50,248 nt of DNA, taken from positions 1 through 50,248 of the forward strand of contig QJJF01000017.1 of the NCBI GenBank assembly GCA_003202005.1, written 5' to 3'. The translations under genes and the position numbers were made by a program. This document shows positions 1 through 50,248 of this stretch, piece by piece. The stretch is from Williamsia faeni. Lineage in GTDB: Bacteria; Actinomycetota; Actinomycetes; Mycobacteriales; Mycobacteriaceae. The notes below the pieces were generated by a model, which was not told the origin of the DNA, did no database searches, and saw nothing but the letters and a program-made list of their open reading frames with translations. How positions within the stretch are numbered: position 1 is the stretch's first letter; every line of letters starts with the position of its first letter.

Positions 1-911
1 TTGGGGGGACTCAGATCAATCGGGACTTCTTGGCCGTCGAGGGTGATCTTGGTGATCGACGAATCACACGCCAAGGCCAAGGCGGTCGCTTCGGTAATCG
101 GGCCCATCCACCGCAGAGATGCCGCCTCGGGATGATCGGCCGGGACGGTGACCATCACCTCGGTCCGCGGCGCCGACACCAAGTCCTGCCCACCGCCGCC
201 GCAATCCAGCAATTGGTGCAGCGCATCGGCGCGGCGCTGGGTCGGTGTGCGTGGATCGTCGCTGCCGTCGGGTTCGGGAAGGGCTCTGGACCAGAAATCC
301 AACGCGGAGAACAACTTTTCCCCGATCACCGCATCAACATCGAACTTGCCGACACATCGTCCTTCAGGGTTGACGACATAGTCCAGACTGTTCAACGACC
401 GGTCTTCGGCCGGCGGCGGACCGCCGGTGTCGTTGGCAATCTGATTGCCCAGGCCTCGCGCCACTGCTCCGATCTCGGACGGCGGAGCACCTGAAATGGC
501 GTGGCTCAACAGTTTTTGCTCGAACTCCACCCGCTGCTCGTCGGTCACCACCTCGTCGGATCGGTCGACGATATGTGCGACGCCTTTGACGATCGCATCG
601 ACATGTTCGGAGGACAGGAAACCGTCCCGCGAGTACCCGGCAGTGCGATCCAAACCTGCCAAACCGGACCCGACACGGATCCACCGATACGCCGCACCTG
701 GCGGGGCGCCATTGGCCTGCAACAGCTTTGCCGTTGTCGATCCGGCCTTGCGTGCCATACCTGACTGATCGATCACCGCCGCACACACCGCGAGCTGATA
801 CTCGCCGGCGTTGCGCAGAGTGATCAAGTCTTTTGTCATGGCGAGCAGATCGCCGGGATCATCAGGAATGACCAGATCAACCAGAGAATCGACGACATCG
901 AGAAGCCGCAT
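1..911 (-). CDS. DUF222 / 13E12-repeat family protein, N-terminal part (cut by window edge)
   Basis: Only the first 303 codons are inside the window; the C-terminal HNH part lies beyond the left edge. The protein starts MRLLDVVDSLVDLVIPDDPG and contains the usual DUF222 features: a helical N-terminus, the segment TTAKLLQANGAPPGAAYRWI, the SSEHVDAI block and the later QRRADALHQLLDCG block. This family (REP13E12 in mycobacteria) usually has DUF222 followed by an HNH nuclease domain and is present in many copies in mycolate actinobacteria. Its function is not established; nuclease activity or repeat-driven recombination have been suggested. The start at 911 has a clear GGAGGT ribosome-binding site 8 bases upstream. 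The gene looks intact as far as it can be seen. A second family member ends the window on the same strand. Confidence 0.85.
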   Translation of the reverse strand, partial: MRLLDVVDSLVDLVIPDDPGDLLAMTKDLITLRNAGEYQLAVCAAVIDQSGMARKAGSTTAKLLQANGAPPGAAYRWIRVGSGLAGLDRTAGYSRDGFLSSEHVDAIVKGVAHIVDRSDEVVTDEQRVEFEQKLLSHAISGAPPSEIGAVARGLGNQIANDTGGPPPAEDRSLNSLDYVVNPEGRCVGKFDVDAVIGEKLFSALDFWSRALPEPDGSDDPRTPTQRRADALHQLLDCGGGGQDLVSAPRTEVMVTVPADHPEAASLRWMGPITEATALALACDSSITKITLDGQEVPIDLSPP

Positions 912-1154
912 CACAGAACACCTCCAGGCAGAAACAGCAGGAAAGTTGACCGGTTTTCTGGGGGAAGTGTTTAACGCGACTCGTCGTATCTCTTCGGGCA
1001 ACTGTTTCCAGTCTACAGAATCGAACAGGTGTTCGCAATGCTTTTTCGCGAACCAATCAATCTGCTGCGATGAGTTCCGGCCGGGTCTCGGGTCAGTACT
1101 GGCGACCCGTAGGACGTCTACGACGCTCCCACCTCCCGACACCGAGGAGTCACC

Positions 1155-1831
1155 ATGACGACCACTCCGAGCGATCCGAACACTGCGCTGCCCGGCCGTC
1201 CTCCCATCGTCGACCTGGCCACCTGGCAGAGCGCCCGTGACGAACTCCTGATCCGGGAGAAGGCCCACACGCACTCCGGTGACGCCATCGCGGCGGCACG
1301 ACGGCGACTGCCGATGGTCGAGTTCGACGGCGCGGTCGAGGTCGTCGGACCAGACGGCCCGGTTCCGTTCCTGGATCTGTTCGGTGGCCGCGACGAGCTC
1401 GTGGTCTACAAGCACATGTGGTACGACGGCGCACCGCATCAGGGGCAGTGCGAGGGCTGCACCACCACGGCCTGGCATGTGAAGGACGCCGTCTACCTGA
1501 ACGCACGAAACGTGTCGTATGCCGTCTGACCACCGGACGGTGGGGCGAGGTCGCCTCCTACGTCGAGTTCATGGGGTACACCGAACCCTGGTTTTCGGTG
1601 CGCGATACCGAAGCGCCGATCGGCGACCGGATGGCCACATCACCAGCTTCCTGCGCGACGGTGATCGAACGTTCCTCACCTACTACACGACGGGCCGTGG
1701 CAACGAGCGGATCAACAGCTCTCTGGGCTGCTCGACATGACGCCCTACGGCCGCGGCGAGGCGTGGGAGGACAAGACCCGGCCCGGCGCGACCCCGTCGA
1801 GACCCTCGGCCGGCACGGACCACACCACTGA
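1155..1831 (+). pseudogene. DUF899 (thioredoxin-like) family gene broken by frameshifts
   Basis: Conserved DUF899 segments occur in order but in changing reading frames. Frame one (1155-1529) has ARDELLIREKAHTHSGDAIA, the LPMVEFDG block and FLDLFGGRDELVVYKHMW. Frame two, from about 1525, has the segment ending VEFMGYTEPWFSVRD. Frame three, from about 1640, has GHITSFLRDGDRTFLTYYTT followed by GRGNERINSSLG. Frame one returns at 1728 with LLDMTPYGRGEAWED. Three indels are needed to reconnect them, so no full-length product can be made. The CxxC pair of a classical thioredoxin is not conserved here; the first fragment has CEGC. The family has a thioredoxin-like fold and no firmly assigned reaction. 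The C-terminal boundary is approximate. Confidence 0.8.
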
Positions 1832-1903
1832 CTTTCGGACCGTTGCCGATCAAAATATGCCCGACGTGGCGTGGGGGCCTGGTTCTGAGGACAATGAACC
1901 CTT

Positions 1904-3556
1904 GTGACCGACGGACCCCTGATCGTGCAATCCGACAAAACCCTTCTCCTCGAGGTTGACCACCCCCTCGCTGCCGAGGCCCGAGCGGCCATCGCGCCGT
2001 TCGCCGAGCTCGAGCGTGCACCCGAACACGTGCACACGTACCGGGTGACACCGCTGGCGCTGTGGAACGCCCGGGCGGCCGGACACGACGCCGAACAGGT
2101 GGTTGATGCGCTGGTCACCTTCTCGCGCTACGCCGTGCCCCAGCCGCTGCTGATGGACGTGGTGGACACCATGGGCCGCTTCGGCCGGCTGCAGCTGGTG
2201 AAGAGCCCCGTGCACGGCCTGACGCTGGTGAGCACCGACCGGGCCGTCCTCATCGAGATCATGCGCAACAAGAAAATCGCGCCGATGCTCGGTGCCAGGG
2301 TGGACGACGACACCGTCATCGTGCACGCGTCCGAACGCGGCCGGCTCAAGCAGGTCCTGCTGAAGGTCGGCTGGCCCGCGGAGGACCTGGCCGGTTATGT
2401 CGACGGTGAAGCCCACGCCATCGCGCTCGACCAGAACGGCTGGGAGCTGCGCGACTACCAGCAGCTGGCCGCCGAGTCGTTCTGGGCCGGCGGTTCGGGT
2501 GTCGTGGTCCTGCCGTGTGGCGCAGGCAAGACGATGGTCGGAGCGGCCGCGATGGCAACCGCCCAGGCCACCACCCTGATCCTGGTCACCAACACCGTCG
2601 CCGGACGGCAGTGGAAGCGCGAGCTGATCGCGCGGACGTCCCTCACCGAGGAAGAGATCGGCGAGTACTCCGGCGAGCGCAAAGAGATCCGCCCGGTCAC
2701 CATCGCGACCTATCAGGTGATGACCCGCAAATCGAAGGGCGAGTACCGCAATCTCGATCTCTTCGATTCCCGGGACTGGGGCCTGATCATCTACGACGAG
2801 GTCCACCTGCTGCCCGCTCCGGTGTTCCGGATGACAGCCGATCTGCAGTCGCGGCGCCGGCTCGGCCTGACCGCGACCCTGGTGCGCGAGGACGGCCGGG
2901 AGGGTGACGTGTTCAGCCTCATCGGTCCCAAGCGGTATGACGCTCCGTGGAAAGACATCGAGGCCCAGGGCTGGATCGCACCGGCCGAGTGCATCGAGGT
3001 GCGCGTGACCCTCACCGACAACGAACGCCTCGAATACGCCGTCGCCGAGCCCGAAGAGAAGTACAAACTGTGCTCCACGGCGCACACCAAGATCAATGTC
3101 GTGAAGTCGATCCTGGAGCAGCACAAGGATTCTCAGACCCTGATCATCGGCGCCTACCTCGACCAGCTCGATGAGCTCGGTGCCGCCTTAGACGCCCCGG
3201 TGATCAAGGGGTCCACCAAGAACCGGGAACGCGAGGTGCTGTTCCAGCAGTTCCGCACCGGCGAGATCCAGATCCTGGTGGTGTCGAAGGTCGCCAACTT
3301 CTCGATCGATCTCCCCGAGGCGTCTGTTGCGGTCCAGGTCTCGGGTACCTTCGGCTCGCGGCAAGAAGAGGCCCAGCGCCTGGGCCGGCTCCTGCGCCCG
3401 AAAGCCGATGGCGGACAGGCACACTTCTACTCGGTGGTGTCCCGCGACACCGTCGATGCCGATTACGCCGCCCATCGGCAGCGGTTCCTGGCCGAACAGG
3501 GCTACGCCTATCGGATCACCGATGCCGACGATCTGCTCGGCCCCGCGATCGGCTGA
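1904..3556 (+). CDS. DNA repair helicase XPB (Ssl2-like superfamily 2 helicase)
   Basis: A 550-residue ATP-dependent 3'-5' DNA helicase of the bacterial XPB type, found in mycobacteria and relatives and linked to DNA unwinding in repair. The N-terminal third is the damage-recognition-like domain. Helicase domain 1 carries Walker A GCGAGKT (Lys209), the DEVH box (Asp298 to His301), LGLTATLVRED (motif III plus the RED motif typical of XPB) and then helicase domain 2 with SKVANFSIDLPEA and the arginine-finger region QRLGRLLRPK (motif VI). All core motifs are present and the length is normal. The start is GTG at 1904, giving MTDGPLIVQSDKTLLLE. It overlaps the tail of the broken DUF899 gene, so a promoter must lie inside that remnant. 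It converges directly on the next gene with no spacer. Confidence 0.96.
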   Translation: MTDGPLIVQSDKTLLLEVDHPLAAEARAAIAPFAELERAPEHVHTYRVTPLALWNARAAGHDAEQVVDALVTFSRYAVPQPLLMDVVDTMGRFGRLQLVKSPVHGLTLVSTDRAVLIEIMRNKKIAPMLGARVDDDTVIVHASERGRLKQVLLKVGWPAEDLAGYVDGEAHAIALDQNGWELRDYQQLAAESFWAGGSGVVVLPCGAGKTMVGAAAMATAQATTLILVTNTVAGRQWKRELIARTSLTEEEIGEYSGERKEIRPVTIATYQVMTRKSKGEYRNLDLFDSRDWGLIIYDEVHLLPAPVFRMTADLQSRRRLGLTATLVREDGREGDVFSLIGPKRYDAPWKDIEAQGWIAPAECIEVRVTLTDNERLEYAVAEPEEKYKLCSTAHTKINVVKSILEQHKDSQTLIIGAYLDQLDELGAALDAPVIKGSTKNREREVLFQQFRTGEIQILVVSKVANFSIDLPEASVAVQVSGTFGSRQEEAQRLGRLLRPKADGGQAHFYSVVSRDTVDADYAAHRQRFLAEQGYAYRITDADDLLGPAIG

Positions 3557-4243
3557 TCAGTCGGTAGGACTGCCGAAGCAGAACCCGAGCGGCGACGGCC
3601 GGTCGAAGGTCACGGCGCTGGGGCAGTCGGGAACGGTTGTCGACTCCACCCTCACGAGCACCTTGAGGACCGTGTTGATCTGGCTGCTCGCGGCCACGCA
3701 GGGGACCTCTTTCATGCCGGTCAGTGAGGCGATCGGGACCTCATAGCACTTGCCTTCCTGAAAGTTCGGGACGAGGCAGAGCTTCGTTTCGTTCGCACCG
3801 GTCTGGGTGAGCTCGGAATACTGCTCTCCCCCACAGGAATCCGAACTCGAGTCGAGTGTCTCGGCAACGATGAAGTTCAGCGGCGACGTCGTGCCGCAAT
3901 CGACGATGTCGAAGTCCGCGTCCGAGTTGGCCCCGGACAAGGTGATGCAGTCGGCGGCCTCGACGTCGTCGATGTCGTCGCCGAGGAAAAACGCAAACGC
4001 CACCACCGCAGCGACGCCGGCGACGAGAACTGCGGTAACCACCGCGAGGACCACCCACAACGTGCGCTTATTGCGGGGTGGAGGTTGCTGGTAGTTGCCG
4101 TATGGACTCCCGCCGTACTGCGGGACCGCGCCGTAGGGCACCGGGGGCGGATATGACTGTCCGGGATACGGCTGCCCATAGGGGTTGTTGCCACCGGGAC
4201 CGTAGGGTCCCGGTGCGCCGGGATAGGGACCTTGATCTGACAC
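3557..4243 (-). CDS. Proline-rich, membrane-anchored LppU/SCO3897-like protein
   Basis: A 228-residue protein of unknown exact role. Residues 1 to about 57 are a cytoplasmic Pro/Gly/Tyr-rich tail with repeats such as GPYGPGGNNPYGQPYPGQ. A single transmembrane helix follows at about residues 60-88 (LWVVLAVVTAVLVAGVAAVV). The extracellular domain of about 135 residues has regularly spaced cysteines (ADCITL, DIVDCG, SCGGEQY, KLCLVP, GKCYEVP, VPCVA, PDCPS, GFCFG), which suggests several disulphides. This layout matches the LppU/SCO3897 or septum-formation-like groups common in actinobacteria. The gene is convergent with the XPB helicase and divergent from dapC, with a 144-bp promoter region between the start codons. 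The ATG at 4243 begins MSDQGPYPGAPG. Confidence 0.7.
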   Translation of the reverse strand: MSDQGPYPGAPGPYGPGGNNPYGQPYPGQSYPPPVPYGAVPQYGGSPYGNYQQPPPRNKRTLWVVLAVVTAVLVAGVAAVVAFAFFLGDDIDDVEAADCITLSGANSDADFDIVDCGTTSPLNFIVAETLDSSSDSCGGEQYSELTQTGANETKLCLVPNFQEGKCYEVPIASLTGMKEVPCVAASSQINTVLKVLVRVESTTVPDCPSAVTFDRPSPLGFCFGSPTD

Positions 4244-4387
4244 GCGTTGCCTCCCGGCGACCGACGACGATGAGATTCTGAGCCTAGCCCGCCGACCATT
4301 GCGGCACAGAGATGAACGCGTCGGATCGGGTGACCGCTGTAGCGTTGACGGCTGTAGGCACCCGGATATGCCAGGAGGGCAGCAGAC

Positions 4388-5545
4388 ATGCGGATCGTCA
4401 AACGGCTACAACCGTTCTCGTCGACCATCTTCGCTGAGATGTCCCAGTTGGCAGTCCAGCACGATGCCATCAATCTCGGGCAGGGCTTCCCGGACACCGA
4501 TGGCCCGCTGTCGATGCTCATGGCCGCGCAGGATGCGATCGCCACCGGACACAACCAGTACCCGCCCGGCCCCGGGATCCCGGAACTGCGGGCGGCCGTT
4601 GCGCGGCATCAACTCGACCACTACGGGCTGCAGTACGACCCGGACACCGAGGTCCTGATCACCGTCGGTGCCACCGAAGCGATCGCCGGTGCGGTTGTCG
4701 GCCTGGTCGAGCCGGGCACCGACGTGGTGATGATCGAGCCGTATTACGACTGCTACGCCGCCGCCACCGCGATGGCCGGCGCCAACCGGGTCACCGTCCC
4801 GCTCGTTCCGGACGGCGACGGTTTCACCCTCGACCGCGACGCGTTGAACCGCGCGATCACCCCCCAAACGTCCCTGGTCATCATCAACTCGCCGCACAAT
4901 CCCACCGGCACAGTCCTTTCCAACGATGATCTGAACGCCATCGCGGCCGCCTGCATCAGCAACGACGTGGTGGCGCTGACCGACGAGGTCTACGAGCACC
5001 TGCTGTTCGACAACCGCACGCACACTCCGCTGGCAACCCTGCCGGGCATGAAGGAGCGGACGCTGCGTGTCTCGTCGGCCGGGAAGACGTTCAACTGCAC
5101 CGGATGGAAGGTCGGCTGGATCAGCGGGCCGGCCGAACTGGTTGCCGCCGCCCGCGCCGCCAAGCAGTTCATGAGCTACGTCGGCAGCGGACCGTTCCAG
5201 CCGGCCATCGCCTTGGCCCTCGACACCGAGATGGATTGGGTTCGCGGCTCCGCGGCCCGACTCGAGCGCAGCCGTGATCTCATCACCGGTGCACTGACCG
5301 ATGTCGGATTCGACGTGCATCGCAGCGAGGGCACTTACTTCGTCGTCGCCGACCCCCGTCCGCTCGGCTATCACGACGGGGCGGCCTTCTGCCGCGAGCT
5401 GCCCGGCCGGATCGGGGTCGCCGCGGTCCCGGTGGGCGCGTTCGTCGATCACCACGACCAATGGAGCCATCTGGTCCGGTTCGCGTTCGCCAAGCGCGAC
5501 AACGTCATCGAAGAAGCCGCCCGGCGGCTGCGCGCGTTGGCCTGA
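4388..5545 (+). CDS. dapC: PLP aminotransferase, DapC-type (N-succinyldiaminopimelate aminotransferase)
   Basis: A 385-residue fold-type I class I/II aminotransferase. The PLP lysine is Lys233 in SSAGKTFNCTGWKVGW. Other marks are NLGQGFPDTDGP, NQYPPGPGIPELR, the TVGATEAIAG phosphate-binding turn, NSPHNPTGTVLS and the C-terminal LVRFAFAKRD arginine that binds the substrate carboxylate. Along its length it reads very close to M. tuberculosis Rv0858c (DapC), which acts in the succinylase branch of lysine/diaminopimelate synthesis. Kynurenine or methionine aminotransferases of the same subfamily are the alternative. The ATG at 4388 follows the sequence ggagggcagcagac, giving a usable ribosome-binding site. 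It is the first gene of a plus-strand pair with the AlkB-like gene. Confidence 0.88.
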   Translation: MRIVKRLQPFSSTIFAEMSQLAVQHDAINLGQGFPDTDGPLSMLMAAQDAIATGHNQYPPGPGIPELRAAVARHQLDHYGLQYDPDTEVLITVGATEAIAGAVVGLVEPGTDVVMIEPYYDCYAAATAMAGANRVTVPLVPDGDGFTLDRDALNRAITPQTSLVIINSPHNPTGTVLSNDDLNAIAAACISNDVVALTDEVYEHLLFDNRTHTPLATLPGMKERTLRVSSAGKTFNCTGWKVGWISGPAELVAAARAAKQFMSYVGSGPFQPAIALALDTEMDWVRGSAARLERSRDLITGALTDVGFDVHRSEGTYFVVADPRPLGYHDGAAFCRELPGRIGVAAVPVGAFVDHHDQWSHLVRFAFAKRDNVIEEAARRLRALA

Positions 5546-5575
5546 CCAAGTTCGCACATGTGTTCTAATCGCGGT

Positions 5576-6226
5576 ATGGTCAGGACCATGACTCCGGGTC
5601 GTCAGGTGTCGCTGTTCGAGGACTTCAGCGACGCAGCCATCCCCGCCGCGTTGAATCCGCTGGCGGGTCGAGTGGTCCGCCGGGAGCTCACCGATGGTGC
5701 CTGGGTCGACCTGCGACCGGGTTGGGTCACCGGTGCCGACGAGCTCTTCGACCGACTGCGCGCCGACGTGCCATGGCGCGCCGAGAAGCGGCAGATGTAC
5801 GACCGCTATCTCGAGGTGCCGCGCCTGGTCAGCCAGTACCTCGACGCCGCCGATACTCCACATCCACTGCTTCGCACCTGCCGCGACGCCTTGACCGACA
5901 ACTACCGCGCCGAGCTGCCGGAGGGATTCGCATCGGCTGGGTTGTGCCTGTACCGCAACGGCAATGACAGTGTCGCCTGGCACGGGGACACCATCGGCCG
6001 GGGCAAGTCCGAAGACACGATGGTTGCGATCCTCTCTCTGGGATCTCCGCGACCGCTCATGTTGCGCCCGGTCACCGGCGGCCCCTCACTGCGATTCACG
6101 CTCGGCCACGGCGACCTGCTGGTGATGGGCGGCAGCTGCCAGCGCACGTGGCAGCACGCCGTCCCGAAAACCACCGGCGTCGGCCCCCGGGTCAGTGTTC
6201 AGTTCCGTCCTCCGGGGGTGTGGTGA
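5576..6226 (+). CDS. AlkB-like 2-oxoglutarate/Fe(II) dioxygenase
   Basis: A protein of about 216 residues related to AlkB-type nucleic-acid demethylases, which remove alkyl groups from N1-methyladenine or N3-methylcytosine by oxidation. The metal ligands are His136-x-Asp138 in AWHGDTIG and a distal His194 in TWQHAVPK. The 2-oxoglutarate-binding arginines sit in GPRVSVQFRPPG. The family segments PWRAEKRQMYDR and ASAGLCLYRNGNDSVAWHGD match actinobacterial AlkB homologues. The start is uncertain between ATG 5576 and ATG 5588; neither has a strong ribosome-binding site, and a further ATG at 5558 is possible. It lies 30 bases after dapC and ends 2 bases from the convergent SDR gene. Confidence 0.85.
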   Translation: MVRTMTPGRQVSLFEDFSDAAIPAALNPLAGRVVRRELTDGAWVDLRPGWVTGADELFDRLRADVPWRAEKRQMYDRYLEVPRLVSQYLDAADTPHPLLRTCRDALTDNYRAELPEGFASAGLCLYRNGNDSVAWHGDTIGRGKSEDTMVAILSLGSPRPLMLRPVTGGPSLRFTLGHGDLLVMGGSCQRTWQHAVPKTTGVGPRVSVQFRPPGVW

Positions 6227-6228
6227 CC

Positions 6229-7104
6229 TCAGACCGGATAGGTCACCCCGGTGAGCTTCTCTGATGCCGTCCACAGCTGCGCCGCAAGCTCGACGTCTTT
6301 GGACAGCCCGGTCGATGGCGATTCCCCCACCGGCCCGCGCATCCCCAGCAACCGGGTTGGACCCCAGTAAACCCGCGGGTCGGCATCAGCTTCTGTCGCG
6401 GCGAAGATCGTCGACTGCGCAGCCTTGCGTGGATGATGCCCAACCAATCTCGTCGCCGGTCTGGCCAGCTTGTCAATGAAAGTCTCTGTGTGAGAGAACA
6501 GTTCGGTCGACGAGACGCCGGGGTGCACCGCATACGAACGCTTCTTCGACCCGGCCGCCTGCAACCGCCGCTGCAGTTCGCGGGCGAACATCAGATTGGC
6601 GAGCTTCGACTGGCCGTAGGCGACGGCGCGGACGTATCGCCGATTCTCATAGTTGAGGTCGTCGATGTGCAGCGTCGGCGTCTGCCGGTGCGCGAGGCTC
6701 GCGACCGTGACCACGCGGTCTGCCACCTTGTCCAGCAGCAGCCCGGTGAGAGCGAAATGGCCGAGATGATTCACGCCGAACTGGGTTTCGAACCCGTCCA
6801 CCGTCAGCCGGAACGGAGTGTTCATCACCCCGGCGTTGTTGATCAGAACATCGCACGGACCGACCTGATCGGCAAAGGCCCGCACGGAAGACAGATCTCC
6901 GAGATCAAGGTGAGCGACCTCGAGATCGCCGTCTATCCGGGTGGCGAGGCGACCGGCCTTTGAGATGTCGCGGCAGGCCATGACCACAGTTGCACCTCTG
7001 CCGGCGAGCGCGCTGGTGATGCATTCACCCAACCCGCCGTTGGCGCCGGTGACAACAAACGTTCGGCCGGTCTGATCAGGTATGTCGTCGAGCGTCCACC
7101 CCAT
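6229..7104 (-). CDS. Short-chain dehydrogenase/reductase (retinol-dehydrogenase-like), copy 2 of a tandem pair
   Basis: A 291-residue NAD(P)-dependent oxidoreductase of the larger SDR group that includes retinol dehydrogenase and protochlorophyllide reductase-like proteins. The Rossmann glycine motif is TGANGGLGE, followed by NNAGVM and the catalytic YGQSK. The C-terminal extension ends SEKLTGVTYPV. The start at 7104 (MGWTLDDIPDQTGRTF) is chosen because it aligns with the start of the neighbouring paralogue; upstream in-frame sequence reads as low-complexity shadow sequence. The upstream SDR gene ends 5 bases before this start, so the two are probably co-transcribed. The substrate cannot be read from the sequence. 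Confidence 0.88.
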   Translation of the reverse strand: MGWTLDDIPDQTGRTFVVTGANGGLGECITSALAGRGATVVMACRDISKAGRLATRIDGDLEVAHLDLGDLSSVRAFADQVGPCDVLINNAGVMNTPFRLTVDGFETQFGVNHLGHFALTGLLLDKVADRVVTVASLAHRQTPTLHIDDLNYENRRYVRAVAYGQSKLANLMFARELQRRLQAAGSKKRSYAVHPGVSSTELFSHTETFIDKLARPATRLVGHHPRKAAQSTIFAATEADADPRVYWGPTRLLGMRGPVGESPSTGLSKDVELAAQLWTASEKLTGVTYPV

Positions 7105-7109
7105 CAGCG

Positions 7110-7991
7110 CTAGAGCTTCGGATCGACGGAGTACGTCACGCCGGTCAGCGATTCGGAGAGTTCCCAGAGCCCGGCGGCGACCAGTTCGTCGCGTGATCGT
7201 TTGTTGCCCGTGGCCGGTCCCGGTGCCCCGCGCATCCCACCGAGTTTGGTCGGACCGTAGAAGCCGCCGGATCGGGCATGATCCGAGGTCGCGGCGTACA
7301 GGCTGGGCAGCGCGCCGTCGGCAGCCGATTGGGCCATGAGGTTCCCCAGACCCATCAGGCGATCCCACACCGATTCTGTGTGTGACTGCAGTTCGGTGGC
7401 CGCGTATCCGGGATGGGCCGCCATCGATTTCACGGTCGACCCGGCCGCACCCAACCGTCGCGCGAGTTCGTAGGAGAACTGCAGATTGGCCAGTTTCGAC
7501 TGACCATATGCGGGCCATCGGGAGTACGAGCGTTGCCGATAATTCGGGTCCTCGAGGTCGATCTTGCCGATCTTGTGCATCGTCGATGACACCGTGACCA
7601 CCCGGTCGGCGATCTTGGGAAGGAGCAGACCGGTGAGTGCAAAGTGCCCGAAGTGGTTGGTGCCGATCTGTTTTTCGAAGCCGTCGACCGTGCGCCCCTG
7701 CGGGATTGCCATGACACCCGCGTTGTTGATCAGGACATCGATGGGACCGGTCCGCTCGGCGCAGGCGCGAACGGAGCTCAGGTCGGCGAGGTCGAGCTCG
7801 GTGATGCTGGCATTGGAGCCGATCCGGGCCGCGACGGGCTCCGCTTTTGCAACTGTTCGGCAGGCCAGGATCACGTTCGCGCCGGCGGAACCCAGTGCCA
7901 GTGCGGTTTGTTCACCGAGTCCGCTGTTGGCTCCGGTGATCAGGAACGTGCGACCGCTCTGATCTCCGATATCCGCCGTGGTCCATGTCAT
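7110..7991 (-). CDS. Short-chain dehydrogenase/reductase (retinol-dehydrogenase-like), copy 1 of a tandem pair
   Basis: A 293-residue SDR and paralogue of the next gene downstream. Both share the opening DI.DQ.GRTF, TGANSGLGEQ, the DLSSVRA segment, DVLINNAGVM, NHFGHFALTGLLL, catalytic YGQSKLANL and an end reading ESLTGVTYSV. The divergence seen by eye is moderate, so the duplication is old, and the pair could have different substrates. The ATG at 7991 begins MTWTTADIGDQSG. The 40-base gap upstream to the adenylate cyclase gene leaves little room for a promoter, so read-through from the cyclase gene is possible. No nearby gene suggests the substrate. Confidence 0.9.
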   Translation of the reverse strand: MTWTTADIGDQSGRTFLITGANSGLGEQTALALGSAGANVILACRTVAKAEPVAARIGSNASITELDLADLSSVRACAERTGPIDVLINNAGVMAIPQGRTVDGFEKQIGTNHFGHFALTGLLLPKIADRVVTVSSTMHKIGKIDLEDPNYRQRSYSRWPAYGQSKLANLQFSYELARRLGAAGSTVKSMAAHPGYAATELQSHTESVWDRLMGLGNLMAQSAADGALPSLYAATSDHARSGGFYGPTKLGGMRGAPGPATGNKRSRDELVAAGLWELSESLTGVTYSVDPKL

Positions 7992-8033
7992 CGTCTCTAC
8001 CTAACCCCTCGTCGTTCGAGCATCGATGTGTTG

Positions 8034-9833
8034 CTATCTCCGGTCACGCATTCCGAACAGCGACCGGGTTCCGTCCCCGACAACACCGGACATGGTTGTC
8101 GGCACCTTGAATGCGGTGCCGATCAACGACTTCAGGCTACGGCTCCCCTGCTCGCGATCCAGGGGAATCGTGTAAAGCTTCGTCGGCACCGCCCGCCCCC
8201 GCAACACCAGCGTCCCGATCGAGTCCCAGTGGCCGTGCTCGTCGTCCGAGGCATCGATCGCCGAACCACTCGCCAAGACGTGTGCACGAACCGATTTCGC
8301 CGCCTCGGACAACCGCGCCGCCTCGTTCACCGTATCCCCGATCACCGTGTACTCGTACCGCATGACCGCCCCGATGTTGCCGGCGAACACCGTCCCGGCC
8401 GACACCCCGATCGAAAAATGGAGTGGTCGAAGCACTTCGAGTTCGGCATACAGCTCACGGGCCGCGGCCAGCGCGGAACCCGCCGGGTCGGGCACCGCAG
8501 TCGGCGCACCGAAGATGGCCAGGGCGGCGTCACCCTCGAACTTGTTGATGAAACCGTTGTGCCGGTCCACGACCTCGGCGACGATCGCGAAGAAGCTGTT
8601 GAGCAGGGTCGCGACCGTTTCGGGCGCTTCCTGTTCCGCGAGCTTCGTCGACCCCTGGACATCGACGAAGATCACTCCGACAAACGTGTTCTCGCCGTGG
8701 AAGCCCGCGCCCTGTTCCAGCGCCAGCTTCGCGACTCCGTCACCGACGTGCCGTTGGAACAGCTCTCTGATCTGCTCACGCTCCGCCAGCCCGGACACCA
8801 TGTCGTTGAAACCCTGTTGCACGATTCCCAGTTCGGAGGAGTCGTAGACCTCGAGTATCGGGTGCGACTGACCCGCTCTCACCCGCTCCATCCCATTGCG
8901 GATCTCACCGAGCGGATCGGTGATCGACCGGGACACCAACACGGTCCCACGGACGCCACCGATCAGAGCAAAGGAGGCGAGCACCACCGTCGGTACGTCG
9001 ATGACGTAATGGCTCGCGGGTAGCCAGTCCGAGAGCCGGCCGACGTTGATGGCGATGATGCCGGCCAACGGGACGGCGCAAAAGACGGTCCAAACCGCGA
9101 TCAGACGTTCGCGGACGCCCAGGATGGACCGGCCGAGGACACCGTCGCGCAAGGCGATCGCCACCAGTGGCCGCGACACCCGTTCGACAAGGAGATAGGT
9201 GAGGCAGGCGGCCGATACGGCAGCCATCAGGAGCGCCGACCCGAAAACGACAAACTCGACAGCGGTGCCATCGAGCCCGAACGGAATGTAGATCAACGCA
9301 CCGATACCCCACGTGAGCAGCACACAACCGGCCTGCTGCAACGGCATCATCTGAATCGATCTGCGCCGATCCGGGGATGCCGGCACGGTTTTCACAAACC
9401 AGGTGAGCTGCGGATACATCACGGCGGTGGCGACCATCGATCCGACCAGCACTCCGATGCCCGCCGAGCAGATCATGACCGGAATGTCGGCCCCGTCGAT
9501 CATGCCCGTGATGCTCAGCTCACCACCGGTCATCACCAATTGGATCATGATCACGGTTTCGACTGTTGCGACAAGATTCCTGACCGTGATCCCGATCCCC
9601 GCCAGGATTACCAAGCGGTTGGCGACCTGCCGACGGCTGACCGGACCATCCACACTCGGATCGGGCACATCGACGTAGTGATTCAGCCAGCTGTCGATAC
9701 TGCGAATCCGCCGCAAGGCGTCGGCGAGCCGGGAACGTCGGCCGGCCGGATGCGCCGTCAAAGTCCACCTACTCTCACCGCAGATCACCGGACCACTGGG
9801 TGCGCCCAGATCTCGATCGAAGTTATGGGCCAC
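8034..9833 (-). CDS. Membrane-bound class III adenylate cyclase with HAMP domain
   Basis: A 599-residue protein of the Rv1318c/Rv1319c/Rv1320c/Rv3645 type. Roughly residues 75-300 hold six hydrophobic segments, then comes a HAMP linker (about 300-360) and the cyclase domain (about 380-570). The catalytic set is complete: metal-binding Asp391 (FVDVQGS) and Asp435 (NKFEGD), adenine-selecting Lys431 and Asp500, and the transition-state pair Asn503 and Arg507 (DTVNEAARL). It should therefore make cAMP at the inner face of the membrane; the signal sensed is unknown. The ATG at 9833 gives MAHNFDRDLGAPSG; later starts are possible because the first 40 residues are not conserved-looking. A strong hairpin lies just upstream (9898-9942). 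Confidence 0.93.
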   Translation of the reverse strand: MAHNFDRDLGAPSGPVICGESRWTLTAHPAGRRSRLADALRRIRSIDSWLNHYVDVPDPSVDGPVSRRQVANRLVILAGIGITVRNLVATVETVIMIQLVMTGGELSITGMIDGADIPVMICSAGIGVLVGSMVATAVMYPQLTWFVKTVPASPDRRRSIQMMPLQQAGCVLLTWGIGALIYIPFGLDGTAVEFVVFGSALLMAAVSAACLTYLLVERVSRPLVAIALRDGVLGRSILGVRERLIAVWTVFCAVPLAGIIAINVGRLSDWLPASHYVIDVPTVVLASFALIGGVRGTVLVSRSITDPLGEIRNGMERVRAGQSHPILEVYDSSELGIVQQGFNDMVSGLAEREQIRELFQRHVGDGVAKLALEQGAGFHGENTFVGVIFVDVQGSTKLAEQEAPETVATLLNSFFAIVAEVVDRHNGFINKFEGDAALAIFGAPTAVPDPAGSALAAARELYAELEVLRPLHFSIGVSAGTVFAGNIGAVMRYEYTVIGDTVNEAARLSEAAKSVRAHVLASGSAIDASDDEHGHWDSIGTLVLRGRAVPTKLYTIPLDREQGSRSLKSLIGTAFKVPTTMSGVVGDGTRSLFGMRDRR

Positions 9834-9897
9834 TATACGATTTCCCGGCCCGGCCCCGGCTCACTGCGCGGCGGGGTCGACCGCGACCGAACGCAAA

Positions 9898-9942
9898 GCG
9901 GCGGTCGCACATCCGGGATCTTCCGGGTTGTGCGACCGCCGC
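9898..9942 (-). terminator. 14-bp perfect hairpin between yceI-like and cyclase genes
   Basis: The arms GCGGCGGTCGCACA (9898-9911) and TGTGCGACCGCCGC (9929-9942) are perfect inverted repeats with a 17-base loop that itself contains a CCGG/CCGG pair. It lies 33 bases after the stop of the YceI-like gene. The stem suits transcription termination, although no long U-run follows, as is common in actinobacteria. Confidence 0.65.
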
Positions 9943-9974
9943 GTGAACCTGATCAGGGTCGAGGGGTCAACCGA

Positions 9975-10526
9975 TCAGGCAGACTTGCCGGCCTCGATCT
10001 CGAGGGTGATGGTGATCTTGTCGCCGACAACGCTGCCGCCGGTCTCCAGGGGCATGTCGAGGCTGATGCCGAAGTCCTTGCGGTTGATGACAACCGAAGC
10101 CTCGAAACCGGCGACCGGGCCGTTGCCCATGCCGGGGTTGACACCGTTGAACTCGAGCTTGAGGGTGATCGGGCGGGTCACGCCGTGGAGGCTGAAGTCA
10201 CCGTCGACCAGGTAGTCATCGCCGTCAGCCTTGACCGAGGTCGAGGTGAACGTCGCGGTCGGGTACTTCTCGACCTCGAAAAAGTCTGCCGAGCGGATGT
10301 GGCCGTCACGGCCTTCGTTGCCGGTATTGATGGAGGCGACATCGATCTCTGCGGTGACCGACGGGACGCCGTTCTCGTCGACCGTGATGGCTCCCGAGAA
10401 GGTTTCGAAGTTTCCACGAACCTTGCTCACCATCAGGTGGCGAACCGAGAAGGCAACGGCCGAGTGCGTCGCGTCGATGGTCCAGGTGCCGGTTTCCAGA
10501 TCGGTGGTGGTGATGGTGGCAGTCAT
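9975..10526 (-). CDS. YceI-family lipocalin-like isoprenoid-binding protein
   Basis: A 183-residue YceI/PF04264 protein. These beta-barrel proteins bind long isoprenoid or polyprenyl lipids; many bacterial members are periplasmic, but this one has no signal peptide, as in many actinobacterial members. Typical segments are TWTIDATHSAVAFSVRHLMV, VRGNFETFSGAITV, RDGHIRSADFFEVEKYPTAT and GDFSLHGVTRPITLKLEFNG. The ATG at 10526 is preceded by AGGAGCATCAC, a good ribosome-binding site. The 143-base upstream gap, which contains a small CGGACC-CC-GGTCCG palindrome at 10574-10587, separates it from the cox cluster, so it is likely an independent transcript. Confidence 0.92.
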   Translation of the reverse strand: MTATITTTDLETGTWTIDATHSAVAFSVRHLMVSKVRGNFETFSGAITVDENGVPSVTAEIDVASINTGNEGRDGHIRSADFFEVEKYPTATFTSTSVKADGDDYLVDGDFSLHGVTRPITLKLEFNGVNPGMGNGPVAGFEASVVINRKDFGISLDMPLETGGSVVGDKITITLEIEAGKSA

Positions 10527-10669
10527 GTGATGCTCCTTGAAAAGTGGTTGGTCGGGGCTACATCAGGTGTAACCGGACCCCGGTCCGATTTCATTCCCCG
10601 GTGATTGCACTAAATCGCGCAATACGACCCGACCTGGGACAACGCGAATCAAATGTGACCGGACACACA

Positions 10670-11887
10670 TCACGACAGTCCTTCCAGCAGCAGCAACAGC
10701 TCGTGAAGGTCCGCGAGCGTCCGTCCCGGCACAAAGGCATCGCAGTAAGGCAGCGCCGCGGCCATCGAACCGGCCGCGGGCTCGTAGCCCGGCTCTCCGG
10801 CCCGGGGATTGATCCAGACCACCCGCCAGGCGCGGCGGGAGATCCTCGCCATCGCACGCTCGACAACCTCCGGCTCGTCGCTGTCCCATCCGTCCGAGGC
10901 GATCACCACCAGCGAGCCCCTGAGCGAATGCCCCGCCGGCGACCCGACGAGTTCGGCCAGGCTGTGGCCGACGCGGGTTCCCCCGAACCGGTCGGCGACC
11001 TTGTCATTCACCTTCGCCACCGCCGCTTCCGGCGACCGCCCCGCGAGGATCGCCGTCAGTTTCGTCAACGACGTCGAAAATGCGAACACCTCCGGCCGGA
11101 TCATCGAGCGCCGGTCGACCGCAGCCCGCATCAGATGCAGGTATGTCGTTGTGTACGGCTGCATGGACCCGCTGACATCACAGATGAAGACCACCCGGCG
11201 CCGGCGCCGGCGCGGCCGGCGGCGGATCAGGACCGCGGCCTCGAAGCCGGTTCGGCGCGAACGGTTCATCGTCGCCCGGAAGTCGACGACCGGTCCGCGA
11301 CGGCCGTACTCGTGGCGCCGGGATGTCCGGCGGGGCCAGCGTGCCACCGCATGTTCGAGCCACGCACCCAGCGTCCGCAAGTCGTCGGTGTCAAAGGATT
11401 CGAACGGCTCATCGGCCCTCGCCACCAGCCGGCTCGGCAACAGGTCCGGTAGTGACGCCCCGTCCGAAGTCGGCTCCACCGCACCGACGGCCGTCCGTCT
11501 CGTGGCCCAGGGCAGACCGCCGGTCCCGCTGTCCGGCGGTCCCGGGCGGGCCCCATCCGGATCCGGAATCGATGGCCCCGCACCTGGTACCGAGTCCGCT
11601 CTGCCCGGCGGATCGAGCCCCAGCACCGAATCGGTGAACACCGCATCGAAGACCGCGTCGAACGACGCCAGGTCCTCGGCCCGGTCGACGAGGGTCAGAC
11701 GGGCAGCCCAGTAGAGCTCGGATCTCGTGCGGGGCGCCAGTTGACGCATGGCCTCCACGAACTTGGTCGGTCCACTGGCCGACACCCCGACCCCGCCGCG
11801 CCGCAGGTGGGCGTCCAGCGCAACGGCAAACGCAGCGAGATCCACGCCGCGCAGCACCGCGGCGGCTCTCCCCGCCGCAACGCTCAC
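10670..11887 (-). CDS. coxE: CoxE-like VWA-domain protein (CO dehydrogenase maturation)
   Basis: A 405-residue protein with a C-terminal von Willebrand A domain. The metal-site motif is DVSGSMQPYT and the later MIDAS residues lie in FGGTRVGHSL and VIASDGWDS. A basic stretch of arginines comes just before the VWA domain. In known cox clusters CoxE works with the AAA+ ATPase CoxD in building the copper-sulphur-molybdenum active site of CO dehydrogenase. Here it follows coxD by 16 bases and is the last gene of the minus-strand run that begins at coxM or further upstream. The start is GTG at 11887. Generic VWA proteins paired with MoxR ATPases are the alternative, but the context favours CoxE. 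Confidence 0.88.
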   Translation of the reverse strand: MSVAAGRAAAVLRGVDLAAFAVALDAHLRRGGVGVSASGPTKFVEAMRQLAPRTRSELYWAARLTLVDRAEDLASFDAVFDAVFTDSVLGLDPPGRADSVPGAGPSIPDPDGARPGPPDSGTGGLPWATRRTAVGAVEPTSDGASLPDLLPSRLVARADEPFESFDTDDLRTLGAWLEHAVARWPRRTSRRHEYGRRGPVVDFRATMNRSRRTGFEAAVLIRRRPRRRRRRVVFICDVSGSMQPYTTTYLHLMRAAVDRRSMIRPEVFAFSTSLTKLTAILAGRSPEAAVAKVNDKVADRFGGTRVGHSLAELVGSPAGHSLRGSLVVIASDGWDSDEPEVVERAMARISRRAWRVVWINPRAGEPGYEPAAGSMAAALPYCDAFVPGRTLADLHELLLLLEGLS

Positions 11888-11903
11888 GTCCGGTCTCTCC
11901 TTC

Positions 11904-12791
11904 TCACGCGGTGCTCAGACCGCCGGCGAACTCCGTGAACGCCTGGTGGACGACGATCCGGTCATCAGGGGTCTTGGCCAGCGCACTGAGACCCGCCGAC
12001 GCCTCGTCGGCGACCAGATCGGCGACTCCCAGGGCAACCAGCGCCGCCAGCCAGTCGATCGTCTCCGAGATCCCGGGCGGCTTGTCGAGGTCGAGTCCGC
12101 GCGCCTGCGACACGAAGCGGGTTGCCTGATCGATCAATGCCGCAGTGGCACCGGGTACGGTCCGTCGAACGATTGCAACCGCGCGAGCCGGCTCGGGAAA
12201 GTCGATCCAGTGGTACAGGCAGCGGCGACGAAGGGCATCGTGGAGGTCGCGGCTGCGGTTGGAGGTCAGCACCACGATGGGCGGCGTCTGGGCGACAAAC
12301 GTGCCCAGCTCGGGAACCGTGACGGCCGCCTCGCCGAGGAACTCCAACAGCAGGGCTTCGAACTCGTCGTCGGCACGGTCTATTTCGTCGATCAGCAACA
12401 CCGGAGGTATCTCGCCGCGGTACCTGACACAGTGCAGGATCGGACGGTCGATCAAGAAGTCGTCGGTGAACAGGTCTGCTTCGGAGATGTCGGTCCCGCG
12501 CGATTCGGCGAGCCTGATACTCAGCAACTGCCGCTGATAATTCCAGTCGTACAGGGCCTCGTTGGCGGTCAGTCCTTCATAGCACTGCAATCGCACCAGC
12601 GGCGCCCCGAGTACCGCTGCCAAAGTCTTTGCTGCGGTTGTCTTGCCGACTCCCGGTTCACCTTCGAGCAGCAACGGCCTGCCCAGCGTCGTGGCCAGAT
12701 AGAACGCTGTCGCGCTGCCGACGTCCAGCAGGTGGTCGTGTTCATCGAACCGGCGGACCACATCGGCGACATCGGTGAATGCCTCGATCAT
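11904..12791 (-). CDS. coxD: CoxD-like MoxR-family AAA+ ATPase
   Basis: A 295-residue AAA+ ATPase. Walker A is GEPGVGKTTAAK, Walker B is LLIDEIDRADDEFEALLLEF, sensor 1 is VLTSNRSRDL and the arginine region follows in LRRRCLYHWIDFP. In Oligotropha CoxD is a chaperone-like ATPase needed to add sulphur and copper to the molybdenum cofactor of apo CO dehydrogenase. The start at 12791 (MIEAFTDVADVVRRFDEHDH) is chosen because it forms an ATGA overlap with the stop of the MobA-like gene. It is followed by its usual VWA partner. Confidence 0.9.
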   Translation of the reverse strand: MIEAFTDVADVVRRFDEHDHLLDVGSATAFYLATTLGRPLLLEGEPGVGKTTAAKTLAAVLGAPLVRLQCYEGLTANEALYDWNYQRQLLSIRLAESRGTDISEADLFTDDFLIDRPILHCVRYRGEIPPVLLIDEIDRADDEFEALLLEFLGEAAVTVPELGTFVAQTPPIVVLTSNRSRDLHDALRRRCLYHWIDFPEPARAVAIVRRTVPGATAALIDQATRFVSQARGLDLDKPPGISETIDWLAALVALGVADLVADEASAGLSALAKTPDDRIVVHQAFTEFAGGLSTA

Positions 12792-13396
12792 GTCGGTGCT
12801 GCAGACAACAGATCGAGGTAGTCGTCCCAGGTGTCGACATCCGGTGGGACCGCAGTGTCGACCTCCAGCGTCGCGGTACCGAAACGCCCGGAGGCGATGA
12901 GTTTCCACAGACCCTTGTCGCCCCGCAACCGGATAACGGCCGGAAACACGCTGCGGTCCAGCCAGAATGGATGCCCGGCATGTCCTCGATATCGGGTCAC
13001 CACGATCTGCGCTGATGTACCTTCACCGTCTTCCGCCTGCGTCAACAGGCGCCGGACCGTTGAGGTCGCGATCCCGGGTTGATCACCGAGAAAAAGAACC
13101 AGGCCACCCGCACGCCGGTCCACCGCGGCGACCGCCGATCGCAGCGACGATCCACAGCCGGAACCACTGTCCTCGACCTCGATCGCATCGAGACCGGCGA
13201 GATCGACTTGGTCGCGCACCGCCTCGGCATCCCTGCCGAGTGTCATGACGATCTGATCGAACCCACAACTGCGGACCATGCCGAGCGTTGCCCCGAGAAG
13301 CGTTGTCTCCCGGTACGGCAGAAGCTGTTTCGGCACGCCGAGTCTGCGGGAGTCACCGGCGGCGAGTACCACCGCCGATCGATGACCGACTGTCAT
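12788..13396 (-). CDS. MobA-like nucleotidyltransferase (molybdenum cofactor cytidylyltransferase type)
   Basis: A 202-residue NTP-transferase. The nucleotide-binding loop is VVLAAGDSRRLGVPKQLLPY, followed by the substrate and metal segments FLGDQPGI and GHAGHPFWLDRS. Proteins of the MocA/MobA-like group transfer CMP or GMP to molybdopterin. CO dehydrogenase uses the cytosine dinucleotide form (MCD), so a cytidylyltransferase role fits this position in the cox operon; this part is inference. The start at 13396 (MTVGHRSAVVLAAG) overlaps the stop of the XdhC-YHS gene by ATGA, and the stop in turn overlaps the coxD start, so the three genes appear translationally coupled. Confidence 0.87.
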   Translation of the reverse strand: MTVGHRSAVVLAAGDSRRLGVPKQLLPYRETTLLGATLGMVRSCGFDQIVMTLGRDAEAVRDQVDLAGLDAIEVEDSGSGCGSSLRSAVAAVDRRAGGLVLFLGDQPGIATSTVRRLLTQAEDGEGTSAQIVVTRYRGHAGHPFWLDRSVFPAVIRLRGDKGLWKLIASGRFGTATLEVDTAVPPDVDTWDDYLDLLSAAPT

Positions 13397-14286
13397 GGGG
13401 ATCCGATCGCCGAAAGATACGCATCTCGACAACCGGTGCAGCAGAACCAGTGATCGACATCGTCCCGCACGGCGTGCACGGTGTCCGGTCCGATGGCCAC
13501 GGTCATGCCGCAGACCGGATCCACCGCCTCACGTGCGAGGGCGGTGGGCCGGGGCACGGCGACGACGCCTCCCCCGCGGATGGCCGCGATGAGTTCGGCG
13601 ACGATCGACACGGCGATCTCCGCCGAGGTCTTCGCACCGATGTCGAGGCCGACCGGCGTATGGATCCGGAGTCGCTCGGCCGTGGTGGGCGCGACCTCCG
13701 AAAGCACCGATGCCCCGCGAACCCGGCTGGCCACCAACCCGATATAGCCCACGCCCGCGTTCAGGGCCGAGCGGATCATCGCTGCCTCGGCGCCACCATG
13801 ACTCGCGATCACCACCGCGGTGGTATCGGTCAGCGCGTCGTCGGAGTCACCCTGTTCGACGTCGAAACCGACCAGTTCGCACATCTGCGACAGCGCCTGG
13901 GCGATCGGAGCCGACCCACAGATCCGCACCAGCGGACTCGGGATCTGCGGTTCGAGGAAGATCTCGAGGGCACCACCGGACAGGCAGGGATTCACCACCA
14001 CCGAGGCCCCCGCCGCCTCCGGGAAATGCAGATCACCATCGGGCAGCACCCGCAACAAGACGCTCTCACCACCTTGCAGCGCCCCGAGTGCGGCCCGGCG
14101 CACCGAATTCTGCGCACATTGTCCTCCGACAAATCCTTCGATTGTGCCATCGGACAACAGGATTGCCTCGTCACCGGCATGCGCCGAGGTCGGCTGCTGG
14201 GCCCGCACCACGGTGGCGTGCACAAACGGAGTACGCCGGGACATCAACTGTTTGACGCGTTCGCCCACCGTGATCGGTGTGGTCAT
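13393..14286 (-). CDS. XdhC/CoxI-family maturation factor fused to a C-terminal YHS metal-binding domain
   Basis: A protein of about 297 residues. The N-terminal XdhC_CoxI domain has DGTIEGFVGGQCAQNSV; the C-terminal XdhC Rossmann domain runs from about residue 130 to 240 with GLVASRVRGASV and HTPVGLDIGAKTSAEIAVSI. From about residue 250 a YHS-type domain follows: DPVCGMTVAIGPDT and then WFCCTGCRDAYLSAIG. XdhC proteins bind the molybdenum cofactor and promote its sulphuration; YHS domains bind soft metals such as copper. The fusion is notable because the CO dehydrogenase site contains copper. The start is set at 14286 because GGAG lies 6 bases upstream; ATG 14298, directly after the coxL stop, is the alternative. 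Confidence 0.88.
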   Translation of the reverse strand: MTTPITVGERVKQLMSRRTPFVHATVVRAQQPTSAHAGDEAILLSDGTIEGFVGGQCAQNSVRRAALGALQGGESVLLRVLPDGDLHFPEAAGASVVVNPCLSGGALEIFLEPQIPSPLVRICGSAPIAQALSQMCELVGFDVEQGDSDDALTDTTAVVIASHGGAEAAMIRSALNAGVGYIGLVASRVRGASVLSEVAPTTAERLRIHTPVGLDIGAKTSAEIAVSIVAELIAAIRGGGVVAVPRPTALAREAVDPVCGMTVAIGPDTVHAVRDDVDHWFCCTGCRDAYLSAIGSP

Positions 14287-14298
14287 GGTCTTCTCCAT

Positions 14299-16689
14299 TC
14301 AGATCGGCGGGGTCGCCCGGCCCTGCATGGCCTCCCACACGCGGGACGGCGTCAGGGGCATGTCGGCATGCCGAACTCCATACGGCGCCAACGCATCGAC
14401 GACCGCATTGACCACTGCCGGCGGCGATCCGACCGTGGCGGACTCACCGATCCCCTTCGCGCCGATGGGATGATGCGGTGACGGTGTCACCGTGAAACCG
14501 GTCTCCAGATGTGGGACCTCCAAGGACGTCGGGATCAGGTAGTCCATCAGCGAGCCACCGAGGCAATTGCCGTTCTCGTCGAATTCGATGATCTCCATCA
14601 GCGCCATCCCGATGCCGTCGGCGATACCACCGTGGACCTGACCTTCGATGATCATCGGATTGATCCGGGTGCCGCAATCGTCCACGGCCAGGAACCGGCG
14701 CACCTTCACCTGCGCGGTACCGGGATCGATGTCGACAACACAGAAGTACGCACCGTAGGGATAGGTGAGATTCTCCGGGTTGTAACAGATCTGGGCATCG
14801 AGACCGCCCTCGATCCCCTCCGGTAGGTCACCCGCGCCGTGGGCCCGCATCGCGATCTGGGAGATCGTCACCGACGCGGACGGATCACCTTTGACGTGGA
14901 ACGACCCCTTCTCCCACTCCAGGTCGGCCACCGACGCCTCGAGCATTCCGGACGCGATGATCTTCGCCTTGTCGCGGACCTTGCGAGCCACCAGGGCCGC
15001 AGCCGCACCGGACACCGGAGTGGACCGGCTGCCGTAGGTTCCGAGACCGAACGGGGTCTGGTCGGTATCGCCGTGCACCACATCGATGTCGTCTGGTGGG
15101 ATACCCAGCTCTTCGGCGACGATCTGGGCGAACGTCGTCTCGTGCCCCTGCCCCTGGCTCTGTACCGACAGTCGCACAACGGCTTTGCCCGTGGGATGGA
15201 CCCGCAGCTCGCAGCCGTCGGCCATACCCAGACCGAGAATGTCCATGTCCTTGCGCGGACCGGCCCCGACCGCTTCGGTGAAGAACGACATCCCGATACC
15301 CATCAGCTCTCCGCGGGCTCGCTTTTCCTTCTGTTCCTTCCGCAGCTCGTCGTAACCGATCATCTCCATCGCCAACCGCATCGTCTTCTCGTAGTCACCC
15401 GAGTCGTACAGCCAGCCGGTTTTGCTCTTGTACGGAAACTGTTCGGGGCGAAGGAGATTCTGCAGCCGCAGCTGCGCGGGATCAACCTTCAGTTCATAGG
15501 CGAGGCAGTCGACAAGACGTTCGACGAAGTACACGGCCTCGGTGATCCGGAACGAGCAGGCGTAGGCGACCCCACCGGGCGCCTTGTTGGTGTACACCGC
15601 CGTCATCTTTGCGTAGGCGGCCTCGATGTCGTAGCTACCGGTGAACACCCCGAAGAATCCGGCCGGATACTTCACCGGAGCAGCCGTGCCATTGAAGGCA
15701 CCGTGGTCGGCCAGCACGTTCGACCGGATCGCGAGGATCTTTCCCTCGCGGGTCGCGGCGATCTCACCCACCATGATGTAGTCGCGGGCAAAGCCTGTGC
15801 TGGTGAGGTTTTCGCTGCGGTCCTCCATCCACTTCACCGGCTTGCCCAGCACCAGCGACGCCACGATCGCGCAGACGTAGCCCGGGTAGATCGGGACCTT
15901 GTTGCCGAATCCGCCACCGATATCCGGCGAGATGACCCGGATTTTGTGTTCGGGCAGCCCGGCCACCAACGCGTAGAGCGTTCGGTGTGCGTGCGGTGCC
16001 TGGCTCGTCGACCACAGCGTCAACTTGCCCGACACCGGATCCAGATCGGCAACCGCCCCGCAGGTCTCCATCGGCGCGGGATGCACTCGCGGATAGACCA
16101 TCTCCTGCTTCACCACCACCTCGGCGCGCGCGAACACCGCCTCGGTCGCGGCGGCATCGCCTGTCTCCCAGTCGAAGCAGTGATTGTCGGTCTTGCCTTC
16201 CAGGTCGGTGCGGATGACGGGGGCATCGTCGGCGAGCGCCCGACGCGCGTCGACAACAGGGTCGAGGATCTCGTAGTCGACGTCGATCAGTTCCAGAGCA
16301 TCGCGCGCCGAATACCGGTCCTCGGCGACAACAAATGCCACTTCCTGTCCCTGGAACCTGACCTTGTCGGTGGCCAGAACCGCCTGCACGTCATTCGACA
16401 GGGTCGGCATCCAGGCCAGACCCTTCTCGGCCAGATCGGCACCGGTGACCACCGCTTTGACCTTCGGATGAGCCTGCGCGGCAGTGGTGTCGATGCTGAC
16501 AATGCGTCCGTGCGCCACCGGCGACCGCAGAATCGCCAGATGCAGCATTCCGGGCAGGGTGACGTCGTCGACATAGTTGCCGCGACCCCGGATGAACCGG
16601 GGGTCTTCTTTGCGCAGCATCTTGCCGTGCCCGCAGGGCTTGTGGTCGTTGTCGACCGTGTCCTCCGGTCGTGTGTGCACCGTGGTCAT
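14299..16689 (-). CDS. coxL: Aerobic CO dehydrogenase large (molybdenum) subunit, form I
   Basis: A 796-residue member of the xanthine oxidase family. The active-site loop reads GGVAYACSFRITEAVY; AYxCSFR is the signature of form I (true) CO dehydrogenase, with Cys378 as the residue bridging copper to molybdenum, whereas form II enzymes have AYRGAGR. Other family segments are IGGGFGNKVPIYPGY, GQGHETTFAQIVAEELG, GTYGSRSTPVSG and the end HPIGAKGIGESATVGSPPA. The enzyme oxidises CO with water to CO2, passing electrons through the coxS iron-sulphur clusters and the coxM FAD to the respiratory chain. It overlaps coxS by 4 bases and matches the usual length of about 800 residues. In Mycobacterium the equivalent gene is cutA. 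Confidence 0.95.
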   Translation of the reverse strand: MTTVHTRPEDTVDNDHKPCGHGKMLRKEDPRFIRGRGNYVDDVTLPGMLHLAILRSPVAHGRIVSIDTTAAQAHPKVKAVVTGADLAEKGLAWMPTLSNDVQAVLATDKVRFQGQEVAFVVAEDRYSARDALELIDVDYEILDPVVDARRALADDAPVIRTDLEGKTDNHCFDWETGDAAATEAVFARAEVVVKQEMVYPRVHPAPMETCGAVADLDPVSGKLTLWSTSQAPHAHRTLYALVAGLPEHKIRVISPDIGGGFGNKVPIYPGYVCAIVASLVLGKPVKWMEDRSENLTSTGFARDYIMVGEIAATREGKILAIRSNVLADHGAFNGTAAPVKYPAGFFGVFTGSYDIEAAYAKMTAVYTNKAPGGVAYACSFRITEAVYFVERLVDCLAYELKVDPAQLRLQNLLRPEQFPYKSKTGWLYDSGDYEKTMRLAMEMIGYDELRKEQKEKRARGELMGIGMSFFTEAVGAGPRKDMDILGLGMADGCELRVHPTGKAVVRLSVQSQGQGHETTFAQIVAEELGIPPDDIDVVHGDTDQTPFGLGTYGSRSTPVSGAAAALVARKVRDKAKIIASGMLEASVADLEWEKGSFHVKGDPSASVTISQIAMRAHGAGDLPEGIEGGLDAQICYNPENLTYPYGAYFCVVDIDPGTAQVKVRRFLAVDDCGTRINPMIIEGQVHGGIADGIGMALMEIIEFDENGNCLGGSLMDYLIPTSLEVPHLETGFTVTPSPHHPIGAKGIGESATVGSPPAVVNAVVDALAPYGVRHADMPLTPSRVWEAMQGRATPPI

Positions 16690-17180
16690 GACGAACTCCC
16701 GATGGGTTCAGTTGCCGCATCAGCCCCGTGCTCGGCCGCCCATCGAATCGATCGCACGATCGTGGTGTAGCCGGTGCAGCGGCAGATCTGGCCCGAGATC
16801 GCTTCCCGGATGGTGTCCTCGTCGGGGTCCGGATTCCGGTCGAGCAGCGCTCGGGCGGTGATCATCATCCCCGGTGTGCAGAACCCGCATTGCAGGCCGT
16901 GGCACTGCATGAAACCTTCTTGCACAGGATCGAGCTTGCCGTCGACCTCGAGGCCTTCGACCGTGCGCACCGAGCGGCCGTCGGCCATGACCGCCAGCAT
17001 CGTGCACGATTTCACCGGTTCCCCGTCGACCTCCACCACGCAGGTGCCACAGTTGCTGGTGTCGCACCCCCAATGCGTTCCGGTGAGCCGCAAGTGATCC
17101 CGAAGGAAGTGGACCAGCAGCAGGCGCGGCTCGACGTCGGCCTCGACGGCCTCACCATTAACAGTCAGATTCACCTGCAT
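16686..17180 (-). CDS. coxS: Aerobic CO dehydrogenase small subunit (2 x [2Fe-2S])
   Basis: A 164-residue iron-sulphur subunit. The plant-type ferredoxin domain has GCDTSNCGTCVVEVDGEPVK followed by Cys in KSCTML. The second, helical domain carries HGLQCGFCTPGM and QICRCTGY. All eight cysteine ligands for two [2Fe-2S] clusters are present. It transfers electrons from the molybdenum site of CoxL to FAD in CoxM. The ATG at 17180 (MQVNLTVNGEAVEA) is the natural family start; in-frame sequence upstream of it is not homologous. The gap to coxM is 2 bases and the stop overlaps coxL, so this is the middle gene of a coxM-S-L operon. Confidence 0.96.
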   Translation of the reverse strand: MQVNLTVNGEAVEADVEPRLLLVHFLRDHLRLTGTHWGCDTSNCGTCVVEVDGEPVKSCTMLAVMADGRSVRTVEGLEVDGKLDPVQEGFMQCHGLQCGFCTPGMMITARALLDRNPDPDEDTIREAISGQICRCTGYTTIVRSIRWAAEHGADAATEPIGSSS

Positions 17181-17182
17181 GA

Positions 17183-18073
17183 TCAGTTCCCTTCCGGGGT
17201 CGGCGCGGCCATCACGCGTTCGACGGACTTGCGGAGTGTGCGAATGGTCAGCTCGGAGGCGAGATGCCTTTTGTAGGCGGCGGTTCCACGACTGTCGGTC
17301 AACGGCGAACATGCCGCCGACGCGAGCCGGCCGGCCTCGGCATACAGCTCTTCGCTCGGTGAGTTGCCGATGAGCCCGGCAGCAACCTCAGCAAGACCCG
17401 TCTCATCCGGATTGACCGCGGTCAGTCCGACCCGGGCCGCCGCGATCACCCCACCCTCGAGGGTGACACACGACCCCGCGGCGGTGACAGCCCAATCACC
17501 CACTCGCCGTTCGACTTTCGCATAGGCACTCGATGTTCCGAGCCGGATGGGGATCCTGACCTCGATCAGCAGCTCATTGGGCGCCATCGCGGTCTCATAG
17601 GGACCCACCAAGAAGTCGTCCATCGAGATCTCCCGATCACCGCCGGGTCCCCGCACCTGACATGTCGCCCCGAGCACGGAGCACACCGTGGTCAGGTCTT
17701 CGGCCGGGTCGGCCTGGCAGAGCGAGCCGCCGACGGTGCCCCGGTTCCGGACCACCGGGTCTGCGATCACCCGTTCGGCGTCCCGGAAGATCGGGCAGAC
17801 CGCTGCCAGATCGTCCGATTCGAGAGCCTGGCGATGGCGGACCATCGCCCCGATGCGGACCAGCGTCGGGTCGCAGATGACGTAGCCCAGCTCCGCGGCG
17901 AGATCGTTGATGTCGATCAGATACTCGGGATTGGCCAGGCGCAGTTTCATCATCGGGAGCAGGCTGTGCCCGCCGGCGACCACACGCGCCTCCTCCCCGA
18001 GCCGGTCGAGCAGTCCGATGGCGTCTGCGACGCCCGTTGCGCGTTCGTACTCAAAGGGTCCTGGAACTTGCAT
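17183..18073 (-). CDS. coxM: Aerobic CO dehydrogenase medium (FAD) subunit
   Basis: A 296-residue FAD-binding subunit of the molybdopterin dehydrogenase family. The FAD motifs are VVAGGHSLLPMMKLRLANPE and RNRGTVGGSLCQADPAEDL, with a C-terminal CO_deh_flav_C domain from about residue 180. It hands electrons from the CoxS clusters to the quinone pool. The ATG at 18073 (MQVPGPFEYERATGV) follows GAGGTAGGTCAC, giving a usable ribosome-binding site. It is the first gene of the coxM-S-L run. The 78-base gap to the upstream xdhC gene contains an A/T-rich dyad that could control the operon. The order M-S-L is the order of form I cox operons and of mycobacterial cutB-C-A. Confidence 0.95.
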   Translation of the reverse strand: MQVPGPFEYERATGVADAIGLLDRLGEEARVVAGGHSLLPMMKLRLANPEYLIDINDLAAELGYVICDPTLVRIGAMVRHRQALESDDLAAVCPIFRDAERVIADPVVRNRGTVGGSLCQADPAEDLTTVCSVLGATCQVRGPGGDREISMDDFLVGPYETAMAPNELLIEVRIPIRLGTSSAYAKVERRVGDWAVTAAGSCVTLEGGVIAAARVGLTAVNPDETGLAEVAAGLIGNSPSEELYAEAGRLASAACSPLTDSRGTAAYKRHLASELTIRTLRKSVERVMAAPTPEGN

Positions 18074-18136
18074 GTGACCTACCTCACACTGGTGGAGGTG
18101 ATCACAGTGACCCCACCTGGCACCAGGGTCAAGACC

Positions 18137-18158
18137 GAATTAAGGGATCACTTAATTC
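18137..18158. promoter_or_regulatory. Perfect A/T-rich dyad upstream of coxM
   Basis: GAATTAAG-N6-CTTAATTC is a perfect 8-bp inverted repeat. It stands out from the GC-rich surroundings, lies about 65-85 bases upstream of the coxM start and overlaps the stop codon of the upstream xdhC gene. An operator for coxMSL, perhaps for the LysR protein encoded at 19419-20375, is the likeliest reading. A weak terminator for xdhC is the alternative. Confidence 0.5.
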
Positions 18159-19312
18159 GCTGCCGGCGCCGGGCTCTCGACAACAAGAGATTCCTGCTCA
18201 TGGTGGATTCGGCCGCCGGTTTCGCTCAGTGGCCGGCCGCCGCCGCCCCACCGGCGCGCGATGATCTCGGCCGCGATCGACACCGCGGTTTCCTCCGGGG
18301 TCCGAGCACCGAGATCGAGCCCGATCGGACTCGCCAGGCGTGAGATCTGGGCGTCGGTCAACCCCACGGCTCGCAGCCGCTCGACCCGGTCGTCATGTGT
18401 GCGCCGCGACCCCATCGCACCGACATAACCCACCTCGGGCATCGTCAGTGCGACCTCGAGCAACGGGACGTCGAACTTCGGGTCGTGGGTCAGGACGCAG
18501 ATGATCGTGCGGCCGTCGAGCGCACCCGCCTCCACCTGCGCGGCCAGGTAACGATGCGGCCATTCGACAACCACCTCGTCGGCGGTGGGAAACCGCGCCG
18601 ACGTGGCGAAGACCGGACGCGCATCGCAGACCGTCACGCGGTAGCCGAGAAACGATCCCTGCTGGGCGACCGCGGCGGCGAAATCGATGGCCCCGAACAC
18701 CAGCATTCGCGGGCGCGGGGCATGACTGGACACGAATACCGTCATCCCTTCACCGCGCCGCTGTCCGTCGGGACCGTAGTGCAGGACCTCAGTGCGCCCG
18801 GCCGCGAGAAGCCCGCGCGCATCGTCGACCACGGCGTCGTCCATGCGGTCCGAGCCCAGTTGCCCGGCGACCGTCGCCGGCCGGACCACGAGCCGTCGTC
18901 CCACCCACTCGGAATCCGGGTGTTCGATGACCGTCGCGATCGCGACGGGTTGATGATTGGCGATGTCCTCGGCGATCTCGCCGAGCTCGGGAAAAGTCTC
19001 CTGCGAGATCGCCTCGACGAAGACATCCAGAATCCCGCCGCATGTCAGGCCCACCGCGAACGCGTCGTCGTCCGAGACCCCGTAGCGCTCCAACATCGGC
19101 TGACCACTTTGTGCGGCCTCGCCGGCCAGATCGTAGACCGCGCCCTCCACACATCCGCCCGAGACCGAACCGCTGACCGTGCCGTCAGGCGCGACCACCA
19201 TCAGCGCCCCGGCGGGCCTCGGCGCGGACCGAAACGTCCGTACGACCGTGCCGACTCCGGCCGTTCCTCCGGAACGCCAGATGCGCATCAGATCGGCAAG
19301 CACGTCCTGCAT
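18152..19312 (-). CDS. XdhC/CoxI-family molybdenum-enzyme maturation factor (full length)
   Basis: A 386-residue XdhC-family protein without a YHS domain. The N-terminal domain has GALMVVAPDGTVSGSVSGGC followed by VEGAVYD and the conserved GLTCGGILDVFVE. The Rossmann-like domain has MLVFGAIDFAAAV, VLTHDPKFDVPLLEVAL and VGYVGAMGSRRTHDDRVERL, ending with the family motif GLDLGARTPEETAVSIAAEI. It should help sulphurate and insert the molybdenum cofactor into CO dehydrogenase. ATG 19312 is preferred over a TTG two codons upstream because GGAGGA lies 8 bases before it. It is the first gene of the minus-strand cox cluster and diverges from the LysR gene across about 106 bases. Confidence 0.92.
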   Translation of the reverse strand: MQDVLADLMRIWRSGGTAGVGTVVRTFRSAPRPAGALMVVAPDGTVSGSVSGGCVEGAVYDLAGEAAQSGQPMLERYGVSDDDAFAVGLTCGGILDVFVEAISQETFPELGEIAEDIANHQPVAIATVIEHPDSEWVGRRLVVRPATVAGQLGSDRMDDAVVDDARGLLAAGRTEVLHYGPDGQRRGEGMTVFVSSHAPRPRMLVFGAIDFAAAVAQQGSFLGYRVTVCDARPVFATSARFPTADEVVVEWPHRYLAAQVEAGALDGRTIICVLTHDPKFDVPLLEVALTMPEVGYVGAMGSRRTHDDRVERLRAVGLTDAQISRLASPIGLDLGARTPEETAVSIAAEIIARRWGGGGRPLSETGGRIHHEQESLVVESPAPAAN

Positions 19313-19418
19313 TCTCAAATTCCTCCATGTGATCCGCGTCCCGTTGTGCCGCGGCCCTTTGTGTTTGGCCCTTCGCGAATCGACGTTTCGGGCCTGACCT
19401 CCAACGTAGGCTCGGAAC

Positions 19419-20375
19419 GTGACACCCGCTCAGCTTCGAGCCTATTCCGCCGTGGTGCGGCACGGTTCTGTGCATGGCGCGGCGCAAGAGCTGAACATGT
19501 CCGACGCCGGGGTGTCCACTCACGTCGCGCAACTCCGTAAAGAGTTCAACGACCCACTGTTCACTCCGACCGCAAGCGGGTTGGCGTTCACGCCCGGTGG
19601 GCTTCGCCTGGCCAGTCGGGCCACCGAGATCCTCGGTCTGCAACAACAGACCGTGATCGAGGTCGGAGAGGCCGCACGCGGTCGTCGTCTGCTCAACATC
19701 GCGGCGTCGAGTTCATTCGCCGAGCACGCGGCCCCGGGCCTCATCGAGCTGTTCGCCGCCCGTGCCAACGATCTCTCGGTCGAGTTGAGCGTGCATCCGA
19801 CCAGTGAGTTCAAGAACCTCGTCGAATCCCGCGCCGTCGACATCGCGCTGGGCCCACAGGCCGCATCGCCGAGCGGCATCATCGCGGTGCGACCATTCCT
19901 CAACTACCAACTCATCACGGTCGCGGCGCCGAACAATCCACTCGCATCGGGCTTGCCCACACCGGCACTGCTGCAGGAACAGCAGTGGCTGCTCGGGCCC
20001 AGCGCCGGAAGCTCCACCGGCGCGGAGGCAAAGATGTTGCGAGACATCGGAATCGCAGAATCTTCGCAGCGGATATTTCAGAGTGATGCCGCCGCACTCG
20101 AGGAGGTCCACCGTTCCGCCGGGGTGACTCTGAGCATCGGCTTTGCGGTCGCCGCCGATCTCGCCGCGGGACGCCTTGTCCAGATCAAGGCACCCGGACT
20201 GCAGATTGCAAGCCAATGGTGCGCGTCGACGCTGCCTCCTGCGGCCCGCCAACCCGCGGTCTCCGAGTTGTTGAGGTTCATCACCACACCCCGGTGCACG
20301 CAGGCGATGATCCGCGGTTCCGGCGTGGGGGTCACCCGGTTTCGGCCGAAAGTACATGTGACGCTGTGGAGCTAG
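19419..20375 (+). CDS. LysR-family transcriptional regulator (CutR-like candidate)
   Basis: A 318-residue LysR-type regulator. The N-terminal winged helix-turn-helix spans about residues 1-60 (LRAYSAVVRHGSVHGAAQEL, then SDAGVSTHVAQLRKEF) and a periplasmic-binding-protein-like effector domain runs from about 90 to 300. It is divergent from the cox cluster, the usual position for a regulator of its neighbour. In Mycobacterium sp. JC1 the LysR protein CutR controls the CO dehydrogenase genes cutBCA, so an equivalent role here is likely but inferred. The start is GTG at 19419. The intergenic region (19313-19418) contains TTCGCGAA at 19372-19379 and GGCCC...GGGCC arms around it, which may be a binding site. 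Confidence 0.88.
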   Translation: MTPAQLRAYSAVVRHGSVHGAAQELNMSDAGVSTHVAQLRKEFNDPLFTPTASGLAFTPGGLRLASRATEILGLQQQTVIEVGEAARGRRLLNIAASSSFAEHAAPGLIELFAARANDLSVELSVHPTSEFKNLVESRAVDIALGPQAASPSGIIAVRPFLNYQLITVAAPNNPLASGLPTPALLQEQQWLLGPSAGSSTGAEAKMLRDIGIAESSQRIFQSDAAALEEVHRSAGVTLSIGFAVAADLAAGRLVQIKAPGLQIASQWCASTLPPAARQPAVSELLRFITTPRCTQAMIRGSGVGVTRFRPKVHVTLWS

Positions 20376-20454
20376 GCGAAGAAAATCTGTTGGCGGACTA
20401 CAGCGGCCGCTGCTACTTTTCTTGAAGGCCGTACGAGACGTGGAGGTGATACCC

Positions 20455-20508
20455 GTGAACGCAGTATCGACATGGGTGCTCCACTCCGGGGCCATGGTCG
20501 GGCGATAG
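20455..20508 (+). CDS. Possible 17-residue leader peptide
   Basis: GTG 20455 to TAG 20508 encodes MNAVSTWVLHSGAMVGR. The start is preceded by GGAGGTGATACCC, one of the best ribosome-binding sites in the window, which is why I list it. It ends 44 bases before the alpha/beta-hydrolase start. It may be a regulatory upstream ORF or a false positive; the sequence matches no peptide I know. Confidence 0.35.
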   Translation: MNAVSTWVLHSGAMVGR

Positions 20509-20552
20509 GTCGTCCGGGAGCGCCACTCACAGCAATCCCGAAAGGCACGACC

Positions 20553-21287
20553 ATGCAATTCACCACGCAGCAGCGCCTCGATGACGGCGTCCTCGAACGC
20601 GAATTCACCCTCGGCGAGATCCCCGGCATCCTGTGGACGCCCGGATCAGCATCCGCACCGGTACCACTGGTCCTGCTCGGCCATCCTCCCCTCGGGTTGC
20701 GCAAGATGTACCCGCGACTGCAGGCCCGGGCCCAAGACTCCGTTGCAGAGGGGTTCGCCGCGGCCACCATCGAGCTCCCCTGGAGCGGTGAGCGGCCCGG
20801 TTCAGCAGCGGCCGAGCAGGCCCGCGCCGACCTTCGCCGAGCGCTGGAGGCCGGCGGACCGGTCGACGACGAGATCGTCGACCGGCTCATCCTGCCGCTG
20901 GTCGACAAGGCAGTCCCGGAATGGCGGGCCGCCCTGGACGCACTCCTTGCGCTGCCCGAGATCGGCGGCCCGGTCGGGTTCTCGGGCGGGGTAACCTCCA
21001 TCGGCGTCCGGCTGGCGGTGGTCGAGCCTCGCATTTCGGCAGCCGTTCTGTTCGCGGGGAGTTTCGTGCCCCGCACGATTCTCGAAGAGGCCCGGCGAGT
21101 GACCATTCCGCTGCATGTGCTGCTGCAGTGGGACGACGAGGGCAACGACCGGCCGCGCGCGCTGGACCTGTTCGACGCCTTCGGCTCCAAAGAGAAGACA
21201 CTGCACGCCAATATGGGCGGCCACACCGGCGTCCCTCAGTTCGCGAGTGACGAGGCGAACCGGTTCTTCGTCCGGTACCTGAAGTGA
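20553..21287 (+). CDS. Alpha/beta-hydrolase (dienelactone-hydrolase-like fold)
   Basis: A 244-residue protein with the alpha/beta-hydrolase layout: VPLVLLGHPPLGLRKMYPR near residue 40, the oxyanion-side loop after it, and a nucleophile-elbow region at about residues 145-150 reading GFSGGVTSIGVRLAV. The elbow serine context GFSGG fits G-x-S-x-G. Later come an acid region, VLLQWDDEGNDRPRALDLFD, and the catalytic histidine candidate in MGGHTGVPQ. The substrate is unknown. ATG 20553 follows CGAAAGGCACGACC. It stands alone between the LysR gene and a convergent intergenic region. Confidence 0.8.
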   Translation: MQFTTQQRLDDGVLEREFTLGEIPGILWTPGSASAPVPLVLLGHPPLGLRKMYPRLQARAQDSVAEGFAAATIELPWSGERPGSAAAEQARADLRRALEAGGPVDDEIVDRLILPLVDKAVPEWRAALDALLALPEIGGPVGFSGGVTSIGVRLAVVEPRISAAVLFAGSFVPRTILEEARRVTIPLHVLLQWDDEGNDRPRALDLFDAFGSKEKTLHANMGGHTGVPQFASDEANRFFVRYLK

Positions 21288-21347
21288 GGCCGGGTCGTCG
21301 ATGCGGGTGGGGCCGATCAGGTGACGGCACCGTCACGCACCACCGCC

Positions 21348-21459
21348 GAGCGTGCCGTTGTTGCCGTTGAGCGTGCCGAAAATAATTGCGCACCAGTAGT
21401 TTCGGCACGGTCGGCGGTGATTTCGGCACGGTCGACGGTTGGATCGGCACGCTCGACGG
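21348..21459. repeat. Phased inverted array of a 10-bp motif in a gene-free stretch
   Basis: The 358-base gap between the hydrolase stop and the Mce-associated gene (21288-21645) holds no gene. GAGCGTGCCG occurs at 21348 and 21369, and its near or exact reverse complement CGGCAC(G/C)GTC/CTC at 21403, 21424 and 21445. Within each set the spacing is exactly 21 bases, two DNA turns. The three rightward copies extend to (A/T)TCGGCACGGTCGACGG-like units of 17-18 bases. This could bind a multimeric protein or be the remnant of a tandem duplication. The rest of the gap shows nothing clear. Confidence 0.75.
21372..21409. terminator. Hairpin between convergent genes
   Basis: CGTGCCGAAA (21372-21381) and TTTCGGCACG (21400-21409) form a perfect 10-bp stem with an 18-base loop. 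It lies inside the repeat array, between the 3' ends of the hydrolase gene and the mce operon, and could stop transcription from both sides. Confidence 0.5.
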
Positions 21460-21645
21460 TTCGCGCGGGTGGTTGCACCCATCCGTCAGAGATGAAGACG
21501 CTCTGCAGGTTTCATCATTTGCTGAAACGTACTCGGACTGCCTTGACGACCAATATCCGGACCCGCGAAGAACAGGAAAGGAAGGATCCGCCGCCGTTCT
21601 GATGTCCGCAATCCACTGGCCAGTGGTCAGTGACCCGTTGTCAAC

Positions 21646-22422
21646 TCAGGGCAAGTCGACCTTGGAGGCGAGCCAGCGTCCGTCGATCTTCTCCATCGTC
21701 ATCAAGACGCGACTGCGGTCGATTCGTGCATCGGGTGTGGCAGTGTTGGTGACAGTCTGGTCAACGAAGAGCATGACCTCGACCTTGGACGTGGTCGCCG
21801 ATTTGATACCCGAGTCGATGACCTTGCCCTGCGCGTTGGCCTTGTTCTGCACAAGCAGATCACGCAGCTGTCCACTGGACTGCGAGTACATGTCCTTGAA
21901 CTCGCCGGTGGCTCCGTCGAGGACCGCGGCGAAATTCTCATCGAGGTTGTCCGAGCTGACGCTGGTCAATGTCACCGCATACTGCTCGGCAGCGGCACGG
22001 GCTTCGTCGGCAGCGGCGTCGATGTCGCGTTCTTCTTTCAACTGCACACCGAAGATCGCTGCGACAACGATTGCGGCGATGGCAACGATCACCAGTGCGC
22101 CCACCGCGATTCGGCGAATCGTCAAGACGCGCCGCCACAAAGGACGCTTTTCGGTTTCGGCGACCTCGGTAGCGGCGGCGGCCTTTTCTTCGGGCTGTTC
22201 CGCCGGGGGCTCTTTCTCCAGCGAAACCTTCTCCGCCTTGGCCTTCGCTTCCTTGGTCGTCTCGGCCTTTGGCTCCTCGGCAGTTGCTTTCTCTACCTTT
22301 GGCGTCTCTACCTCTGGCTTCTCCGCCTTGGTGGCCGAGGTCGTGGCGGTGGATTCCGCATCGGCCATCAGACCCCACTTCTCTTCGGGAGTGGAGGTGA
22401 CCGTTTCGCTGAGCTTGCTCAT
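21646..22422 (-). CDS. Mce-associated membrane protein
   Basis: A 258-residue protein. Residues 1 to about 95 form a cytoplasmic tail very rich in Lys, Glu and Ala (EKPEVETPKVEKATAEEPKA and similar), then one transmembrane helix (about 108-130, IAVGALVIVAIAAIVVAAIF), then an extracellular domain of the Mce-associated type: AAEQYAVTLTSVSSDNLDEN, then FKDMYSQSSGQLRDLL and the end DGRWLASKVDLP. These proteins are encoded after mceF and help stabilise the Mce complex. The start at 22422 has AGAGGAGAAG upstream; sequence in the same frame further upstream overlaps mceF and is not coding. It is 61 bases after mceF. Confidence 0.88.
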   Translation of the reverse strand: MSKLSETVTSTPEEKWGLMADAESTATTSATKAEKPEVETPKVEKATAEEPKAETTKEAKAKAEKVSLEKEPPAEQPEEKAAAATEVAETEKRPLWRRVLTIRRIAVGALVIVAIAAIVVAAIFGVQLKEERDIDAAADEARAAAEQYAVTLTSVSSDNLDENFAAVLDGATGEFKDMYSQSSGQLRDLLVQNKANAQGKVIDSGIKSATTSKVEVMLFVDQTVTNTATPDARIDRSRVLMTMEKIDGRWLASKVDLP

Positions 22423-22483
22423 CGTCTTCTTCTCCTCTGGATTTTCTCCGCTGACGTTGCCACACCTCGGGGCTGGGATGTGG

Positions 22484-23767
22484 TCACGGGGCTGAGGGCA
22501 GGATCGGGCCGGCATACGGCAGTGGAATCGACTCGGGCCCAACGGGAGTCGGCGACGCCGTCGCAAGTGGATCGGCACCCGCCGGCGGACCGGCTGTATC
22601 GTCACCGGCCGGCCGCGGAGCACTGGCGGCGCCGCGGATCTGCATCGACGGATCGCCCTCCGTGCAATACGTGCCGTAGAGATACGGCTCGGGGAAATCG
22701 ACTTGCCAGTGCGGGCGACGCGGGAGATCGTACTGGCAACTCTTCCGAGGATAGATATTCACAGACGCCCAGATACCCCCGTCACGCATAACGGATGCGA
22801 TCGAATCGAGGGTGGAGCCAGTTCGATCCTTCGGGAAGAAGAACTCTTGTAGCGCGGGAACTCTCAGATAGGTAAGTCGGGCAACCGTTGTCAGGTTCCC
22901 CAGGAGCTGGACCATCGTCGGAGAGTTGTCTGCGATGATCGAGTCCGCGGCCTGCAGTGTCGCCGGTGTCTGGTCGATGAACGTACGGAAACCCTTGTCC
23001 ATCGACGCGATCCCGTTCAGCGATCCCGCGAGGTTCTGCGAGGTGTCCTGCAGGCCTGGGCTCATCTCCTTGAGCGTGCCCAGCACAACCTGGCTGTTGT
23101 TGAGCAAACTGACTGTCTGCGGGAGCACCGAATCGAGCGTCGAGATGAGGAAGGTCCCGCCGGTGATGATCGATTCCAGCTTCTCGGGTCCTTCGGGACT
23201 GACGCCGAGTTCTTTGATGATCGACTCGACCTTGTCCGGTTCGATCTGGGCCAGCATGCCATCGAGGTCACCCAGCAGATCCGCCATCGGGACCGGTGTC
23301 GATGTCTGGTCGGCCTTCACCACCGACCCGTCGGTCAGATACGGGCCTTTGTCGGTGGTGGGCCGGAAATCGAGGTACTGCTCGCCGGCCGGTGACAGCC
23401 CGGCAACCCGGACCTCGCCAACACTCGGGATCCGAACATTCCCGTCGATCTTGGCAACGGCCACAACCCCGTCATCCGACAGTTCCACCGCTTGGACCTT
23501 GCCGACGGGAACGCCCCGCAAGGTTACATCCTGTTTCGGCAACAACCCGCCGGACAGTGAAAGGTTCACGCGCACGGTCATCTTCGTCGCTGTCGGGTCG
23601 ACCCGAAAAACACCGAACACCAGGTAGGCGATGCCGAGTATCAACACGGCGAACAGTGCGCCCACCGACAACCACAGGCGATGATCGACCAACTTTCGGG
23701 TACCGGTGACTACCAGTTTGGCCGGTGTCTCCAGTGGTCCGGTGGCGTACTCCAGTTGCTGGGTCAT
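22484..23767 (-). CDS. mceF: MceF: MCE-family substrate-binding protein
   Basis: A 427-residue MCE protein. It has an N-terminal transmembrane helix (about residues 34-56), an MCE/MlaD domain with TLRGVPVGKVQAVELSDDG and VAGLSPAGEQYLDF, a long helical region and a C-terminal Pro/Ala-rich tail from about residue 385. In Mce systems six such proteins, A to F, form a tunnel that carries lipid across the cell envelope to the YrbE permease. Its start overlaps the mceE stop by ATGA at 23764-23767, showing translational coupling. The last member of the hexamer set is typically this one, without a lipobox. Confidence 0.93.
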   Translation of the reverse strand: MTQQLEYATGPLETPAKLVVTGTRKLVDHRLWLSVGALFAVLILGIAYLVFGVFRVDPTATKMTVRVNLSLSGGLLPKQDVTLRGVPVGKVQAVELSDDGVVAVAKIDGNVRIPSVGEVRVAGLSPAGEQYLDFRPTTDKGPYLTDGSVVKADQTSTPVPMADLLGDLDGMLAQIEPDKVESIIKELGVSPEGPEKLESIITGGTFLISTLDSVLPQTVSLLNNSQVVLGTLKEMSPGLQDTSQNLAGSLNGIASMDKGFRTFIDQTPATLQAADSIIADNSPTMVQLLGNLTTVARLTYLRVPALQEFFFPKDRTGSTLDSIASVMRDGGIWASVNIYPRKSCQYDLPRRPHWQVDFPEPYLYGTYCTEGDPSMQIRGAASAPRPAGDDTAGPPAGADPLATASPTPVGPESIPLPYAGPILPSAP

Positions 23768-24873
23768 CGGGTCGGTCCCGTCGTCAGATGACTCTTCAGC
23801 CGCTCGAGGGTATGGGTGAGGGTCCCGACAGCGTTGCTTGCGTCGGTGGCGTCGGGAATCTTGCTGCCCGGATCGGCAAGATGTGCCGGGTCGGCGATTG
23901 CGCCGATCGAGAGGTCCTGGAGATCCGCATACGGATGGGCCGCGGTGCCGTTGGTGATCTTGATGACCGGTGCCAGCAACGCGTTCACCTTGGCGAGGTC
24001 CGCCTTGGGATTTGTCGCCGCGTCATTGAGTTCGGCGGCGAGAGTGTTGAGGTCCTCGACCATCCCCCGATCACCCGTGCCGGCGATCGACGGGAATTTG
24101 GCGAGTTGACCTGTTGCGTCGGCGAGCTGTTTGACGAGTCCGACAATCTGACCGGTGTTGGCGTTGAGCACGGTCAATGCCGGTCCCGCCGCCGCGATCG
24201 CGTCGGTGATGGTGCTCTCACCGGCCGACAACGTCGACACCAGTCGATTGGTCTGGTTCAGGGTGTCCCGGATCTCGGTTGATCGGGACGAGAGTTTGCC
24301 GATCAGGCTGGTGGATTGGTCGATCAGTGCGCCGAGTCGATCGCCCTTGTCACCGACCGCCGTTCCGAGGCCGTTGATGACCTTGGTCAGGTTGCGGATC
24401 ACGCCACCGTTGACCAGCAGGGCCGACGTCGTCAGCACCTCCTCGATGGTCGCTGCCGCCGAGGTCTGCGCGATCTCGATGGTGTCGCCACTGTGCAGGA
24501 CCGGGGCATCGGGGGCCGCATCCGCCGGAGGTTGAACCGCGACGAAGATGTCGCCGAGCGGTGTCGCCGAACGCAATTCCGCACGGGTACCGGTCGGCAG
24601 CGTCACCTTCTCGCTGATCCTCAGCGTCACAACGGCCGTATAGTTGTCGACCCGCATACCTTCGACCTCACCGACATCGGCGCCCGCAAGTTTCACTTTC
24701 GCCTGATTCGGGAGGTTGAGAGCGTTCTCGAAAGTGGCGTAGACGGTGTAGGTGTCGCCGCCGACACTGTGCGCCGGCAGCGGCACCGACTCGAGGTCCA
24801 TCGAGCAGGCGCTGGTGAACACGGCAAGCGCGACGAGCGCTCCACCCCACGCAGCCTTGCCCCGGCGCATCAT
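23764..24873 (-). CDS. mceE: MceE: lipoprotein MCE subunit (LprN-like)
   Basis: A 369-residue MCE protein with a lipoprotein signal: positively charged MMRRGK, a hydrophobic core and the lipobox VFTSACS, so Cys23 should be acylated. The MCE domain has NLPNQAKVKLAGADVGEVEG and the helical domain follows. A lipidated E subunit is the rule in mycobacterial Mce operons (LprK, LprL, LprM, LprN). The start overlaps the mceD stop by 4 bases, and the stop overlaps the mceF start in the same way. Confidence 0.94.
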   Translation of the reverse strand: MMRRGKAAWGGALVALAVFTSACSMDLESVPLPAHSVGGDTYTVYATFENALNLPNQAKVKLAGADVGEVEGMRVDNYTAVVTLRISEKVTLPTGTRAELRSATPLGDIFVAVQPPADAAPDAPVLHSGDTIEIAQTSAAATIEEVLTTSALLVNGGVIRNLTKVINGLGTAVGDKGDRLGALIDQSTSLIGKLSSRSTEIRDTLNQTNRLVSTLSAGESTITDAIAAAGPALTVLNANTGQIVGLVKQLADATGQLAKFPSIAGTGDRGMVEDLNTLAAELNDAATNPKADLAKVNALLAPVIKITNGTAAHPYADLQDLSIGAIADPAHLADPGSKIPDATDASNAVGTLTHTLERLKSHLTTGPTR

Positions 24874-25979
24874 TGCGACAGTCCTGCCATGCCCTCGAGC
24901 ATTGCGGTAACCCCGAAGTCGGGGCCGAAATCAGACAATGTTCCAGTGGCACAACCCAGTTGACGCAGTCCCAACACGTTACATACTTCCTTCAGCAGCT
25001 GGCCGTCGAAGAACACCTTCTCGATCTGCGCATGCACTCTGGCGACCTTGTTGTCGTGATCGATGATGTTGTAGACGTTGTCCAGCAGCATCGGTGTGAT
25101 GTCCAGGAACTCGCCGATCTCCCGTTGATAATCCGACAGCGACTTCAGAACCGTATTGCCATTTGTGACAGTTGTTTTCAGATTGCCCTGATTGTCTCGC
25201 AGCAGGTCCTCGGCTTGCGACAGAATCTGGTTGATCTGAGCTCCGGTGTCGCCGGCACCAAGGTCCTGGTCGGCGAGGATGTCACTCAATTGGCTTATCG
25301 CAGAACCAAATTCACGGATCTGTCCGTCATTCGCGGCAGCGGCCCCCGTCAGCACCGAGAGGTTGTCGACGATGGTGGTGATCGCATTCTTGGTTTCGGC
25401 TCCACCGTCGGGCCCCATCCGAAGTGCGTCGGCGAGCTGCGTCAGTGCGGAACGAATATTCTCACCGTTGCCATTGGTGATCGCCGACCCGACATCCAAG
25501 AGTTGCGCGACCGGACCGGCACCCTTCCCGTCGCCCTGGAGTTCAACCGAGAGGTCGTCGGCCATCTTGAGCAACCGGTCGAACTCGACCGGAGTTTTGG
25601 TGCGATCCAACCCGACCTGATCATTGTTCTTCAACTTCGGCCCGCCGGTATAAGGCGGAGAAAGTTCGATGTGCCGATCGGTGAGGACCGACGTCGACAC
25701 GGTGACCACATTCACGTCCGCCGGGATCTCGACGTCACCGTCGATCTGCATCTCCACCTCAACCTGGGTGCCCTTCGGAGTGATCGTCTCGACCTTGCCC
25801 ACCGGCATGCCCAATATCGACACCGAATTGCCCTCGTACAGGCCCACGGCGTTGTCGAACATTGCCGTCACCCGCATCGATTCCTCAGAAGCGGTGACGG
25901 CCCGCACACTGCCGAAGCACACCACGGCAACCAGCATCACGATCACCACGACCTTGACCACTGCGCTACGCGTCCTCAT
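24870..25979 (-). CDS. mceD: MceD: MCE-family protein
   Basis: A 369-residue MCE protein with an N-terminal membrane helix (VVKVVVIVMLVAVVCFGSV), the MCE segment NSVSILGMPVGKVETITPKG and the later STSVLTDRHIELSP. A helical stalk follows and the end has two cysteines (EVCNVLGLRQLGCATG) typical of MceD and C-type subunits. The start at 25979 (MRTRSAVVKVV) overlaps the mceC stop by ATGA; in-frame sequence upstream of that lies inside mceC and is not used. It is part of the six-gene tunnel set. Confidence 0.93.
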   Translation of the reverse strand: MRTRSAVVKVVVIVMLVAVVCFGSVRAVTASEESMRVTAMFDNAVGLYEGNSVSILGMPVGKVETITPKGTQVEVEMQIDGDVEIPADVNVVTVSTSVLTDRHIELSPPYTGGPKLKNNDQVGLDRTKTPVEFDRLLKMADDLSVELQGDGKGAGPVAQLLDVGSAITNGNGENIRSALTQLADALRMGPDGGAETKNAITTIVDNLSVLTGAAAANDGQIREFGSAISQLSDILADQDLGAGDTGAQINQILSQAEDLLRDNQGNLKTTVTNGNTVLKSLSDYQREIGEFLDITPMLLDNVYNIIDHDNKVARVHAQIEKVFFDGQLLKEVCNVLGLRQLGCATGTLSDFGPDFGVTAMLEGMAGLSQ

Positions 25980-27028
25980 TTGCAGTCCTTGAGGTATTCG
26001 GGAAGATTCACCTGGTTGGCGCGACCGCTGACCGCGCACATCCAGGAGTCGACGAACGGTCCGGCGATAGAGGTGAAGTCGGCTTCGTTCGCATTGCCGG
26101 TGACGTTGGCGAAGTTGCGGATCGGAACCGGCAGGATCTGCATGGCGTTGCGCAGCAGATCATCGTTGGATGACAGCGTCTGCAACATCCCGTTCAGATT
26201 TGCGATCAGCTCGTCGACCGCGGGCCGGTCGTCCACCACGATCGTCTGCAGCTGATCGACCAGCTCGGTGGTCGCACCGAACAACTGATTGATCATCGCG
26301 CGCCGAGAGTTGATTGCCTGCAGCACCTCTCGCCCCTGTGAAATCAAGGAACCAAGGTTGCCCTGTTGTTTGCGGATCACATCGGTGAGTTGCTTGGTGC
26401 TGGTCAGCAGTGAACCGATCTGGCTCCGCCGATCGGCCATGATCGATGCCAGACTCTCGACATTGGTGAGGACCTGCGGAATCAGTTCCGGCGTGCCTTC
26501 CAGTTGATCCGAAAGCGTGGACATCGACTCACCGATGTTCTTGAAGTCGACCTGCTCGAACGTGGTGGTCGCACTCGTGATCAGCTGTTGCAGATCGTAC
26601 GGAACAGCGGTGTGCGCCAGGTTGATCCGACCATCGGGAAGACTGCCCGCGCCGGCCGGTTTGAGTTCGACATACCGCGACCCGAGCAACGTGGTCAGCT
26701 GAATCGAGGCAGTGGTGTCGGCACCGAGTTTGACGTCGTCGTCGACCTCGAGGGTAACCACGACGTGGTCGCCCGCCAATCGCGTCTGCGCAACCGTACC
26801 GACCGACACCCCGGCCACCGTGATCGAATCACCGGGGCTGACGCCGGCCGCCTGCGCGAAGTCGGCGTCGTACTTGACCTTGCCGATACCGGCTCCTGCA
26901 ATCTGCAGCAAAGCGAGGAGCAAAACCACGATGATGCCCAAGGTGATCACACCGAGGACCGCTTGATTGTGCTTTTCCACCGGCTGACGGATCACTCGAC
27001 CCGCGTTCGACGCCATTCGTTTCAGCAT
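25976..27028 (-). CDS. mceC: MceC: MCE-family protein
   Basis: A 350-residue MCE protein with a membrane helix at about residues 20-45 (VLGVITLGIIVVLLLALLQI), an MCE domain with VSPGDSITVAGVSVGTVAQT and TTLLGSRYVELKPAG, and a long helical part with SLLTSTKQLTDVIRKQQGNL. The C-terminus has a Cys pair (SWMCAVSG ... LKDCK) probably forming a disulphide. ATG 27028 (MLKRMASNAGRV) is chosen because GAGGA lies 4 bases upstream; the mceB stop is 7 bases before it. Confidence 0.92.
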   Translation of the reverse strand: MLKRMASNAGRVIRQPVEKHNQAVLGVITLGIIVVLLLALLQIAGAGIGKVKYDADFAQAAGVSPGDSITVAGVSVGTVAQTRLAGDHVVVTLEVDDDVKLGADTTASIQLTTLLGSRYVELKPAGAGSLPDGRINLAHTAVPYDLQQLITSATTTFEQVDFKNIGESMSTLSDQLEGTPELIPQVLTNVESLASIMADRRSQIGSLLTSTKQLTDVIRKQQGNLGSLISQGREVLQAINSRRAMINQLFGATTELVDQLQTIVVDDRPAVDELIANLNGMLQTLSSNDDLLRNAMQILPVPIRNFANVTGNANEADFTSIAGPFVDSWMCAVSGRANQVNLPEYLKDCK

Positions 27029-27035
27029 GATGTCC

Positions 27036-28070
27036 TCACTGGCACGCCGGGGAGAACTTGGTCTTGCCGCCGGGGGTGGCAGCATCGACGATGGACGGGA
27101 TCACATTGCTCAGGGCCGGAATGTATGTGACGTTCAGCGTGCACAGGTAGGTGTCGATGTAGGCCCCCGCCTGGGTCACACGGGCCAGCCCCTTCAGCAG
27201 GATCGGGACGTTGAATCCCAAGTAGGCGAAGGCGTCCAGGTTATCCATGTAGTGCTTGGCGAAACCTGGTTGCCGCGTGAGGAATTGATTCAGCTCAGGT
27301 GCGGCCTCATCGGCCAGGGTGGCAACCCGGCCGACCACCGTCGATATCGAATCAATCGAGGTCACGAGTTCTTCGCGCCGATCCGCCAACTGTCTGAACA
27401 TCGCCTGCGATTGGGTGATCACCGTGTCCACAGCGCCGCGTTGTTCGGCAAACGTGCGAACGATGCCGTCGAGATTGCCGATGATGTCTCCGAGTATCTG
27501 GTCCGGTCCGGCAAATGATTCGGCGAGTTCGGATGTCTGCGCGACCAGTGTGGTGATCGAACCGTTGTCGCCCTGCAGCGCCCGGATGATCGACGTGGTG
27601 ATGTTGTCGATCTGGTTGGGGTCCAACACGCTGAACAGCGGCTCGAATCCGTTGAGCAGCACCGAGATGTTGAACGACGGTTCGGTCCGTTCGAGGGGGA
27701 TCTCGCCGCCCTTCATGACCACCGGGTCACCCTGATCGCCCAGAGAGAGTCCGAGGTAACGCTGGCCGATGATGTTCTCGTAGGTGATGGAGGCCTTGGT
27801 GTTTCCATAGATCTGCTGGTCGGATTCCACCCGGAAGCCGACCTTGGCGACCAGCCCGTCGAGCTTGATCGAATCAACCCGCCCCACGCGGACACCGGCC
27901 ATCCGGACGTCGTCACCGATACCGAGGCCTGAAACATCGCTGAACACTGCGGTATACGCGGTCGACGGCCCGTCGACGCTGCGGCGCAGGGTGTTGAAAA
28001 CCGTCCAGGTCAACGCGATGGAGATGACCAGGAAGATGATCAGCCCGATGAGCGGCTTGCGATAACTCAT
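27036..28070 (-). CDS. mceB: MceB: MCE-family protein
   Basis: A 344-residue MCE protein. The N-terminal membrane helix is KPLIGLIIFLVISIALTWTV; the MCE domain contains GIGDDVRMAGVRVGRVDSIK and TYENIIGQRYLGLSLG. The helical part ends in a segment with paired cysteines (DTYLCTLNVTY ... KFSPACQ), the usual MceB ending. It overlaps the mceA stop by ATGA at 28067-28070. Confidence 0.94.
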   Translation of the reverse strand: MSYRKPLIGLIIFLVISIALTWTVFNTLRRSVDGPSTAYTAVFSDVSGLGIGDDVRMAGVRVGRVDSIKLDGLVAKVGFRVESDQQIYGNTKASITYENIIGQRYLGLSLGDQGDPVVMKGGEIPLERTEPSFNISVLLNGFEPLFSVLDPNQIDNITTSIIRALQGDNGSITTLVAQTSELAESFAGPDQILGDIIGNLDGIVRTFAEQRGAVDTVITQSQAMFRQLADRREELVTSIDSISTVVGRVATLADEAAPELNQFLTRQPGFAKHYMDNLDAFAYLGFNVPILLKGLARVTQAGAYIDTYLCTLNVTYIPALSNVIPSIVDAATPGGKTKFSPACQ

Positions 28071-29371
28071 GATTGCGGCCCCCCGTCCGCCGCCGCGACG
28101 TCGACCGTGGTTCCACGGGCGATCGGTCCGAGCAACAGGGTGGACGCGGCACTCGGTTCTTCACCGATGATCTTGCCGAGCACATCCTGTTCCTGCGCGC
28201 TGCCCACCGAACCGACGTTGCCACCCATCGGTGCGGACATGAAGTTCTGCGCGCCGTTGCGGGACGGGATCACCGAAATACCATCCCCGGCCGGTGCCGT
28301 TTGGCAGCTCGCACCTTCCAACTCGCCGTACCGCGGGCAGTCGGCCCGGGTGAACATTCGGTGGGGAGTGAACTGGAACAGGAACTTTCCGGCGCCGTTC
28401 TTCGCTCCGACCGGCCAGAATTCCTCGAACCACTTGTCGGAGATGTTCGCCAGACTGGTGGTGATCTGGGTGAACGACGATCCACCGTCTGCGAGGACGC
28501 CGAGCACCGGCGACAGATCCGTCGTGATCCCGATGATCGTGTCGGTGTTGTTCACCAGCGCGGTGTTCACCGTCGTCAAAGTGGTCGAAGCCCCGGCCAG
28601 CAAATCGTTGATGCCCCGGTTCTTCTCTGCGAGTGTCTTCATCGGCACCACCGCACTGTGCATCACATCGAGCAACTCGGGCGCCGACTCGTTCAGCCCC
28701 TGGACCGCGCCGCTCAGCGAGCTCAGTGTCGACGGCCCGCCACCGGGCCCGACGATCGCATCGAATTCCCTGGTGATCCGATCGAGTGCGGCTCCGGCAT
28801 CAGAGATCTCGGCACCATGGCGATCGGTGGCCTCCGCTACCGCGGCCAGGATTCCCACGGTCTCATCGGTGCCCACACGGGCCGACGCGGCGATGATCTC
28901 GCGGAGCTTGGTCATCGCGGTCTGCAACTGGATGGTCGAGGCACTCGCATCCTGGTTGATGATCGCCCCTTCACTCAGTGGCGCTGCCGCACCGTTGTCG
29001 ATCAGCTGGATGGACGAGACGGCAAAGACGTTGCTGGGCACCACCCTTGCCGTCACCGTTCGTGGAATGTTGTGCGCGTACGCGGGATCGAGTGCGAGGT
29101 CGACGTGGTTCATTCCGCCGGCCTCACCCGGTTCGAGCCCGGTGACGGAGCCGACCAGCAGCCCTCGATACTTCACGTCGGAGTTGTTGGGCAGACCATC
29201 ACCGACATCGGCGAGTACGGCAGTGGCCTTCATGACATCGTCGAACTTGCCGTTCACCTTGGCCATCAACGCCACCAGGAGCAGCGCGACCACGATCAGG
29301 GTTCCGAGACCGATCAGATACAGCCTCAGGTTGGAGTGGCCCCTCGGGTCCGCGTCGAACACGACTGCCAT
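28067..29371 (-). CDS. mceA: MceA: MCE-family protein
   Basis: A 434-residue MCE protein, the first of the six. It has a membrane helix at about residues 17-38, MCE segments NNSDVKYRGLLVGSVTGLEP and VPSNVFAVSSIQLIDNGAAA, a long helical domain and a low-complexity C-terminus. Cys pair positions (RADCPRYG ... GASCQTA) match other MceA proteins. ATG 29371 (MAVVFDADPRGHSNLR) lies 2 bases after the yrbEB stop. Upstream in-frame codons belong to the yrbEB region and are not used. Confidence 0.93.
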   Translation of the reverse strand: MAVVFDADPRGHSNLRLYLIGLGTLIVVALLLVALMAKVNGKFDDVMKATAVLADVGDGLPNNSDVKYRGLLVGSVTGLEPGEAGGMNHVDLALDPAYAHNIPRTVTARVVPSNVFAVSSIQLIDNGAAAPLSEGAIINQDASASTIQLQTAMTKLREIIAASARVGTDETVGILAAVAEATDRHGAEISDAGAALDRITREFDAIVGPGGGPSTLSSLSGAVQGLNESAPELLDVMHSAVVPMKTLAEKNRGINDLLAGASTTLTTVNTALVNNTDTIIGITTDLSPVLGVLADGGSSFTQITTSLANISDKWFEEFWPVGAKNGAGKFLFQFTPHRMFTRADCPRYGELEGASCQTAPAGDGISVIPSRNGAQNFMSAPMGGNVGSVGSAQEQDVLGKIIGEEPSAASTLLLGPIARGTTVDVAAADGGPQS

Positions 29372-29373
29372 CG

Positions 29374-30228
29374 CTAACCACCGAGCCTTGCGCCGGTGCC
29401 GACTCCCCAAAAGGCCATCGTCAGCAACAGATTCAGGACGATCATCACCGAGATACTCGCGCGCATCGCCCGGCCGGCCGCTGTACCCACACCTTGCGGC
29501 CCGCCGGCCGCGTAGAAGCCGTAGTAGCACTGGATGGTCGAGGTGACGATCACAAAGATGATGGCTTTGAGCAGGGAGTAGAAGACATCAGGGCCACCGA
29601 GAACCAGCCGGAAATAGTGCTCGTACGTTCCGGCCGGCATACCGCTCGAGAAGCCGACGATCAGTTGCACCGTCACGTAATTCAGTGTCAGGCAGGCGAG
29701 GTAGAGCGGGACGATGGCAACCATCGACGCCAGCAAGCGGGTGGTCACCAGGTACGGGATCGGCCGGATCGCCAGAGCCTCCATCGCGTCGATCTCCTCG
29801 GAGATCCGCATCGCACCGAGTTGCGCGGTGAACCGGCATCCTGCCTGTGCGGCGAAGGCCAGCGAGGCCATGATCGGCGCCAATTCCCGGGTGACCGCGG
29901 TGGATGCGACCATTCCCGTGGCCGGTTCCAGGCCGAGCAGGTGCAGTGCCTGATAGCCCTCGATCGCCACCAGGGCACCGGCCGCCGCACCGAGCACGAT
30001 GATCACCCCGGCGGTGCCACCGCCGACAACGATCGATCCGTTACCCCAGGTCACGTCGGACAGAATCCGGAGGAACTCCTTGCGATAGTGGCGCAGCGTC
30101 AACGGGATCGACACCAGCGCGCGGACCAGGAAGGCGACCATGTGGCCCAGCCGCATGACCAGGACGCCCTGCACATTGACGACCTTGGCGAAGGTGCGCG
30201 CTCCGGTCGGGTAGTACTTCGAGGCCAC
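29374..30228 (-). CDS. yrbEB: YrbEB: Mce permease (MlaE family)
   Basis: A 284-residue integral membrane protein of the MlaE/YrbE family with about five or six helices. The family signature is AAQAGCRFTAQLGAMRISEE, followed by IDAMEALAIRPIPYLVTTRL. Two YrbE proteins form the inner-membrane channel of Mce transporters, driven by the MceG ATPase (not in this window). The start is GTG at 30228, immediately after the yrbEA stop (TAAGTG), so the two are tightly coupled. Confidence 0.95.
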   Translation of the reverse strand: MASKYYPTGARTFAKVVNVQGVLVMRLGHMVAFLVRALVSIPLTLRHYRKEFLRILSDVTWGNGSIVVGGGTAGVIIVLGAAAGALVAIEGYQALHLLGLEPATGMVASTAVTRELAPIMASLAFAAQAGCRFTAQLGAMRISEEIDAMEALAIRPIPYLVTTRLLASMVAIVPLYLACLTLNYVTVQLIVGFSSGMPAGTYEHYFRLVLGGPDVFYSLLKAIIFVIVTSTIQCYYGFYAAGGPQGVGTAAGRAMRASISVMIVLNLLLTMAFWGVGTGARLGG

Positions 30229-31146
30229 TTAGAACCCCGTCCGCGGAAACAGCAGGACGTACAGCTGTGTGAGGGCGACGTTGACCACCATGAGCAAGAT
30301 GATCGAGGCGACGACGGTCGCGTTGACCGAGTTCGCGACACCCGCCGGGCCGCCCCTGGTGTTCAAACCCTTGTGGCAGGCCACGATTGCGACTATCGCA
30401 CCGAAAATCACCGCTTTGAGCATCGTCAGATAGAAGTCGCCGACCGTGGCGAAGGAAGCGAACGTGGAGACGAACGTGCCGGGAGTTCCGCCCTGCACGA
30501 ACGTGTTGAACAGATAGCCCGAGAAGAAGCCGACGAAGCAGACGACTCCGGTGAGGCTGACACCGACGAGGATCGCGGCCGCCAGACGGGGCACCACCAG
30601 TCGCTGGATCACCGAGAGCCCCATCACCTCCATCGCGTCGATCTCATCGCGAATCTTGCGGGACCCCAGATCCGCACAAATCGCCGAACCGGCGGCCGAG
30701 GCCATCAACAGCGCGGCTACCATCGGGGCGCCCTGACGGATGACCGCAAGACCACTTGCGGCGCCGGCCATGGACGTTGCACCGACTTGTCCTGCCAGCA
30801 GCGCGAATTGAATGGACAGGGTCATCCCGATGGGAACGGCCACGAATACGGTCGGCATCGCGGACGCCGAAGCCATGAACGCCGACTGGCGGATGAACTC
30901 GACAAAGGGAAACCGCAATCGCACGATGTCCATGAACAGGTACTGGATCGTCCGCAGTCCCAACACACATTGGCCACCGACGGTATCGAGTGAGGCGACC
31001 GGATGCCGGCGGACATAGCCGCGCATCCATCCGGTGATCTCACCGACGGCGGACCGCGCCTGCACCCGATCCTCCGGTTCGGTACCCCGACCGCGAGGCA
31101 CCGTTTCGCCTGAACCGGTCACTGACGGCTGATCGATGATGGCCAT
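30229..31146 (-). CDS. yrbEA: YrbEA: Mce permease (MlaE family), first gene of the mce operon
   Basis: A 305-residue MlaE-family permease. The conserved coupling-helix region is ASAAGSAICADLGSRKIRDE, then IDAMEVMGLSVIQRLVVPRL. The N-terminal 45 residues are polar (SVTGSGETVPRGRGTEPEDR and on) and longer than in many homologues, so the start could be later. ATG 31146 is preferred over TTG 31152. The 214-base gap to the SDR gene upstream may hold the promoter and contains a strong dyad. Confidence 0.93.
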   Translation of the reverse strand: MAIIDQPSVTGSGETVPRGRGTEPEDRVQARSAVGEITGWMRGYVRRHPVASLDTVGGQCVLGLRTIQYLFMDIVRLRFPFVEFIRQSAFMASASAMPTVFVAVPIGMTLSIQFALLAGQVGATSMAGAASGLAVIRQGAPMVAALLMASAAGSAICADLGSRKIRDEIDAMEVMGLSVIQRLVVPRLAAAILVGVSLTGVVCFVGFFSGYLFNTFVQGGTPGTFVSTFASFATVGDFYLTMLKAVIFGAIVAIVACHKGLNTRGGPAGVANSVNATVVASIILLMVVNVALTQLYVLLFPRTGF

Positions 31147-31234
31147 CAACAACTCTGGGCGAGCGTTGTGTGCACACGATGGTTCACAACAATTGACGAG
31201 CGTTCACACTTCATTTCTTGCTTCCCCCTTGATC

Positions 31235-31284
31235 CCTCATGATCGCAACCGGCGGAATGGCTTTCACCGATTGCGATCATGAGG
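31235..31284. repeat. 14-bp perfect inverted repeat upstream of yrbEA
   Basis: CCTCATGATCGCAA (31235-31248) and TTGCGATCATGAGG (31271-31284) are perfect inverted copies with a 22-base spacer; after one mismatch three more pairs are possible (CGG/CCG). It lies about 90-140 bases upstream of yrbEA and about 75 bases after the SDR stop. No U-run follows on either side, so an operator is at least as likely as a terminator. Confidence 0.6.
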
Positions 31285-31360
31285 CGACAAGTTTTGAGTA
31301 TGACTGTTGCCGATCACGAACTGCACTGATCGACCGGATTCCCCCAACCCGATCATCCGG

Positions 31361-32131
31361 TCAGATGTACCAGCCTCCGTTGACTCCGATGATCTGTCCG
31401 GTGATGAACCCGGCCTGTTCGCTGCACAGGAACGCGGCTGCCGCCCCGACATCGTCAGGCAGGCCTGCCCGGCGTACCGGGGTCATCGCGGCAAGATCGC
31501 TGATCGCCGGGATGTATCCGTTCTGGACTCCCTGCTGCGCCATCGGGGTGTCGATGATCGACGGCGGAATGGTGTTCACCGTGATCCCCTCCGGTGAATA
31601 CTCGTACGCCAGTGCTTTGGTCAGGGCGATCACGCCGCCCTTCGACGCAACATAGTGCGCCCGTTGTGGTGCGCCACCCTGGGCGCTGGACGACGAGATC
31701 GTGACGATCCGCCCCCAGCCGGCTGCGGTCATATCCGGTATGACCGCCTGGGCCGCGTTGAACGTTCCGGTGAGGTTCACCGCGATCATCCGTTCCCACC
31801 CCTGCGCCGTGATGTCGGTGAAGGGCAGTTGCGCTTCGATGCCGGCACTGGTCACCAGGATCTGAACAGGACCGAATGCCTCCCGCACCTGTCCGAGTGC
31901 GGTGTCGATCGCGGCCCGGTCGGTGACGTCGACCTCCGCCGACATCGCCTCGGACCCGCCGGCCCGCAGATCCTCGGCTGCCTTGTGCGCTTCGTCGCCG
32001 TTCTGGTCGAAGATCGCGATGCGATGTCCGGCCGCCGCCAGGTGCGTCGCCACCGACAGGCCGATACCCGAGGCCCCGCCGGTGATGACGGCCACGCGGC
32101 TCACAGTGCCGTCGTTCGTCAGTTCGGTCAT
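31361..32131 (-). CDS. Short-chain dehydrogenase/reductase (FabG-like)
   Basis: A 256-residue classical SDR. The cofactor motif is TGGASGIGLSVA, followed by NLTGTF, TISSSSAQGG (catalytic Ser) and YVASKGG (catalytic Tyr and Lys), ending with the FabG-like GFITGQIIGVNGGWYI. It would oxidise or reduce a hydroxy/keto group. It lies 8 bases after the P450 gene and just before the mce operon, so a role in modifying the lipid or sterol imported by that operon is plausible but inferred. Confidence 0.9.
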   Translation of the reverse strand: MTELTNDGTVSRVAVITGGASGIGLSVATHLAAAGHRIAIFDQNGDEAHKAAEDLRAGGSEAMSAEVDVTDRAAIDTALGQVREAFGPVQILVTSAGIEAQLPFTDITAQGWERMIAVNLTGTFNAAQAVIPDMTAAGWGRIVTISSSSAQGGAPQRAHYVASKGGVIALTKALAYEYSPEGITVNTIPPSIIDTPMAQQGVQNGYIPAISDLAAMTPVRRAGLPDDVGAAAAFLCSEQAGFITGQIIGVNGGWYI

Positions 32132-32139
32132 CGGCGCGC

Positions 32140-33417
32140 TCAGTCGATCGGGGTGAAGTCGAGGTACAACTCGGTCAGACCACGCAGGATGTAGGTCGGT
32201 TCGTAGTTGAAGACACGAGCATCCGCCGGACCGTGCTTCTCCTCGTTGATCCGGATATCGCCCATCCGATCGAGGAATCGGTTGAACGACACCTGACCCT
32301 CGACCTTGGCCAACGGACCACCTGGGCAGGAGTGGATGCCACGGCCGAAGGCCATCTGCTCCTTGACGTTGTGGCGTTCGAGGTCCAGGTGGTGCGGGTC
32401 CTCGAATCGTGACGGGTCACGGTTGATCGCACCGACACAGAGCATCACGGTCGTGCCGGCTTTGACTTCCAGGTCGCCGACCGTGGTGGTCTTCTTGGCC
32501 AGCCGGAACGTCGACTTGACCGGGCCCTCCATCCGGAGGACTTCTTCGATGAAGTTTCCGATGAGCTCACGGTCATCGCGAATGCGCTGTTGCAACTCCG
32601 GATCTTCCGCGAGGAACTTGAGTCCGGCGCTGAGGAGCTTGACCGTGGTCTCCTGGCCGGCCGCGAACACGAATGTCGCCGAGCGCACCACGTCGATGAC
32701 CTCGGGGGTCGAACCGTCCGGATACTTGGCCTCGGCCAGCGCGGTCAGCACGTCGCCGCGGGGCTCTTTCCTTCGATCCTCGATGTACTGGCTGAACTTC
32801 GAGTCGAGCCATTCGAGCGGATTCTGGTCGAGTACATCCTTGTCGAGCGCTCCGACCACAGCACCTGGACGCGGCGACCCCAGCCGGATGCGGAACTCGT
32901 CGTGGTCCTCTTCGGGCACACCGAGAAGATCGGCAATGACCAACAGCGCGAACGGTTTTGCGTAGTCCTTCAAGATCTCGGTGCTACCGGACTTGACGAA
33001 CTCGTCGAGTTGCGTGTCGGCCAGCCGCCACATGAACTCTTCGTTTTCCTTGACGCGACGCGGCGTGAACAGGCGGTTCAGCAGACCCCGGGACAGCTTG
33101 TGCTCCGGATTGTCCATCGTGACCATGTGCTCATGCATGATCATCTCGGGGCGGTGCTTTGCGATGAGATCGCTGATGTCGTCGCCCTCAGGGGTGAACG
33201 GCAGATCGGGGAATGGTCCACCGACCGCGTTGCAGGACGAGAAATTCTCGGTGTCACGGTATACGGCGAGCGCCTCGTCATGGCCGGTCACCGCCACCAC
33301 TCCGTGATGGGGTTCGACCAGAACCGGGCACTTGGACCGCATGTGGTCCAGGTACGGATTCGGGTCACGAATTATCGACTGGTCCGTAAAAAAGTCGATC
33401 GAATCGAAGTCACTCAC
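32140..33417 (-). CDS. Cytochrome P450
   Basis: A 425-residue soluble bacterial P450. The haem-binding loop is AFGRGIHSCPGGPLAKVEG with Cys364 as the haem ligand. The I-helix oxygen-activation motif is FVFAAGQETTVKLL, and the K-helix ExxR is in IEEVLRMEGPVKSTFRL. GTG 33417 (SDFDSIDFFTDQSI after the start) is chosen because GGAGGG lies 7 bases upstream; more upstream sequence in the same frame is not P450-like. The CYP family cannot be assigned by eye. The P450-SDR-mce order suggests oxidation of an imported lipid or terpenoid. A 290-base upstream region carries a doubled dyad. Confidence 0.93.
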   Translation of the reverse strand: MSDFDSIDFFTDQSIIRDPNPYLDHMRSKCPVLVEPHHGVVAVTGHDEALAVYRDTENFSSCNAVGGPFPDLPFTPEGDDISDLIAKHRPEMIMHEHMVTMDNPEHKLSRGLLNRLFTPRRVKENEEFMWRLADTQLDEFVKSGSTEILKDYAKPFALLVIADLLGVPEEDHDEFRIRLGSPRPGAVVGALDKDVLDQNPLEWLDSKFSQYIEDRRKEPRGDVLTALAEAKYPDGSTPEVIDVVRSATFVFAAGQETTVKLLSAGLKFLAEDPELQQRIRDDRELIGNFIEEVLRMEGPVKSTFRLAKKTTTVGDLEVKAGTTVMLCVGAINRDPSRFEDPHHLDLERHNVKEQMAFGRGIHSCPGGPLAKVEGQVSFNRFLDRMGDIRINEEKHGPADARVFNYEPTYILRGLTELYLDFTPID

Positions 33418-33507
33418 TGATACGCCCTCCCTCGTAGTGCATGACTGGCCGGTGCCATTCACGTTCGCGATGTATCCGGACCCTGGGCTGTGTCCGTCCC
33501 CGCCACT

Positions 33508-33539
33508 TGCTGAGCACTCGCCTTGCAGTGCTGAGCACT
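33508..33539. promoter_or_regulatory. Doubled TGCTGAGCACT motif upstream of the P450 gene
   Basis: TGCTGAGCACT occurs at 33508-33518 and 33529-33539, exactly 21 bases apart. The second copy is a full dyad, AGTGCT-G-AGCACT (33527-33539). It lies about 90-120 bases upstream of the P450 start and resembles an operator bound by two dimers on the same DNA face, for example a TetR-family repressor. The rest of the 33418-33706 gap shows nothing clear. Confidence 0.5.
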
Positions 33540-33706
33540 TGAATAGCATGCCTGATCAATTGAGGTCAAGATCACTTTTTCGAAAATACGTAGCGACCAA
33601 TCACAGAAACCCCACCTGCCAGACCCTCCTCCAATGCGCCGGCGGCGATAATACCGCAGTGCTTACCGAATAGGCAACGGTATTGGGTTTGGCGCTGGTC
33701 CAGGGG

Positions 33707-33910
33707 TTAAGCCAGGAGACTGTCGACGATCGATCGCGCGGTTGGTATCGCGGCCCCATCACCCATCCGGGCTCCGGTGTTGGCAGCGGCCACAATGGCG
33801 TCCAGCTGAAAGGCCAGGGCGTGGGCGTCGCGCCCGGCGAGATGGCCCTGGACCGGGGCGCGGCGAATTTCTAGCTCCAGCAGCGCGAACCAATCGCGGC
33901 GGTCGGCGTC
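33707..33910 (-). pseudogene. TetR-family regulator remnant, C-terminal part only
   Basis: The minus strand reads RRDWFALLELEIRRAPVQGH, then LAGRDAHALAFQLDAIVAAA and the end AAIPTARSIVDSLLA, which matches the C-terminal ligand domain of actinobacterial TetR regulators. The N-terminal helix-turn-helix is absent: upstream of about 33910 the sequence becomes the inverted SGNH-hydrolase remnant. Without a DNA-binding domain it cannot act as a repressor. It might once have controlled the neighbouring P450 operon. An open frame continues to 34015 but that part is not TetR-like. Confidence 0.6.
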
Positions 33911-34235
33911 GACTGCGTGGTGCATGTTTCCTGCGGCGGCAACGATTTGTTCCGGCACGCCGCCGTGGCCGCGGATGGGGCCCAGCTGTCGATGTTCACT
34001 GGCCGACGCCTTCACCGGTCACCTGCGCCCGTTCCGCCCCGCCTTCAAGGCCTTCGCCGATATCGTGCGCCGAGTGGCCGCAGATCACGACGCGATCCTC
34101 ACCGAACTATGGGACCACCCGGCCAGGCTACGACGAAATTGGTTGAGCGCGGACCACATTCACCTCACGATGGCCGGTCACGCGGTCGTGGCGACCGAGG
34201 TCACCAAGTCGTTGGCCGCAATTCATCAGCCCTAG
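33875..34235 (+). pseudogene. SGNH/GDSL hydrolase remnant, C-terminal part, frameshifted
   Basis: Frame one (from 33875) reads REPIAAVGVDCVVHVSCGGN followed by DLF, containing the GGND block III of SGNH hydrolases. After a frameshift at about 34000 a second frame reads ADAFTGHLRPFRP ... ILTELWDHPARLRRNWLSAD and HIHLTMAGH, the DxxH catalytic block V. The N-terminal GDS block is missing and the part between is shortened, so the gene is not functional. Its stop codon overlaps that of the convergent dioxygenase-like gene (CTAG). Confidence 0.65.
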
Positions 34236-35254
34236 GTGCCCGTTGCCTCGGTGCTGCCCGCGGCGGGCATCTGCGGCATCCCGCCGGGCGGCATGCCATC
34301 CGGAGGTGTTGCACCTGGTCCACCGGGTCCGCCCGGGCCTCCGCCACCGCCGGGAGGCGCCGCCGGGGCGTTCTCCGACTTCTCGGCGACACCGACGGTG
34401 ATAGAGATCTTGTATCCGGTGTCGGCGCTGCCGTCCGCGGTGGCCAGCTCGGCATCCCAACCGTCACTGAAGACGTTGTCCTTGTCGAGACTGACCGCAG
34501 CAAGATTGGTGATGCTCTTCTCGTAGCCGGCGGTGGCGTAGACCGCGCTGCTCACGTCTTCCGGAAGCGCGATCTGCGAGGTCAATCGGGCATCGCTGCC
34601 GGCGACCGCCACTTCGAGGGAGTCATAGACCTCGAAATGAATGTGCGGCCAGCGACCCGAATAGCACGCGGGGTAGATCGATGTGAACGACACCGTGCCG
34701 TCCGCTCCGGCCACCTGCACACCGCGCAGGTAGTTCTGGTCGGCGACCTTGGATCCGTAGAGCGAGTACTCGCCGTCGCGATCGCAGTGCCAGATGTAGA
34801 CGGCCATGCCTTCGCCCGGGTTGCAGTCCTTCGTCAGATCCTGCAGGGCCAGGGTGATCGTGACCGGCACGCCCTCGGCCGTACCCGACATGGTGCCGAA
34901 GCTGGTGGTGATGTCCTCGCGCACGACGCCGGACTCGATCAGCACGTTGGGCCCGTTGGATCCGTCACCCGGATACGGCCCGGCGGTCTCCTGCGGCGCG
35001 GCCTCGACACATTCGCCGATCGCGGTCGCCGTGCCGGTGGTCGAAGTGGCGCTCCCTGACGACGATGCAGCGGTGGATGTTGCCGAGTCCGACGACGACG
35101 TTCCGCAGGCCACCAGCGTTGCCGCCCCGGCGGCACCGAACAGTGCCAGCGCACCTCGCCTCGACATCATTTTCTGCATGTCGTGTGCCAGGCCAAGATC
35201 GTGCTCGTGGACCTCAGTGTCCCGTCCCCGCCCGAACATTCGGCGCTTACTCAT
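34232..35254 (-). CDS. Exported intradiol-dioxygenase-like lipoprotein
   Basis: A 340-residue protein of the protocatechuate 3,4-dioxygenase beta-like fold. An unusual 29-residue leader precedes a twin-arginine signal, SRRGALALFGAAGAATLVAC, ending in a lipobox Cys, so it is probably a Tat-exported lipoprotein. A Ser/Thr-rich linker follows, then the fold with ETAGPYPGDGSNGPN, VYIWHCDRDGEYSLYG and the metal motif SGRWPHIHFEVYD (His-x-His). Tyr ligands are present in nearby blocks. The end is a Pro/Gly-rich tail (PPGGGGGPGGPGGPGATPPD). Similar exported proteins are widespread in actinobacteria and their substrates are mostly unknown. The ATG at 35254 follows AAGGGAGAAGCG. Confidence 0.85.
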   Translation of the reverse strand: MSKRRMFGRGRDTEVHEHDLGLAHDMQKMMSRRGALALFGAAGAATLVACGTSSSDSATSTAASSSGSATSTTGTATAIGECVEAAPQETAGPYPGDGSNGPNVLIESGVVREDITTSFGTMSGTAEGVPVTITLALQDLTKDCNPGEGMAVYIWHCDRDGEYSLYGSKVADQNYLRGVQVAGADGTVSFTSIYPACYSGRWPHIHFEVYDSLEVAVAGSDARLTSQIALPEDVSSAVYATAGYEKSITNLAAVSLDKDNVFSDGWDAELATADGSADTGYKISITVGVAEKSENAPAAPPGGGGGPGGPGGPGATPPDGMPPGGMPQMPAAGSTEATGT

Positions 35255-35378
35255 CGCTTCTCCCTTGCACAACCGTTCCAGACAAACCGTTCTGAACCAG
35301 TTCTACCCACCCGAGATGGTGGGGCCCTGCTCGCAACCTGTGAGTTTGCTGGACGCGGTGAGCTGGGCCGATGCTCGT

Positions 35379-36275
35379 TCAGGCGGCTTGCTGATCATCC
35401 ATCTGCACTTCTGAGATCTCCGGTGTCCTCAAGAAATGCCCGATCCGGCCCGTATCCTCCGCCAGCGCGTACACGATGACGGTCGACGCGACCAGGACTG
35501 CCGAGAAGACGAAAAGCCAACTGATGAGGGTGAAGACGACGCCGAGGATGCCGAATTGACCGGTTGCACTGGCCAGGACCGGCTCCAGCGCAACCCGCGT
35601 ACCGATGGACAGCGCCGTCAGGCCGACCGCCGAGATGATGCCGGTCAGGAGGCTGCACCGGATGTTCACGCGCTTCTGCGTGAGCATCCGGCAGACGAAA
35701 TACCAGAGCACCGTCCAAAACGCCAGATCGGCAGCGACTTCGAGGCCCAGACCGAGCACATCAAAGGTCCCGATGTCGCCGAGGCGCGTGATGAGACCTT
35801 GGACAGTCACCCCGAGCGAGATCGCCAGGACCACCACAATCCATCGCCACCCCTTTCTGAACGTCAGCTTCGGGGTGTCCCACACGCGCGCATACATTCG
35901 ATCAAGCGCACGCGAAAACGACGTCGCGCTGATCACCGTCATCAACCCACCGATGACACCGAAGGTCACCGCGGACTCACTGGGGTCACCGGACGTCAAC
36001 GCCAGGTCTTCGGGCGACAGCCCGTACCCGGAGAGGGTGTCGTCGATATATCCGTTGCTGCGGATCGTCGACAGCACGATCATCACCGGGAGAATCGAGG
36101 TGAAGGCCTGGCCCGCAAGCGTCATCGATCGATCCGCGATCTCACTGCGGGCAAGGTCGGCAAACAGGCGCAGAAGCAGTGGCCCACCGGGCATGCGGTG
36201 CAGTTGGACCATCCAGGCTTCCGCTGTTGCTTTCGCCTTCGCCACAACTGAACGTCCGGTCTGTGACACGTCCAC
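35379..36275 (-). CDS. YihY/BrkB-family inner-membrane protein
   Basis: A 298-residue protein with about six hydrophobic helices and the YihY/UPF0761 pattern (RSMTLAGQAFTSILPVMIVL, then SATSFSRALDRMYARVWDTP). Homologues were once called ribonuclease BN but that activity belongs elsewhere; they may be transporters. The start is GTG at 36275, two bases after the stop of the XRE-cupin gene, so both should be one transcript. Why a regulator of amine genes should be joined to it is unclear. Confidence 0.88.
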   Translation of the reverse strand: MDVSQTGRSVVAKAKATAEAWMVQLHRMPGGPLLLRLFADLARSEIADRSMTLAGQAFTSILPVMIVLSTIRSNGYIDDTLSGYGLSPEDLALTSGDPSESAVTFGVIGGLMTVISATSFSRALDRMYARVWDTPKLTFRKGWRWIVVVLAISLGVTVQGLITRLGDIGTFDVLGLGLEVAADLAFWTVLWYFVCRMLTQKRVNIRCSLLTGIISAVGLTALSIGTRVALEPVLASATGQFGILGVVFTLISWLFVFSAVLVASTVIVYALAEDTGRIGHFLRTPEISEVQMDDQQAA

Positions 36276-36277
36276 AG

Positions 36278-36940
36278 TCAGTCTTCGTGGTTGTCGGGGT
36301 ATGCGGTCACGGCCAGGAACCGAATCGGCAACCGCACCAGATCATTTGGTCCGTGTATTCCTTCACCGTCCAACAACAGCGCATCCCCTGGCCGCAGCGT
36401 GTACTCCGCATCTCCGTGTCCGTAGACCATGACGCCTTCGAGCATATAGAGCAGTTCTGTCCCCGCATGTTGAAAGCGGGGAAACACCTCGCTCGCGTCG
36501 GTCAGGGTCACCAGCACCGGTTCGAGGCGTTTGTGTTGCCCCCGCAATGCACCGAGCAACTCGTAGTGGTGACCGACCCGGGTCCCACGTCCGACGATGA
36601 CCGCGCCGTGACCCGACTCGACGAACACTGCCTCGCGCTTGGTGTCGGCACCGCGGAACAGTGAGGTCACCGGGACATCCAGACCAGCCGCCAGGCGCGC
36701 CAAAGTCGATAAACTACAGGATGTTTGAGCATTCTCGATCTTCGATAGCATGGCCTTCGAAATACCGACCCGGTCGGCCATATCCCCCACCGACAGGCCG
36801 GTGGCCTTCCGGAGGATTCTCACCTGAGACGCGATTGCCGCCTCCAGGTCGTTTCCGGTGGGCGCATCAGCAGCGACCTCTCGTTCCACCGGAGCCGGAT
36901 CGCCGGTATCCCGGACAACATGAGCGGTTCGACTTGCCAT
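36278..36940 (-). CDS. XRE-cupin transcriptional regulator, copy 1
   Basis: A 220-residue regulator with an N-terminal XRE/HTH_3 domain (about 35-95: QVRILRKATGLSVGDMADRV, then GISKAMLSKIENAQTSCSL) and a C-terminal cupin (about 145-215: PRFQHAGTELLYMLEGVMVY and the GDALLLDGEGIHGPNDLVRL block). XRE-cupin proteins often sense amines, polyamines or amino acids. It is a close paralogue of the gene at 47360-48016. A GTTTC-N7-GAAAC dyad 21 bases upstream suggests autoregulation. It leads a two-gene operon with the YihY-family gene and lies downstream of amtB, separated by a terminator. Confidence 0.92.
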   Translation of the reverse strand: MASRTAHVVRDTGDPAPVEREVAADAPTGNDLEAAIASQVRILRKATGLSVGDMADRVGISKAMLSKIENAQTSCSLSTLARLAAGLDVPVTSLFRGADTKREAVFVESGHGAVIVGRGTRVGHHYELLGALRGQHKRLEPVLVTLTDASEVFPRFQHAGTELLYMLEGVMVYGHGDAEYTLRPGDALLLDGEGIHGPNDLVRLPIRFLAVTAYPDNHED

Positions 36941-36960
36941 AAGGACCCATCCTAGCCATC

Positions 36961-36980
36961 AGTGTTTCCTGAAGTGAAAC
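36961..36980. promoter_or_regulatory. Candidate XRE-cupin operator (AGTGTTTCCTGA)
   Basis: AGTGTTTCCTGA at 36961-36972 is identical over 12 bases to a site at 41709-41720 between the dimethylamine and methylamine operons. Here it is part of a dyad, GTTTC-N7-GAAAC (36964-36980). It lies 21 bases upstream of the start codon of the XRE-cupin gene. Confidence 0.6.
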
Positions 36981-37003
36981 CTCTGCGCGTGTCCCCTCAC
37001 AAA

Positions 37004-37039
37004 CAAACCCCCTCCCGGTGGATTCCGGAAGGGGGTTTG
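37004..37039 (-). terminator. Rho-independent-type terminator after amtB
   Basis: CAAACCCCCT (37004-37013) pairs with AGGGGGTTTG (37030-37039), a perfect 10-bp stem with an inner CCGG/CCGG pair. Read on the minus strand it is followed by TTTGTTTG, a U-rich tail. It begins 13 bases after the amtB stop. Confidence 0.85.
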
Positions 37040-37051
37040 ATCAAGCGATCG

Positions 37052-38416
37052 TCAGGTGGCCGACGGGGTCGCCGCCACCTCTGCGGCCGCCCCGGTCATG
37101 GCCTCGGCGGCCACCACCGCATCGGCTTCCTTCGCCGGAGCACCGCCCATCGGCGCATGGTCCATCACGTAGGCCGACTCACCGTGCACCGAAACGTCCA
37201 GACCTTCGTCTTCGGAATCCTCATGGACACGCAGACCCATGGTCTTGTCCAACGCCTTGGCGATCAGCCAGGTGACCGCGAAGCAGTAGACAACCACCAC
37301 GACCACCGCGACCGTCTGGCGCCACAGCAGGTCCAGCCCGCCGCCGTAGAACAGGCCTGCGACGCCGTTGGGTGCAGCCGGATCGGCGATGAGACCGATC
37401 AGGATCGTGCCGAGAATGCCGCCCACCATGTGGATTCCGACAACATCGAGCGAATCGTCGTAGCCGAGTCGGTACTTGATCGACACCGCGAGGCAGCAGA
37501 CCGCACCGGAGGCCGCACCGACGAACAATGCACCCATCGGGGACACGGCGCCACAGGCCGGGGTGATGCCGACCAGTGCGGCGATGAGTCCCGAGCTGGC
37601 GCCCAACGACGTCGCGTGTCCTTCACGCATCTTCTCGACGACGAGCCAGCCACAGATACCGGCACAGCCCGCGGCCACGGTGTTCAGGACAACAACCGCG
37701 GCGCTGTTACCGGCGGCCAGTGCCGATCCGCCGTTGAAGCCGAACCAGCCGAAGAAGAGCATGCCGGCACCGAGCATGGTGAGTGGCAGGCTGTGGGGAC
37801 GCGGAGCCACCGGGAAGATCCGGCGTTTGCCGAGAACCAGAACCAGCGCCAGAGCCGCAACACCGGCATTGACGTGCACCGCGGTACCACCGGCGAAGTC
37901 GACCGCCATCAGATCATTGGCGATCCAACCGCCGACGACCGAACCATCCTCGGAATCAAAGGCGAAAACCCAGTGAGCCACCGGGAAATACACCAGTACG
38001 GCCCAGATTCCGGCAAACACCATCCACGCACCGAACTTCATCCGGTCGGCCACCGCGCCGGAGATCAGGGCAACGGTGATACCCGCGAACAGCAGCTGGA
38101 AACCGGCGACGAGCGACGGTGGCAGTCCGGGCTCGGCCGGCTCCGCCAGTAGCGACTGCAGGCCCATGGCCTCGAACGGATCGCCCAGGATCCCGGCGCC
38201 ACCGAGCGAATTGCCCAGGACCGCCGAGTAGCCGAACAGCACCCACAGGATGCCGACCACGGCGAATGCGCCGAAGGTCATCATCGCCATGTTCAGTGTG
38301 TTCTTGGCGCTGACCATGCCGCCGTAGAACATTGCCAGGCCGGCAACCATCAGGGTGACGGCGGCAAATGCCGCCAGCATCCAGGCGGTATCGGCAGCGG
38401 CTATCGCTTCTTCCAT
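37052..38416 (-). CDS. amtB: Ammonium transporter AmtB
   Basis: A 454-residue Amt/Rh-family channel with about 11 membrane helices. The ammonium path residues are seen in DFAGGTAVHVNAGVAALALV (Asp and the first pore His) and in VVGIHMVGGILGT (second His). The C-terminal cytoplasmic tail of about 60 residues is acidic, then Ala-rich. It lies next to amine-degradation genes rather than next to glnK/glnD, the usual partners. Methylammonium is a known Amt substrate analogue, so uptake of methylamine or recapture of released ammonium would fit. The ATG at 38416 follows GAGGTGAAAACAT. Confidence 0.95.
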   Translation of the reverse strand: MEEAIAAADTAWMLAAFAAVTLMVAGLAMFYGGMVSAKNTLNMAMMTFGAFAVVGILWVLFGYSAVLGNSLGGAGILGDPFEAMGLQSLLAEPAEPGLPPSLVAGFQLLFAGITVALISGAVADRMKFGAWMVFAGIWAVLVYFPVAHWVFAFDSEDGSVVGGWIANDLMAVDFAGGTAVHVNAGVAALALVLVLGKRRIFPVAPRPHSLPLTMLGAGMLFFGWFGFNGGSALAAGNSAAVVVLNTVAAGCAGICGWLVVEKMREGHATSLGASSGLIAALVGITPACGAVSPMGALFVGAASGAVCCLAVSIKYRLGYDDSLDVVGIHMVGGILGTILIGLIADPAAPNGVAGLFYGGGLDLLWRQTVAVVVVVVYCFAVTWLIAKALDKTMGLRVHEDSEDEGLDVSVHGESAYVMDHAPMGGAPAKEADAVVAAEAMTGAAAEVAATPSAT

Positions 38417-38442
38417 ATGTTTTCACCTCAATGAGTCATCCT

Positions 38443-38458
38443 CGACGCCCGGGCGTCG
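38443..38458. repeat. 16-bp perfect palindrome in the amtB leader
   Basis: CGACGCCCGGGCGTCG lies 27-42 bases upstream of the amtB start; with single mismatches it extends outward (CTC/GAG). It may be an operator or an mRNA hairpin close to the ribosome-binding site. The same 196-base gap also holds GTAAC-N6-GAATT at 38546-38561, loosely similar to a GlnR box. Confidence 0.45.
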
Positions 38459-38612
38459 GAGGGAACGATGTCTACCGGTAGTGGACCGACTGTTGTTAGT
38501 GCACCACTGTTGTGTTGCATCCAGGCGGTTCGTTGTTGCGGTCGTGTAACGACGCCGAATTGTCAGGTCGTCTTGAAAACTGTTGCGACACAGCGTCTAT
38601 TGATCGCGCCGG

Positions 38613-39590
38613 TCAGGGGACAACACCTCCGTACACATTGAGCCACCGCATCCCCGCGCCGCGGGTCCGGGACACACCCTTGTAGTCGGCCATGTCCAGC
38701 GGCAGATCTTCGAGCACGCGATACAGGCGATCGGCCCACTCCGGAACCGTCGCGATCGCCGCAAACGGCAGTAGATAGGTCCGGATCAGAAACATCACAG
38801 CGTTACTGTGGGGCAGACGGATGAGATGCTGAACCTCGGTCCGCAGAAACAGCCGCTCCCCCACGTCTTCGGTGGGTCCGTCCGCCAAAGTTCTTCGATC
38901 CCTGCCCCATTCAGGGTAGGACTCGGTAGATGTGTCGAGTTTGCCATCCACGGTGAGCGTCCAGTTCGTCCGCCGGTAGCTCTGCGACGGCTGCAGTCGC
39001 TTGATGAACTCGTGTGCGCGCGTGGCGATCTTCTCCGAGTGCAGCCGCGGCACCGGGCCGTGGATCTGCAGGAAACTCATGCCGACGTCGAAGCCGAACG
39101 ACCAGTCGGCGGCAAACGTCACAACCCCCGCATCGCCCCACATCTGATCTTCGCGCTGGTCGAGCAACACCACGTCTTCCTGCACCTGCCCGAAGATGTA
39201 GGTCAGCGGCGGCGACGAAAGACTGCCGGGGTCACCGAAGACGAATGTGTCGTCGATGCCGAGAAGTGTGTTGCGCCAACGATATGACGGCGCTTCACCT
39301 CCGAGCCGATCGAGCATCATATGATCGGGGTAGCTCTCCGCGAGTTCGTGCATGACGGTCAGCATCGCGTCCCAGGCCGCGGGCTCCATATGGGGCAGGC
39401 ACTGCGCGCGCGAGGGATCCGACGCGAGAATGCGGGCCCGCTCGTCGAGTTCGCAGCGATAGTGTCCGTCGATGACGATTCGCCGCTCCCCCGCAGGTTC
39501 GACGTTGGCGCTGTATCGGTATTGATCCCGAGGAAACGGGAACGGGTAGTTCTCGACGTCACGGCTCGTGAACGTCTCGGCGATGGTCAT
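38613..39590 (-). CDS. Haem-dependent oxidative N-demethylase subunit (DUF3445), dimethylamine monooxygenase component
   Basis: A 325-residue DUF3445 protein. This family includes the catalytic haem subunit of the oxidative N-demethylase/dimethylamine monooxygenase (Dmm) of proteobacteria, which splits secondary amines such as dimethylamine into methylamine and formaldehyde. Family-like segments are DDTFVFGDPGSLSSPPLTYI, VVTFAADWSFGFDVGMSFLQ, IHGPVPRLHSEKIATRAHEF, then FIKRLQPSQSYRRTNWTLT and FLRTEVQHLIRLPHSNAVMF. The His in the VPRLH segment is a haem or active-site candidate. Its start overlaps the reductase stop by one base. Subunit letters differ between reports, so no symbol is given. 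Confidence 0.87.
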   Translation of the reverse strand: MTIAETFTSRDVENYPFPFPRDQYRYSANVEPAGERRIVIDGHYRCELDERARILASDPSRAQCLPHMEPAAWDAMLTVMHELAESYPDHMMLDRLGGEAPSYRWRNTLLGIDDTFVFGDPGSLSSPPLTYIFGQVQEDVVLLDQREDQMWGDAGVVTFAADWSFGFDVGMSFLQIHGPVPRLHSEKIATRAHEFIKRLQPSQSYRRTNWTLTVDGKLDTSTESYPEWGRDRRTLADGPTEDVGERLFLRTEVQHLIRLPHSNAVMFLIRTYLLPFAAIATVPEWADRLYRVLEDLPLDMADYKGVSRTRGAGMRWLNVYGGVVP

Positions 39591-40564
39591 CAGAGATCCA
39601 GCTCCAGGTGGTCACCGAGCGCACGGGAGACACACGGCATCATCGTGTCGCCTTTGGCGCGCTCGTCGTCGGTCAGATACGAGTCCCGGTGGTCGATCGG
39701 GCCGCCGCGCACAGCGACCCGACATTCACCGCATACTCCTTGGCGGCACATGTTGGGCACGGCCACACCACGTTCCAGCAACGCTGCGAGCAGCGACACC
39801 TCGGAACCAACCGGCACCAGGACGCCGGTGCGGCCCAGGCGCGCAGCAAATGGTTCACCGCCGGCGGCAACATCGGCAGCGAATTGCTCGGAATGCACCC
39901 GATCCGGCGGCCACCCGTTGGCCAGTGCGGCGGCAGCAACACCCTCGATCAACGGGCCGGGGCCGCAGGTATAGATGTGGGTACCCAGTGGTGAATCGCA
40001 CAGCCGCGGCCCGAGGTGATCCCAGAAGTCCAGGGCGGCTTCGACAACCGTCAGGCGATCACCGCACAGGTCCCGCATCTCCCGCGCCAGGGCCCCGAAT
40101 CCGGGCCGATGGGTGTAGATCACCTCGAACGAGCGGTTCCAGTGCACCGCCGCGCGAACATGCGACAGGATCGGTGTGACGCCGATGCCACCGGCGATCA
40201 GCAGATGGTGACGCGCCGTGGATATCGGAACAAATGCACTGCGCGGCAATGAGATGACGACCTGGTCACCCACACCGAGTCCGTGCAGCCACACCGATCC
40301 CCCACCGCCGGAATCATCGCGGCGCACGCAGATCGTATATTCGGCGGGATCGACTGCCGGTCCGGTCAGCGAGTAGGAATTGCACCGGCCGGGTTGCCAC
40401 TGCACGCCGATATGGGCGCCCGGTGAAAACGTCGGAAGTGCACCGCCATCCGCACCGGCAAAGGTGAACTCGCAGATGCCATCACACAGCATGCGCATTC
40501 TCGTGACCTCGACGAGGAGGTCGCCCACACCGATATCCGGGCGCGGGGTCGTCATGACCGTCAT
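39590..40564 (-). CDS. PDR/VanB-type flavin and [2Fe-2S] reductase of the amine monooxygenase
   Basis: A 324-residue reductase of the phthalate dioxygenase reductase type. The order is flavin-binding barrel (about 1-110: NSYSLTGPAVDPAEYTICVR), NAD-binding domain (about 115-220: HLLIAGGIGVTPILSHVRAA and IYTCGPGPLIEGV), then a C-terminal plant-type ferredoxin with PNMCRQGVCGECRVAVRGG and a fourth Cys in MMPCVSRAL. It should pass electrons from NAD(P)H to the haem subunit. The start at 40564 (MTVMTTPRPDIGVGDL) overlaps the stop of the DmmA-like gene by ATGA and has AAGGGAGAG upstream. The family is also used with Rieske oxygenases, but none is present here. Confidence 0.9.
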   Translation of the reverse strand: MTVMTTPRPDIGVGDLLVEVTRMRMLCDGICEFTFAGADGGALPTFSPGAHIGVQWQPGRCNSYSLTGPAVDPAEYTICVRRDDSGGGGSVWLHGLGVGDQVVISLPRSAFVPISTARHHLLIAGGIGVTPILSHVRAAVHWNRSFEVIYTHRPGFGALAREMRDLCGDRLTVVEAALDFWDHLGPRLCDSPLGTHIYTCGPGPLIEGVAAAALANGWPPDRVHSEQFAADVAAGGEPFAARLGRTGVLVPVGSEVSLLAALLERGVAVPNMCRQGVCGECRVAVRGGPIDHRDSYLTDDERAKGDTMMPCVSRALGDHLELDL

Positions 40565-41115
40565 TCGATTCTCTCCCTTTCGGTGAGTTCTTCGGAGTCC
40601 GGCCGGTAACCCAGGTAGGCCGCATGCCGACGCGAGAAGTGGTGGTAGACAACCAACTCGATATCGCAGCCCGCACAGACCACCATTTCGTCGATCCGCG
40701 ATGTCGCCGGCGTGACGGTGTGGCAATGGGAGCAGAAGACGTCACGTTCCATGGCGGCAAATCCATCCTCGCTGCCGAGATGGACAACGGTGACCTCGGC
40801 ATCGATCGCGCCGGCCTCGATGATGAGCGCCCTGATCCGCATCACCGATGCGCCGGTACCGACCACCACAAACCGCGGGCCCACCGTGGCCCCGGCAAGT
40901 GCTCCCGCGACCACGTCCTGCACATTCGACGATTCCGGCACCTCCACGACGGTGGCGACCTCGGGGAGCACGGATGTTCGAGCCATGATGTGAGTCATCG
41001 CATCCGGTCCGGCAGCGAAGATCAGATGACGTGTTGCATGCGCATCGAATTCGACGTCGGCGAGGGTGCGGTGCGGCCAGCGCGGCACGCTGGTCGAGGC
41101 CATCGACACCGCCAT
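40561..41115 (-). CDS. dmmA: DmmA-like subunit of dimethylamine monooxygenase
   Basis: A 184-residue protein. The N-terminal two-thirds form an alpha/beta domain with VVVGTGASVMRIRALIIEAG and the segment EVTVVHLGSEDGFAAMERDV. The C-terminus has a zinc-ribbon-like set of cysteines (VFCSHCHTVTPATS ... VVCAGCDIEL), followed by VYHHFSRRHAAYLGYRPDSE, a signature of the DmmA C-terminal domain. It accompanies the haem subunit and reductase in dimethylamine monooxygenase clusters; its exact task is not established. It is 2 bases after the cupin gene and overlaps the reductase gene. The start may be ATG 41115 or the downstream ATG at 41103. Confidence 0.8.
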   Translation of the reverse strand: MAVSMASTSVPRWPHRTLADVEFDAHATRHLIFAAGPDAMTHIMARTSVLPEVATVVEVPESSNVQDVVAGALAGATVGPRFVVVGTGASVMRIRALIIEAGAIDAEVTVVHLGSEDGFAAMERDVFCSHCHTVTPATSRIDEMVVCAGCDIELVVYHHFSRRHAAYLGYRPDSEELTERERIE

Positions 41116-41117
41116 CG

Positions 41118-41504
41118 CTACGGCGCGAACGAACGGTGGCCGACAAAGAAGGCCAGTGCCCGGTCGGGGGTGGTGAATCTGATCCGCGATCCCTTCGGGA
41201 AGAAGATCGCATCCTTCGGTCCGGCGTGCTCGACCTGCCCGGTCTCGAGATTCTCGAGCCTGAACTGCCCGCCGAGCACCACCTTCATCTCGTCGTACGC
41301 GTAGTAGTAGTCCAGCGGAGCATCGGTGTTCTTGAGTTCGAAGTAGCCGGCCGACATCTCCGACCCTTCCGGATTGGCAAAGACGTCGTCGATGAAGCCC
41401 TCGGTTCCCGGGTACTGATCAGTCGGCATCTGCGGCAGGGTTTCCCAGAACTGAGAGGTCACCCGGAACGGGGCCACAACTTTGCTGGAATCTGTGGTGG
41501 TCAT
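41118..41504 (-). CDS. EutQ-like cupin, first gene of the dimethylamine operon
   Basis: A 128-residue single-domain cupin that resembles ethanolamine-utilisation cupins: DYYYAYDEMKVVLGGQFRLE and then AGPKDAIFFPKGSRIRFTTP, with a final ALAFFVGHRSFAP. The metal-binding His set is incomplete (no clear HxH), so it may bind a ligand without metal. It leads the operon before the DmmA-like gene with a 2-base gap. I know no defined role for such a cupin in methylamine metabolism. The ATG at 41504 follows AGGAGAAACAAC. Confidence 0.8.
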   Translation of the reverse strand: MTTTDSSKVVAPFRVTSQFWETLPQMPTDQYPGTEGFIDDVFANPEGSEMSAGYFELKNTDAPLDYYYAYDEMKVVLGGQFRLENLETGQVEHAGPKDAIFFPKGSRIRFTTPDRALAFFVGHRSFAP

Positions 41505-41564
41505 GTTGTTTCTCCTGATCGATGGCGGCCGAAGTTGGAACTGTTGGGAAACTTCGGATATTGA

Positions 41565-41720
41565 CAGGAAACCATAGAGACGATTGCGACGGTGTTAAAT
41601 GTTCCCCAGAAGTGCCCTATCAAGTGCAGACGGGCACATGCCAGATAGCTGCACCACACCATTCGTCACCTCCGATTGACCAGCAGGAAACATGTTCGTC
41701 ACATTCAGAGTGTTTCCTGA
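41565..41720. promoter_or_regulatory. Divergent promoter region with three GTTTCCTG-type sites
   Basis: The 291-base gap between the two amine operons (41505-41795) holds CAGGAAAC at 41565-41572 and 41684-41691, and AGTGTTTCCTGA at 41709-41720. The second and third sites form an inverted pair. The 12-base site recurs upstream of the XRE-cupin gene at 36961. No gene is seen in the gap. Confidence 0.6.
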
Positions 41721-41795
41721 CATACAACACCGAGTCACAGTGAGAAACACCAAGCGAGACTCACCCACAGAACATCAGCGATCAGAAAGTCGACA

Positions 41796-42986
41796 GTGAC
41801 AGAAACTGCGAAGTACGTGATCGTGGGCGGCGGACTAGAAGGACTGGCCATCGCCTGGTCCCTCGCCGATCGCGGCGAGTCCGACGTCCTCGTCCTCGAA
41901 CGCGACACCCTGTGCTCCGGGATGACCGGCAAGTCGAGCGGTGTGGTGCGGTGCCACTACGGCACCCCGTCGCTGGCGGCGATGTCCTGGTACAGCGTCG
42001 ACATCTTCACCCGCGCAACCGAACTCTTCGGCGACGACATGGCATTTCGGCAGTCCGGATACGTCGTCGGTGTCGGCGAGGACAACCTCGTTCCGCTGAA
42101 GGCGAATGTCGCGATGATGCAGGGGCTGGGTATCGACGTCGACTTCATCGGGCACGACACCATGGCCGGGCTCTGGCCCGGCCTGCACCTCGACGACTTC
42201 GCCGTTTTCGCCTACGAACCACTCGGCGGGCGCGGCGAGGCGTACATGACCGGCATGGCGTTCGGTGCCAGTGCCCGCAAACTCGGCGTCAAGGTGCGCC
42301 AATCAACCCGGGCCACCGGACTCCTGCAGAATCCCACTGGAGCCGTCTACGGCGTCACCCTGGCCGGCGGCGACGAGATCCATGCCGAGCACGTCATCGT
42401 CGCGGCCGGACCGTGGACCCCTGAGCTGGTCGCCACCGTGGGCGTCGATGTGGATGTGAAAGCCCAACGCGCACAACTTGTCCTGGTCGATCAGGGAGTT
42501 CCGACCCCGGACGTCCCGGTGCTGTCCGACCTCGCCGGACTGCAGTACATCTGCCGGGAACCGAACGGTGAACTGCTGGTCGGGAACTCCGATCATCAGG
42601 CTCCGCAGTACATCGACCCCGACAATTTCGTGAACCGCGCCGACGACAGCACCATCGAGAAGACGATCATGAAGCTCGACAGCCGTCTTCCCGACATGCC
42701 GGACCCACGGATCACGAGTTCCTATGTGGGCGCCTACGACGTCACACCCGACTACAACCCGATCATCGGCCCCTCCCCCGTCGACGGACTCTTCCTGGCC
42801 ACCGGATTCTCGGGCCACGGGTTCAAGATCTCACCCGCGGTCGGGGCACTGGTCGCCGACCTGCTGACCACCGGAACCACCACCTTGCCCGGTGTCGACC
42901 CGAATGATTTCCGCTACAGCCGTTTTGCCGAGAACGACCCGCTCGTCAGTCTCAATCCGTACATCGGCGCCGGTGAGATGCGCTGA
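41796..42986 (+). CDS. FAD-dependent amine oxidoreductase (sarcosine-oxidase-beta/DAO family)
   Basis: A 396-residue flavoprotein. The dinucleotide motif is IVGGGLEGLAIAWSLADRGE. TGKSSGVVRCHYGTPSLAAM is the segment that follows the FAD ribose site in the sarcosine oxidase beta family. The C-terminus has YVGAYDVTPDYNPIIGPSPV and LATGFSGHGFKISPAVG. Its place before gmaS-mgsABC suggests that it oxidises N-methylglutamate to glutamate and formaldehyde, the step done elsewhere by the four-subunit MgdABCD. The alpha, gamma and delta subunits of that enzyme are not in this window, so a single-subunit substitute, or action on another N-methyl amine, must be considered. The start is GTG 41796. Confidence 0.85.
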   Translation: MTETAKYVIVGGGLEGLAIAWSLADRGESDVLVLERDTLCSGMTGKSSGVVRCHYGTPSLAAMSWYSVDIFTRATELFGDDMAFRQSGYVVGVGEDNLVPLKANVAMMQGLGIDVDFIGHDTMAGLWPGLHLDDFAVFAYEPLGGRGEAYMTGMAFGASARKLGVKVRQSTRATGLLQNPTGAVYGVTLAGGDEIHAEHVIVAAGPWTPELVATVGVDVDVKAQRAQLVLVDQGVPTPDVPVLSDLAGLQYICREPNGELLVGNSDHQAPQYIDPDNFVNRADDSTIEKTIMKLDSRLPDMPDPRITSSYVGAYDVTPDYNPIIGPSPVDGLFLATGFSGHGFKISPAVGALVADLLTTGTTTLPGVDPNDFRYSRFAENDPLVSLNPYIGAGEMR

Positions 42987-43030
42987 CCCTGCCCACTCCC
43001 GATCGTCCCCCAACTCTCCAGGAGATCCCC

Positions 43031-44389
43031 ATGGCCGTCGACACCGCCGAAGCCTTCACCCCCACCCCGGCACACCCCACCGAACCGACTCTGACCGAGC
43101 TGGTCCAATCCACCGGCACCACGTTCATCCTCGCCCTGTTCGTCACCCTGTCCGGCAAACCGTGCGCCAAACTCGTTCCCGCGCAGGCAGTACGCCAGCT
43201 CGAAGAGGACGGCGTCGGTTTTGCCGGCTACGCCGCCGGGATGATGGGCCAGGAGCCGAAGGACCCGGATCTGGTCGCCGTGCCCGACGCGTCGTCGTTC
43301 ACACCGATCCCCTTTGTCCAGCCGGGCCTGGCGCTGGTCCATTGCGATCCGCATGTCGAGGGCAAACCCTGGCCGTACGCGCCTCGCATCATCCTGCGGG
43401 AAACCTTGCGCAAGGCCGCCGAACTGGGCTTCGAGGTGAAGGTCGGCGCCGAGATCGAGTACTTCCTGGTCAACAAAGATGACAACGGGAAGCTGATCAC
43501 CGCGGACACCTCCGACACCAAACTCCAGCCGTGTTACGACGCCCGCGATGTCACCCGCATGTACGACCACCTCACCGAGATCTCGTCGGCGATGAACGCA
43601 CTCGGTTGGGGCAACTACGCCAACGACCACGAAGACGCGAATGGGCAGTTCGAGCAGAACTTCGACTATGACAACGCCATGGTCACCGCCGACCGCGTGA
43701 TCACCGCCCGGTATCTGCTGTCGGTGATCGCTGAAAGGCGGGGTATGCAGGCAACATTCATGCCCAAGCCGTTCACCGATCGCACCGGCTCCGGTATGCA
43801 TCTGCACATGTCTCTGTGGACTGCGGAAGGTCCGGCATTCCCCGACTCCGCCGATCCCAAAGGGCTCGGGCTGTCGGACACCGCCTACGGTTTCATCGCC
43901 GGCATTCTCGAGCACGCCTGCGCATTGCAGGGTGTCATTGCCCCAACGGTCAACTCCTACAAGCGCACCGGCGCCACCACCACCAGCAGCGGGGCCACCT
44001 GGTCGCCACGCTATGCCACTTACGGCGGTAACGATCGCACCCACTACCTGCGGGTTCCCGACGGCAATCGAGTCGAATTGCGTGGTGGTGACGGCAGCGC
44101 CAACCCATACCTCGCCGCGGCCGGCGCCATCGCTGCCGGACTCGACGGCGTGAGCAGGTCGCTCGACCCCGGCACTCCGGGGAACGGCGAATCGCCCAGC
44201 GACATGCTGCCGATGACACTGGTGCACGCCATGGACTGCCTCGACGCCGACCCGGTGCTGACCGGCGCCCTCGACATCGCCGGCCCCGGCGTCAGCAGCT
44301 ACTTCACCAATCGCAAACGCGAGGAGTTCTTCGCGTGGCACAACACGGTGTCCGACTGGGAGATCAACCAGTACCTCACCGCCTTCTGA
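43031..44389 (+). CDS. gmaS: Gamma-glutamylmethylamide synthetase (GmaS-like glutamine-synthetase homologue)
   Basis: A 452-residue member of the glutamine synthetase superfamily. The ATP and metal motifs are VGAEIEYFLVNKDD, NYANDHEDANGQFEQNFDYD, KPFTDRTGSGMHLHMSLW, NSYKRTGATTTSSGATWSPR and RVELRGGDGSANPYLAAAG. Its position directly before mgsABC is the arrangement of the N-methylglutamate pathway, where GmaS joins methylamine to glutamate using ATP. An ammonia-using type III glutamine synthetase (glnT/glxBCD arrangement) is the main alternative; the nearby dimethylamine genes favour methylamine. The ATG at 43031 follows CCAGGAGATCCCC. It is 44 bases after the flavoprotein gene. Confidence 0.85.
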   Translation: MAVDTAEAFTPTPAHPTEPTLTELVQSTGTTFILALFVTLSGKPCAKLVPAQAVRQLEEDGVGFAGYAAGMMGQEPKDPDLVAVPDASSFTPIPFVQPGLALVHCDPHVEGKPWPYAPRIILRETLRKAAELGFEVKVGAEIEYFLVNKDDNGKLITADTSDTKLQPCYDARDVTRMYDHLTEISSAMNALGWGNYANDHEDANGQFEQNFDYDNAMVTADRVITARYLLSVIAERRGMQATFMPKPFTDRTGSGMHLHMSLWTAEGPAFPDSADPKGLGLSDTAYGFIAGILEHACALQGVIAPTVNSYKRTGATTTSSGATWSPRYATYGGNDRTHYLRVPDGNRVELRGGDGSANPYLAAAGAIAAGLDGVSRSLDPGTPGNGESPSDMLPMTLVHAMDCLDADPVLTGALDIAGPGVSSYFTNRKREEFFAWHNTVSDWEINQYLTAF

Positions 44390-44416
44390 CCGCCCGACAA
44401 GACAGGAACCAGACCC

Positions 44417-45316
44417 ATGTGCGGAATCGTAGGACTCCACCTGCGTGACCCCGAGCTCTATCCCAGGCTCGGTGAACTTCTCACCGGGATGCTCGATCAG
44501 ATGTGTGACCGCGGACCGGATTCCGCCGGCATGTCGATCTACGGTGACCCCACGTGGTCACCGGCCGGGCACGCGACCGTCTCGCTGCTCGAATCCCCCA
44601 TCCCGGCCGCAGAACTGGCCGCCGAACTCACCAAAGATGTGGGCCAGGCCATCACCGGGATCGACCTCGACCCGACCACCGTCTTGCACGGCCCAGTTGC
44701 ATCCGAGACCCTCGTCGCAGCCATCCGCGCCGTCGCCCCGGGCGCCCGCATCATCGGGTTCGGCAACGACGTGACCGTGCTCAAGGGCATGGGTAATCCG
44801 ACGGAGCTGGCCCACCGATTCGGTCTGCCGAACGCCTCGGGGTGGCAGGGCGTGGCCCACACCCGGATGGCCACCGAATCAGCGGTCACCGCCACCGGCT
44901 CACATCCCTTCTCCGTGGGGCCGGACCAGTGCCTGGTCCACAACGGCTCGTTCTCCAACCACATGTCGATCAAGCACGACCTCGAACGTCACGGCGTCGT
45001 CTTCGACAGCGAGAACGACACCGAGGTCGGCGCCCGATTCGTGGCCAAACAGCTGGCCGAGGGTGTCGATCTCGAGAAGGCCCTGTTGATGCTCAACGAG
45101 ACGTTCGACGGTTTCTACACCCTGCTGGTGTCGAACAGCGATTCGTTTGCCGTTGTCCGCGACGCGATCTCGTGCAAACCCGCCGTGGTGGCCGAGACCG
45201 ACCGCTGGGTTGCAATGGCCTCCGAATACCGCGCACTGGCACACCTGCCAGGCGTCGACAACGCCCGAATCTTCGAGCCCGAACCAGAAGAGGTGTACGT
45301 ATGGCACCGGCAATGA
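44417..45316 (+). CDS. mgsA: N-methylglutamate synthase subunit A (class II glutaminase domain; MgsA/GlxB)
   Basis: A 299-residue Ntn-type glutamine amidotransferase. Met1 is followed by the nucleophile Cys2 (MCGIVGLHLRDPEL); glutaminase marks are CDRGPDSAGMSIYGD, QGVAHTRMATESAVTATGSH and QCLVHNGSFSNH. In N-methylglutamate synthase this subunit is thought to cleave gamma-glutamylmethylamide and channel methylamine to subunit C. The ATG at 44417 has AGGA upstream. The stop lies inside the overlapping start of the next gene, so A and B are translationally coupled. Confidence 0.87.
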   Translation: MCGIVGLHLRDPELYPRLGELLTGMLDQMCDRGPDSAGMSIYGDPTWSPAGHATVSLLESPIPAAELAAELTKDVGQAITGIDLDPTTVLHGPVASETLVAAIRAVAPGARIIGFGNDVTVLKGMGNPTELAHRFGLPNASGWQGVAHTRMATESAVTATGSHPFSVGPDQCLVHNGSFSNHMSIKHDLERHGVVFDSENDTEVGARFVAKQLAEGVDLEKALLMLNETFDGFYTLLVSNSDSFAVVRDAISCKPAVVAETDRWVAMASEYRALAHLPGVDNARIFEPEPEEVYVWHRQ

Positions 45317-46032
45317 CCCCCACCGAGACCGCCCCCGCCCCGCCGGAGATCACCGCAGGCGTGGTGTACGACCTGCGGGAGGTCGCGGTCCGTGAGGTCA
45401 ACTCCTCATTGCAGTCGCCCGACGGTCCCGTCAGTGCGACAGTGACCTCACCCCTGGGTGCACACGCACTCGCCTGCGGCCTCGACCGCGACATCGACGT
45501 GACCATCGACGGCCACGTCGGCTACTACGCCGCCGGGATGAATCAGCAGGCGTCGGTGACGATCACCGGCAACGCCGGGGTCGGCGTGGCGGAGAACATG
45601 ATGTCGGGCACGGTGCGCGTCCACGGTGACGCATCCCAGTCGGCCGGCGCCACGGCCCATGGCGGTCTCCTGGTCATCGACGGCAATGCGGCAGCCCGCT
45701 GCGGCATTTCGATGAAGGGCGTCGACATCGTGGTCGGCGGCAACATCGGCCACATGAGCGCATTCATGGGCCAGGCCGGGCGTCTGGTGGTCTGCGGTGA
45801 TGCGGGTGAAGCGCTGGGTGATTCGCTCTACGAGGCCCGGATCTACGTCCGCGGCACCGTCGCCTCGCTCGGTGCCGACTGCATCAAGAAGGACATGCGC
45901 GACGAGCATCTCGCCGAACTCGCCGAACTGCTCGACGCTGCCGGAATCGATGCCGCCCCCGCCGATTTCACCCGCTACGGTTCGGCCCGCCGCCTCTACA
46001 ACTTCCACGTCGACAACGCTGCGGCGTACTAG
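45301..46032 (+). CDS. mgsB: N-methylglutamate synthase subunit B (GXGXG domain; MgsB/GlxC)
   Basis: A 243-residue protein with the right-handed beta-helix GXGXG repeat seen at the C-terminus of glutamate synthase. Repeats are visible as VGYYAAGMNQQASVTITGNA, GVGVAENMMSGTVRVHGDAS, SAGATAHGGLLVIDGNAAA, then GVDIVVGGNIGHMSAFMGQA. It is a structural partner of the A and C subunits. The start is set at ATG 45301 because GAGGTGTACGT precedes it; ATG 45313 is also possible and would overlap the mgsA stop by ATGA. Confidence 0.87.
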   Translation: MAPAMTPTETAPAPPEITAGVVYDLREVAVREVNSSLQSPDGPVSATVTSPLGAHALACGLDRDIDVTIDGHVGYYAAGMNQQASVTITGNAGVGVAENMMSGTVRVHGDASQSAGATAHGGLLVIDGNAAARCGISMKGVDIVVGGNIGHMSAFMGQAGRLVVCGDAGEALGDSLYEARIYVRGTVASLGADCIKKDMRDEHLAELAELLDAAGIDAAPADFTRYGSARRLYNFHVDNAAAY

Positions 46033-46043
46033 GAGCGATGACC

Positions 46044-47357
46044 ATGACCCACAACCCGACCCTGCGGGAATCGGCCACCTTCGACCGCGGCGTGATCGCC
46101 GAGATCCAGCGCGCTGCCGACACCGGGATCTACGACATCCGCGGCTGGGGCGCCAAGCGCAAGCTCCCGCACTTCGACGACCTGCTCTTCCTGGGTGCTT
46201 CGATGTCGCGGTACCCGCTCGAGGGCTACCGCGAGAAGTGCGACACCGACGTGGTTCTCGGCGACACCCACGCCAAGTTCCCCCTGCACCTCGACATTCC
46301 GATCACGATTGCCGGGATGAGTTTCGGGGCCCTGTCCGGCCAGGCCAAGGAGGCCCTCGGCCGTGGCGCCAGTGAGGTCGGGACCTCGACCACCACCGGC
46401 GACGGCGGCATGACACCGGAAGAACGCGGCCAGTCGAAGAATCTTGTCTACCAGTATCTCCCGTCGCGATACGGCATGAACCCCGACGACCTGCGCAAGG
46501 CCGACGCCATCGAGATCGTCCTCGGTCAGGGAGCCAAGCCCGGCGGTGGCGGCATGCTGCTCGGCCAGAAGATCACCGAACGGGTCGCCGGGATGCGCAC
46601 CCTGCCGATGGGTGTCGATCAGCGCAGCGCCTGCCGCCATCCCGACTGGACCGGCCCGGACGACCTCGCGATCAAGATCATCGAGCTCCGGGAGATCACC
46701 AACTGGGAGAAGCCGATCTACATCAAGGTCGGTGCCACCCGCACCTACTACGATGTCAAACTGGCCGTCAAGGCCGGCGCGGATGTGGTGGTCGTCGACG
46801 GCATGCAGGGCGGCACCGCGGCCACCCAGGACGTGTTCATCGAACATGTCGGCATCCCGACCCTCGCCGCCATCCCCCAAGCGGTACAGGCATTGCAGGA
46901 GATGGACGTACACCGCAAGGTGCAGCTCATCGTCTCCGGTGGAATCCGCAGCGGCGCCGACGTCGCAAAGGCCATGGCCCTGGGTGCCGACGCCGTGGCC
47001 ATCGGAACCGCCGCGCTGATCGCACTGGGCGACAACAGCCCTCGCTATGCGGACCAGTACCGCGCACTCGGATCCGAGGCCGGATTCTACGACGACTTCC
47101 AGGCCGGACGAGATCCCGCGGGTATCACCACCCAGGATCCCGAGCTGTCCAAGAACCTCGACCCGGTCGAGGGTGGGCGGCGCCTGGCCAACTACCTGCG
47201 GGTCCTGACGATGGAGGCCCAGACTCTGGCGCGGGCCTGCGGCAAGTCGCATCTGCGCAACCTCGAACCGGAGGATCTGGTCGCTCTGACCGTCGAGGCG
47301 TCGGCGATGGCACGGGTCCCGCTGGCCGGCACCAACTGGATCCCGGGTAGGTACTGA
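46044..47357 (+). CDS. mgsC: N-methylglutamate synthase subunit C (FMN-dependent, glutamate-synthase-like; MgsC/GlxD)
   Basis: A protein of about 437 residues matching the FMN-binding synthase domain of glutamate synthase. Segments are ITIAGMSFGALSGQAKEALG, GTSTTTGDGGMTPEERGQSK, QGAKPGGGGMLLGQKITERV, VVVDGMQGGTAATQDVF and SGGIRSGADVAKAMALGADA. It is expected to add methylamine to 2-oxoglutarate, giving N-methylglutamate. The start at 46044 fits AGGAG 8 bases upstream better than ATG 46038. The stop is 2 bases before the XRE-cupin gene. Confidence 0.9.
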   Translation: MTHNPTLRESATFDRGVIAEIQRAADTGIYDIRGWGAKRKLPHFDDLLFLGASMSRYPLEGYREKCDTDVVLGDTHAKFPLHLDIPITIAGMSFGALSGQAKEALGRGASEVGTSTTTGDGGMTPEERGQSKNLVYQYLPSRYGMNPDDLRKADAIEIVLGQGAKPGGGGMLLGQKITERVAGMRTLPMGVDQRSACRHPDWTGPDDLAIKIIELREITNWEKPIYIKVGATRTYYDVKLAVKAGADVVVVDGMQGGTAATQDVFIEHVGIPTLAAIPQAVQALQEMDVHRKVQLIVSGGIRSGADVAKAMALGADAVAIGTAALIALGDNSPRYADQYRALGSEAGFYDDFQAGRDPAGITTQDPELSKNLDPVEGGRRLANYLRVLTMEAQTLARACGKSHLRNLEPEDLVALTVEASAMARVPLAGTNWIPGRY

Positions 47358-47359
47358 CT

Positions 47360-48016
47360 TTGGTCACCCCGGTCTCACCGGCGCGCTCGGTGGTCGAGGA
47401 CACCACCGCGCGAGAGGTCGATCACGGTGAATTCGATCCCGATTCACTGGAGGCGGTCATCGGATCACAAACCCGGCGGCTTCGGATCACGGCCGGGCTC
47501 TCGGTCAGCGAGATGGCCAGTCGCACCGGCATTTCCAAGTCGATGCTGTCGAAGATCGAGAACGCGCAGGCATCCTGTAGTCTCGGCACCATTTCCAAAT
47601 TGGCCACCGCACTCGATGTTCCGGTGACCTCCCTGTTCCGCGGCGAGAAGACACAACGCGAATCGGTGTTCACCAGAGCGGGAACGGGTGCGGAGATCGT
47701 CGGGCGTGGCACCCGGGCCGGGCATCACTACGAACTACTCGGCGCGCTGCGCGGTCAGCATCGACGACTCGAGTCCGTGGTGGTGACGCTGCTGTCGGAC
47801 ACCACGATCAGTCCGCGCTTCCAGCATCCGGGGACCGAACTGCTGTACATGCTCGAAGGCGAAATGGTCTACAGCCATGACAGTTCCGACTACACCCTGC
47901 GCGCCGGCGATTCACTCCTCCTCGACGGCGAGGGCATCCACGGCCCAAAAGAGCTGACCCGGTTGCCTATTCGATTTCTCGCTATCACCGCCTACCCCGA
48001 CAACTACTCCGAATGA
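47360..48016 (+). CDS. XRE-cupin transcriptional regulator, copy 2
   Basis: A 218-residue protein with the same architecture as the regulator at 36278-36940. Shared segments include SKIENAQ(A/T)SCSL, LDVPVTSLFRG, GHHYELLGALRGQH(K/R)RLE, FQH(A/P)GTELLYMLEG and LDGEGIHGP. The two are clearly paralogues. This copy sits inside the amine operon, so it is likely to respond to the substrate or an intermediate and to control the GTTTCCTG sites. The start is TTG 47360 after GGGTAGGT; the weak start may keep its level low. Confidence 0.9.
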   Translation: MVTPVSPARSVVEDTTAREVDHGEFDPDSLEAVIGSQTRRLRITAGLSVSEMASRTGISKSMLSKIENAQASCSLGTISKLATALDVPVTSLFRGEKTQRESVFTRAGTGAEIVGRGTRAGHHYELLGALRGQHRRLESVVVTLLSDTTISPRFQHPGTELLYMLEGEMVYSHDSSDYTLRAGDSLLLDGEGIHGPKELTRLPIRFLAITAYPDNYSE

Positions 48017-48029
48017 TGAGGCATCTGAG

Positions 48030-49256
48030 ATGAAAACCTTCGACTCCATGTGGGCGTCGATCCTCGATGTCGGCCGCGCGGCCGCCAGTGGCGGCTACCG
48101 GCGATTCGCCTGGAACGACGCCGACATGACATTGCGCGAGTGGTTCACCGGCGAAGCGTCCGCGCGGGGCATGTCGGTGGAAGAGGACCGCAACGGAAAC
48201 CTCTGGGCTTGGTGGCTGCCCGACGGATGGGTAGGCGATCCCCGCGACGCGTTTGTCACCGGCTCCCACCTCGATTCGGTGCCCGACGGCGGCGCCTACG
48301 ACGGACCCCTCGGTGTCGTGTCGGCCTTTGCCGCCATCGACATCGTTCGGGAACGCGGGATCATCCCCACGCGCCCGATCGCCATCACCGCATTCTCGGA
48401 CGAGGAGGGCGCGCGCTTCGGTGTCGCCTGCGTGGGTTCCCAGCTCAGTACAGGTGCGCTGACACCGGAGCGGGCACTGAAACTCCGTGATGCCGACGGC
48501 ATTTCCCTCGCCGAGGCGCTCACGTCGTCGGGGCGCAACCCGTCGCACCTGGGTGCCGATCCCACTCTGGTCGACCGTGTCGGTGTCTACGTCGAGCTGC
48601 ACGTCGAGCAGGGACGCGGACTCGACCTGGTCGATCAGCCGATCGCGGTGGCCTCGTCGATCTGGCCTCACGGCCGGTGGCTGTTCAATTTCACCGGAGA
48701 GGCCAACCACGCCGGCGCGACCCGTCTCGTCGACCGGCGTGATCCGATGCTCGCTTTCGCGTCGTCGGTCCACACCGCCCGCGGAGCTGCCGCCGTCCAC
48801 GACGCAGTCGCCACTTTCGGCAAAGTGCGCGTACTCCCCAACGGCGCCAACGCGATTCCATCCGAGGTGCAGGCCTGGCTCGATGCCCGCGCCGCCGACG
48901 AACAGACCCTGACGGCACTGGTGGAGGCGATCTCGGCCGAGGCCCGCACCCATGCCGAACGTGACGGCATCGACCTGGACATCGTCGCCGAGTCGATCTC
49001 ACCGATCGTGGAGTTCCCCGACGACACCCGCCGGCGACTGCAGGCCGCCCTCGGCCACCTCGGCGACATCCCGGTGCTACCGACCGCGGCCGGGCACGAT
49101 GCCGGGGTCTTGTCCGCGAAGGTGCCGACCGCGATGTTGTTCGTGCGCAACCCCACCGGAGTCTCACATTCCCCGCACGAGTTCGCCGAATCCGTCGACT
49201 GTCACCGCGGCGCCGAAGCCCTCGCCGACGTCATGGCCGACTACGCCGCGGTCTAG
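48030..49256 (+). CDS. M20-family amidohydrolase (allantoate / N-carbamoyl-amino-acid hydrolase type)
   Basis: A 408-residue binuclear zinc amidohydrolase. Metal-binding motifs are FVTGSHLDSVPDGGAYDGPL (His and bridging Asp), TAFSDEEGARFGVACVGSQL (Glu pair), VELHVEQGRGLDLVDQP (His) and VSHSPHEFAE (His). The dimerisation domain runs from about residue 215 to 325. Such enzymes hydrolyse allantoate, N-carbamoyl amino acids or, in some histidine-utilisation clusters, formimino- or formylglutamate-type substrates. The following hutD-like gene points weakly to histidine or to N-substituted glutamate. The enzyme might also act on a formylated or carbamoylated side product of the amine pathway; this is speculation. 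Confidence 0.87.
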   Translation: MKTFDSMWASILDVGRAAASGGYRRFAWNDADMTLREWFTGEASARGMSVEEDRNGNLWAWWLPDGWVGDPRDAFVTGSHLDSVPDGGAYDGPLGVVSAFAAIDIVRERGIIPTRPIAITAFSDEEGARFGVACVGSQLSTGALTPERALKLRDADGISLAEALTSSGRNPSHLGADPTLVDRVGVYVELHVEQGRGLDLVDQPIAVASSIWPHGRWLFNFTGEANHAGATRLVDRRDPMLAFASSVHTARGAAAVHDAVATFGKVRVLPNGANAIPSEVQAWLDARAADEQTLTALVEAISAEARTHAERDGIDLDIVAESISPIVEFPDDTRRRLQAALGHLGDIPVLPTAAGHDAGVLSAKVPTAMLFVRNPTGVSHSPHEFAESVDCHRGAEALADVMADYAAV

Positions 49257-49284
49257 GACTCGACCAACGAAGGAAACAATCTCT

Positions 49285-49900
49285 GTGCCTCCCGCAGTCT
49301 CGTCTGTTGTCCGCGCAGCGGAACTGACTCCCCGCCGATGGGCGAACGGCCTCGGCACCACTCGCGAGATACGCTCGGCACCGACCAGCGTCGGCGATCG
49401 ACCGACGTGGCGGCTGAGCGTGGCCGATCTGCCGACGTTGTCGACGTTTTCGCGCATCGAGGACGTCGATCGCATCTTCACCGTCGTAGGAACAACAGGT
49501 GTCGACCTCGAGATCGGTCCACGACGCATCCGCTGCGAGCAATCCGAGCCTGTCGAGTTCGCCGGCGAAGACAGTCCCTATTGCACTGCGCCCCATCCGA
49601 CCCGGGCCGTCAAATCTCATGGTGGCCCGCAGTGCGGGCACCGGTCAGGTTCGTCCGCACGCGCTCGAACCCGGTGAGGTGTTGCCGATCGACGCGCAAG
49701 CGAACCTGATGACCGCATTGTTTGTCGTCTCTGGGTCCGGCACGCTCGATGGCATCACACTCGGCGCCGGCGACACCGCGATCATCGATTCGGGCAGCGT
49801 CATGTTCGCCCCCACCACAGGCTCCGGAAAAACGAAGGCGCTCCGTATCTTTGTGGAACGCCTTCGCATCGACGGTTCATCTGTGAGAGGCGGCGCTTAG
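49285..49900 (+). pseudogene. HutD/Ves-family gene, frameshifted
   Basis: The first frame (from GTG 49285) encodes LTPRRWANGLGTTREI, WRLSVADLPTLSTFSRIEDV and FAGEDSPYCTAPHPTRAV, the N-terminal HutD fold. Near 49600 the homology moves to another frame: SNLMVARSAGTGQVRPHALE, then ALFVVSGSGTLDGITLGAGD to the end at 49900. One indel near a CCCGGG run would restore a HutD of about 200 residues, so it could also be a sequencing error. HutD-like cupins accompany histidine-utilisation genes. An 8-bp inverted repeat (CGAAGGCG at 49833 with CGCCTTCG at 49859) lies in the 3' part and may end transcription. Confidence 0.75.
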
Positions 49901-50113
49901 CCGAAGAGATCCGGCAGACCGTCGGAGACAGACACAACAGTTTCCCTTCGGTTCGGCGCCGTGGTGCTGCCACCGCGGTCCGTCAATGTTCATCGGCGGA
50001 ACCCTGTCCGGGCAGCAGCAGCACCAGGGTCGATTCACACTATGCAGTTTTCAAGGATGCGCGCGCGGTCCCGACAGTGAATCGGGTGCGATGGGTAGAA
50101 AATTCGAGGTGAG

Positions 50114-50248
50114 TCAGGCGGCGAGGGTGAGTGTTCGCCGGTTGTAGGCCGGAAGTGGTCTTCGCTGCGGGTCGATGTCAGCCGGCGGGATCAGCCACGG
50201 ATGCCCATCGGAGCCCATGATCACCTCCCAGTCGGTGTGGTGGACCGC
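50114..50248 (-). CDS. DUF222/HNH 13E12-family protein, C-terminal end (cut by window edge)
   Basis: The last 44 codons and stop of a minus-strand gene that continues beyond the right edge. It reads AVHHTDWEVIMGSDGHPWLI, then the ending RRPLPAYNRRTLTLAA, the typical tail of 13E12-family HNH proteins of mycolate actinobacteria. The first visible residues lie just after the HNH domain. It is the same family and orientation as the protein at 1-911. The gap between it and the hutD-like gene (49901-50113) shows no convincing gene. Confidence 0.82.
   Translation of the reverse strand, partial: AVHHTDWEVIMGSDGHPWLIPPADIDPQRRPLPAYNRRTLTLAA

Follow-up and report, generated by a model that had tools for sequence, protein, structure and literature searches.

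Organization of the island

The window analysed here, a stretch of 50,248 nt from contig QJJF01000017.1, belongs to the soil-type actinobacterium Williamsia faeni (GCA_003202005.1) and contains an island at positions 36278-49900. Two divergent clusters (36278-49256) encode a haem-dependent oxidative N-demethylase (HODM) system on the minus strand and a flavoprotein together with GmaS and MgsABC on the plus strand. Profile scans and open reading frames recovered all genes named in the original prediction at exact or nearly exact coordinates, although a EutQ-like cupin gene, an M20 amidohydrolase gene and a frame-broken HutD-like gene had been missed. A scan of the window for Rfam families and tRNAs returned none. 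For comparisons we used 50 islands, defined as actinobacterial stretches with mgsC among the fetched loci; they are not a random sample and comprise 37 stretches from the best 80 of 130 HODM matches, 11 gmaS stretches taken from 11 genomes chosen among HODM holders, and 2 plasmids.

The clusters are separated by a divergent promoter region (41505-41795) with GAAAC/GTTTC half-sites at 41548, 41568, 41687, 41712 and 41744. We aligned the window with 11 loci picked for the same divergent arrangement. The exact core was kept in 10 of these 12 rows at 41548 and in all 12 at 41568, 41712 and 41744, and at 41687 we observed GAAAC in 4 rows and GTAAC in 8. GAAAC and GTAAC resemble GlnR half-sites. GlnR half-sites follow an 11-base step; the spacing observed here does not fit this step, and a GlnR assignment was not retained. 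In M. smegmatis SMR5, induction of amt1, glnT and class II amidotransferase genes requires GlnR (PMC4222082).

Further along the minus strand lie an Amt ammonium and possibly methylammonium transporter gene (37052-38416; TIGR00836 427.8 bits, cut-off 343.3), with a homologue in 41 of the 50 islands, and a PuuR-like XRE-cupin regulator gene (36278-36940; HTH_31 and Cupin_2). The regulator is 66% identical to a second XRE-cupin regulator on the plus strand (47360-48016; HTH_3 and Cupin_2). Amt would serve uptake, and the two regulators would control both operons.

Probable dimethylamine demethylase operon

The minus-strand operon starts with the small EutQ-like cupin gene (41118-41504; PF06249 48 bits), which was also present in 37 of the 41 islands with HODM. 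It is followed by the gene for a DmmA-like subunit (40561-41115; PF22289; NF041259 96.9 bits, cut-off 60), whose C-terminal domain shows four Cys, and by that for a flavin/[2Fe-2S] reductase (39590-40564; DmmA-like_N and Fer2). The listed frame of the reductase begins upstream at 40726; we set the start at 40564 because the ATG there overlaps the dmmA stop (ATGA). Next comes the gene for the DUF3445 haem subunit, HODM alpha (38613-39590; PF11927 219.3 bits). The subunit matched 5LTE with a phmmer E-value of 4e-88 across residues 12-318 of 325, i.e. near full length, and shares 44-47% identity with the four homologues compared from proteobacteria. In the predicted EutQ/DmmA/reductase/HODM system, NAD(P)H would supply electrons that reach a haem via the flavin and the [2Fe-2S] cluster, and dimethylamine would be converted to methylamine and formaldehyde.

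As in HODM (5LTE) and the dimethylamine monooxygenase dmmDABC of Ruegeria pomeroyi, the DmmA, reductase and DUF3445 families share one operon with gmaS nearby, but the window operon lacks DmmD and is led by the EutQ-like cupin. According to PMC5520151, DmmD accompanies dmmABC in the marine isolates screened and is dispensable for activity in E. coli. A search of our genome with Paracoccus DmmD hit a single place, which is gcvT. Among actinobacteria, dmmABC is listed for Nesterenkonia (PMC8875376). The study of Mycobacterium sp. 141 and 155 names a ferredoxin/flavin protein 'Tmd' and proposes that Tmo also oxidises dimethylamine, no other candidate being seen there (PMC5023230). Judging by the gene order in Arthrobacter 35W, this 'Tmd' would be the HODM reductase. 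In the same Arthrobacter, where GmaS is absent, a copper amine oxidase comes after HODM; the loci search behind the comparison of Corynebacterium SN15 and Arthrobacter 35W left out L104.

GmaS and MgsABC

The ligase gene (43031-44389, plus strand) passed the GmaS profile TIGR03105 with 611.9 bits (cut-off 469.6), and the protein matched the solved structures 7cql (E 1.6e-114) and 9qur (E 2e-106). The catalytic residues D177, E186 and R312 of the solved enzyme are all kept, as are six of the seven positions of the methylamine pocket (Y147, Q175, D177, E179, E186, N188 and K30), Q175 being replaced by Ala. The ammonia residue Asp50' of glutamine synthetase (GS) is replaced by Ala (Ala48) and the flap Glu by Trp (Trp300), as in GmaS. 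The predicted ligase assignment is supported by the residues that distinguish ligases for methylamine from those for ammonia, apart from the one exchange in the pocket. At 21 positions compared, 52 of 52 other actinobacterial rows were the same as the window, and all actinobacterial rows carry Ala at Q175 and Phe at W189. Ala at position 175 is also the residue found in GS. Because of these two replacements the amine preference may differ. GmaS was separate from three TIGR03105 paralogues without Mgs; like our other trees, this one was quick, with SH-aLRT support only and several long branches meeting (the HODM tree took 48 of 119 rows).

Directly behind gmaS follow three adjacent plus-strand genes for the amidotransferase subunit MgsA (44417-45316; GATase_6/7), the GXGXG subunit MgsB (about 45313-46032; PF01493, scanned on the longer frame 44842-46032) and the FMN/Fe-S glutamate-synthase-like subunit MgsC (46038-47357; PF01645 311 bits). 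MgsC is 78% identical to that of Paracoccus yeei plasmid L127, our model for the GmaS-MgsABC-MgdABCD pathway, and GmaS, MgsA, MgsB and MgsC are common to both. GmaS would join methylamine and glutamate to gamma-glutamylmethylamide at the expense of ATP, and MgsABC would convert this with 2-oxoglutarate to N-methylglutamate and glutamate.

It is quite unlikely that GmaS-MgsABC act on a different small primary amine, such as ethanolamine, with HODM acting on another N-methyl amine. The exchange of Gln175 for Ala is in line with such a role, the structurally solved GmaS has a broad range in vitro that includes ethylamine and propylamine (PMC7948447), and M. smegmatis used ethanolamine, in a GlnR-dependent manner, but not methylamine (PMC4222082). 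Nevertheless, the other positions of the methylamine pocket are conserved, HODM co-occurs, and an N-alkylglutamate product would be sensible only if the alkyl group were then removed. A point against the proposed pathway is that M. smegmatis SMR5, which has related genes, did not grow on methylamine, although the authors were likewise puzzled by its failure on urea (PMC4222082).

The single-chain flavoprotein

In place of MgdABCD, the four-subunit enzyme with a SoxA-like GcvT-domain alpha subunit, which is absent from the island, the window has a single gene for a SoxB-like FAD protein (41796-42986, plus strand; PF01266 196.6 bits). Its top profile match was 1y56_B, followed by SoxB 2gag_B (150 bits), a member of the same superfamily, and it stayed below the sarcosine oxidase cut-offs TIGR01373 (128.7 of 529.45 bits) and TIGR01377 (99.8 of 479.65 bits). 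R52 and K344 were unchanged in 17 of 17 aligned rows. The identity to MgdA of L127 and L161 is 26-27%, and the protein formed a separate branch, with long branches, in a quick tree computed without L053, L059 and L062 (the same contigs as L138-L140) and without rows of 370 residues or fewer. The flavin Cys of monomeric sarcosine oxidase aligns with G312 and not with residue 313, and we therefore draw no conclusion on covalent FAD.

We detected the flavoprotein with more than 250 HMM bits in 43 of the 50 actinobacterial islands, and in 39 of these 43 its gene lies less than 100 bp from gmaS or mgsC (tblastn, distant L129 included). No DAO flavoprotein was seen in five islands (L058, L071, L075, L111, L144), of which L058 and L075 encode one elsewhere. 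Since Corynebacterium SN15 has the flavoprotein, M20 and HODM with no GmaS over the cut-off, the link of the flavoprotein to GmaS is not exclusive. The flavoprotein and M20 could accordingly form a separate pathway that shares the island by coincidence, e.g. for sarcosine or N-carbamoyl/N-acyl amino acids, with N-methylglutamate oxidised by another enzyme. M20 belongs to the carbamoylase family, and in P. largidicola and P. phymatum gmaS was neither annotated nor found in 21 kb around the flavoprotein gene. Given its position beside gmaS or mgsC and a genome without SoxA/MgdC, we consider such a separation quite unlikely. In a literature search with most subscription papers outside its reach we found no description of a single-chain N-methylglutamate dehydrogenase in actinobacteria. 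The flavoprotein is a candidate N-methylglutamate dehydrogenase/oxidase that would oxidise the N-methyl group and thereby return glutamate; its reaction may yield either formaldehyde or N-formylglutamate.

Fate of the methyl carbon

In the classical proteobacterial pathway the GcvT-domain proteins DmmD and MgdC hand methyl groups to tetrahydrofolate. None of the 50 islands had a match to DmmD, MgdC, FolD or PurU. Searches for MgdC or DmmD elsewhere in the genome found neither; the best SoxA/MgdC match (165 of 1164 bits) is gcvT. Counting against the proposed pathway, a SoxA homologue (E 1e-100 or better) occurs in 8 of 21 GmaS-holding actinobacterial genomes, 5 of them over the cut-off. Entry of trimethylamine was rejected, the genome having no Tmm orthologue (best 46.6 bits). 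As DmmD and MgdC are missing, the carbon would leave as formaldehyde or, for the second methyl, as formate via N-formylglutamate. Formaldehyde would probably be passed on to a mycothiol-dependent formaldehyde dehydrogenase whose gene lies at another place in the genome (TIGR03451 659.7 bits). In other loci a gene for mycothiol formaldehyde dehydrogenase directly follows that of the flavoprotein (L086, L112, L129) or is close to HODM (L090, L027, L029, L033).

The plus-strand cluster ends with an M20 amidohydrolase of the N-carbamoyl-L-amino acid hydrolase family (48030-49256; NF006770 643.3 bits, cut-off 372; 3n5f E 4e-66), followed on the same strand by a frame-broken HutD-like gene (49324-49900), of which tblastn matched 49324-49569 (E 2e-13) and the C-terminal part lies in a second frame. 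N-methylglutamate may be oxidised twice to N-formylglutamate, which M20 as a candidate deformylase, or HutG in Burkholderiales, would cleave to glutamate and formate, so that no second formaldehyde would be released. We regard this route as unlikely. Consistent with it, six of six Burkholderiales loci read (L126, L160, L162, L163, L164, L168) have the flavoprotein family with HutD and HutG, and four of the six also have gmaS-mgs. In these four (L126, L160, L164, L168), beside glnT-glxBC-mgsC, the flavoprotein is 31-34% identical to ours and the XRE regulator is shared; they differ in that HutG takes the place of M20, that L160 and L164 also have ETF genes, and that HODM is absent from L126, L164 and L168. 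HutD and HutG were not seen in the MgdABCD clusters L127 and L161 or in Rhizobium cluster L128. M20 also adjoins the window-type flavoprotein in L156-L158 (L156 and L157 outside a gmaS stretch), HutD and M20 occurred together in 10 loci including the window, and the window's genome has no match to HutG (TIGR02017), a family different from M20. Residue 313 of the flavoprotein varies with these contexts. Of 19 M20-linked actinobacterial enzymes 18 have Ala or Val, all 6 HutG-linked enzymes have Val, and Cys was present in all 13 M20-less islands with enough flanking sequence to judge. The pattern comprises few independent events, and in most Gordonia loci of the Cys type the available sequence stops shortly after the gene.

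Several observations argue against the N-formylglutamate route. No enzyme of this fold is known to convert an N-methyl amino acid to its N-formyl counterpart. The M20-linked Corynebacterium flavoprotein has Cys313, contrary to the pattern. L160 encodes PurU and DmmD besides HutG, and of five Burkholderiales HutG proteins scanned, four passed TIGR02017 and that of L163 fell below it (116 of 278.75 bits). HutD is broken in the window, was not seen in the 5.9 kb that follow M20 in Williamsia sp. 1138 (L169), and is present in L071 and L018, two truncated loci, with no M20 in view. HutD has been reported to bind N-formylglutamate; a literature search and a look at solved structures gave no usable support, and we did not count this as evidence. 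Moreover, formaldehyde would still be released by HODM.

Occurrence

Among 201 genomes sampled from the family, 40 hold HODM, 52 hold MgsC and 37 hold both. MgsC was found in 37 of the 40 HODM genomes compared to 15 of the 161 others (Fisher p = 9.5e-25, uncorrected for kinship), and in 32 of the 37 genomes with both the genes lie within 25 kb on one contig, a strong synteny. Among 9 listed members of the genus, 4 have HODM, and it is these 4 that also have MgsC. The co-occurrence and the kept promoter half-sites place the arrangement beyond chance. We found relatives of the island in Gordonia, Rhodococcus, Nocardia, Nocardioides, Millisia and mycobacteria, and with the published cases in Mycobacterium (2015) and Nesterenkonia, such an island is nothing unusual among actinobacteria.

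Discussion

The observed gene content, families, active-site residues, synteny, co-occurrence and absences are consistent with an island that probably represents a nitrogen-scavenging pathway from dimethylamine via methylamine, gamma-glutamylmethylamide and N-methylglutamate to glutamate, its substrates, order of steps, carbon fate and regulation being predicted from sequence. There is an enzyme of the right family for each proposed step; the terms 'complete' and 'two formaldehydes' of the original prediction are unproven, because the last enzyme is a single-chain flavoprotein instead of the known MgdABCD and its product may differ.

GmaS-MgsABC in actinobacteria is not new: it was reported in 2015 for methylamine-growing Mycobacterium, and sp. 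141 and 155 share the ligase, the synthase, the mycolate host and a EutQ gene near in numbering, with distant numbers given to the MgdA-D genes (PMC5023230). The difference from the proteobacterial pathway, e.g. in L127, is one of form: a single-chain flavoprotein for MgdABCD, DmmD and MgdC absent, and no FolD or PurU in the island. The predicted dimethylamine monooxygenase lies next to genes around which previous genome studies of methylamine-using Gram-positive bacteria had noticed no candidate.

For the last step we can name an uncharacterised single-chain enzyme whose two genetic contexts predict the fate of the methyl carbon. It is unlikely, but conceivable from the gene neighbourhoods, that the N-methylglutamate pathway ends here in a step not described so far, in which the flavoprotein and its partner amidohydrolase act via N-formylglutamate. 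If true, the methyl carbon would bypass both free formaldehyde and tetrahydrofolate at this step, and the Cys313 flavoproteins of M20-less islands would release formaldehyde to mycothiol. Our results suggest that the capacity to scavenge nitrogen from dimethylamine into glutamate is frequent and genetically linked in actinobacteria, mycolate and other, and that it should not be regarded as mainly proteobacterial.

Organization of the island

Positions 36278-49256 of the window are occupied by two divergent gene clusters. The leftward cluster starts at 41504 and encodes, in this order, an EutQ-like cupin, a DmmA-like protein, a flavin/[2Fe-2S] reductase, the DUF3445 haem N-demethylase (HODM alpha), Amt and an XRE-cupin regulator. 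The rightward cluster starts at 41796 with a DAO-superfamily flavoprotein (41796-42986, forward strand), followed by GmaS, MgsA, MgsB, MgsC, a second XRE-cupin regulator, which is 66% identical to the first, and an M20 amidohydrolase (48030-49256, forward strand). After M20 there is a HutD-like gene (49324-49900) split over two reading frames; the split may mark a true pseudogene or come from an error in sequencing. The source assembly has 5.52 Mb and is 99.99% complete. HutD was not seen in the 5.9 kb read behind M20 of Williamsia sp. 1138 (L169; L numbers denote loci fetched from other genomes). The two-operon gene content of the original prediction was confirmed and is extended by the EutQ-like cupin, M20 and the broken HutD-like gene. 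The cupin gene (41118-41504) heads the HODM operon and is present in 37 of 41 HODM-holding islands. Among the best 80 of 130 HODM matches the nearest named relatives found were Williamsia, with 80% and 78% identity.

The divergent promoter of 291 bases contains five half-sites (GAAAC, GTTTC or GTAAC) that are conserved in the window and in 11 loci from Williamsia, Gordonia, Rhodococcus, Rhodococcoides and Nocardia, selected for having the same divergent arrangement. This conservation supports a predicted joint control of both operons, and the presence of two XRE-cupin genes is consistent with it.

Identity of the demethylase and the ligase

HODM alpha and the solved haem N-demethylase 5LTE match over nearly the full length (E 4e-88). 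A quick tree placed the window HODM and the second, tandem HODM found in related islands in different clades, with two proteobacterial Dmm rows on the window's side, on a long branch. For GmaS the best matches among solved structures were two methylamine ligases (7cql, E 1.6e-114; 9qur, E 2e-106) and the first glutamine synthetase after those reached E 4e-57. We scored GmaS at 21 positions according to the residue list in PMC7948447. Asp177, Glu186 and Arg312, the catalytic residues, are all retained, and the ammonia residue of glutamine synthetase is replaced by Ala and the flap Glu by Trp, the same as in GmaS. The methylamine pocket keeps six of its seven residues and has Ala for Gln175; Phe stands in for the ribose residue Trp189. 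Each of the 52 further actinobacterial GmaS rows matches the window at all 21 positions. The Gln175 to Ala replacement may indicate a different amine preference and was counted against the pathway reading.

A quick tree, in which branches are long, groups the window GmaS with Mgs-linked GmaS and separates it from three mycobacterial TIGR03105 paralogues that lack Mgs. The ligases of L148, L149 and L151 score above the TIGR03105 cut-off, lack MgsABC and are altered at A48, Q175, N188 and H237. At least two kinds of ligase seem to share the name 'type III glutamate--ammonia ligase'.

Distribution of HODM and MgsC

In a sample of 201 genomes drawn from the window's family we found HODM in 40 and MgsC in 52. 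Both were present in 37 genomes, HODM only in 3, MgsC only in 15 and neither in 146 (Fisher p = 9.5e-25, uncorrected for kinship). Among these double holders, 32 have the two genes within 25 kb on one contig, a strong synteny; of the others, one has 3 Mb between them and four have them on separate contigs. For the nine genus members listed, the same four hold HODM and MgsC and five hold neither. A TIGR03105 ligase above cut-off was detected in 16 of 19 HODM-carrying genomes searched, the three without being Arthrobacter 35W, Pseudoclavibacter soli and Corynebacterium SN15. HODM of Arthrobacter 35W is followed by a copper amine oxidase, and such an enzyme would be the alternative known path for methylamine. 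Corynebacterium sp. SN15 (L113, L158) has two HODM sets, two Amt genes, the flavoprotein and M20, with no GmaS above cut-off; keeping flavoprotein, M20 and HODM without GmaS was counted against the pathway reading.

A second tandem reductase-HODM pair, absent in the window, is frequent in related islands (Gordonia, Nocardioides, Millisia and others; e.g. L054 from 12576). These second HODMs are ∼39-46% identical to the window HODM and form one clade (SH-aLRT 100); as a guess, their substrate might be trimethylamine or its oxide. In Mycolicibacterium loci (L060, L063, L066, L079, L082 and others) HODM lies away from gmaS, its neighbours being a distant Amt and genes of housekeeping type, one of which resembles valyl-tRNA synthetase, and a GmaS-type ligase is located elsewhere in the genome. 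The Candidatus Mycobacterium methanotrophicum plasmid (L125 / L115) carries the HODM operon and a gmaS-mgsABC-flavoprotein operon, with integrases and transposases between them as a sign of mobility.

The last step and the folate-free form

A route from dimethylamine over methylamine and N-methylglutamate to glutamate is likely. The proposed substrates are mostly sound; the claimed completeness was too strong: the place of MgdABCD is taken by the single-chain flavoprotein, a candidate for the last step. In a non-random set of 50 mgsC-bearing actinobacterial islands the flavoprotein scored >250 HMM bits in 43; two more (L129, L146) hold a distant DAO protein, and the HMM search found none in L058, L071, L075, L111 and L144. 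The L058 and L075 genomes carry it elsewhere, and it was not found at E 1e-40 in the genomes of L071, L111 and L045/L144. Its distance to gmaS or mgsC, measured by tblastn, is <100 bp in 39 of 43 islands (L129 counted, L101 not). A SoxA homologue at E 1e-100 or better is present in 8 of 21 GmaS-holding actinobacterial genomes (5 above cut-off) and absent in 13. Rhodococcus jostii carries SoxA in addition to the island.

A profile search gave 1y56_B and the beta subunit of heterotetrameric sarcosine oxidase as the closest matches of the flavoprotein. All 17 rows compared share its Arg52 and Lys344, which align with an Arg and a Lys of that subunit; in sarcosine oxidases such residues serve as substrate-carboxylate ligands. 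Such ligands would fit an N-methyl amino acid as substrate and not a free amine.

GcvT-domain proteins (DmmD and/or MgdC) occurred in five of eight proteobacterial gmaS-mgs clusters read (L127, L128, L160, L161, L167), with PurU in four of the five and FolD in three. In contrast, L126, L164 and L168 lack DmmD, MgdC, PurU, FolD and HODM and have the single-chain flavoprotein; therefore the folate-free form extends beyond actinobacteria. It is the only form seen in the 50 actinobacterial islands, where DmmD, Tdm, MgdC, PurU and FolD gave no match at E 1e-5. The window's genome holds no SoxA/MgdC above cut-off, no trimethylamine monooxygenase orthologue and no DmmD, for which the sole match was gcvT, a gene that scores 419 bits against the GcvT model.

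Fate of the methyl carbon

Two lines of gene context conflict on the fate of the carbon and may mark two versions. On the formaldehyde side, mycothiol-dependent formaldehyde dehydrogenase is present in the window's genome (659.7 bits, cut-off 512.9). In L086 and L112 its gene immediately follows that of the flavoprotein. On the Streptomyces plasmid L129 it comes after the distant flavoprotein, and in L090, L027, L029 and L033 it is located near HODM.

The other line comes from amidohydrolases. In Burkholderiales the same flavoprotein family occurs with HutD and the N-formylglutamate deformylase HutG in six of six loci read, with ETF genes in four of five annotated ones; one of five HutG scanned (L163) is under the family cut-off. 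HutD is accompanied by M20 in 10 actinobacterial loci, the window among them; L071 and L018, both truncated, show HutD and no visible M20. M20 also adjoins the flavoprotein outside the gmaS stretch (L156, L157 and Corynebacterium L158). HutG is absent from the window's genome. Of 19 M20-linked actinobacterial flavoproteins, 18 have Ala or Val at residue 313; this residue is Val in all six from Burkholderiales and Cys in all 13 M20-less islands reaching at least 1.3 kb past the flavoprotein gene, a split that rests on few independent evolutionary events and has one exception, the M20-linked Corynebacterium flavoprotein with Cys. Because of this context and split, window-type flavoproteins could possibly make N-formylglutamate, which M20 would split into glutamate and formate, though we consider this rather improbable.

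Relation to earlier reports

PMC5023230 describes Gma-MgsABC in two methylamine-using Mycobacterium strains and lists MgdA-D with distant gene numbers. It proposes that trimethylamine monooxygenase takes dimethylamine too, because its authors found no other candidate, and gives a ferredoxin/flavin protein the proposed role of trimethylamine N-oxide demethylase (Tmd). For strain 35W its numbering is EutQ 3581, Tmd 3579 and Mao 3577. The gene order in our locus of that strain (L110) is eutQ, dmmA, reductase, HODM, copper amine oxidase, and from the matching order we infer that 'Tmd' would be the HODM reductase, with the dimethylamine monooxygenase adjoining. According to PMC4222082, amt1, glnT and amidotransferase transcripts of M. 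smegmatis rise in nitrogen starvation in a GlnR-dependent manner and growth on methylamine failed; the methylamine result was counted against the pathway reading.

PMC8875376 already lists dmmABC in Nesterenkonia. With the Mycobacterium report and the share of family genomes that hold both genes, the supposed rarity in actinobacteria was overstated. Given the two reports, the island itself is a variation on known systems, and for its last step there is a testable reading that is more novel.
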